From NCBI RefSeq assembly GCF_024713975.1, contig NC_091110.1, forward strand, positions 2,801,001-2,865,000: 64,000 nucleotides of DNA, in the 5' to 3' direction. Source of the DNA: Paralichthys olivaceus. Taxonomy: Eukaryota > Chordata > Actinopteri > Pleuronectiformes > Paralichthyidae. Shown here in pieces: positions 1 through 64,000 of this stretch (positions are counted from its first letter, which is position 1; each line of letters begins with the position of its first letter). The translations under genes were made by a program, and so were the position numbers. The notes below the pieces were generated by a model. The model had not been told where the DNA came from. It saw only the letters and a program-made list of their open reading frames with translations, and did no database searches.

Positions 1-1341
1 TACTAGAGTGCAGCCTCACAGAGAAACTAGCATGTCAAGAGTTTTTTTTCTTTTGTCTTTGACTCATCACAGCACTTTCCATGTCAGGGTTATATCTTTC
101 ATATTTGTGTTATATTTTATTGTTTTATTTATTTTTTAAAGACTTGAACACAAATTCTCTCTGTTGACTTTTTCATTATGACTCATAGAATCAAAAATCT
201 TTATATTAAACATTTGTATTCTATACAGTGAGCAAACGTTTTCCTTATTATATCACCCAGGACCATTTAATCCACATCTTGTTTTCATTAGATTGTTGAA
301 ATTTCTCATCCATGTTTTCATAATTGAATGGAGTCTGTCAAAGTCCAGAACACACAGTGGGAATTAAAGTCTGTAGTCATAATCCAGATTTGGCCACGAT
401 TGATTTTCAGGATCTTGGAGTGTTTGCACTGTATGAAATGTAAATACTGTAAGTCGGGACACGTTGCCATATATGAACAATGGAGTTATTGATGCTGTCT
501 AATGTGAAAAGGGTTGCAGTTAGTGACTAACCCGGAAAAAATCATCAGTCAAATCCCTCAGAGTTTGATTTTTGTAGTTTTTGTTTTTTCGAAACCCTGC
601 TATTATTACCCTCTTTTCAAGCAGCAGCAACAGGCCAATGTTTTTATTGAAAGGCTCTGGTAAACCAACTTACACAACCTGCCAAACACCAAACAACAGA
701 CAAACATAGTTAAGCCATTTTGACATATGAACTTCAAAATGATCAGAGAATGAGGTCTGGACATTGTCCAGAGTTTACCTTTCACACATCCAGCGCACAA
801 CTGGAGATTGTCCTTGTGAGACATGTTCTCACCTACTGGAATTATTCCATTTGGTTTAGCAGAGTGGTTGTGTCAACATCCGTCCTCTAACTCACTGTGA
901 GAGACAATGTCCTGCTCTATTCACACATTGGCTCAGTGGGACATTACACAGAGTTTGGACCAGGGAGATGGCAGAAGTTTGATTAATGCCCAGTCCAGCT
1001 GATACATTCACACATACAGCTAGCTGGATCATGTTAGTAAGTTTGGTCAGAGACCAGCTGGTGAATATAGAGCCGCATTTAGCAGCTAAACAGCCCAATG
1101 TTTCCCATATGAGTTGGTAGAGACCAAAAACAGAGCTTGAAGAAAGTGAATGCAAACTTGAATTTGTCACATGGGCACAAACACTTCTCCACTTCCTGTG
1201 TCAACTGTGTAAATAATGATTTATTGTTATTGCTGTTGTTTCAGCCACAAGGGGACAACATAAATGGATACAGCTTTAGAACATCATCAGTGACACCTCA
1301 AAGTGCAAAACAAGTGTATTGAGATAAGAGCAATAGAGTGT

Positions 1342-1373
<32 letters not shown>

Positions 1374-2268
1374 TCGTGTGTGTGTTTGTGTGTGTGTGTG
1401 TGTGTGTTTGTGTGTGTGTTGCTTATGAATTTAACTTTCCTTTTCTTCTTTCTGTTGTTGCATAGTCCCACTTTAAACTGCTGAATATTTGCACAGCAGA
1501 CCATAGGAGCTGCAGAACGCCTGATTGTTGCACACATTGATAAAAACCTAATTTTCACTTATTTCTGTCTATCTTTCTCACAAAAGACTCAAGCACATGC
1601 CCTAATGTTTTATGGTGTTCAGAAGAAATGTGGAGGCTGAGCTATGAACTTCCAATTGTCTCTCTTTCCAAGTTGTCTACTATCCTAACTGAATCCACAT
1701 GAACTTGAAGAACACTCTCAACTCCTCATGTGAACACCTACAAACCAGAGTAAAAAGTCTCTTCTTCTCTTTCTTTCCTCCTTTCCATGTAGGAATGTCA
1801 CATGTGGCAGATGCTCCTCCCCTCTCCTCAGAGTTGGGTGAGGGGAAAAGGGGGTGAAGGGCCATGAGGGAGAGATGTGACTGAGGAGTGTGTGGGAGAG
1901 GAGGAGGGAGCAGGACGAGGCAGGGAGGTGTGTAGCTCTGCTGCTGCTGCTGAAAATCCATTTCCTCTGCTGTAACACGGCCAGGGAGCTGCTTTAAAAC
2001 TTCCAGCCCTCAACATTTTCTTCCTCTTCCACGCTTACCCTCCATCAGAGAGAAGGAAGCTCTGCAGACCTCCACAAGCTCATCCTTTTGTTCTCTCCCT
2101 CCTCCCTTTCATGTGCTCTGAGACCCGAGGCAACTGAAGCTCTGCGTCTGCAGGTCAGATGTTGGTTATTGTGAGCCCACAGTTATTTTCACAGCTAGTT
2201 TGAGATTCAGGGCTCTTCCTGGAGCACGTCTGGTCTTTTTCCTCCCGATTTGTGTTTTCGTTGGAGAG
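1..2268. other. Upstream region of aebp1, no gene seen
   Basis: No open frame here looks like a protein. The first 40 bases resemble a dispersed fish repeat (cagcctcacagagaaactagc). A GT microsatellite lies at 1337-1420. From about 1800 the sequence becomes GA- and CT-rich, with a gctttaaaac motif near 1990 that could serve as a weak TATA-like element. The 5' UTR of aebp1 probably starts somewhere in 2000-2200, but no transcription start can be fixed from sequence alone. Confidence 0.6.
1337..1420. repeat. GT microsatellite
   Basis: An interrupted (TG)n tract of about 84 bp, broken by single TC and TT steps, upstream of aebp1. Such tracts are usually length-polymorphic. Confidence 0.95.
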
Positions 2269-16801
<14,533 letters not shown>

Positions 16802-17181
16802 GCACTGCACTGTATGAACACCTTAATAACCACTTTATGATGCTGCAACATCACAGCTTAAAACACACACACCACACAGGTTGTTAAGTATTTAGTCATC
16901 GGAAACATTTCACCTCTTGGGTTCACATTTGAGTGGAGACGAACTAGAAGATTGTTTATTGTAAAAAATTTATAGAGAATTGATCTGGAAGAGAAAGTCT
17001 CTGCTGAGCGGAGACTATGGGGCACACGTTTATTTGGGTCTGTTCAGTAAAACTTAATACAGTATGTTACAATACAAATCTTTGTATTAGACAAATCTAT
17101 GTACAATTTAACTTTCTGTAGCTTTACCATGTGATTGCTGGCCTCAGTTCAACTGATTTATTGTACTGCTGAATGCGTTTA

Positions 17182-17187
17182 AATAAA
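17182..17187 (+). promoter_or_regulatory. Likely aebp1 polyadenylation signal
   Basis: Canonical AATAAA, followed within about 30 bp by the GT-rich stretch gttgtggttcatcgtttgtg. It is the best-placed signal downstream of the aebp1 stop. Confidence 0.6.
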
Positions 17188-17597
17188 ACAATGCTATTTT
17201 CTAAAATGTTGTGGTTCATCGTTTGTGTGGAGTCATTTATATCACCTGAAAGACCGGAGGTAATGGAAATGCCCCAGCCGTGAACTGGATAAGCTTTTTG
17301 AAAATAAAAATGGAAGATTGCAGTTTTGAATACAAAATGTAAATGTGACAGTAATAAAAAATGGTTCTTAAAGAAATACAGTGTATTTAAATGAGACCAT
17401 TTCCACTTCTCCTGTAACTTCATGTTGATGTGTTGAAATATGATGAAACCATATGCAGCAGCAGACTTTTATAAAGGGTGCCTGAGATGAGTCCTCAAAA
17501 TGTTCTTGGGAAAGGTTCCTGCAGTTAAAACAGAGCTCAGTATTCTCTTTTAGCTCTTTTTTGTCTCCACCACCCACTGAGGGAAACATCTACCTCT

Positions 17598-17944
17598 TTA
17601 AAGGTACAGTGTGTAGAATTTTGTGATATGTAGTGTCGAAATAGCATGTTGCAGCTGAACACCCCTCACCTCACCCTCTCCTTCCAAACATGAAAAAGAA
17701 ACTGTGGAAACCTTTAGTTTGTCCAGTCTGGACGAATGTAAAAAACATGGTGGCCTCTGTAGAGAGGACCCCCTCAATGTAAATATAAAGTATTTAAATA
17801 TAAAGGGCCTTTTCTGGGGTAAAGAAAACTACAATTCATACAATTTAGATCAAATGAACTAGTGAAAACATCATGACGATTATTCTCCATTAAATTTCTG
17901 CCAATAGATCCCGTTCACCTAAATCTTACACACTGGACCTTTAA
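17598..17944 (+). mobile_element. TTAA-flanked MITE, copy A
   Basis: About 347 bp, bounded by TTAA on both sides. Its ends are inverted (aggtacagtgtgtagaatt at the left, cacactggacct at the right). Related copies lie at 57501-57876 (same orientation) and 61709-62076 (opposite). It has no coding capacity. The TTAA target duplication is typical of piggyBac-type non-autonomous elements; that family assignment is inference. Confidence 0.75.
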
Positions 17945-18124
17945 CTGCTAAATGTTCCCCCATGTTCACAAGCTGTTCTCTAGAATGAGTCGAGGGTTGA
18001 GTGAACCTAAATTTCGATAACCTGTATGAGACGTGCTATATCAATACACTTTGATTGACTTATCTATTCAGAGATCAGTGATCCAGTAGAAAAATTACAA
18101 ATACTCAGTTTGTGGGGAGCACGC

Positions 18125-18130
18125 TTTATT
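18125..18130 (-). promoter_or_regulatory. Likely ddx56 polyadenylation signal
   Basis: Minus-strand AATAAA about 290 bp beyond the ddx56 stop codon, followed by the TG-rich stretch gtgctccccacaaactg. Confidence 0.55.
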
Positions 18131-18420
18131 TTAATAAACATATTATAAATGAGATCATACAGATACTTTACTCCTCAGTCTGCATTCGGTACATTATGCT
18201 TGGATTTGACAAAAAAAATCCAGATTCAAACTGATTCTTATATTTTCTTCTGTCCACACAAGTCGATTTTTGTCTGTATGGACAGGTTCTGATATGACAA
18301 ACACAGTTTACACTTGTCTCGACTGGTCCAACATGGAGACAATACAATCCTCCTGGTCAATGTCTCTGCCCAGTATTAACATCCAGGACTGATACATGTT
18401 CATGTTAACTGCAGCTGCAG

Positions 18421-21400
18421 CTACGACTGGCCCGCTTTGCCTTTCCTGCCTCTCCCTCCACTGTATCTGAAAGTCTTCAGTGGGTTCGTCCCCTTGCTGT
18501 TCTTCTACAAAAAGAAAAAAAATATATAGTTACAGCAAACATCTTGAGTATCGATTCATCTAAACCCATGTGTTTTAATACACATTAGATTTTGTTCTTT
18601 GTAAAACATCCAAACAGGTGGGGAAGAACATTCAGGAAAAAAAGAAGGAAAAAACAATATTTATGGTCAAACACACCAACAAGATGAGTTTGACAGGTGA
18701 AAGATGTGTTAGATGAAGACAGACCTTAAATATGATGGTTACGCAACCGTTCCTGGTCTCTGTCTCAACCTCCCCCTCTCTCTTATCTCTCCTCTTTTCC
18801 ACCCATCACTCCTCTTTCCCATCTTTCCCAGTTCTGCTAGTCTGTGTGGAGCTTGCATGTTCTCCCAAAGTCTGCTTCGATTTTCTCTGAGTGCTCCAGC
18901 TTCCTCCCACAATGCCACCTGAGGTTAGGACGGTGGGTGTGGAGGTGAGACGCCATTCAGGCCTGGTACTAACATGTGTCCTGAGCGATCTGATCACAAG
19001 TGGTCTAAGCCCAGGTCTGAATGCACCCAAACACATGAGGTCTGATCCCTCAGTCCACATTCAGAGGGGTCTGGATGCATTTGACTTCTGTGAATGTGTC
19101 CTGGGCCACATATAGGGACAGCCTTCTCCGCTGATGTCCTCTGATGAAGCAAAGTATTTTTACGCTTCTCAGTGACCGTATGTTAAGATGTTTGTGGTCA
19201 CCGCCACAATACTAACACTGTTCACTAAAAAATAATTGATACTTTTCTTTAAGTGGTCAAATCTGTCTCCATAGCGAGCTGCACATTCATTAATTCAGTC
19301 CTGACTCATCGTGCTGTCTTTCTCTCCCACGCTCACAGACAAACATTGTCATGGGACACAGCTGTAACTACAGTTGAATTTTTAAGTCTCATTATGTCTG
19401 CAAGATTTCAATGTTCACTATAAGCGTATTATGATGTTCAGGAGTTTCACAGTCAGAGAGCCACAGTTACCTGTGTGTCATTCTATCAGTTTGAACAGAG
19501 TCTCACCTTGAAACTGGTCTTGACGACTCCGTCAGGTTTAGATTTCCTCTTCCTCCTCCTCTTGCTGGACAGCGGATTCACCACACCCCTCAGTGTCTCG
19601 GGAACTGAGGGAAATTGGTGAAATTGATCAAACCGTGATTTAATGCATGTCATATGTGTTTGTCATATGTGTTTGTCATATGTGTGTGTCGTGTGTGTGT
19701 GTCGTGTGTGTGTGTCGTGTGTGTGTGTCTTACTGAGGTACTCAGGTATGTTCTTCAGGTGCGGTTTGACGACAGCAGGGTGGAGGTCTTTGTCATGTCT
19801 GAGCAGCTGCAGATCTCTGGGGTTATCCTCGAAATATGTCTGAGCGAGTGTAGAAGCAGCCGATCATTTACACACGTACATATACATACATACAGTATAT
19901 ACATGTATATATTTACTATATCAGATTAGTGACTGTCACTCACCTTGAGTTTTTCTGAATTGAGCAGCTCCTGTTTGATCTCTTTCAGCCTGGCCTCCTT
20001 CACCGCCTGTTTCGTGACTGAACGCATGGCGTCCTACACACAAACAAGAGAGTCGTCATCCTGAACTGCTAAAACTCAATCTTTAATAAAAGTAAATTAG
20101 AACAAGTGTTTGAACCTTTTCAGAGCAAACCACAGTCCAAACAGTTTCTCATGTGTGATGATAATAATAATAATATGAATAATAATAATGTGTTCTTGAC
20201 TTTAATAAGGTGGTGACTTACCCTGCACCTGTACCTGAAGCCTTCAATCTCTTCCATCTTAAACTCGTAAGGTTTCAGAACAGAATCAGCATTATCTAAA
20301 AAGAAAATGTGAACACGTTAATCTCTCATTTATTACAAGGTCGCACAGTATTCCCAATTAAAATCAGCAGGGAAGGTGCGGGTGGATGATTTTTTTTAAC
20401 CTTAGGGTGGAGCCAGGCTTGGGGTTTACTCTTGGTTCCAATCTGTATGCTAAGCTAACGAGCTGCTGGCTGTAGCTTCATATTTAAAGTGCAAACATGA
20501 GAGTGAAACGTCGTCGTTACCTCCTGTCAGAGCCTCCTCCACCTCTGACAGCAAAGCGAGCTCAGCGTGTGAGATGAACGACAGAGCGCTGCCTGGGTTG
20601 TCTGCTCTCGCCGTTCTACAACATCGAGCAAAGTCAACGTTACTGTGGGTTATACATACAATCGGTGAAGTGGGACTGAAGCCAGCAACGCTGCTCACCT
20701 GCCAACTCGATGGATGTAGGACTCTACAGTCGTTGGGAAATCAAAGTTGATGACATTGGCAACATTTTGGAAATCCACACCTCTGGAGACTCCATACTCC
20801 TTGTCCTTGCCCCTTTGAACATATCAATACAAAAATTATGTTTTTGGTTTCACTACCTGTTTGCGGCTGAAGAGGCAGTGGACAGAGACTTTTTGCATCT
20901 CTCTCTCTAAAACCAGTGAAGCTCAAGACTCTGTGGCTCTGGTCGGACCTGGTATTAACATCCGCCCTGAGGGATACGATCTCAAGCGGACAGCGCTGAG
21001 CTCATCTGTTCACACCAGGTCTTAAAATGCATCCTGAGCGTGTCTCCTGTGGTCACTTGGGATCAGCTGTCACTTCCCTGCTCAATAGGAAATAATCGCT
21101 AATGTTATTATGCCTATTAAGTTATGTTGTTTTACCCAGTCTGAGTGAATGGTGATGTCAGTGTGCGTGTGTTTCCGCAGAGAGAGAAGAATCAGGAGGG
21201 GCTGAATTAATCTGGTGCTGCTCTGCTGAAGACACTGAGGTGGTGTCCAGAAAAATCCACATTTGAGTCATTGTAAAACTGTAGAAGTTCAGAGATGAGA
21301 TGGTATGTGGCCCTGGAATCATTCAAGTTCGCACAGTGAAAAGAATGTGGTCACGTGTCCCTGACCACCAACAAATGTGGTCCGAGTGATCGGACCTCAG

Positions 21401-24359
21401 GACGCACTGAAGACGCATTCCAGTGCTTTCAGACCTGAACTTAGCGCTGACCACATCTGATCTGATCGCTCAGGACAGATGCTAATACCAACAGGCTCGC
21501 TGAGAGCAGTGAGAGAGTAGCAGACGGACAATGAGCTGAAACTCACTATAAAGCTCCGTGAGGCTGAGGGGAGCTTCGGACCCAGCAGACAAATCCGAGT
21601 GTTCTTCAACAGTAATGATAAGAACCACTCTGAGGCATAGTTCAGTGAATTGGCAAATCAAAGGCGACACTTCTTGAGAAATCAAACTCATATGACTCAC
21701 TTTCCTTTTCTCTCTGTGGTCTTTTTCTTTTTCCCTTTGCCCGCACTCGTCTGGGGAGCTGCAGAGGGGTCGGCCAAACTCTGTTCATCTGTGGCGATGA
21801 TGTAGTCATAAAATCCCTGGTTAAACTGGGTGATGATGTGACACCTGTACAGGAGCGGTGGGAAACATGAACGTGAACAAGAAAATAAAGCAACTTCTGT
21901 CTCGTGAAAATTATACAGTACTAGAACTTTCTTAAATATCCTTTGCTCTTGAATTGTAATAACCTGTAGCTTACATATTGAAAGAAAATGATCAATCTTA
22001 ACGAGGTTGTCAAATAATATCATGGAATTATTTGTCACCTGTCCTCCTCTCTCACCTGGACTGAACGGGCAGCTCAGAGTTGAGCACACAGGCAGGAATA
22101 CTGAACTGCTCCAGGAACAGCTTCAGTCTGTAGCATCTGTCCACTGCTCCCACAAACACCAGCGTCTTTCCCTGAACCAGTCGCAGCTTCAGCAGCGTGT
22201 AGATGAGCAGGAACTTGTCCTCCTCCTCACATTTGATGCTGTACTGCTGCAGCTGGCTGCTGTCCGGGAGCTGAGAGCCCTGAAGCTTCAAGATCACCTG
22301 AGAGAGAGAGAGAGTGAACGTCAAAAATCGAGCCCGGCAACTCACACTGTGCCGCTGCAGCACGCGCTTCTGCCGCTTTCTACTGTGTCCAGCTGAAACG
22401 CGGACACTGCGAGACTTTGAATGTGACAGTGACATTACAGGGTTGTGTAGCAGCAGCTCCTTCAAGGCCTGAACGTCCTCGGTGAGAGTAGCAGACATCA
22501 GGAACGACTGGTAGATCTTCGGCAAATGACTGTGACACAACAAACAGAAGTGGTTGATTAAAGATTATACAGAGAAGATGTAGAGCTGAGTCAAAATTAG
22601 ACATCAACTCATCAGGTGGAAACAAAAAGACAACTTTGTTGCACGTTATATAAAACACGATGAGGTTTTTAGTCTGTCATACCGGTGATATGTTTATTTC
22701 TTTTGCCTACAACTATAACTTGAAAGATAAATTATGTTGTTGTACTTTCCTGCAAAGAACCACAACACTCAGCAGTTTTACTGTGCTGATAAAACTAACC
22801 CATATTATCTAAACTGACATCAATTTCACTTTCTCATATCCACCCTCGGGTCATGGCAGTGGATCACGAGTAGACTCACCACAGCAGGTTCTTCAGGTCT
22901 GCCTCGAACCCAAAAGAGAAGAGCAAGTCGGCCTCGTCCACCACCAGCATCTCAAGCGATGAATGCAGGGCCAGATTCTGGGCGCTGAGGTGGGCCAGCA
23001 CGCGGGACGGCGTCCCCACTACCACATCAGGCTTTTCCATTAAGATAGGTCTGTCCCAAGAGTAGCATTCAACAAAAAAAACAACTCATTTACACTTTTA
23101 CAGTCAATTCTGACTATAATCAAAGAAAAAACACAAAACAAAACAGGCAATGATCAATCTATATGAATTTCTCGAGAACTTAATCTCTGTTACAAAAGCT
23201 TCTACATACAATTTTGTACTGGATGTCACTACTCTCTACAGCTCCTTACAGAAATATGTTCACTATTGTGTCTTGAAGTTTTTATTATATCAGCTGTTGC
23301 AATCCAACTGTATCGATGTGACACCGTTATTTGACATTTAAATATAAACACATCGCACAGAGGGACTGTAGTGAGGTGACTGAGCAGACCGACCTCTGCG
23401 ATGACAGATCAGCCTTCCCAGAGATGTCAGCCACCCGCACGTCCCTCGAGCAGAACGCCGTCAGCTGTCTCATCATGGTCTGAACCTGCCGACCCAGCTC
23501 TTTGGTTGGAACCAGGATCAGAGCCCTCACGTCCTGCTCACGAACACTCTGAGCACGACACCAAACACAAAAGTAAGAACAGGACCAGCACGCGACAGCG
23601 CTGCGATGTGGACTGCACGTCACCGAGAGAGAATATTTGGATTCATGTCCTGAGGAACAATCTTCTGTGTGAACCCAAAACTTGCACCAGGGGGCGACTG
23701 GCATGTTTTGCCCAGAACAGGGATCCACTTGAATCCACTATGAGAAATGGTCCTTATTCGTTTCACACTCACCTGTTTGGACGCCAGGATGCGTTGTATG
23801 ACAGGAATGGCGTACGCAGCCGTCTTTCCAGATCCTGTCCGGGCTCGAGCCAGAAGGTCTTTCCCCTCCAGAGCCAGAGGAATGGCCTTCTCTTGAATCA
23901 GGGTCGGCTGGGACCAACCCAGATCTGCAACCGCCTGGATCATGACAACAACAGGGCATGAGTTCACAGACAACAATAACAATGTGTTGTTTAACAGTTT
24001 GTGTTGTCAAAGGCTCTTCTAACCATTAACTTTACAATAAACGGTTTTCTTCATCCAAATATAGACGGTTCGATTTATATGTAATTATTCATGTTTATAT
24101 CCAATATTGTCTTTATCTTTGACTTGTTTCACACACACACACACACACACATACATACATACATACATACATACATACACATATACTCACACACACACTC
24201 ACTCACACACACACACACTCTCACACACACACTCTCACACACACACTCTCACACACACTCTCACACACACACTCTCTCTCACACACACTCTCTCACACAC
24301 ACTCTCTCACACACACACACTCTCTCTCTCTCTCTCTCACACACTCACTCACTCACTCA

Positions 24360-24447
<88 letters not shown>

Positions 24448-24652
24448 AAGTAATAGTGAACGTGTGTGGTGGTTAACCAATCCCCGGACTACTGAGAAGT
24501 TAGCGCCGATATTTCATCACCGAGTTTCCGGTTGTGACTCCATGTTTCTGCTGTGGATCATTACAGGTTCATATATGATGTCAGACTGTTGTTACCTTTA
24601 GAAGACGATCGTCTAAACCCATCTCATGGAACTGTAGTCTGTCAGCAGCCAT
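18421..24652 (-). CDS. ddx56: ddx56: nucleolar DEAD-box ATP-dependent RNA helicase, 14 exons
   Basis: Helicase that acts in large-subunit ribosome assembly in the nucleolus. Exons in coding order: 24596-24652, 23773-23934, 23394-23548, 22880-23050, 22439-22529, 22056-22297, 21701-21844, 20699-20812, 20521-20615, 20222-20295, 19944-20033, 19734-19839, 19507-19604, 18421-18504. They join in phase to 1683 nt (560 aa; human DDX56 is 547). Motifs seen: Q motif and P-loop ARTGSGKT at about 50-57; VPTKEL near 86-91; TPSR at 138-141; DEAD at 163-166 ([14 protein letters not shown]); SAT; HRVGRTAR across exons 8-9. Exon 7 carries a Lys-rich insert ([14 protein letters not shown]), as the human protein also has a basic insert there. 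The C-terminus is Lys/Arg-rich ([15 protein letters not shown], then [18 protein letters not shown]), which fits nucleolar targeting. Divergent from the DUSP26-like gene and convergent with aebp1. Confidence 0.96.
18950..19110. repeat. Fragment of inverted-repeat element, ddx56 intron 13
   Basis: Shares the pattern cctggtactaacatgtgtcctgagcgatct with the ends of the foldback element at 20936-21495, so it looks like a single arm of that family. Boundaries are approximate. Confidence 0.55.
19650..19732. repeat. Short-unit tandem repeat abutting a ddx56 splice donor
   Basis: Units of tgtcatatgtgttt and tgtgtgtgtcg repeat four to five times and run up to the donor of exon 12 (coding edge at 19734). 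On the transcript the intron therefore opens GTAAGACACACACACAC. The intron is only 129 bp, so the repeat fills over half of it. Confidence 0.9.
20160..20190. repeat. AAT microsatellite in ddx56 intron 10
   Basis: Short imperfect (AAT)n tract, roughly ten units, between exons 10 and 11. Confidence 0.85.
20936..21495. mobile_element. Foldback (long inverted repeat) element in ddx56 intron 7
   Basis: The left end reads ggtattaacatccgccctga and the right end, read on the minus strand, reads ggtattagcatctgtcctga. Both then continue with a GATC-rich stretch and cagcgct. The arms are over 100 bp and imperfect, around a central region with no coding frame. Non-autonomous DNA transposon type; family not identified. 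A further arm-like fragment lies near 18950-19110. Confidence 0.7.
24130..24444. repeat. Compound CA / CATA / CTCACA microsatellite in ddx56 intron 1
   Basis: About 315 bp of pure short-period repeat: (CA)n, then (CATA)n, mixed CTCACA and (CT)n blocks, and finally an uninterrupted (AC)n of about 80 bp ending at 24444. It lies between coding exons 1 and 2 of ddx56. The His/Thr-repeat frames it yields on either strand are artefacts. Confidence 0.97.
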
Positions 24653-26887
24653 TGCTCCTCTTCACCACTCTCACATGTGCGTCGCAGGGTTTCTACGTCA
24701 TGATGCCTTCAAGTCCCACGCTCGGACTCCGTCTTTTAACTAATCACCAAATCTTGGTTTTTGTTTACATTCATCAATTCATAAAGTTACATAGAACATG
24801 GCCACACTAAAAGATTTTTTTTTGTCTTAGTGTAGCTATTCGTTGATGTATTTGTCCATCTTGTTTTCCTTATAGTTTCAAACTTAAATTGTAAGGAGTT
24901 GAAACTTTGTTTGAAATCTTCTGGACAAAACACAAAGAGATTATAAAATATAAAAAAGTTCCATCACCTATGCTGATGTTGGTCCAATTTTTAAACTCAT
25001 TATGGAGATTTCTACCATAAACTATTGTTATTATTATTGTTGCTGTAATAGTGTTTTTTTTATCTAAACACCCAAATATTAATTGTGTAGCCAAAGAAAA
25101 AAGAAGAAGACGTTTTTATTCAAATAAAACCTAAATTATGAGCACATTTAAATATTGCAGCTTTATTTTTGAAAAAAAAAAGGTTTTTATATTCATTGTA
25201 TATCCTCTTGTGGTATTTATTGAATAACTGTGTTTTATTTTCTATCTGCACTGTTTAAAACTTGGATTAAGATGTTATGGAAATGTATTTTGTTTTATAA
25301 CGGCTTTTGGAAAAAAAAAAAGAAATTCCAGTCTGGAACATGCTGGCGTCAACTACAGGGAATTATGAGACACCCAGTACATATTTTAATCAAGGCAAGA
25401 GCGACTACATGACACATTGGTGGTATCAGGCTTTATTAGGATACACACCTGCATTTCCTCCTATGCATATATGATAAATAAAAGGAGACAGAGAGGTGCC
25501 AGTTCCCTCTCCCTGTGGGACCCCAAAGAGGAGAGTAGCACATGACCGGAGGTATCTACGAGTCCAAGCATGACAGAGAAAGGCCTAGATGGACCAAAAT
25601 TAAGAATCACATCACGGATGCCAAATACATATTTTCAGATATTGTGTCAGAGGCTAAGCTGTGGTCCGCACCAGTAACAGTTAAAAAGGGAGCAGTGTAA
25701 ACGCTTCAGATCCTGAAATGGTTTGTCGTATAAAGGGCACAACAGATCAATCAATCGATACATTTGTATGTGTATAGACCACATTCACAAATTACTTTTT
25801 CCTAAACAATCTGTACAAAGTGTCCTCAATCCTTGACTAGGGTGAGGAAGAACTTACAAAACAAAAGCTATTGCAGAGAAAAAACACCCAAAAGAGCCTC
25901 ATGTGAGGGATCTGCTGCCAGGACGGACAGACAAGCATTGGTTGTTGCATTGCAACAGAGAAAATCAACAAAATAACAATATTTACAACATTCATGAGAA
26001 AAGACAGTATCTAACATACAGTAGAGGTGTATCACTGTTTAATGCATTATGAAAAAGATGTCTGACAGAGATGAAGGGAGAGGAAGAGGGGGTCGAAGGT
26101 GCACACACTGACCAAAGAACTAAAACTTTTCATTTGGGGTTCGATGTTTCCATGATGGCCCTTCCCCTTGGGGACAAACAGTTAAACAATGAACTTTGAA
26201 CGCACCACTTGTTAGCGCCGACATCGTCGTTTGACCGACAGATGGCGACAAACCCGCGGCAGTTACTAACTCACCGACGTCACAATCGCGTTCATTAATA
26301 ACGAAATAAAAAAAATTCGTCTCTGACCTGCGAAGCTCCCGGTGCTGCACGAAGAATCAGGGAGAACGCGAGGCTGGAGCCCGGGAGCGACGCTTCCGCA
26401 ACCCGAGGCCTCCTCCTGCTGAGACCTGTTGAGAGGATGGAGGAGCTGCGGGAGGAGGTGGATCCGTGAGGTGGATGCTCAGCCAGCGGACCCACCATCA
26501 CATCCATCCTCCCACGGCAGATACATGAGTCAACATGGCCGCGGAGCAGCCCCGTCTGTAGACGCGGAACGCAGAAACACGCAGGTGAAGGAAACACGTG
26601 GAGGGGACAGCCTGTGGGTTTCACCTCGTGTGATCGCGGCTGCGCTCACCACAGACGCGTCCCACTGTGTTCAGCAGACATTAAGAATCCACAGGTAAGT
26701 GCTTGTTACATAACCTCACGCTCGAATGCAGTAATCCCCACAGATTTCAGTTTTTATCCCCATCTCTTTAATTCTAGCCTAACCTCTTATTATTATTATC
26801 ACTATTATTGTTTCGATCAGTGGCTCCACTTGTCTGTTTAATGGATCTCCCTGCGATGAGCTGATGTTATTGCCTCTCTCTCATCAG
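24653..26887. other. Divergent region between ddx56 and the DUSP26-like gene
   Basis: Contains the ddx56 promoter near 24653-24720, then about 1.6 kb of AT-rich DNA with no convincing gene, then a GC- and CpG-richer block at about 26200-26694. That block ends in a splice donor at 26694/26695 (CCACAG then GTAAGT), so it probably includes the non-coding first exon of the phosphatase. The coding exon begins exactly at the next acceptor, 26887/26888. A minus-strand AATAAAG near 25425 could end an unseen transcript, but no matching coding exon was found. Confidence 0.55.
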
Positions 26888-29800
26888 ATGGCGTTCATGT
26901 CCCGGTTCTCTCGGTCCCGGAGCAGCTCCAGGTCTCCGAGCCGAAAAGACTCGGAGCGCGTCCCCCCGAACCTGAGCGTGTCTGAGCTGGAGCGGCTGCT
27001 GTACACGGGCAAGACGGCCTGTAACCACGCGGACGAAGTGTGGCCACGACTCTACATAGGAGACCAGTGAGTTTACATAACCCTCCCGCCATTTATAATA
27101 ACGCTCTGTGCCACTGTGTTGATGGAAACTTAAAGGGATAGTTCACCCAAAAATTCACCCATCATCTAAGATTTATGGTTCCACACACAGCATGCAACGT
27201 GCAAACAGGGAGCAATTAGGGGGGTTTGGTGCCTTGCTCAAGGGCACCTCCACAGTGCCCAGGAGGTGAACTGGCACCTCTCCAACTTCCGTCCATGCTG
27301 GACTTGAACTGGCCACCCTCCGGTTCCCAAGCCAAGTCGCTATGGACTGAGCTACTGCCTCCCTGCTCACCACCGTGCCAATGGAGGGGTGGGTGAAGTG
27401 TGTGAGTGCACGAAACACTTCTGGAGTGTCAGGGGTAAACAGTGTTGCAGCCATATTCAATAGAATTGAAGTAAATGGTGACCACGTCTTCAAATGTATA
27501 AAAACAACAGACGAAAAACATCTGTGGTGTCATCATGTCCATAAGCCCAGACGTCCAAATATGACTGGAAAAACATTCAAACTTGAACATCAGGGCTTAC
27601 GGACACTTGGATGACACCACAGCAGTAGAATGGAAGCATTTTATGTTTTTTTCTGTTGTTGTTTTTTTTGCATTTGAAGAATCAGTCACCATTTACTTCA
27701 GTTGTATGGGATTTGGCTGCAACGCTGTTTACCCCTGAGACTCCTAAAGTGTTTTGTGGACTCAAACACTTCCCCCACCCCTCCATCGGCATAGTGGTGA
27801 GGAGATAATGACTTCATTTCCATTTCTGGATGAACAATCCCTTTAATGCACACATTAATGGAGTGCTGTCAGCAGGAGTGTTTTGCCATTTGGCTAAATG
27901 GAAACACTATATTCTATGCTATCCTAAGAGATGTAATAACAACAGTGGTTTTTAATGTGTAGAGGCTCCATGTGAGGAGAGGAGTCCTGAGAATCATATT
28001 ATGAGCCCTGAGCAAGTGGGATATAGTTTGAGGTTAAGTGGGGCACCCATGTTGAATGAAGCATTTCTGCAGCAGCATGCATCTTAAGTCAATAAGGCAC
28101 AAGGCTGCACAAGTGGACTCAGGATGTTAAAGCTGCTGTAAGAATAAAAAACTTAATCTTTTATTTTTAGAATCTGTCTATGTGATATATAGTCTAAATG
28201 TAATCCTGTATGTACGTGTATTAACCATTTTACACGTGTCTATGCTGTATATCCATGTTACTAAACTGCATAAAGGGACTGAGCACTTTCACCATACTTC
28301 ATTTATTTCATTTATTATTTACATGAAGTTGTTTATATTAAACTGGCAGTCACATGCAAATAATGTGCATGGCTGTCACCATATAGTCCTGACACCGAAA
28401 GTAATATTTAAACAATGCTAATAACTCACATACTAATAGTATGTAAACAATGGAGTGCCTCTAAAAGAATTCAAATTATTTTAATTCTTTTCCTGCTGTA
28501 CCGTTCACACTCAACATATTAGGTTTTAGTTTTTTGTCCCATTTTGAGTATAGTTAATTTGCCATAACAGACAAACCACATAATTCATAGCATTATTTGT
28601 TTTAAATGATATTGCGACAGCTAACTACCTTCAACTTGACCCCATCAATGAGAAGTGAAAATCACTTTGACTGGCTGATGATGAGCTGTGAAAAAAAAAC
28701 GACTTGTCTGCAGAGATATCGCATCAGATCGACGTGAACTGGCCAAGCTGGGCATCACACACATCCTCAACTGTGCACAGAGTAAGTGGCGCGGCGGAGC
28801 CGAGTATTACGCCGGCATGAACATCACCTATCACGGCATCGAGGCCCACGACTCCCCCACCTTCGACATGAGTGTCAACTTCTATCCTGCCGCAGAGTTC
28901 ATCCACAAAGCCCTGACAAGTGGAGGTGAGTTTGTGAATGTGGACAGTAAAAGTTAGGTTTAACACTTTAGTAAACAGAGTGCAATTATGTTGATGGCTG
29001 TGGCCAAAAGTGTAGAAAAACTTACTTTTCGTGTCTTTTTATTTTACTCAAAACTTTTTTACAATAGCTTTGGATCAGTATGTAAAATTTCAAGATACCA
29101 ACCCCCAGATATTACATAACTTGCATTTGTTATCATCAAAAACACAGTTAGCCACAGTGAATTGTGATATTCATTTGTATGCAAAAGTTTTTTTGTGGGT
29201 TTTTAAATTGAAATAAATACAACATTAAAATTCTTAAAAAATACCCAAAAATGTAACTATAGCTGTGGTTAGTGGACACATTGCAACAAGAAGTTTTGTT
29301 TTTGCCCATACTGCCTTCCACCTGAGAAAGATGCCATAAAGAAAAATGCTTGCAAGCACATTTTGCATTAATACAATGCTCTGTATTCTCAGTAATAAGC
29401 CTTCAAAGTTGTGGTAATGAGGTGACTGCACTCTAGCAATTGAACATGTGATTTAGTGTTTTGCATTTTGTGATTATAATCGAAGACTTTTTAAAAACCT
29501 CATCGCATTAAGAAAATATTTAATCTGTTGTGAAAACGGAGCCAAAGCGAATACTGCGAGTGCTGAGTTACATTTTATCCTCCTGCATGTTTCGAAGCCG
29601 CCTGTCCACTACCAGGACACACGTTCTCCTGTTATTTGATTTCACACTGTCTGTGTTGCTGATTTAGAGCTGAGGCCTGTTGAAGCTACGGTAAATAGGC
29701 CTATACAAAACACCTCATTATGTGATGATCGCCAGTTGTTTTTGTCTTTTATCACCTGTTGTCCGCTCCAGCCGCATTATTAAGAGAAAGGAGGAAAACC

Positions 29801-30253
29801 ATTCAAATGAACTTAACTTAAAAGTCACTTTACTGAGTAACTAATTACTTTATGCAAAAGCAGTAACTTGTAACTGTAACTTATCGCAAAAATTCAGTAA
29901 CCTGCCGTACACCAAAGAAACCATGCAAAATTAACTAGCTACAAAGTGATGTCATGAAAAAACATTTAGAGTAGAGGGAGGAGGCATGATAAATGTGATA
30001 ACAGGCATGTTCCTATCGTTCCTATTGTTCTCTGTGTGTAGGTAAGGTGCTGGTCCACTGCACTGTGGGGGTGAGCCGCTCAGCCACTCTGGTGCTGGCC
30101 TACCTGATGATCAGACAAAACCTGACTCTGGTGGAGGCCATCAAAACAGTGAAAGACCACCGAGGCGTCATCCCCAACCGGGGCTTCCTGCGCCAGCTCA
30201 ACGGCCTGGACGGCATCCTGAGAGAGAGCCGCAAGACGTCGCCGCAGAGCTGA
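26888..30253 (+). CDS. dusp26: Atypical dual-specificity protein phosphatase, DUSP26-like, 3 coding exons
   Basis: Dephosphorylates phospho-Tyr/Ser/Thr; mammalian DUSP26 acts on MAP kinases and p53. Coding exons 26888-27066, 28714-28925 and 30042-30253 join in phase to 603 nt (200 aa; human DUSP26 is 211). The N-terminus [20 protein letters not shown] and the following [20 protein letters not shown] block match DUSP26 closely. Active-site loop HCTVGVSRS with Cys137 and Arg143; general-acid Asp106 in [13 protein letters not shown] and NRGFLRQLN helices as in the VHR group. The ATG lies directly after an acceptor and in the same context as the internal MTFMARF of the human protein; the longer human N-terminus was not found. 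The first intron (27067-28713) carries a foldback MITE with a nested SINE. The gene is complete; the symbol rests on recalled similarity. Confidence 0.88.
27130..27846. mobile_element. Foldback MITE with TTAA ends, intron 1 of the DUSP26-like gene
   Basis: Begins TTAAAGGGATAGTTCACCC at 27130 and ends with the inverted counterpart (gaacaatccctttaa) at 27846. The arms pair again internally: gtgttgcagcca near 27442 matches the inverted copy near 27715, and tgtggtgtcatcatgtcc near 27524 matches its inverted partner near 27610. The whole element is thus a long imperfect hairpin. The left arm is interrupted by a SINE (27168-27364). No coding capacity. Confidence 0.8.
27168..27364 (-). mobile_element. 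tRNA-derived SINE inserted in the foldback MITE
   Basis: On the minus strand the head reads GGCAGTAGCTCAGTCC (A box) and then GGCCAGTTCAAGTCC (B box), as in a tRNA. The tail contains cccttgagcaaggcacc, a common fish SINE motif. The MITE arms match each other on both sides of this block but not within it, which marks it as an insertion. Confidence 0.65.
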
Positions 30254-32154
30254 AAACACCTTCAGAAAAACATGGTATCTGAGGTAGCGGCACGCCCCGG
30301 TTACACTGAGGGAGATAATGGGACCGAGTCAGGAGCAACCTGTGGGTTTCTGACACTGTGGCTCTGACAGGCAGCAGGTGATCTGAGGATCTGTCTGATA
30401 TGAGTAGCGTCAATGCTCATTCATTATTATTCCAGTTATAATCAAACACCACAAGCGCTTGATAGTAAGTGTTCAGTCAAGTCCATGTTGTTTATGATCT
30501 GGAGATACCACTTACATTTAATTGCCAAACAGCACCCTTACCTGAATGATTCATTAAAATCAAGTCTAGTCAGTGTTATTGATCAGAAATGCGTTTTTCA
30601 GGACATAATCGTTAGAACCCATGACAAAGCAGCCCTGGCCTCAATGCATGGTCACACCAGCGTGTAAAACAGCAGAATTTCACAGCGAAAATAAATCCGA
30701 TTTTTAAAATGCTTTGGTCACAAGAAAGCCATTCAGATAATGGAAGGTAGAACCCGAGTGTCCAAAATGGAGGAAGATATTGTAGCTTTGTCAGTGTCTC
30801 TGTGTGTGTCGTCACCTTTTAATCCGGAGATATTTGCTTTCTTTTTGTTTGGTTTTTCTGTGTGCTTGAAGCATCACCCCAGTGGGGGATCTCCTGCCGT
30901 GTTCTCACATCGAATTCTCCTGAATTTCTACAGACTTTATACTAAGGGGCCAGCCGGAGAAAGTCTGCAGGTAATCCGGAGCCGCTCGCTCGGACATTTG
31001 CGTTCACACAAGCGACTCCTCCAGAGAAAATACGGAGGATCTGCGGAGTTCGGTGCATGTCTGAAAGCATCTTAAGAGTTTAACTGCCTCACAACAGATT
31101 GTTTAACAGTTATGAGATCGGCGTTAATGAGTCTCTTGAGTGTTGACCTGTGTTAGCTTTGCTGGCTCACGCACAGTTCATAATACCAGGTGTGAGTCAA
31201 CGGCAAATTAAAGACAAACTAGGAAGACGCTCAGGGAACTATTTTGACTGACTAGCATGTTTCCTACTACACAATCAAGCCTCTAGAACTAGTGCTTCAT
31301 GAATTCAGCTGTACTGCATTCTGGTGTGACCAGGCCGAGACTCAAGTGCTGCATGAGAAAATGTGTTGATCTTTATAAACTGATTTAAAATCTTCATGAT
31401 CTCTCTAAAAGCCTAAAAGCTATTAAAAAAGGATCTTTACAGGGCTGTAACATACAAAGCAATGTGAATCCAGCAAGGGGACATTAGTTTTATGTCATTC
31501 CTGTCCGTGCGAACTAATCAAAGTAAGAGACGCCCCAAAATGATCAATAGATTGAAACAGAACACCCTCCTAAGAGTGTGTGCTTACAGCTCAAAGACAC
31601 ATCAGCCCAGGGATGAGCAGCCCCAGTCAAGTTGGCAAGCGTTTGTCCATGAGGGGTCATAAAACAAAAGGTTTGAAAACCTTCTTTCCAATCAAACTTC
31701 AGACCATTCCACTGAAACCTATCAAGACAGGAATTCTGATTGTATTGTACCACTGTAACATAATCATAATCTCTGTTACATTTGTTCTTATATCAAGACA
31801 TTTCTACAATTCTTCTGTCCCTCTGTCTCAGTATCACTGCTCCAGTATCAAGAGGGGGACTGCAGTGTTGACATGATCAGATCAGTTGGAAATATATTCA
31901 ATTATCTCAGTGGCAGATCATTGCCGCTTGTTTTGATAAAAGGAGATTTACAGACAGTACTGCCACTGCCTCCTGGTGCCACCAGTAAAATCGAGTTCAT
32001 CTCATTTAACGATGTAACTATTGATGACTTTGTTTTTCAATGAATCTGCTGACCGTTTTTATGATTAATTGATTAATTGATTGTCAAAAAGTTTAAAAAA
32101 GTTTAAAAAAAGCCAAACAACAACATCCCAGAGCCCAGACTATGACAATTTACA

Positions 32155-32265
32155 TCTGGATCTTCCATCCATGAGTATCCTTTGAGGGGCGCAGGGGCTG
32201 GAACCAATCCCCACTGACATTAGGTGAGATACAGGGTTCACCCTGGTCACCAGCCTACCACATTT
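32155..32265 (+). repeat. Degenerate dispersed teleost repeat
   Basis: Carries gggctggaaccaatcccca, then tgacattaggtgagatacag and ggttcaccctggtcaccagc, a decayed copy of a very widespread fish repeat whose consensus I recall as ggctggagccaatcccagct. Confidence 0.55.
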
Positions 32266-33714
32266 AAATTAGTTGTTATCTCCTTTCTATCAATTAACAA
32301 ATCAATCAATCAATTAATTATTTCAGTCTGAGTGTTTTTATCAGCGACTCTGGATCTTCTGTATAGCACTTTGAGGACTGAAGTGGCTCAGGGTTGGGAA
32401 TTAGAGGCCCCCAACTTGTTTTTATGTGGGGCCCTAAAATAACCACACCTGGCCCTGGCCAAATATGGGCTCCACTGTCTTTTGTAATCAATGCGGAGGT
32501 AAAACCTTTGATATCAGCAGTCAGAAAGAAGATTCTCACTCGGCGATGATAGTTTCTTCTTTCGGCTTCCTTCTTTACATTCAGCAAGTGTCATTAAGTA
32601 GCCCTGAACAACTCACAATCTAGTTGTAGCCCAGGTCTGAAACCAGCACTGTTATGTAGCCTATTGATTATAGTATTACAGTGTTGTCACAATCTGTACA
32701 CACCTTTTATCTGTGGTGAGGTTGAGCATAGCAACATACAATATAATATGTTGTTGGTTCAGTTAATTGTTTCAATCCAGTGTTTTTTAATGGATATCTT
32801 GTATGAGATGATCTGAAATTCCGCCAGTTGACGACAGACTTACACCCATTTGGACAGGATTAACAACTAAGGGGAGATGAAAAAGAAGTATTCACTGTGC
32901 AGACTTCACTGCATAACTTACTCAAATCTGAACACAGACCCATCTACTGTGACTTTCACTTCCCGAGGCTATCATTATGTATATTCAGAGGAAAAGCCCA
33001 TAAATCAGCCTGGAAGACAGAAAAAGACACTTGAGAATGTGTATTTGAATTATAAGATTTCTCAGTGATAATTGTCACATCTATAGATACATGCACTCCA
33101 AATTGGTTTAAAATCCCCCCAACTCCCTTAAAATAAATCCAGTCCAAATGGGGCTCTAGACCCAAAATCACATTTGTGCATCACTTCAACTTTACAGTAA
33201 GTGTCAGCAGCCCAGAGTCATACTCTTAAGTGATGGTTTAATATGCAAGCACCTGAAGTATTTAGAATAAACTGTGGGACTGTGCAGTGGGAGACAATAC
33301 CACAAATGTGCCATTGTAAAAGCTACCAACTGCCTGGATAACAGGAGAGTGCACAGTGCTCAGTGCTGAATTACAAAGTCTGCTTTTATGTCTTGGTGGT
33401 AATTAAGGGTAATTGTGTTCTCATGCTAGTGAAAAACAATAGACTAACCAATGCTGAAATTTAAACCAGCTTTTCAAATATGTGCGTGTTATTAATGATA
33501 CCTCAAGTGTAACGTTTGATACATATTGTTGTGACTTGTGGTGTTTCTCCGTGCTGTTTCGACATCACCATCTGGGAGAAGGGGTGAACCGAAATTACAG
33601 TGCAGATTTATACAGACTGTACAAATGTGGATTTGAAGATATACTTCTACATTTGGGATAATTGTGATTTCCTGCAGAGAGTTAGCAACTCCACTCCTTA
33701 GTCTTTGTTACTAG

Positions 33715-34430
33715 AAAAAGAGAGGGGATTAGCCTAGCTTAGCATAAAGACTGGAGCATGGGTAAATAGCCTGGTTCTGTCCAAAATTCAGAAATCTAGT
33801 CAAGCAGAAATAAATAAATTAAAAAGAATAAATAAATCATTACAAATTAGGGGGACTCATAACAAGTTCCAATGTCTGCTGTGAAGAAGAGTCTGCACAT
33901 GCTGAAGTAATAATAATAAAAAGAATGGATTCCTGAGTTTACACACCAAAACCAAAGCAGCTGTAATTTCCATTGTTTTGTTGAATGAAATTGTACTAGC
34001 CTATTTAATAAGCTGTAGCGAACAAGCGAATTAATTCTACCTTGGTGAGGTGGTGGAAAACTGTCTCCATTGACTTTTTGATATGTCCAAATGACTTGTT
34101 TTAAAGAAAAAAAATGCTAAATAGATGTAAAATATGCACCTAATAGCGACATATGGTTCAGTGTGTAGAAAGTGGCGACATCTAGTGGTGAAGTTGCAGG
34201 TTGCAGCTGAATACCCCTCACCTAAACCGAGTTGCTAATTATTTTACTGTGCTATGACTGCACAATCACTGCTAGGGTTTGCTAACTGATATTTAGCCAT
34301 TTTGACAAACTTTGTTTTGAACTAGGCTAGATCTTTCTCCCTGCTTTCAGTCTATATGCTAAGGTATGTTAAGCTAATTGATCCTGGTTGTGGATTTATA
34401 TTCAACCTAAAAACATTTATCACATCAACT
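33715..34430. repeat. Paired inverted copies of a common fish repeat
   Basis: The left piece (ttagcctagcttagcataaagactggagc, near 33730) recurs in inverted form near 34320-34385 (ctttcagtctatatgctaagg). A short piece resembling the TTAA MITE family (ggttcagtgtgtagaaagtgg) lies between them near 34150. Similar tatgctaagctaa pieces occur near 6098 and 20447. Probably a decayed inverted-repeat element. Confidence 0.5.
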
Positions 34431-35572
34431 CACTCTTTGCGAGAAGGTAAATTTCCTATTTGTTTTGCATTACGTCCTTGGAAAGCAAAGCAGAGCAACA
34501 GACAATCCAGACATGGATAGTGTGTATGTGTATAGGACAAGGACAAGTTATTAGCATTGTGTGTTAAATGAATACCAATTTGCATTATAGCTGGCTACTT
34601 GGGGACCAAGTTGACCCAAAGGTCACATCAGACCCCAACACCTCAGATGTTAGATCACAGGTCTTTTCATGAGATCCTTGATATTCTCAATCGGCACGTT
34701 TTAACTGTTACAACACCGAGGAATCACTTTTTGATCGGGGCCTCTTCAACCATTACCATCTTTACCTTTGCTGTATTAGATGTGTATGTTTTGTATTTGT
34801 GGTTTTTACTGTGATGTGATTGGCTGTCCGTTGGTCTCAATTCCTGTTTATATTAATATTATTTCTACTCACGGCGACCTTTCTATAGGGAAACTTGAAT
34901 TCTTATGAATTTATTTATTATCATTCTCTTTGAAGGAGAAAGTGGCAAAGGAGATGTTGATGCCTTAACATGTGTACTTCAAGTTGGTTTTTAGACCTGT
35001 GTTTCTATGTTTTTACTGTGAACACCACTGAGAATTGAAACTTTGTTTTGATAAATTCAGAACCAAGTCAAAAATAAAAAAATTAACTTCTAACTGATTT
35101 GTTGTACTTCATTTTGTATAACTATAACTATCTTTAACTATATTGTGTGTCAATCACCTAGTAGAGCACATCTCTTGGAAATTGCCAGTTGTTGAGGATT
35201 TTGTTTTTCCCTCATTTCAGGTATTCCAAGGCTGTACATTTTTCATTGACCTTTATTTTAATATTTGTTTCAGCAAAAGTGTACCTACACATAGATATAT
35301 ACATAAATGCATAACTGGATTTCTCCCTCACAAATGCTTAGAAACTAAATTAGATCACACACAACTTTGATGTTGCTTTATTTACATCATCAACGTCATG
35401 AATTTAAGTCAGAGATTGTTAACAAATGTGGTCCTTACAGAAAAACTGGAAGGTAGGACATATTCTACTGATATTGTAGATATGCACCATCTCAAAGATT
35501 AACTGGGATGTGGATGATAAGGAGAAATCTGACAGGAGAGCAGACTGACATGAAGGAACTGAGTGAGTTGGA

Positions 35573-37937
35573 CTAATTTAATTCACCACAGTCGGCAATG
35601 ACAACCTTGGCATTAGTCGCACCGCTTTCTGAGCCATACTTCTCCATTGCCTCGATAACTTTTGTTCCCTCCACAGCTTTGCCAAACACCACATGCTTCC
35701 CGTCCAGCCTGAGGAGGAGAGGAGACGATGAATATATGAGACCAACAAATTGTTTGTTTTCATCTCAATGCAGGTGTGCACAAGTAACAGTGGAGCTCAC
35801 CATGAAGTTTTACCAGTGCAGAGGAAGAACTGGGACCCGTTGGTGTTGGGTCCAGCATTAGCCATCGACAGTGTTCCTGGGCCTGTATGTTTCAACTGAA
35901 AGTTCTCATCAGGAAACTTCTCTCCGTAGATGGATTTGCCTCCAGTTCCATTGTGGTTGGTAAAGTCTCCTCCCTGTAAAACAAAGTTGAATCAGCACAT
36001 GTGGTGTCTCTGGAATATTCAGTTTGACTGTCTTCCATTTGATCGAACTAAATGTTTTATTCACTGTTCATTTTATGCCTGTTTTTGAAACATTGTTTAT
36101 TGATGTGTTTGTATCTCTGCCTTGCAAGGTGACCTTGAGTGCTCTGAAAGGTACCTATAAATAAAATGTATTATTATTATTATTAATACATGTGGTAGCA
36201 GCCGTCATGATTAAGGTTCAACTTGAGCTTAAATCTAAACTGTACCTGGCACATGAATCCAGGGATGATACGGTGAAACGTGGAGCCCTTGTAGCCAAAA
36301 CCTTTCTCTCCAGTGCACAAAGCACGGAAATTTTCTGTAAGTAAAGATTCTGTCAATCCTCAAGAAAACTTATACCAACTAAAACAAGCACAAAATAAAA
36401 ACATTGTAACTGGAGATTTTTCCTATTTCCTTGTTCTCCTTGTAGGACATTTGGGAAAAACAGGAAGCAGACACATTTTGTTGTCAGATACATCACAGTA
36501 AATCTGAGTTTTGTTATATTTTTGCAGTGTTTAAGTGTCAATGTTAATGATCTTTAAATCCTAAAAAGGCTCTGGAGAGACATGGAGGCAGATCAAAAAG
36601 CTTTGCAGAAGACACAAACTACTAAATGTATGAAGTCATAATAACACCAGAAGGACTCAGTTGCATGTCTACTTGTGTCAATGTTTTACCCTCACATTTG
36701 ACTCTAGGACCGGATATTCAGGTTTTTTTAATCGATGCGTCAGCCAAACAAGTATTTGGGTGTGTACAACAAGCCTGAGCCTGATGCTGTGTGCAGTAAC
36801 TGAAAGTTTTTCTCTGTCTCACCCACCTGCCGTCTTTGGGACCACATCTGCCCGCAACTGCAAGACACAGGGATTTTTTACACGAGTGAACAGTTTGACA
36901 CATAATACACACAGTCAAGAGGAACAGTGAGATACTCTGTAAACTAAAGCTTTGTAAAGGACAGGCCCAGAATACCTGAAGCCTCAAATGTGACAAAGGC
37001 AACAACAACATGGGCAAAGAGGCTTTTTTATTCCAGTTGACCACACTAAGCCCAGCTTCATACATGAATAACAGCTGCCTGACCGATATCAGTATTACAG
37101 ATAAATGCTCATTATACTATGCACCATTTGTAAGTATTCTGTTGATGTACTTTACTTTTATATGTCATATACTTAGCTGACTTTCATTAGATGCTGTATG
37201 TTTATTGCTTATCTTATTGATGAAGAGCTGTAGTTTCTATTCATATATCGGTTTTTCATTGTGTGAAGTGAATGTGATCAACCTGCTAGGAAAGCGATGT
37301 TAAAGATTAACATCCGTCATTTAACGTAGCCACTAGGTGGTGCCGTGACTGAGACTGAATATTGTCATGTAGATGTCTTCTGAGACATGTGTAGTTTGGC
37401 ACAGACTTGACAAAGCACACGCTAGTTATAAGCTACTTCCTGTTTCATCAGTACTGAAATTCCATGCCACGGAACTGCATTGAAGAAAAACTGAAAAGTT
37501 GCTTTGCCTTTAAAATTATCAGAGTAATCAAACCATGATGCCACACCCATGCATGAGTCTTATTCAATCAGAGCATTTTCACAAGACACATTTTGTGACT
37601 TTTCAAGTATGTTCAGGACTGAAAATGAGAAGAAAGACATAAAGCATTAAGGGACCAACTAGGTCCTTATGGGTAATCATACCATTCTGTCCTCAGGCCC
37701 CAATAAAAAGGAAACATTTGCTGGTATCTGTGTATAAACCTGCTTTTAATGTTAAAGCTGCACCTGAGAACATGTCAGTCACACCTACAGCCTGTTTGTA
37801 TATAATCCAACTTTAAATTGTGCATAGTCAAAATTAAATATGAATAGTCAGTGATTGATTAATCTTACCTGCATTACAATCCTGCCAGCAGGAGCGCCAC
37901 CAATGGTGATGTCAAAGAAAACTCTGGGATTTGCCAT
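35573..37937 (-). CDS. ppia: ppia copy 1: cyclophilin A, peptidyl-prolyl cis-trans isomerase
   Basis: Cytosolic prolyl isomerase, the cyclosporin A target. Exons in coding order: 37869-37937, 36827-36857, 36246-36334, 35801-35973, 35573-35708 (498 nt, 165 aa, the same length as human PPIA, so numbering matches). Catalytic and ligand residues are present: Arg55, Phe60, Met61, Gln63 ([11 protein letters not shown]), Phe113, Trp121, Leu122 and His126. Copy-specific features: Leu114 instead of Ile ([12 protein letters not shown]) and a diverged last exon ([19 protein letters not shown]). Intron sizes 1011, 492, 272 and 92 bp; its second intron is the shortest of all copies. It is the downstream-most gene of the array and looks intact. 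Confidence 0.95.
36050..36190 (+). repeat. Interspersed-element tail in ppia intron 3 (all of copies 1-6)
   Basis: About 140 bp ending ggtacctataaataaaatgtattattattatta, which looks like the 3' tail of a LINE or SINE with a microsatellite end. Equivalent copies lie near 39430, 42740, 48076, 51535 and 54835, always in intron 3 (272 bp). Copy 7 has an 82-bp intron 3 without it. Its class was not determined. Confidence 0.7.
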
Positions 37938-38044
37938 TTTCACAAACCTGCCTCTGTGTTGCTTATAATGTAAAAGTTAAACTAGAAGTGAATCCTGTCA
38001 ACTTGTCAGACTCACTGGTTCTAAGCAGCTGACATAAGAGCTGA

Positions 38045-38170
38045 CAACAGCCAATCACAGCCCCCGTCCTCCTCAAAGGCTCAAAATTGGACCAATTGTA
38101 ATGAACATGTGAGTTGAGGTGTGGGTTGATTGGTCGAACCTGTTTCAGGACAGCTCGCAAGGGCGGAGCT
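38045..38170 (-). promoter_or_regulatory. ppia copy 1 promoter with four CCAAT boxes and a GC box
   Basis: Within about 230 bp of the start codon are CCAAT at 38051, a paired ATTGG/CCAAT at 38086-38096, ATTGG at 38129 and GGGCGG at 38161. No TATA box was seen. The same block precedes copies 2-6 (first CCAAT at 41447, 44821, 50156, 53552 and 56853; GGGCGG at 41557, 44931, 50266, 53662 and 56963). NF-Y and Sp1 use is inference from the motifs and would fit housekeeping expression. Confidence 0.7.
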
Positions 38171-38951
38171 GTGGCCAGAGAGAAAAGGCTGCAGTGGAAA
38201 AGCTGAAAAATACTCTTCTGTCCTCAACAATATTCCTTAACCTGGAAGCTCAGAGTTCATCTGCACTTATACAGCAGTTTTTTTTAAAACAAATTTAACC
38301 AGAGGTGGAAAAAGTACACATATGCTTTACTCAAATCATAATATCATAAGACAGTGAGAATAATTTGCTCTTGTTCATTATCAGTGATGTTGGATGATTC
38401 TTCTCTTTCCTCCATGTGCTTATTCCTCATCACAGACATATGAACATACACACTCACACACTTCTACCTATTAAGTTAATGCCTATACTCACCTCTAGTG
38501 TTTTACAACAATCAAAAAGTTACACCATGTTATTACAGCACTTGATAAATATTCTTAGGCTTTAATCCAATTCTCTTGTTGTGGCAAAAACGTCCCTTAC
38601 AGCTTAATACATACATTAAGAGAAAATACACAAATACACACAGCTGGAGTTTTCTAACAGATGTTTGAAACTGAATGAGAGGACACACAAAGTGAAATTA
38701 CTTTATTTATACAATCATCTTCACCATCATCCATTATCATCATCAATCTAAGTGAGAGCTTGTTAACAAATGTGGTCCTTAAGGACAGACTGGAATGTAC
38801 AACATATGAATATTGGACAAACATTTTTCGACTGTTTCTTCTTCTACTGATACTGTAGATATGCACCATCTCAAAGAGAAACTGGGATGTGGATGATAAG
38901 GATAAATCTGACAGGAGAGCAGACTGACATGAAGGAACTGAGTGAGTTGGA

Positions 38952-41333
38952 CTAATTTAATTCACCACAGTCCGCAATGACAACCTTGGCTTTAGTTGCA
39001 CCGCTTTCTGAGCCATGCTTCTCCATTGCCTTGACAACATCCATTCCCTCCACAGCTTTGCCAAACACCACATGCTTCCCGTCCAGCCTGAGGAGGAGAG
39101 GAGACGATGAATATTTGAGACCAACAAATTGTTTGTTTTCATCTCAATGCAGGTGTGCACAAGTCACAGTGGAGCTCACCATGAAGTTGAAGATGTGCAG
39201 ATGAAGAACTGGGACCCGTTGGTGTTGGGTCCAGCATTAGCCATCGACAGTGTTCCTGGGCTGATATGTTTCAACTGAAAGTTCTCATCAGGAAACTTCT
39301 CTCCATAGATGGATTTGCCTCCAGTTCCATTGTGGTTGGTAAAGTCTCCTCCCTGTAAAACCAAGTTGAGTCAGCACATGTGGTGTCGCTGGAATATTCA
39401 GTTTGACTGTCTTCCATTTGATCGATCTAAATGTTTTATTCACTGTTCATTTTATTCCTGTTTTTGAAACATTGTTTATTGATGTGTTTGTATCTCTGCC
39501 TTGCAAGGTGACCTTGAGTGCTCTGAAAGGCACCTATAAATAAAATGTATTATTATTATTATTAATACATGTGGTAGCAGCCGTCATGATTAAGGTTCAA
39601 CTTGAGCTTAAATCTAAACTGTACCTGGCACATGAATCCAGGGATGATACGGTGAAACGTGGAGCCCTTGTAGCCAAAACCTTTCTCGCCAGTGCACAAA
39701 GCACGGAAATTTTCTGTAAGTAAAGATTCTGTCAGTCCTCAAGAAAACTTATACCAACTAAAACAAGCACAAAATAAAAACATTGTAACTGGAGATTTTT
39801 CCTATTTCCTTGTTCTCCTTGTAGGACATTTGGGAAAAACAGGAAGCAGACACATTTTGTTGTCAGATACAACACAGTAAATCTGAGTTTGGTTGTTTTT
39901 TCAAAAGTGTTAGTGTCGATGTTAGTGATCTTTAAAACAAAACAAGGCTCTGGAAAGACATAGAAGCAGATCGAGAAGGTTTACAGTCTTTTCAACACTT
40001 GTGCAGCTCCTAAAAGCAGAAAACACAAACTACTATATGTATTAAGTCATAATTACATCAAAACCTGTAAAGTAAAACATTTTGTAAAGTAAAATCTGAA
40101 GGGAATGACTGACAACCTCATTTCCACAGAGGCAAATATTTGTTCTTTGCACCGACTGAGAATAAATGAGGCCATGTGACTAACATTGGTCTATGAACAG
40201 TATCACAAGGACTCAGTTAAGTATTGTGCAGGTTTTAACCACTTGCCAACAGCTTTCTCTTCCTTCTTGTTGTTATTATCACTCACAGCAGTGGTAGCAC
40301 TCACTTGCATGTCTCCTTGTGTCAATGTTTGACCCTCACATTTGACTATGGGACGGGATATTCAGGTTTTTTTAATCGATGCGACCGCCACAGTCTCAAC
40401 CCATACGAGGAATAAAACCAGCTGAATGGAGACGCACTGTTTCTTCACTCAAACACAAGTATTTGGGTGTGTACAACAAGCATGAGCCTGATGCTGTGTG
40501 CAGTAACTCTGAAGGTTTTTCTCTGTCTCACCCACCTGCCGTCTTTGGGACCACATCTGCCTGCAGCTGCAAGACACAGGGATTTCTTACACGAGTGAAC
40601 AGTTTGACACATAATACACACAGTCAAGAGGAAGAGTGAGATACTCTGCAAACTAAAGCTTTGAAGTGAATGTGATCAACCTGCTAGGAAAGCGATGTTA
40701 CAGTTTAACATCCGTCATTTAACGTAGCCACTAGGTGGTGCCGTGACTGAGACTGAATATTGTCATGTAGATGTCTTCTGAGACGTGTAGTTTGGCACAG
40801 ACTTGACAAAGCACACGCTAGTTATAAGCTACTTCCTGTTTCATCAGTACTGAAATTCCATGCCACGGAACTGCATTGAAGAAAAACTGAAAAGTTGCTT
40901 TGTCTTTAAAATTATCAGAGTAATCAAACCATGACGCCACACCCATGCATGAGACTTATTCAATCAGAGCATTTTCACAAGACACATTTTGTGACTTTTC
41001 AAGTATGTTCAGGACTGAAAATGAGAAGAAAGACAAAAAGCATTAAGGGACCAACTAGGTCCTTATGGGTAATCATACCATTCTGTCCTCAGGCCCCAAT
41101 AAAAAGGAAACATTTGCTGGTATCTGTGTATAAACCTGCTTTTAATGTTAAAGCTGCACCTGAGAACATGTCAGTCACACCTACAGCCTGTTTGTATATA
41201 ATCCAACTTTAAATTGTGCATAGTCAAAATTAAATATGAATAGTCAGTGATTGATTTATCTTACCTGCATTACAATCCTGCCAGCAGGAGCGCCACCAAT
41301 GGTGATGTCAAAGAAAACTCTGGGATTTGCCAT
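38952..41333 (-). CDS. ppia: ppia copy 2: cyclophilin A
   Basis: Exons in coding order: 41265-41333, 40536-40566, 39625-39713, 39180-39352, 38952-39087; 165 aa, complete. Begins [14 protein letters not shown]. Copy-specific residues: Gln25 in exon 2 ([10 protein letters not shown], shared only with copy 5), and HISPG plus [10 protein letters not shown] in exon 4 (shared with copy 6). Last exon reads [20 protein letters not shown]. All active-site residues are kept. Introns of 698, 822, 272 and 92 bp place it in the same indel class as copies 5 and 6. The exon 2 acceptor has a second AG a few bases inside the exon (GCAGCTGCAG), which might allow a minor shifted splice. Confidence 0.95.
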
Positions 41334-42266
41334 TTTCACAAACCTGCCTCTGTGTTGCTTATAATGTAAAAGTTAAACTAGAAGTGAATCCTGTCAACTT
41401 GTCAGACTCACTGGCTCTAAGCAGCTGACATAAGAGCTGACAACAGCCAATCGCAGCCTCCGTCCTCCTCAAAGGCTCAAAATTGGACCAATTGTAATGA
41501 ACATGTGAGTTGAGGTGTGGGTTGATTGGTCGAACCTGTTTCAGGACAGCTCGTAAGGGCGGAGCTGTGGCCAGAGAGAAAAGGCTGCAGTGGAAAAGCT
41601 GAAAAATAATCTTCTGTCCTCAACACTATTCCTTAACCTGGAAGGAAAGGTCATGAGGTCAAAGAGGATGAAGCCCAAAGGAGATCAGGGTCTGGAGCAC
41701 ATGAACATATGAACATTTGAGCATATGAACATATGAAGATATGAACATATGAAGATATGAACATACACTCACACACTTCTACCTATTAAGATAATGCCTA
41801 TACTCACCTCTAGTGTTTTACAACAATCAAAAAGTTACACCATGTTATTACAGCACTTGATAAATATTCTTAGGTTTTAATCCAATTCTCTTGTTGTGGC
41901 AAAAACTTCCCTTACAGCTTAATACATACATAAAGAGAAAATACACAAATACACACAGCTGGAGTTTTCTAACAAATGTTTGAAACTGAATGAGAGGACA
42001 CACAAAGTGAAATTACTTTATTTATACAATCATCTTCACCATCATCCATTATCATCATCAATCTAAGTGAGATCTTGTTAACAAATGTGGTCCTTAAGGA
42101 CAGACTGGAATGTACAACATATGAATATTGGACAAACATTTTTAGACTGTTTCTTCTTCTACTGATACTGTAGATATGCACCATCTCAAAGATTAACTGG
42201 GATGTGGATGATAAGGAGAAATCTGACAGGAGAGCAGACTGACATGAAGGAACTGAGTGAGTTGGA

Positions 42267-44707
42267 CTAATTTAATTCACCACAGTCGACAATGACAATC
42301 TTGGCTTTAGTTGCACCGCTTTCTGAGCCATGCTTCTCCATTGCCCTGACAACATCCATTCCCTCCACAATGTTGACAAACACCACATGCTTCCCGTCCA
42401 GCCTGAGGAGGAGACGATGAATATTTGAGACCAACAAATTGTTTGTCTTCATCTCAATGCAGGTGTGCACAAGTCACAGTGAAGCTCACCATGAAGTTTT
42501 ACTAGTGCAGATGAAGAACTGGGACCCGTTGGTGTTGGGTCCAGCATTAGCCATGGACAGTGTTCCTGGGCCTGTATGTTTCAACTGAAAGTTCTCATCA
42601 GGAAACTTCTCTCCATAGATGGATTTGCCTCCAGTTCCATTGTGGTTGGTAAAGTCTCCTCCCTGGAAAACCAAGTTGAATCAGCACATGTGGTGTCTCT
42701 GGAATATTCAGTTTGACTGTCTTCCATTTGATCGAACTAAATGTTTTATTCACTGTTCATTTTATTCCTGTTTTTGAAACATTGTTTATTGATGTGTTTG
42801 TATCTCTGCCTTGCAAGGTGACCTTGAGTGCTCTGAAAGGCACCTATAAATAAAATGTATTATTATTATTATTAATACATGTGGTAGCAGCCGTCATGAT
42901 TAAGGTTCAACTTGAGCTTAAATCTTAACTGTACCTGGCACATGAATCTAGGGATGATACGGTGAAATGTGGAGCCCTTGTAGCCAAAACCTTTCTCTCC
43001 AGTGCACAAAGCACGGAAATTTTCTGTAAGTAAAGATTCTGTCAATCCTCAAGAAAACTTATACCAACTAAAACAAGCACAAAATAAAAACATTGTAACT
43101 GGAGATTTTTCCTATTTCCTTGTTCTCCTTGTAGGACATTTGGGAAAAACAGGAAGCAGACACATTTTGTTGTCAGATACAACACAGTAAATCTGAGTTT
43201 GGTTGTTTTTGCAAAAGTGTTAGTGTCAATGTTAGTGATCTTTAAAACAAAACAAGGCTCTGGAAAGACATGGAGGCAGATCGAGAAGGTTTACAGTCAG
43301 GTTTTAACCACTTGCCAACAGCTTTCTCTTCCTTCTTGTTGTTATTATCACTCACAGCAGTGGTAGCACTCACTTGCATGTCTCCTTGTGTCAATGTTTG
43401 ACCCTCACATTTGACTATGGGACGGGATATTCCGGTTTTTTTAATCGATGCGACAGCCACAGTCTCAACCCATACGAGGAATAAAACCAGCTGAATGGAG
43501 ACGCACTGTTTCTTCACTCAAACACAAGTATTTGGGTGTGTACAACAAGCATGAGCCTGATGCTGTGTGCAGTAACTCTGAAGGTTTTTCTCTATCTCAC
43601 CCACCTGCCGTCTTTGGGACCTCATCTGCCCGCAACTGCAAGACACAGGGATTTTTTACACGAGTGAACAGTTTGACACGTAATACACACAGTCAAGAGG
43701 AACAGTGAGATACTCTGCAAACTAAAGCTTTGTAAAGGACAGGCCCAGAATACCTGAAGCCTCAAATGTGACAAAGGCAACAACAACATGGGCAAAGAGG
43801 CTTTTTTATTCCAGTTGACCACACTAAGCCCAGCTTCATACATGAATAACAGCTGCCTGACCGATATCAGTATTACAGATAAATGCTCATTATACTATGC
43901 ACCATTTGTAAGTATTCTGTTGATGTACTTTACTTTTATATGTCATATACTTAGCTGACTTTCATTAGATGCTGTATGTTTATTGCTTATCTTGTTAATG
44001 AAGAGCTGTAGTTTCTATTCATATATCGATTTTCATTGTGTGAAGTGAATGTGATCGACCTGCTAGGAAAGCGATGTTAAAGATTAACATCCGTCATTTA
44101 ACGTAGCCACTAGGTGGTGCCGTGACTGAGACTGTATATTGTCATGTAGATGTCTTCTGAGACATGTGTAGTTTGGCACAGACTTGACAAAGCACACGCT
44201 AGTTATAAGCTACTTCCTGTTTCATCAGTACTGAAATTCCATGCCACGGAACTGCATTGAAGAAAAACTGAAAAGTTGCTTTGTCTTTAAAATTATCAGA
44301 GTAATCAAACCATGACGCCACACCCATGCATGAGACTTATTCGTTCAGAGAATTTTTACAAGACACTATTTGTGACTTTTCAAGTATGTTCAGGACTGAA
44401 AATGAGAAGAAAGACAAAAAGGGACCAACTAGGTCCTTATGGGTAATCATACCATTCTGTCCTCAGGCCCCAATAAAAAGGAAACATTTGCTGGTATCTG
44501 TGTATAAACCTGCTTTTAATGTTAAAGCTGCACCTGAGAACATGTCAGTCACACCTACAGCCTGTTTGTATATAAACCAACTTTAAATTGTGCATAGTCA
44601 AAATTAAATATGAATAGTCAGTGATTGATTAATCTTACCTGCATTACAATCCTGCCAGCAGGAGCGCCATCAATGGTGATGTCAAAGAAAACTCTGGGAT
44701 CTCCCAT
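42267..44707 (-). CDS. ppia: ppia copy 3: cyclophilin A with several unusual residues
   Basis: Exons in coding order: 44639-44707, 43605-43635, 42935-43023, 42490-42662, 42267-42402; 165 aa, open throughout. Starts [14 protein letters not shown]. Differences from the consensus of the array: Glu28 ([10 protein letters not shown]) and Arg59 (IIPRFMCQ), both shared with copy 4; Val130 for the Gly of HVVFG ([10 protein letters not shown]), seen only here, next to the active-site His126; Arg140 (VVRAMEKH). Exon 4 ends [10 protein letters not shown]. Introns 1003, 581, 272 and 87 bp, matching copy 4. Functional by frame, but the Gly130 change in a normally conserved turn makes activity less certain. 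Confidence 0.92.
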
Positions 44708-45790
44708 TTTTACAAACCTGCCTCTGTGTTGCTTATAATGTAAAAGTTAAACTAGAAGTGAATCCTGTCAACTTGTCAGACTCACTGGCTCTAAGCAGCT
44801 GACATAAGAGCTGACAACAGCCAATCGCAGCCCCCGTCCTCCTCAAAGGCTCAAAATTGGACCAATTGTAATGAACATGTGAGTTGAGGTGTGGGTTGAT
44901 TGGTCGAACCTGTTTCAGGACAGCTCGCAAGGGCGGAGCTGTGGCCAGAGAGAAAAGGCTGCAGTGGAAAAGCTGAAAAATAATCTTCTGTCCTCAACAC
45001 TATTCCTTAACCTGGAAGCTCAGAGTTCATCTGCACTTATACAGCAGGTTTTTTTAAAACGACTTTAACCAGAGGTGGAAAAAGTACACATATGCTTTAC
45101 TCAAATAGAAGTACAGATACTTGTGTGAAAGGTAACTTTCGGAAAAGTTTAAGTACTCATTCAACCTCTCAAGTAAAAGTATAACAATAACAGGCTGTGA
45201 GAAATGCTCAAAGTATAAAAGTAAGAGTATCATAAGACAGTGAGAATAATTTGCTCTTGTTCATTATCAGTGATGTTGGATGATTCTTCTCTTTCCTCCA
45301 TGTGCTTATTCCTCATCACAGACATATGAACATACACACTCACACACTTCTACCTATTAAGTTAATGCCTATACTCACCTCTAGTGTTTTACAACAATCA
45401 AAAAGTTACACCATGTTATTACAGCACTTGATAAATATTCTTAGGCTTTAATCCAATTCTCTTGTTGTGGCAAAAACGTCCCTTACAGCTTAATACATAC
45501 ATAAAGAGAAAATACACAGATACACACAGCTGGAGTTTTCTAACAGATGTTTGAAACTGAATGAGAGGACACACAAAGTGAAATTACTTTATTTATACCA
45601 TCATCTTCATCATCATCCATTATCATCATCAATCTAAGTGAGATCTTGTTAACAAATGTGGTCCTTAAGGACAGACTGGAATGTACAACATATGAATATT
45701 GGACAAACATTTTTAGACTGTTTCTTCTTCTACTGATACTGTAGATATGCACCATCTCAAAGAGTAACTGGGATGTGGATGATAAGGATA

Positions 45791-47550
45791 CACAGCTATT
45801 ACAAGGATAAGGATACACAGCTATTACACCTCTTCACCCCAGCCTGGACGAAGACTCAACCCCCCTCCCCCCCATCACACCTCTCTCTATTCAGGAGAGA
45901 GATGTAAACAAGCTTCTGAAGAAGTTGAACCCCCGCAAGGCACCTGGACCCGACGCTGTCTCCCCCTCCACACTGAGGCACTGTGCAGACCAGCTTTCGC
46001 CAGTGTTCACGGACATCTTTAACACCTCACTGGCTGAATGTGCTGTACCCGCCTGTCTCAAAACATCCACCATCATCCCCGTTCCAAAGAAGCAGAGGAT
46101 CACAGGCCTTAATGACTACAGACCTGTCGCCCTGACCTCTGTAGTAATGAAGACCTTTGAGCGCCTCGTGCTGACCCACCTCAAGACAATAACCAACCAC
46201 CTCCTCGACCCACTGCAGTTTGCCTACAGAGCCAACAGGTCCGTAGACGACGCAGTCAACATGGGACTCCACTTCATCCTCCAGCACCTCGACTCCCCCA
46301 GCACCTACGCCAGGATCCTGTTTGTGGACTTCAGCTCCGCATTCAACACCATCGCCCCAGCTCTTCTCCGTGACAAGCTGACACAGCTGAGCGTGCCTGA
46401 GCCCACCTGTAGGTGGATCTCTAACTTCCTGACTGACAGGAAGCAGCGCGTGAGGCTGGGCAAGCTTGTCTCTGAGTCACGGACCATCAGCACTGGAGCC
46501 CCACAAGGTTGTGTGCTCTCCCCTCTACTGTTCTCCCTCTACACCAACAACTGCACCTCCAGCCATCCCTCTGTCAAACTCCTGAAGTTTGCAGACGACA
46601 CGACCCTCATCGGATTAATCACCAATGGGGACGAAGCCGCCTACAGAGAGGAAGTTAACAGCCTGGCTTCCTGGTGCAGCCAGAACCACCTGGAGCTGAA
46701 CGCTCTAAAAACTGTAGAGATGGTGGCAGACTTCAGGAGGAGCCCAGCCCAAACTGCCCCCCTCAGCCTGTGCAACTCCCCAGTTAAAACAGTGGAGTCC
46801 TTCAGATTCCTGGGGACCATCATTGCACAGGACTTGAGGTGGGCGGAGAACATCACCTCCATCACCAAGAAGGCCCAGCAGAGGATGTTCTTCCTGCGGC
46901 AACTGAGGAAATTCAACATGCCGCAGAAAGTGATGGTTGAATTCTACACAGCCATCATTGAGTCCATCCTCACCTCATCAATCACCGTCTGGTTCGCTGC
47001 CTCCACTGCCAAGGACAAGGGCAGACTGCAGCGGATCATAAGGTCAGCTGAGAAGGTCATCGGCTGTGACCTGCCGGCCCTCCTAGACCTGTTCCACTCC
47101 AGGACCAGTAGGAGAGCAGGCAAGATCATTGCTGATCCCTCACATCCCGGTCACCACCTGTTCCAGAGACTTCCCTCCGGAAAAAGGTTTCGGGCCATCA
47201 GGACTAAAACCTCTCGCCATCTGAACAGTTTTTTCCCCGTGGCAGTGGGGCTCACAAACAAGCCCCCTGCATCACACTGACTCTGCACCGCACTGACTCT
47301 ACCCCACCACACCCCACCACCTGCACATAATTTATAATTTATTACTACTCTGTTACTGCATATATGTATATACTTTACTTTATTTTATTTTATTTTATTC
47401 TATTTTATTTTATACCATTTCTTATATATTGTTGTTTTTCTACATTGTTGTTTTATGTACATAAGTAGTGCACCAATTACACCAAGGCAATTTCCTGTAT
47501 GTGCAAACATACCTGGCAAATAAAAGAATTCTGATTCTGATTCTGATTCT
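45791..47550 (+). mobile_element. 5'-truncated non-LTR retrotransposon (LINE, CR1/L2/Rex1 group)
   Basis: About 1.76 kb holding the 3' part of a LINE. One frame (about 45880-47280) encodes the reverse transcriptase: [37 protein letters not shown], the catalytic FADDT near 46584, then the C-terminal [20 protein letters not shown] ending at 47278-47280. The frame is open upstream without a good ATG, and no endonuclease domain is present, as expected of 5' truncation. The 3' end has AATAAA at 47519 and a (GATTCT)n tail, typical of CR1/L2-type elements. The other units show the unbroken target gataaggataaatctgacag, so the insertion lies between GATA and AATCTG. It is antisense to ppia copy 4, about 50 bp beyond its stop, in the 3' UTR. 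Confidence 0.93.
47377..47412 (-). promoter_or_regulatory. Cluster of antisense AATAAA motifs inside the LINE
   Basis: The plus strand reads (TTTAT)n here, so the ppia-sense strand carries several overlapping AATAAA hexamers about 190-225 bp after the copy 4 stop. They could end the copy 4 transcript early, in place of the normal 3' UTR signal that now lies about 2 kb away near 45590. This role is inference. Confidence 0.4.
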
Positions 47551-47601
47551 GATAAATCTGACAGGAGAGCAGACTGACATGAAGGAACTGAGTGAGTTGG
47601 A

Positions 47602-50042
47602 CTAATTTAATTCACCACAGTCGGCAATGACAACCTTGGCTTTAGTTGCACCGCTTTCTGAGTCATGCTTCTCCATTGCCTTGACAACATCCATTCCCTC
47701 CACAACGTTGCCAAACACCACATGCTTCCCGTCCAGCCTGAGGAGGAGACGATGAATATTTGAGACCAACAAATTGTTTGTTTTCATCTCAGTGCAGGTG
47801 TGCACAAGTCACAGTGGAGCTCACCATTCAGTTTTAGCAGTGCAGATGAAGAACTGGGACCCGTTGGTGTTGGGTCCAGCATTAGCCATGGACAGTGTTC
47901 CTGAGCTGATATGTTTCAACTGAAAGTTCTCATCAGGAAACTTCTCTCCATAGATGGATTTGCCTCCAGTTCCATTGTGTTTGGTAAAGTCTCCTCCCTG
48001 TAAAACAAAGTTGAATCAGCACATGTGGTGTCTCTGGCATATTCAGTTTGATTGTCTTCCATTTGATCGAACTAAATGTTTTATTCACTGTTCATTTTAT
48101 TCCTGTTTTTGAAACATTGTTTATTAATGTGTTTGTATCTCTGCCTTGCAAGGTGACCTTGAGTGCTCTGAAAGGTACCTATAAATAAAATGTATTATTA
48201 TTATTATTAATACATGTGGTAGCAGCCGTCATGATTAAGGTTCAACTTGAGCTTAAATCTAAACTGTACCTGGCACATGAATCTAGGGATGATACGGTGA
48301 AACGTGGAGCCCTTGTAGCCAAAACCTTTCTCTCCAGTGCACAAAGCACGGAAATTTTCTGTAAGTAAAGATTCTGTCAGTCCTCAAGAAAACTTATACC
48401 AACTAAAACAAGCACAAAATAAAAACATTGTAACTGGAGATTTTTCCTATTTCCTTGTTCTCCTTGTAGGACATTTGGGAAAAACAGGAAGCAGACACAT
48501 TTTGTTGTCAGATACAACACAGTAAATCTGAGTTTGGTTGTTTTTTCAAAAGTGTTAGTGTCGATGTTAGTGATCTTTAAAACAAAACAAGGCTCTGGAA
48601 AGACATGGAGGCAGATCGAGAAGGTTTACAGTCAGGTTTTAACCAGTTGCCACTCGCTTTCTCTTCCTTCTTGTTGTTATTATCACTCACAGCAGTGGTA
48701 GCACTCACTTGCATGTCTCCTTGTGTCAATGTTTGACCCTCACATTTGACTCTGGGACGGGATATTCCGGTTTTTTTAATCGATGCGACAGCCACAGTCT
48801 CAACCCATACGAGGAATAAAACCAGCTGAATGGAGACGCACTGTTTCTTCACTCAAACACAAGTATTTGGGTGTGTACAACAAGCATGAGCCTGATGCTG
48901 TGTGCAGTAACTCTGAAGGTTTTTCTCTATCTCACCCACCTGCCGTCTTTGGGACCTCATCTGCCCGCAACTGCAAGACACAGGGATTTTTTACACGAGT
49001 GAACAGTTTGACACATAATACACACAGTCAAGAGGAACAGTGAGATACTCTGCAAACTAAAGCTTTGTAAAGGACAGGCCCAGAATACCTGAAGCCTCAA
49101 ATGTGACAAAGGCAACAACAACATGGGCAAAGAGGCTTTTTTATTCCAGTTGACCACACTAAGCCCAGCTTCATACATGAATAACAGCTGCCTGACCGAT
49201 ATCAGTATTACAGATAAATGCTCATTATACTATGCACCATTTATAAGTATTCTGTTGATGTACTTTACTTTTATATGTCATATACTTAGCTGACTTTCAT
49301 TAGATGCTGTATGTTTATTGCTTATCTTGTTGATGAAGAGCTGTAGTTTCTATTCATATATCGATTTTCATTGTGTGAAGTGAATGTGATCGACCTGCTA
49401 GGAAAGCCATGTTAAAGTTTAACATCCGTCATTTAACGTAGCCACTAGGTGGTGCCGTGACTGAGACTGTATATTGTCATGTAGATGTCTTCTGAGACAT
49501 GTGTAGTTTGGCACAGACTTGACAAAGCACACGCTAGTTATAAGCTACTTCCTGTTTCATCAGTACTGAAATTCCATGCCACGGAACTGCATTGAAGAAA
49601 AACTGAAAAGTTGCTTTGTCTTTAAAATTATCAGAGTAATCAAACCATGACGCCACACCCATGCATGAGTCTTATTCAATCAGAGCATTTTTACAAGACA
49701 CTTTTTGTGACTTTTCAAGTATGTTCAGGACTGAAAATGAGAAGAAAGACAAAAAGGGACCAACTAGGTCCTTATGGGTAATCATACCATTCTGCCCTCA
49801 GGCCCCAATAAAAAGGAAACATTTGCTGGTATCTGTGTATAAACCTGCTTTTAATGTTAAAGCTGCACCTGAGAACATGTCAGTCACACCTACAGCCTGT
49901 TTGTATATAATCCAACTTTAAATTGTGCATAGTCAAAATTAAATATGAATAGTCAGTGATTGATTAATCTTACCTGCATTACAATCCTGCCAGCAGGAGC
50001 GCCACCAATGGTGATGTCAAAGAAAACTCTGGGATTTGCCAT
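47602..50042 (-). CDS. ppia: ppia copy 4: cyclophilin A, 3' UTR split by a LINE
   Basis: Exons in coding order: 49974-50042, 48940-48970, 48270-48358, 47825-47997, 47602-47737; 165 aa, complete. Starts [14 protein letters not shown]. Shares Glu28 and Arg59 and all four intron lengths (1003, 581, 272, 87 bp) with copy 3. Exon 4 is distinctive: [17 protein letters not shown], and [10 protein letters not shown], which equals the human PPIA sequence at that place. The last exon has Asp146 for Gly (MEKHDSESG), seen only here. Active-site residues are kept. The LINE lies antisense in its 3' UTR, so its message end must differ from that of the other copies. Confidence 0.94.
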
Positions 50043-51056
50043 TTTCACAAACCTGCCTCTGTGTTGGTTATAATGTAAAAGTTAAACTAGAAGTGAATCC
50101 TGTCAACTTGTCAGACTCACTGGTTCTAAGCAGCTGACATAAGAGCTGACAACAGCCAATCGCAGCCCCGGTCCTCCTCAAAGGCTCAAAATTGGACCAA
50201 TTGTAATGAACATGTGAGTTGAGGTGTGGGTTGATTGGTCGAACCTGTTTCAGGACAGCTCGTAAGGGCGGAGCTGTGGCCAGAGAGAAAAGGCTGCAGT
50301 GGAAAAGCTGAAAAATAATCTTCTGTCCTCAACACTATTCCTTAACCTGGAAGCTCAGAGTTCATCTGCACTTATACAGCAGGTTTTTTTAAAACAACTT
50401 TAACCAGAGGTGGAAAAAGTACACATATGCTTTACTCAAATCATAATATCATAAGACAGTGAGAATAATTTGCTCTTGTTCATTATCAGTGATGTTGGAT
50501 GATTCTTCTCTTTCCTCCATGTGCTTATTCCTCATCACAGACATATGAACATACACACTCACACACTTCTACCTATTAAGTTAATGCCTATACTCACCTC
50601 TAGTGTTTTACAACAATCAAAAAGTTACACCATGTTATTACAGCACTTGATAAATATTCTTAGGCTTTAATCCAATTCTCTTGTTGTGGCAAAAACGTCC
50701 CTTACAGCTTAATACATACATAAAGAGAAAATACACAAATACACACAGCTGGAGTTTTCTAACAGATGTTTGAAACTGAATGAGAGGACACACAAAGTGA
50801 AATTACTTTATTTATACCATCATCTTCATCATCATCCATTATCATCATCAATCTAAGTGAGATCTTGTTAACAAATGTGGTCCTTAAGGACAGACTGGAA
50901 TGTACAACATATGAATATTGGACAAACATTTTTAGACTGTTTCTTCTTCTACTGATACTGTAGATATGCACCATCTCAAAGAGAAACTGGGATGTGGATG
51001 ATAAGGAGAAATCTGACAGGAGAGCAGACTGACATGAAGGAACTGAGTGAGTTGGA

Positions 51057-53438
51057 CTAATTTAATTCACCACAGTCGACAATGACAATCTTGGCTTTAG
51101 TCGCACCGCTTTCTGAGCCATGCTTCTCCATTGCCCAGACAACATCCAGTCCCTCCACAGCTTTGCCAAACACCACATGCTTCCCGTCCAGCCTGAGGAG
51201 GAGAGGAGACGATGAATATTTGAGACTAACAAATTGTTTGTTTTCATCTCAATGCAGGTGTACACAAGTAACAGTGGAGCTCACCATGAAGTTTTACTAG
51301 TGCAGATGAAGAACTGGGACCCGTTGGTGTTGGGTCCAGCATTAGCCATCGACAGTGTTCCTGAGCTGATGTGTTTCAACTGAAAGTTCTCATCAGGAAA
51401 CTTCTCTCCATAGATGGATTTGCCTCCAGTTCCATTGTGGTGGGTAAAGTCTCCTCCCTGTAAAACAAAGTTGAATCAGCACATGTGGTGTCTCTGGAAT
51501 ATTCAGTTTGATTGTCTTCCATTTGATCGAACTAAATGTTTTATTCAATGTTCATTTTATTCCTGTTTTTGAAACATTGTTTATTAATGTGTTTGTATCT
51601 CTGCCTTGCAAGGTGACCTTGAGTGCTCTGAAAGGCACCTATAAATAAAATGTATTATTATTATTATTAATACATGTGGTAGCAGCCGTCATGATTAAGG
51701 TTCAACTTGAGCTTAAATCTAAACTGTACCTGGCACATGAATCCAGGGATGATACGGTGAAACGTGGAGCCCTTGTAGCCAAAACCTTTCTCTCCAGTGC
51801 ACAAAGCACGGAAACTTTCTGTAAGTAAAGATTCTGTCAATCCTCAAGAAAACTTATACCAACTAAAACAAGCACAAAATAAAAACATTGTAACTGGAGA
51901 TTTTTCCTATTTCCTTGTTCTCCTTGTAGGACATTTGGGAAAAACAGGAAGCAGACACATTTTGTTGTCAGATACAACACAGTAAATCTGAGTTTGGTTG
52001 TTTTTTCAAAAGTGTTAGTGTCAATGTTAATGATCTTTAAAACAAAACAAGGCTCTGGAAAGACATAGAAGCAGATCGAGAAGGTTTACAGTCTTTTCAA
52101 CACTTGTGCAGCTCCTAAAAGCAGAAAACACAAACTACTATATGTATTAAGTCATAATTACATCAAAACCTGTAAAGTAAAACATTTTGTAAAGTAAAAT
52201 CTGAAGGGAATGACTGACAACCTCATTTCCACAGAGGCAAATATTTGTTCTTTGCACCGACTGAGAATAAATGAGGCCATGTGACTAACATTGGTCTATG
52301 AACAGTATCACAAGGACTCAGTTAAGTATTGTGCAGGTTTTAACCACTTGCCAACAGCTTTCTCTTCCTTCTTGTTGTTATTATCACTCACAGCAGTGGT
52401 AGCACTCACTTGCATGTCTCCTTGTGTCAATGTTTGACCCTCACATTTGACTATGGGACGGGATATTCAGGTTTTTTTAATCGATGCGACCGCCACAGTC
52501 TCAACCCATACGAGGAATAAAACCAGCTGAATGGAGACACACTGTTTCTTCACTCAAACACAAGTATTTGGGTGTGTACAACAAGCATGAGCCTGATGCT
52601 GTGTGCAGTAACTCTGAAGGTTTTTCTCTGTCTCACCCACCTGCCGTCTTTGGGACCACATCTGCCTGCAGCTGCAAGACACAGGGATTTCTTACACGAG
52701 TGAACAGTTTGACACATAATACACACAGTCAAGAGGAACAGTGAGATACTCTGCAAACTAAAGTTTTGAAGTGAACGTGATCGACCTGCTAGGAAAGCGA
52801 TGTTAAAGTTTAACATCCGTCATTTAACGTAGCCACTAGGTGGTGCCGTGACTGAGACTGAATATTGTCATGTAGATGTCTTCTGAGACGTGTAGTTTGG
52901 CACAGACTTGACAAAGCACACGCTAGTTATAAGCTACTTCCTGTTTCATCAGTACTGAAATTCCATGCCACGGAACTGCATTGAAGAAAAACTGAAAAGT
53001 TGCTTTGTCTTTAAAATGATCAGAGTATTCAAACCATGACGCCACACCCATGCATGAGACTTATTCAATCAGAGCATTTTTACAAGACACATTTTGTGAC
53101 TTTTCAAGTATGTTCAGGACTGAAAATGAGAAGAAAGACAAAAAGCATTAAGGGACCAACTAGGTCCTTATGGGTAATCATACCATTCTGTCCTCAGGCC
53201 CCAATAAAAAGGAAACATTTGCTGGTATCTGTGTATGAACCTGCTTTTAATGTTAAAGCTGCACCTGAGAACATGTCAGTCACACCTACAGCCTGTTTGT
53301 ATATAAACCAACTTTAAATTGTGCATAGTCAAAATTAAATATGAATAGTCAGTGATTGATTTATCTTACCTGCATTACAATCCTGCCAGCAGGAGCGCCA
53401 TCAATGGTGATGTCAAAGAAAACTCTGGGATTTGCCAT
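51057..53438 (-). CDS. ppia: ppia copy 5: cyclophilin A
   Basis: Exons in coding order: 53370-53438, 52641-52671, 51730-51818, 51285-51457, 51057-51192; 165 aa, complete. Starts [14 protein letters not shown]. Copy-specific residues: Gln25 (with copy 2), Ser35 for Asn (ESFRALCTG, with copy 6), His at the FTHHNGTGG site, and Trp140 for Lys in the last exon ([11 protein letters not shown]), found in no other copy. Ile156 and Val159 ([12 protein letters not shown]) are shared with copy 3. Introns 698, 822, 272 and 92 bp. Catalytic residues Arg55, Phe60, Phe113, Trp121 and His126 are kept. Confidence 0.94.
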
Positions 53439-54355
53439 TTTCACAAACCTGCCTCTGTGTTGCTTATAATGTAAAAGTTAAACTAGAAGTGAATCCTGTC
53501 AACTTGTCAGACTCACTGGTTCTAAGCAGCTGACATAAGAGCTGACAACAGCCAATCACAGCCCCCGTCCTCCTCAAAGGCTCAAAATTGGACCAATTGT
53601 AATGTACATGTGAGTTGAGGTGTGGGTTGATTGGTCGAACCTGTTTCAGGACAGCTCGCAAGGGCGGAGCTGTGGCCAGAGAGAAAATGCTGCAGTGGAA
53701 AAGCTGAAAAATAATCTTCTGTCCTCAACACTATTCCTTAACCTGGAAGGAAAGGTCATGAGGTCAAAGAGGATGAAGCCCAAAGGAGATCAGGGTCTGG
53801 AGCACATGAACATATGAACATATGAAGATATGAACATATGAAGATATGAACATACACTCACACACTTCTACCTATTAAGATAATGCCTATACTCACCTCT
53901 AGTGTTTTACAACAATCAAAAAGTTACACCATGTTATTACAGCACTTGATAAATATTCTTAGGCTTTAATCCAATTCTCTTGTTGTGGCAAAAACGTCCC
54001 TTACAGCTTAATACATACATTAAGAGAAAATACACAAATACACATAGCTGGAGTTTTCTAACAGATGTTTGAAACTGAATGAGAGGACACACAAAGTGAA
54101 ATTACTTTATTTATACCATCATCTTTATCATCATCCATTATCATCATCAATCTAAGTGAGAGCTTGTTAACAAATGTGGTCCTTAAGGACAGACTGGAAT
54201 GTACAACATATGAATATTGGACAAACATTTTTAGACTGTTTCTTCTTCTACTGATACTGTAGATATGCACCATCTCAAAGATTACCTGGGATGTGGATGA
54301 TAAGGATAAATCTGACAGGAGAGCAGACTGACATGAAGGAACTGAGTGAGTTGGA

Positions 54356-56739
54356 CTAATTTAATTCACCACAGTCGGCAATGACAACCTTGGCTTTAGT
54401 TGCACCGCTTTCTGAGCCATGCTTCTCCATTGCCTTGACAACATCCATTCCCTCCACAACGTTGCCAAACACCACATGCTTCCCGTCCAGCCTGAGGACG
54501 AGAGGAGACGATGAATATTTGAGACCAACAAATTGTTTGTTTTCATCTCAATGCAGGTGTGCACAAGTCACAGTGGAGCTCACCATGAAGTTGAAGATGT
54601 GCAGATGAAGAACTGGGACCCGTTGGTGTTGGGTCCAGCATTAGCCATCGACAGTGTTCCTGGGCTGATATGTTTCAACTGAAAGTTCTCATCAGGAAAC
54701 TTCTCTCCATAGATGGATTTGCCTCCAGTTCCATTGTGGTTGGTAAAGTCTCCTCCCTGTAAAACCAAGTTGAGTCAGCACATGTGGTGTCTCTGGAATA
54801 TTCAGTTTGACTGTCTTCCATTTGATCGATCTAAATGTTTTATTCACTGTTCATTTTATTCCTGTTTTTGAAACATTGTTTATTGATGTGTTGGTATCTC
54901 TGCCTTGCAAGGTGACCTTGAGTGCTCTGAAAGGTACCTATAAATAAAATGTATTATTATTATTGTTAATACATGTGGTAGCAGCCATCATGATTAAGGT
55001 TCAACTTGAGCTTAAATCTAAACTGTACCTGGCACATGAATCCAGGGATGATACGGTGAAACGTGGAGCCCTTGTAGCCAAAACCTTTCTCTCCAGTGCA
55101 CAAAGCACGGAAACTTTCTGTAAGTAAAGATTCTGTCAATCCTCAAGAAAACTTATACCAACTAAAACAAGCACAAAATAAAAACATTGTAACTGGAGAT
55201 TTTTCCTATTTCCTTGTTCTCCTTGTAGGACATTTGGGAAAAACAGGAAGCAGACACATTTTGTTGTCAGATACAACACAGTAAATCTGAGTTTGGTTGA
55301 CTTTTCAAAAGTGTTAGTGTCAATGTTAGTGATCTTTAAAACAAAACAAGGCTCTGGAAAGACATGGAGGCAGATCGAGAAGGTTTACAGTCTTTTCAAC
55401 ACTTGTGCAGCTCCTAAAAGCAGAAAACACAAACTACTATATGTATTAAGTCATAATTACATCAAAACCTGTAAAGTAAAACATTTTGTAAAGTAAAATC
55501 TGAAGGGAATGACTGACAACCTCATTTCCACAGAGGCAAATATTTGTTATTTGCACCCACTGAGAATAAATGAGGCCATGTGACTAACATTGGTCTATGA
55601 ACAGTATCACAAGGACTCAGTTAAGTATTGTGCAGGTTTTAACCACTTGCCAGCAGCTTTCTCTTCCTTCTTGTTGTTATTATCACTCACAGCAGTGGTA
55701 GCACTCACTTGCATGTCTCCTTGTGTCAATGTTTGACCCTCACAATTGACTCTGGGACGGGATATTCAGGTTTTTTTAATCGATGCGACCGCCACAGTCT
55801 CAACCCATACGAGGAATAAAACCAGCTGAATGGAGACGCACTGTTTCTTCACTCAAACACAAGTATTTGGGTGTGTACAACAAGCATGAGCCTGATGCTG
55901 TGTGCAGTAACTCTGAAGGTTTTTCTCTGTCTCACCCACCTGCCGTCTTTGGGACCACATCTGCCCGCAACTGCAAGACACAGGGATTTCTTACACGAGT
56001 GAACAGTTTGACACATAATACACACAGTCAAGAGGAAGAGTGAGATACTCTGCAAACTAAAGCTTTGAAGTGAATGTGATCAACCTGCTAGGAAAGTGAT
56101 GTTAAAGTTTAACATCCGTCATTTAACGTAGCCACTAGGTGGTGCCGTGACTGAGACTGAATATTGTCATGTAGATGTCTTCTGAGACATGTGTAGTTTG
56201 GCACAGACTTGACAAAGCACACGCTAGTTATAAGCTACTTCCTGTTTCATCAGTACTGAAATTCCATGCCACGGAACTGCATTGAAGAAAAACTGAAAAG
56301 TTGCTTTGTCTTTAAAATTATCAGAGTAATCAAACCATGACACCACACCCATGCATGAGACTTATTCAATCAGAGCATTTTTACAAGACACTTTTTGTGA
56401 CTTTTCAAGTATGTTCAGGACTGAAAATGAGAAGAAAGACAAAAAGCATTAAGGGACCAACTAGGTCCTTATGGGTAATCATACCATTCTGTCCTCAGGC
56501 CCCAATAAAAAGGAAACATTTGCTGGTATCTGTGTATAAACCTGCTTTTAATGTTAAAGCTGCACCTGAGAACATGTCAGTCACACCTACAGCCTGTTTG
56601 TATATAATCCAACTTTAAATTGTGCATAGTCAAAATTAAATATGAATAGTCAGTGATTGATTAATCTTACCTGCATTACAATCCTGCCAGCAGGAGCGCC
56701 ACCAATGGTGATGTCAAAGAAAACTCTGGGATCTCCCAT
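54356..56739 (-). CDS. ppia: ppia copy 6: cyclophilin A
   Basis: Exons in coding order: 56671-56739, 55940-55970, 55029-55117, 54584-54756, 54356-54491; 165 aa, complete. Starts [14 protein letters not shown]. Exon 2 [10 protein letters not shown] (as copies 1 and 7), exon 3 with Ser35 (as copy 5), exon 4 with HISPG and SSTSW (as copy 2), last exon [21 protein letters not shown] (close to copy 4). It is thus the clearest patchwork in the array. Introns 700, 822, 272 and 92 bp. No lost catalytic residue. Confidence 0.95.
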
Positions 56740-57500
56740 TTTCACAAACCTGCCTCTGTGTTGGTTATAATGTAAAAGTTAAACTAGAAGTGAATCCTGT
56801 CAACTTGTCAGACTCACTGGCTCTAAGCAGCTGACATAAGAGCTGACAACAGCCAATCACAGCCCCCGTCCTCCTCAAAGGCTCAAAATTGGACCAATTG
56901 TAATGAACATGTGAGTTGAGGTGTGGGTTGATTGGTCGAACCTGTTTTAGGACAGCTCGCAAGGGCGGAGCTGTGGCCAGAGAGAAAAGGCTGCAGTGGA
57001 AAAGCTGAAAAATAATCTTCTGTCCTCAACTCTATTCCTTAACCTGGAAGGAAAGGTCATGAGGTCAAAGAGGATGAAGCCCAAAGGAGATCAGGGTCTG
57101 GAGCACATGAACATATGAACATTTGAGCATATGAACATATGAAGATATGAACATATGAAGATATGAACATACACTCACACACTTCTACCTATTAAGTTAA
57201 TGCCTATACTCACCTCTAGTGTTTTACAACAATCAAAAAGTTACACCATGTTATTACAGCACTTGATAAATATTCTTAGGCTTTAATCCAATTCTCTTGT
57301 TGTGGCAAAAACGTCCCTTACAGCTTAATACATACATTAAGAGAAAGTACACAAATACACACAGCTGGAGTTTTCTAACAGATGTTTGAAACTGAATGAG
57401 AGGACACACAAAGTGAAATTACTTTATTTATACCATCATCTTCATCATCATCCATTATCATCGTCAATCTAAGTGAGCTCTTGTTAACAAATGTGGTCCT

Positions 57501-57876
57501 TTAAGGTTCAGTGTGTAGAATTTTGTGATATCTAGTGTTGAAGCTTGCATATTGCAGCTGAACACCCCTCACCTCACCCTCTCCTTCCAAACATGAAAAA
57601 GAAACTGTGGTAGCCTTTAATTGTCATAAAAACTGAAAAGGTGTTTAGTTTGTCCAGTCTGGACTAATGTAAAAAAACATGGCGTCCTCCATAGAGAGGA
57701 CCCCCTCGATGTAAATATAAAGTATTTAAATATAAAGGGCCTTTTCTGGTGTAAAGAAAACTACAATTCATACAATTTAGATGAAATGAACTAGTGAAAA
57801 CATCATGAGAATCGTTCTACATTAAATTACTGCCAATAGTTCCCTTTAACCTTAATCTTACACACTGGAGCTTTAA
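57501..57876 (+). mobile_element. TTAA-flanked MITE, copy B, in the 3' UTR region of ppia copy 7
   Basis: Inserted at a TTAA that is still empty in units 1-6 (gtccTTAAggacagactgg). Here the left side reads TTTAAGGTTCAGTGTG and the right side cacactggagctTTAAGGAC. About 376 bp, no coding frame. Same family as the copies at 17598 and 61709. Confidence 0.85.
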
Positions 57877-58045
57877 GGACAGACTGAAATGTACAAAATA
57901 TGAATATTGGACAAACATTTTTCGACTGTTTCTTCTTCTACTGATATTATAGATATGCACCATCTCAAAGAGTAACTGGGATGTGGATGATAAGGAGAAA
58001 TCTGACAGGAGAGCAGACTGACATGAAGGAACTGAGTGAGTTGGA

Positions 58046-61000
58046 CTAATTTAATTCACCACAGTCGGCAATGACAACCTTGGCTTTCGGAGTACCGCTC
58101 TTTGTGCCATGCTTCTCCATTGCCTTGACAACATCCATTCCCTCCACAACGTTGCCAAACACCACATGCTTCCCGTTCAGCCTGAGGACGAGAGGAGACG
58201 ATTAGTATGCAAAACCAGCCAAACTTCTTGTTTTCATCTCAATGCAGGTGTGCACGTGTCACAGTGGAGCTCACCAGTCAGTTGAAGCTGTGCAGATAAA
58301 GAACTGGGACCCATTGGTGTTGGGTCCAGCATTAGCCATGGACAGTGTCCCTATGCCTGCGTGTTTCAACTGAAAGTTCTCATCAGCAAACTTCTCTCCA
58401 TAGATGGATTTGCCTCCAGTTCCATTGTGGTTGGTGAAGTCTCCTCCCTGTAAGACAAAGTTGACAGCAGCGGTCATAAATGTGTGATTTGTGAAAAATG
58501 AAAAAACAGCATTGATCCCTTAACTGTACCTGGCACATGAATTTAGGGATGACACGGTGAAACGTGGAGCCCTTGTAGCCAAAACCTTTCTCTCCAGTGC
58601 ACAAAGCACGGAAATTCTCTGGAAGAAAAGATTCTGTCAATTCTTGGGTAAACTTATATCTACACAAAATGAATGCATAACAGCATTATACAGAGCTTCA
58701 GAGCAAACTCAAACCACCCAGGGTAGTTCTCTTGAATTATTTATTTTCTCTTGAATAAACTTCACATATTTCCGAAGGTGAACAGCTGATCTTTCTCATT
58801 GTATTTTGCCTGCTCAGCAGAGTGCTGCTACTGGTGTTGTCTCCTATTTCCTTTTCTCCTTGCAGCTGAGACAGGAAGCAGAAACATTTCATTGCAGTTA
58901 ATCAGAGTTTGGATTTTGTAAGTCAAAAGTGTTACTATTAACAAATTAATGATCTTTCGAACTAAAATAAATTGTGGGAAAAACAGAAAATGATCACAGG
59001 GAGTTGGAAATTGTATTAAAAATGAGACCATAAAATCAAATATTCAAGATTGAATGAGTAATGATTAATGTTGAAATTCTTAAAAAAAAATGCTTGAGTG
59101 TTATTGTATGTGATAGCAATAACAAACAGCACACAAATAAGTGTGAGAAAAGCACAGGCAAAAAGACAAAATACACAAATGTGAAAGAACCAAAACTGTT
59201 TTAAAAGCTGTGTTAATGAGCTTAATGAGAATGTTCACAAGACTTCACACTTGCACAGCTCTACAAGCTACTGTGTGCATACAGTTACATCAAAACCGGA
59301 AAACGCTCCACACAAAGGTCAAGTTAAAATCACTCATTAAAAAAACTGTTAAGAGTAAATTACAGAAATCTCAGATAAACTAAATAAAGAATCAAAACCC
59401 TAACCTCATTTCCATGGAGGCAATCTTCTTCTTTAGCAACCACTGAGAATAAATGAGGCCATCTGACTAACATTAGCCTATGTGGGGCAGAATCACAGGG
59501 ACTCAATAAAGCATTGTGCAGGTTTTCTTGCAGTTTAACCACTTGCAGACATCTTTTTCTTCCTTCTTAATGTTATTATCACTCACAGCAGTGGTACCAC
59601 TCAGTTGCATGTCTGCTTGTGTCAATGTTTTACCCTCACATTTGACTATATTCAGATTCTTTCTATCACTGCGTCAGCCATCGTTTGCCTTAAACTCCAA
59701 ATGAAGAATAAATGCTCAGCTAAACTGGGAGGCATTGTTTTTTCAGCCAAATGCAAATGTGTGTTGTCGAGAAGACGTCTGAGCCTGATGCTGTGTGCAG
59801 TAACTCGGATTTTCTCTGTCTCACCCACCTGCCGTCTTTGGGACCACATCAGCCCGGAGCTGCAAGACACAGGGATTTTTTACATGAGTGCTTGACACAT
59901 AGTACACACAGACAAGAGGAACAGTGAGATACTCTGAAAATTTTTGCAAAGGATGAAGAAGACAATAAGCCTCAAATGTGACAGCAGCAACAACAACATG
60001 CGCCAAGAGGCATTTTTATCACAGCTGACAACAGTAAGCCCAGCGTCATACGTGAGGCACACAAATCAGCTGCCTTAACTACATTACATTTCTATTACAT
60101 GCAAATGCTTCAGTATTTTATACACCAATCTGTAAGTATTCTGTTACAGCATATTACATTAATATGTAATATATATATCCAGCTTTTCTTCAACTATAGA
60201 TGATGTTTGTTTATTGCTTATAGTGTAAGTGCTCTAGCATAGTTTCTATTTTTATTTCTATTCTTATTTAAATTTGATAGACTTCATAATTAGTTAAATT
60301 CCCCCTCTGGGAATCAGTACACATATATTGATTAATGAATATATGTGTGTTTTTGGTGTATGTATATATATATATATACATATTCTGCCATATGAGCACA
60401 GTTAGATATTAAATAATTATATATATATATATATATATATGCAGCAGGATATCATCACATTTTAAATAGCTGATAACAGATCATTTGGCATTTTTATTTA
60501 AAATATGTATTTAAAATGATCATAATAGTGGCAGATTGAGTTTCTATCCATTGATTCATTGATGAAACTACTAATTATTTCATATCTAACTGTGCTCATA
60601 TAGAAGACAGGCTGCATCGCTTGAGTCCTAGTCTGACCTAAACAAATGTCATGATGATGACGATGATGATGATGGTGGTGATGATGATGGTGGTGAGGAT
60701 GATGATGGTGGTGGTGAAGAAGATGATGATGGGCGTTCCCGTTGGAGCAGGACTGTTTTGTTGGCTATGTGCCTGATTCACTTGATCTTGTCTGTGTTTC
60801 TGCAGACTGACATAACCTGAGAACAAAAGATTGAGGCCTGTTAAAATACATGAACCCATCTGCCCATAAGAGAACATCTGTCTCTGCTTCGGTCCAAATC
60901 GAGCAGACGCTCAAGCCGAATTTAAACCCTGAATTGCGCACAGCCGAGACTGACTGTGAAGAGTTAATGAGGGATTTCTCTCACCTCCATTGTGATCCTG

Positions 61001-61053
61001 CCGATGTTAGAGCCATCCACGGCGATGTCAAAGAAAACTCTGGGGTTTCCCAT
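58046..61053 (-). CDS. ppia: ppia copy 7: cyclophilin A, the divergent founder-like copy
   Basis: Exons in coding order: 60985-61053, 59829-59859, 58530-58618, 58275-58447, 58046-58181; 165 aa, complete. The N-terminus [20 protein letters not shown] is nearer to human PPIA (FFDIAVDG) than the TIGGAPAG form of the other copies. Other marks: [42 protein letters not shown] and [10 protein letters not shown]. All catalytic residues are present. Introns are 1125, 1210, 82 and 93 bp. The third lacks the repeat found in every other copy, and introns 1 and 2 are only patchily alignable to theirs. It therefore branched off before copies 1-6 multiplied. Confidence 0.95.
60360..60440. repeat. TA microsatellites in ppia copy 7 intron 1
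   Basis: Two (TA)n tracts at about 60363-60378 and 60419-60440, separated by about 40 bp. Confidence 0.9.
60651..60732. repeat. ATG/GTG trinucleotide repeat in ppia copy 7 intron 1
   Basis: Imperfect (GAT/GGT)n tract of about 80 bp, close to exon 1. Open frames across it are low-complexity artefacts. Confidence 0.9.
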
Positions 61054-61169
61054 ATTTACAAACGCGCCTCTGTGCTGGTTTTAGTGAAAAAGCCGCAGAT
61101 GACTGGATCAAGCCGTCGGACGCACTGGATCTGTTTATGAGGCTCTGACAACACGCTGATGTCAATGCT

Positions 61170-61275
61170 GCCGACAGCCAATCACAGCCCGCGCCCTGCT
61201 CAACGGCGCAGAAGTGGACCAATAGGAATGAACACTGACCGGAGGTGTGCGTTGATTGGTCCGACAGGGAGATGG
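61170..61275 (-). promoter_or_regulatory. ppia copy 7 promoter with three CCAAT boxes
   Basis: CCAAT at 61178-61182 and 61219-61223, and ATTGG at 61255-61259, at nearly the same spacing as in copies 1-6. The GC box of the other copies is not obvious here; GGCGCAG and CGCGCC-like stretches are nearby. Conservation across an otherwise diverged flank supports function. Confidence 0.65.
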
Positions 61276-61279
61276 GTTT

Positions 61280-63321
61280 CTATTTGCGAACGCAGCACAA
61301 TGACACTTCGGTGGAGGTGATTGTCTGAAGTATCGGTCTAAATGCACCACAGTGAGTGGAGACATGCTCACAACTACACATGGATCCATCATTAATGATC
61401 CCCTGATGATATGTTATTGACAGAAATCAGTTTTCTGCAGAATCTGAACTTTTACTTTATGATACTTACAGTTCATCTAATATATCACTTTCCTTTTTCT
61501 GTATATTTATACTTGATTTTTCCCAAATGAAATTCATACAGGCAAATGATCAGCCTCCAAAATTATAAATTAGAATTCATAAGGTAGAAATGTATAATTG
61601 AGAGAAATGAGAATATGAATGAGAATAAATAAATAATAATAATAGTTGTGTAATTGTGTACCTTAAACATTGCAAAAGCATATAAAAAAAAGGAGAAATG
61701 AAAGTATCTTAAAGGTCCAGTGTGTAAGATTTAGGTGAAAGGGAACTATTGGCAGAAATTTAAAGTAGAATAATCCTCATGATGTTTTCACTAGTTCATT
61801 TCATGTAAATTGTATGAATTGTAGTTTTCTTTACCCCAGAAAAAACCCTTTATATTTAAATACTTTATATTTACACTGAGGGGACCCTCTCTACGGAGGC
61901 CGTCATCTTTTTTACATTAGACCAGACTGGACAAACTAACTTGGACTTTTTATGACAAATGAAGGTTTCCAGTTTCTTTTTCATGTTTGGAAGGAGAGGG
62001 TGAGGTGAGGGGTGTTCAGCTGCAACATGCAACTTCAACACTAGATATCACAAAATTCTTCACACTGAACCTTTAAGTATCATTTATCACTAAGGTGCTA
62101 CTTTTACCAGAGTGAAAGATCTGAATACTTCTTCCGTCCCATTTTAATAGAGTGAATCCACGGCAGAGCTACAGGGGAGCTAAGGGGAGATCCCTGAAAG
62201 CCTATTTTTAGATGTTCAGAGGGAGCTCTGACACATTGTCCATGTTGTCACAGGTTACAGACTTGTTTATAATCAGATTCCTGAAATAAAACACAATATA
62301 TATATATATATATATATTCCTGCTGTGGTCATCCATGCATGGTGGCACTGTCCTCAGATCACATTTATTTTTCACATTACGTTACCTCTTGACCTTCTCT
62401 TCACTAAACACTAGACAACAACAAATGACAACAGTTCACCTGCTACACCTGCCAGAGCTGCTAGCAGTTGTTCTCTTAACCCAGCCCAGGTTAGGAACAA
62501 GGGAAGTGAATTATGTGGTTTTGGATATTGTTGAGTATTCAGAAGGCATCGACGCACAGAAGTTTGAGGAGAAGCCTGAGACATGCAGGACTCGTTTTTG
62601 CACAAACTGAGTCTACGGATGCGTTACTAAAGTCAAACAAGATTCCCCCAGAGTTCAGTCTAGACTGTATCACTGGCATGAATTCACCGTTAATAACTCC
62701 ATTAAGGACGCGTTACCACTATATCCTCTATAAGCAAGAAACGCTTGTCTGTTCCAGGAGGTGGCTGCAAGTTTAAACATGCCAATCTTGAAAATAGGCC
62801 AAATGTCTACCATCAGTTGTTTGGCTAGTAGTTTTAATCTGGTGACATCAGTATGGAAAGACAACCCTGCATTGGGAAACCAGTTCTAAACAGCAATGGA
62901 GGACACCTTTCACTCAAAGACAAGTGTTTAAGGACGATACAAACCACTTGGTCTCTGAATTGTGGTTGCATGGGCGCTGTACGGTGCTGAAAGATGTTTT
63001 TGTCATTTCCTTGGGGTCACTAATAGTTTGTTGGATATTCAATAAAAAACTGTATCTATATTGAATGTTCTGTGTGCCACATGTGCTTTTAGAGATAATA
63101 CTACAACTTCCTTTTAAAGTAGCCCCTCCACATCTTGGTCCAGCTCCCATATAGCACAGGTAAAGAAAAAATCATGGGGATGGCCATGCTATTCAGACAG
63201 ATGGTACTTGGATTGTGGGAGCAGAAGTAAAAAAATCCAACAATATCCATATGTGAACCAAATGTCAAAGAAGGGCAGTGGAACAGAAGCTGACAGCTCT
63301 TCTGTCTGATCGCCTCAGCAC
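61280..63321. other. Intergenic region upstream of the ppia array
   Basis: AT-rich DNA with a MITE (61709-62076) and a (TA)n tract near 62298-62318. The stretch next to 63322 may be the 3' UTR of a minus-strand gene. No convincing coding frame was found. Confidence 0.55.
61709..62076 (-). mobile_element. TTAA-flanked MITE, copy C
   Basis: Begins TTAAAGGTCCAGTGTGTAAG and ends cacactgaacctTTAA, in the opposite orientation to copies A and B. The inner motifs match copy A inverted (gaggtgaggggtgttcagct). About 368 bp. Confidence 0.8.
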
Positions 63322-63386
63322 CTAACGCCCTTCACGAATGTAGATTTTGATGCGTTTGGCTTCCACAACATTTCCACTTGTGGGAC
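63322..63386 (-). CDS. Possible last coding exon of an unrecognised gene (partial)
   Basis: On the minus strand, a long pyrimidine tract ending in CAG (ctgtttcctgttccttctcag) meets a 65-bp open stretch. In acceptor phase 1 it encodes PTSGNVVEAKRIKIYIREGR followed by TAG. The codons look protein-like and the acceptor is strong, but the stretch is short, the family was not recognised, and no joined upstream exon could be confirmed before the window ends. Could be chance. Confidence 0.35.
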
Positions 63387-64000
63387 CTGAGAAGGAACAG
63401 GAAACAGTAAAATCAGTTATCTTTACATGTCTAAGCATACATGCATGAGCTCATAGTTAATGGACATGTCATGTTTTCTCAATGCTCTACGATGCTTTTT
63501 TGCTGCATAGTGCTGTGAAAGTGATCTGAGACAGACATTTTCAAGGAGCCTGCAAAGATCTGCAGATCCTTAATGATGCACATGGCTGTTTGTTCCGTCC
63601 CACTCTTCCCTGAAGGGGTGAGAGGGGTTTCAAGACAAATCCTTGACTCCATGCTTTCTTAAATCAGTCCCTCACATCTCACTCATGAAGAGCTTTCAAC
63701 CCCTCTGGCTGAGGTATACGTGAAGAATTAAATGATACATTGCTCACAGCTATCTCAACTGATTCAGACTCGCCTTTTCTTGTAGCTCCAGCGATGATCC
63801 TGACACAAAGTCTGAACCCCTCTTCCTCCTCTGGGGACCTTTGAGTTTACAGACCTACTATATCACCTGCAAAGGAAACATGTCCAACATTTGGCAAATG
63901 TCTCCTGTGACAGCTGAGACTGACTTGTGACTTGCCAACTGCATTTATCAGTGAGACCTGGACTCTACTCCATAATCAACCAGGATATTAGGCCTTATTT
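63387..64000. other. Window end, no confident gene
   Basis: If 63322-63386 is an exon, this is its upstream intron and possibly more exons. A minus-strand open stretch of nearly 50 codons around 63690-63840 (including EEEGFRLCVRIIAGATRKGE) is protein-like, but it lacks a clear canonical donor and was not called. Confidence 0.4.

Follow-up and report, generated by a model that had tools for sequence, protein, structure and literature searches.

Seven tandem cyclophilin A genes in a fish genome: sequence comparison suggests reshaping of six recent copies around a fixed active site

Cyclophilin A is strongly conserved, is usually encoded by a single housekeeping gene and is a common reference gene in qPCR. 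In human there is a single intron-bearing PPIA, with five coding exons, in addition to retrocopies, and housekeeping genes usually carry a CpG-rich promoter. The locus described herein, on the minus strand of contig C18, shares with vertebrate PPIA a product of 165 amino acids, one cyclophilin domain, the same active site and a ZMIZ2-like neighbour. It differs in having seven tandem copies, six of them at a mutual dN/dS near 1. Judged by titles and the start of abstracts, no paper describing tandemly arrayed cyclophilin A genes in a fish was found within the terms searched.

The window, i.e., the whole 64-kb stretch that was analysed (C18:2801001-2865000), belongs to a 588-Mb genome in 25 contigs and contains zero N bases; Rfam and tRNA scans found nothing in these 64 kb. 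Scripted gene models place seven head-to-tail cyclophilin A genes at 35573-61053, all on the minus strand: c1 at 35573-37937 (exons 37869-37937, 36827-36857, 36246-36334, 35801-35973 and 35573-35708), c2 at 38952-41333 (41265-41333, 40536-40566, 39625-39713, 39180-39352 and 38952-39087), c3 at 42267-44707 (44639-44707, 43605-43635, 42935-43023, 42490-42662 and 42267-42402), c4 at 47602-50042 (49974-50042, 48940-48970, 48270-48358, 47825-47997 and 47602-47737), c5 at 51057-53438 (53370-53438, 52641-52671, 51730-51818, 51285-51457 and 51057-51192), c6 at 54356-56739 (56671-56739, 55940-55970, 55029-55117, 54584-54756 and 54356-54491) and c7, the diverged copy closest to the ZMIZ2-like gene, at 58046-61053 (60985-61053, 59829-59859, 58530-58618, 58275-58447 and 58046-58181). 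Each spacer holds the promoter of the lower-numbered gene that it borders. The c1/c2 spacer (37938-38951) is, by sequence comparison, 98.6% identical over its full length to the c4/c5 spacer (50043-51056); the others lie at 41334-42266 (c2/c3), 44708-47601 (c3/c4), 53439-54355 (c5/c6) and 56740-58045 (c6/c7). The c3/c4 spacer also contains a LINE-like insert with a 489-codon open frame on the plus strand (45811-47277), whose likeness to a LINE reverse transcriptase was judged by eye.

The preliminary description of seven five-exon genes with uniform exon lengths, open frames and canonical splicing agrees with all seven models: each has five coding exons of 69, 31, 89, 173 and 136 nt and a stop-terminated 165-residue frame, and GT-AG borders occur at 28/28 introns of c1-c7. 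Polyadenylation motifs, splice sites and frames look intact in every gene, and the proposed DNA-level tandem expansion with no visible pseudogene is borne out by 7/7 models. The missing pseudogene is nevertheless weaker evidence than it appears, because a set of about 48 random changes in coding sequence would be free of stop codons with a probability of 0.23.

The array, next to a ZMIZ2-like gene, is apparently the ancestral PPIA locus. ZMIZ2-like frames are found right of c7, in L015 and L020; they were named ZMIZ2-like by eye. PPIA and ZMIZ2 are neighbours in human as well. A second PPIA, on contig C4, is single-copy, lacks intron 2 and adjoins another ZMIZ2-like gene. The fish PPIF, on C21, has a leader and an extra intron and adjoins a ZMIZ1-like gene. 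A PPIF identity for the array was entertained, since PPIF entries take all ten top places among the PDB matches of c7. The proteins of c1-c7 are 75-77% identical to human PPIA (162 sites) and 74-76% to human PPIF, and an unrooted protein tree joins human PPIA with fish PPIF (support 84), then human PPIF (78), then the C4 paralog (98), with c1-c7 apart. The PPIF identity is rejected on the neighbours, the missing leader (in the contiguous frame, no in-frame Met precedes the start before a stop in any of the seven genes, although a separately spliced exon could encode one) and the absence of an intron within exon 4. That intron position also occurs in C14 and C12 cyclophilins and is therefore not unique to PPIF. 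One scan of viral contigs found no relatives of c2.

Pfam PF00160 is matched by all eight proteins (c1-c7 and the C4 paralog) over positions 1-158 or 2-158 of the 159-position profile, with E-values of 1.9e-47 to 3.1e-51 for c1-c7. The full active-site set claimed earlier is confirmed, in that 13 PPIase/CsA-site residues, as listed in PMC5037701, are unchanged in 7/7 proteins; together with seven equally invariant gatekeepers, from PMC2911226, they make up 18 distinct positions. Catalysis is predicted from these residues. Amino acids vary at 27 positions among c1-c6. Residue 69 is Asn, Lys or His across the array (Lys69 in c4, His69 in c5); experiments have implicated this residue in the chemotactic activity of fish CypA and in the specificity of TRIMCyp. 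A single-sequence AlphaFold model of c1 was uninformative (mean pLDDT 33).

Divergence sets a recent block, c1-c6, apart from c7, which represents an older lineage of its own. Within the block, exons diverge pairwise by 1.8-5.2%; c7 differs from it by a pS of 0.16-0.18 and a pN of 0.08-0.11. The dN/dS of the array genes is 0.08-0.13 against C4, 0.43-0.62 against c7 and 1.26-1.47 within c1-c6. Informative sites are incompatible in 156/276 pairs in exons and 184/325 in introns of c1-c6. The promoters also differ: CpG observed/expected is 1.22 in the C4 paralog, which has the CpG-rich promoter of housekeeping type, 0.76 in c7 and 0.17-0.28 in c1-c6, which do not have one. CCAAT boxes are retained in c1-c6. 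Of the seven array genes, only c6 and c7 have putative ISRE-like motifs upstream.

The exons of c1-c6 have changed faster than the adjoining non-coding DNA while the active site stayed fixed, which suggests, at the level of sequence, a reshaping for new roles. Mean pairwise divergence is 0.042 in exons versus 0.025 in introns, and segregating sites are enriched in exons both among c2-c6 (37/498 versus 63/1631, p=0.0016) and among c1-c6 (46/498 versus 98/1509, p=0.045), in Fisher tests that, here as below, take sites as independent and leave p values uncorrected across comparisons. At the 61 codons that differ among five reference cyclophilins (family-variable codons), replacements reach 25/142 against 99/1509 in introns (p=3e-5), or against 51/1050 when intron 2 is excluded (p=4e-7); against exon synonymous sites the same comparison gives p=0.11. 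Model M2a surpasses M1a on three trees (2dlnL 39.2, 32.4 and 50.1), and 0/80 simulations under a recombining null (star-tree analysis) reached 32, with a maximum of 23.7. We lean towards the explanation that one of two PPIA loci, freed from housekeeping, diversifies its surface around a fixed pocket.

The main rival, which we hold to be rather unlikely, is relaxed drift: the C4 gene would perform the housekeeping, and c1-c6, recent and dispensable, would be gaining neutral replacements without having been broken so far. In c1-c6, replacement and synonymous sites have changed to the same extent (37/385 versus 11/110, p=0.86). The rate of change at family-conserved codons (11/236) is close to that of introns, a signal of relaxed constraint. 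Within c1-c6 the M0 omega is compatible with 1, being not significantly higher (p=0.21, 0.44 and 0.24), and a test of MK type that used c7 for comparison did not reach significance (p=0.15). The CpG-poor promoters and the unremarkable absence of stops also suit this explanation. Neutrality alone, however, does not give replacements at family-variable codons in excess of intron changes, nor an M2a fit beyond its recombining null. Neither the CCAAT boxes still present in c1-c6 nor the distribution of replacements, 0/43 sites at the 18 pocket and gatekeeper codons versus 37/342 elsewhere (p=0.023), favours drift. Indels within c1-c6 occupy 11 intervals in introns and none in exons (probability of none 0.027); for c2-c6 their absence from exons is unremarkable (0.22).

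It is improbable that the divergence arose without selection, by gene conversion limited to exons, with c7, C4 and PPIF, which align with the copies mainly there, as donors of variants. Synonymous change in exons is indeed raised over intron change (p=0.17 in c1-c6 and 0.04 in c2-c6), and the exons may therefore have an older history. The c7 base is present among those of c1-c6 at 43/45 polymorphic sites, as shared ancestry would also predict, and the rarer base matches c7 at 14/45, C4 at 9 and C21 at 13. Yet many rare variants, e.g., at codons 114, 136-140 and 69, match none of the three, and donated tracts should carry more synonymous change than was observed. Of the two outcomes of selection put forward in the preliminary description, specialised copies fit better, with relaxed drift as the possible alternative. 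Dosage, by which copies are retained for more of one protein, is very improbable: the intact look of all seven genes suits it, but it fits poorly because the proteins vary at so many positions, exons outdiverge introns and c1-c6 have no CpG-rich promoter, and their dN/dS near 1 speaks against it too. Although near-identical repeats are hard to assemble, an assembly artefact or uncollapsed haplotypes can hardly be credited, given a window free of N, differences of 9-26 coding bases in every c1-c6 pair, a clearly distinct c7 and the fact that errors would not prefer exons over introns.

Diversification around a fixed pocket could have proceeded as follows. The loci on C18 and C4 would be remnants of the teleost genome duplication, the single-copy C4 partner with its CpG-rich promoter probably keeping the housekeeping role. 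The C18 gene would have given rise to c7 and the ancestor of c1-c6, and the latter to six copies by tandem duplication, visible in the repeat structure and presumably driven by unequal crossing-over. Variants have been reshuffled between copies, as the incompatible site pairs indicate, probably by gene conversion. Outside the proline pocket, amino-acid change appears to be tolerated and is probably favoured, with the 18 checked residues invariant. The products would likely be active isomerases or proline binders that differ in their partner surface, and an immune role, in extracellular chemotaxis or the binding of pathogen proteins, would suit residue 69. Going further, it is possible, if only tentatively proposed, that the six genes form a shuffled germline repertoire with a fixed pocket and a diversified surface including residue 69, specific for partners or pathogens, while the duplication partner keeps the housekeeping function.

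If true, this would show how a strongly conserved protein escapes constraint after duplication, with dN/dS near 1 and the pocket intact; it would offer natural residue-69 variants and caution against the assumption that ppia can serve this fish as a single-copy reference gene. Venom phospholipases likewise form tandem families in which exons diverge more than introns and the catalytic core is conserved; the array protein, in contrast, descends from a cytosolic isomerase with a housekeeping role. Primate TRIMCyp resembles the array in its cyclophilin A copies altered at residue 69, where, according to PMC2924388, R69H broadened antiviral specificity; TRIMCyp proteins, however, are cDNA-derived TRIM5 fusions, whereas the array genes are unfused and intron-bearing. 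In the zebrafish fintrim ftr52, as described in PMC3137616, an immune-type protein similarly took up a cyclophilin A domain, but there a RanBP2-like cyclophilin domain is fused to a TRIM protein, whereas the array consists of tandem PPIA genes.

The preliminary description had claimed seven intact cyclophilin A genes, and this is borne out. Seven PPIA-type genes occupy 35573–61053 on the minus strand, from c1 (35573–37937, minus strand) to c7 (58046–61053, minus strand), and in every copy the coding exons measure 69, 31, 89, 173 and 136 nt, the introns are GT-AG and the frame encodes 165 aa. Distances between start codons along the array are 3.3–3.4 kb, except for c6–c7 (4.3 kb) and c3–c4 (5.3 kb), the latter interval containing a LINE-like insert. 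There, upstream of c3 and on the downstream side of c4, an open frame of 489 codons resembling a LINE reverse transcriptase lies at 45811–47277, and the 3′ flank of c4 differs from those of the other copies. Self-comparison of the window revealed a second-order repeat (36748–43298 versus 48859–55392, 97.7%), and the c1/c2 and c4/c5 spacers are 98.6% identical over the full 1014 bases. Values of pS are 0.018–0.068 among c1–c6 and 0.16–0.18 between these and c7, which, judged by sequence, is the older lineage in the array. The 173 bases directly downstream of c7 (57873–58045) are 95.4–96.5% identical to four other spacers while c7 itself is diverged, which suggests a recent exchange at this place. 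Matching tandem repeats with the 8-base unit ATGAACAT are present in two spacers (41701–41765 and 57107–57171).

Within the 588 Mb genome (25 contigs), the window corresponds to C18:2801001–2865000. To the right of c7 lies what we take to be a ZMIZ2-like gene, and to the left of the array presumed AEBP1-, DDX56- and DUSP26-like genes, all named provisionally from a reading of their translated frames; in human 7p13, AEBP1, DDX56 and ZMIZ2 are near PPIA. A 315-base CA repeat with strong GC skew is located at 24130–24444, within the DDX56-like region. Another contig, C4, carries one PPIA gene (L014, C4:473000–478000; 164 aa) which lacks intron 2, has Asn at gatekeeper 81, unlike all seven array genes, and adjoins a second presumed ZMIZ2-like gene, named in the same way. 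The C4 and C18 loci most plausibly represent the pair of PPIA genes derived from the teleost duplication. Contig C21 holds a PPIF gene with a leader, flanked by genes we take, again from their translated frames, to be ZCCHC24- and ZMIZ1-like. A whole-genome query with c7 gave at least 59 matches and, among the matches listed outside the array, identity did not exceed 81%. More multi-exon cyclophilins with the PPIF-type intron position in exon 4 occur at C14:14838000–14844000 and C12:19043500–19050000, and that on C14 may be a second PPIF.

No exon indels were found in c1–c6, against 11 intron indel intervals (P of none 0.027); for c2–c6 there are only 5 such intervals (P of no exon indel 0.22), and the probability of no stop among 48 changes is 0.23. 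Thus, intact frames alone are modest evidence of function. From −500 to +200, CpG observed/expected is 1.22 in C4, 0.76 in c7 and 0.17–0.28 in c1–c6. Four proximal CCAAT boxes hold the same positions across c1–c6, three of them with counterparts at c7, and every array gene has A at −3, G at +4 and a polyadenylation motif in the 800 bases that follow it. These features suggest promoters that have been kept but would no longer be of the housekeeping type.

All 18 pocket and gatekeeper positions, as listed in PMC5037701 and PMC2911226, are invariant in the seven array genes. In c1–c6, replacements fall on 0/43 pocket/gatekeeper sites versus 37/342 elsewhere (p=0.023). The 27 variable positions (2, 3, 13, 25, 28, 35, 59, 69, 93–95, 114, 117, 118, 120, 130–132, 136, 137, 139, 140, 145, 146, 153, 156 and 159) are all outside the listed pocket; given the general cyclophilin fold, they would form a surface.

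Among c1–c6, exons differ pairwise by 0.042 on average and introns by 0.025. Intron 2 of c1 (36335–36826) differs from its counterparts by about 9%, the remaining c1 introns by 1–5%, and c2–c6 therefore form the cleaner comparison set. Segregating sites are denser in exons than in introns, both in c2–c6 (37/498 versus 63/1631, p=0.0016) and in c1–c6 (46/498 versus 98/1509, p=0.045). Replacement changes exceed intron changes (c1–c6, 37/385 versus 99/1509, p=0.046; c2–c6, 29/386 versus 64/1631, p=0.004). Synonymous changes, however, also exceed those of introns in c2–c6 (9/109 versus 64/1631, p=0.04), and per site they equal replacements in c1–c6 (11/110 versus 37/385, p=0.86). Codons were also divided by agreement among human PPIA, human PPIF, C21, C4 and c7, independently of the c1–c6 data. 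At the 61 family-variable codons, replacements surpass introns (c1–c6, 25/142, 0.176, versus 0.066, p=3e-5; c2–c6, 20/142 versus 64/1631, p=4e-6), while the 101 conserved codons are at about the intron rate (11/236). This pattern points to relaxed constraint, with change at permissive sites above the local noncoding yardstick. Against exon synonymous sites in c1–c6, the excess at family-variable codons is not significant (25/142 versus 11/108, p=0.11).

For c1–c6, M0 omega was 1.47, 1.26 and 1.40 on three trees, on none of them significantly above 1 (p=0.21, 0.44 and 0.24). M2a outperformed M1a on all three (2ΔlnL 39.2, 32.4 and 50.1), placing 19–21% of codons at omega 7.0–8.4. Because recombination can inflate this test, 80 null M1a data sets were simulated in seven blocks, each given its own newly drawn random tree; analyzed on the star tree only (the other two trees being resolved), they reached at most 23.7 (0/80 at 32). 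Variable codons were more numerous in the simulated sets, with a mean of 55 versus 34 in the data. The dN/dS is 0.43–0.62 for c1–c6 versus c7 and 0.08–0.13 for all seven versus C4, where pS (0.60–0.68) is near saturation. A McDonald–Kreitman-like comparison of changes within the array (37 replacement, 11 synonymous) with fixed c7 differences (21 and 14) was not significant (p=0.15).

A good case for positive selection in c1–c6 can be made with introns as the yardstick and from site models, but it is weak against exon synonymous sites; for the latter reason, relaxed drift of these copies stays a serious rival. Exon-limited conversion from c7, C4 or PPIF is a possibility, the rarer base matching c7 at 14/45, C4 at 9/45 and C21 at 13/45 polymorphic sites. 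Informative-site pairs incompatible with one tree exceed half in exons (156/276) and introns (184/325), probably because the copies have exchanged sequence, with repeated mutation a lesser possibility.

The preliminary description had suggested selection for dosage or for specialized copies; the finding holds and is of greater interest than a dosage effect would be, and diversification is favored over relaxed drift. In the most likely account, PPIA was duplicated, the partner gene would have freed the array copies from constraint, and these would then have diversified outside the fixed pocket. At residue 69, c4 carries Lys and c5 His, and the other array genes (c1, c2, c3, c6 and c7) share Asn with C4. 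According to PMC5037701, Asn69 is conserved in teleost CypA and a mutant of yellow catfish CypA at this residue had negligible chemotactic activity; PMC2924388 describes R69H as altering TRIMCyp specificity.
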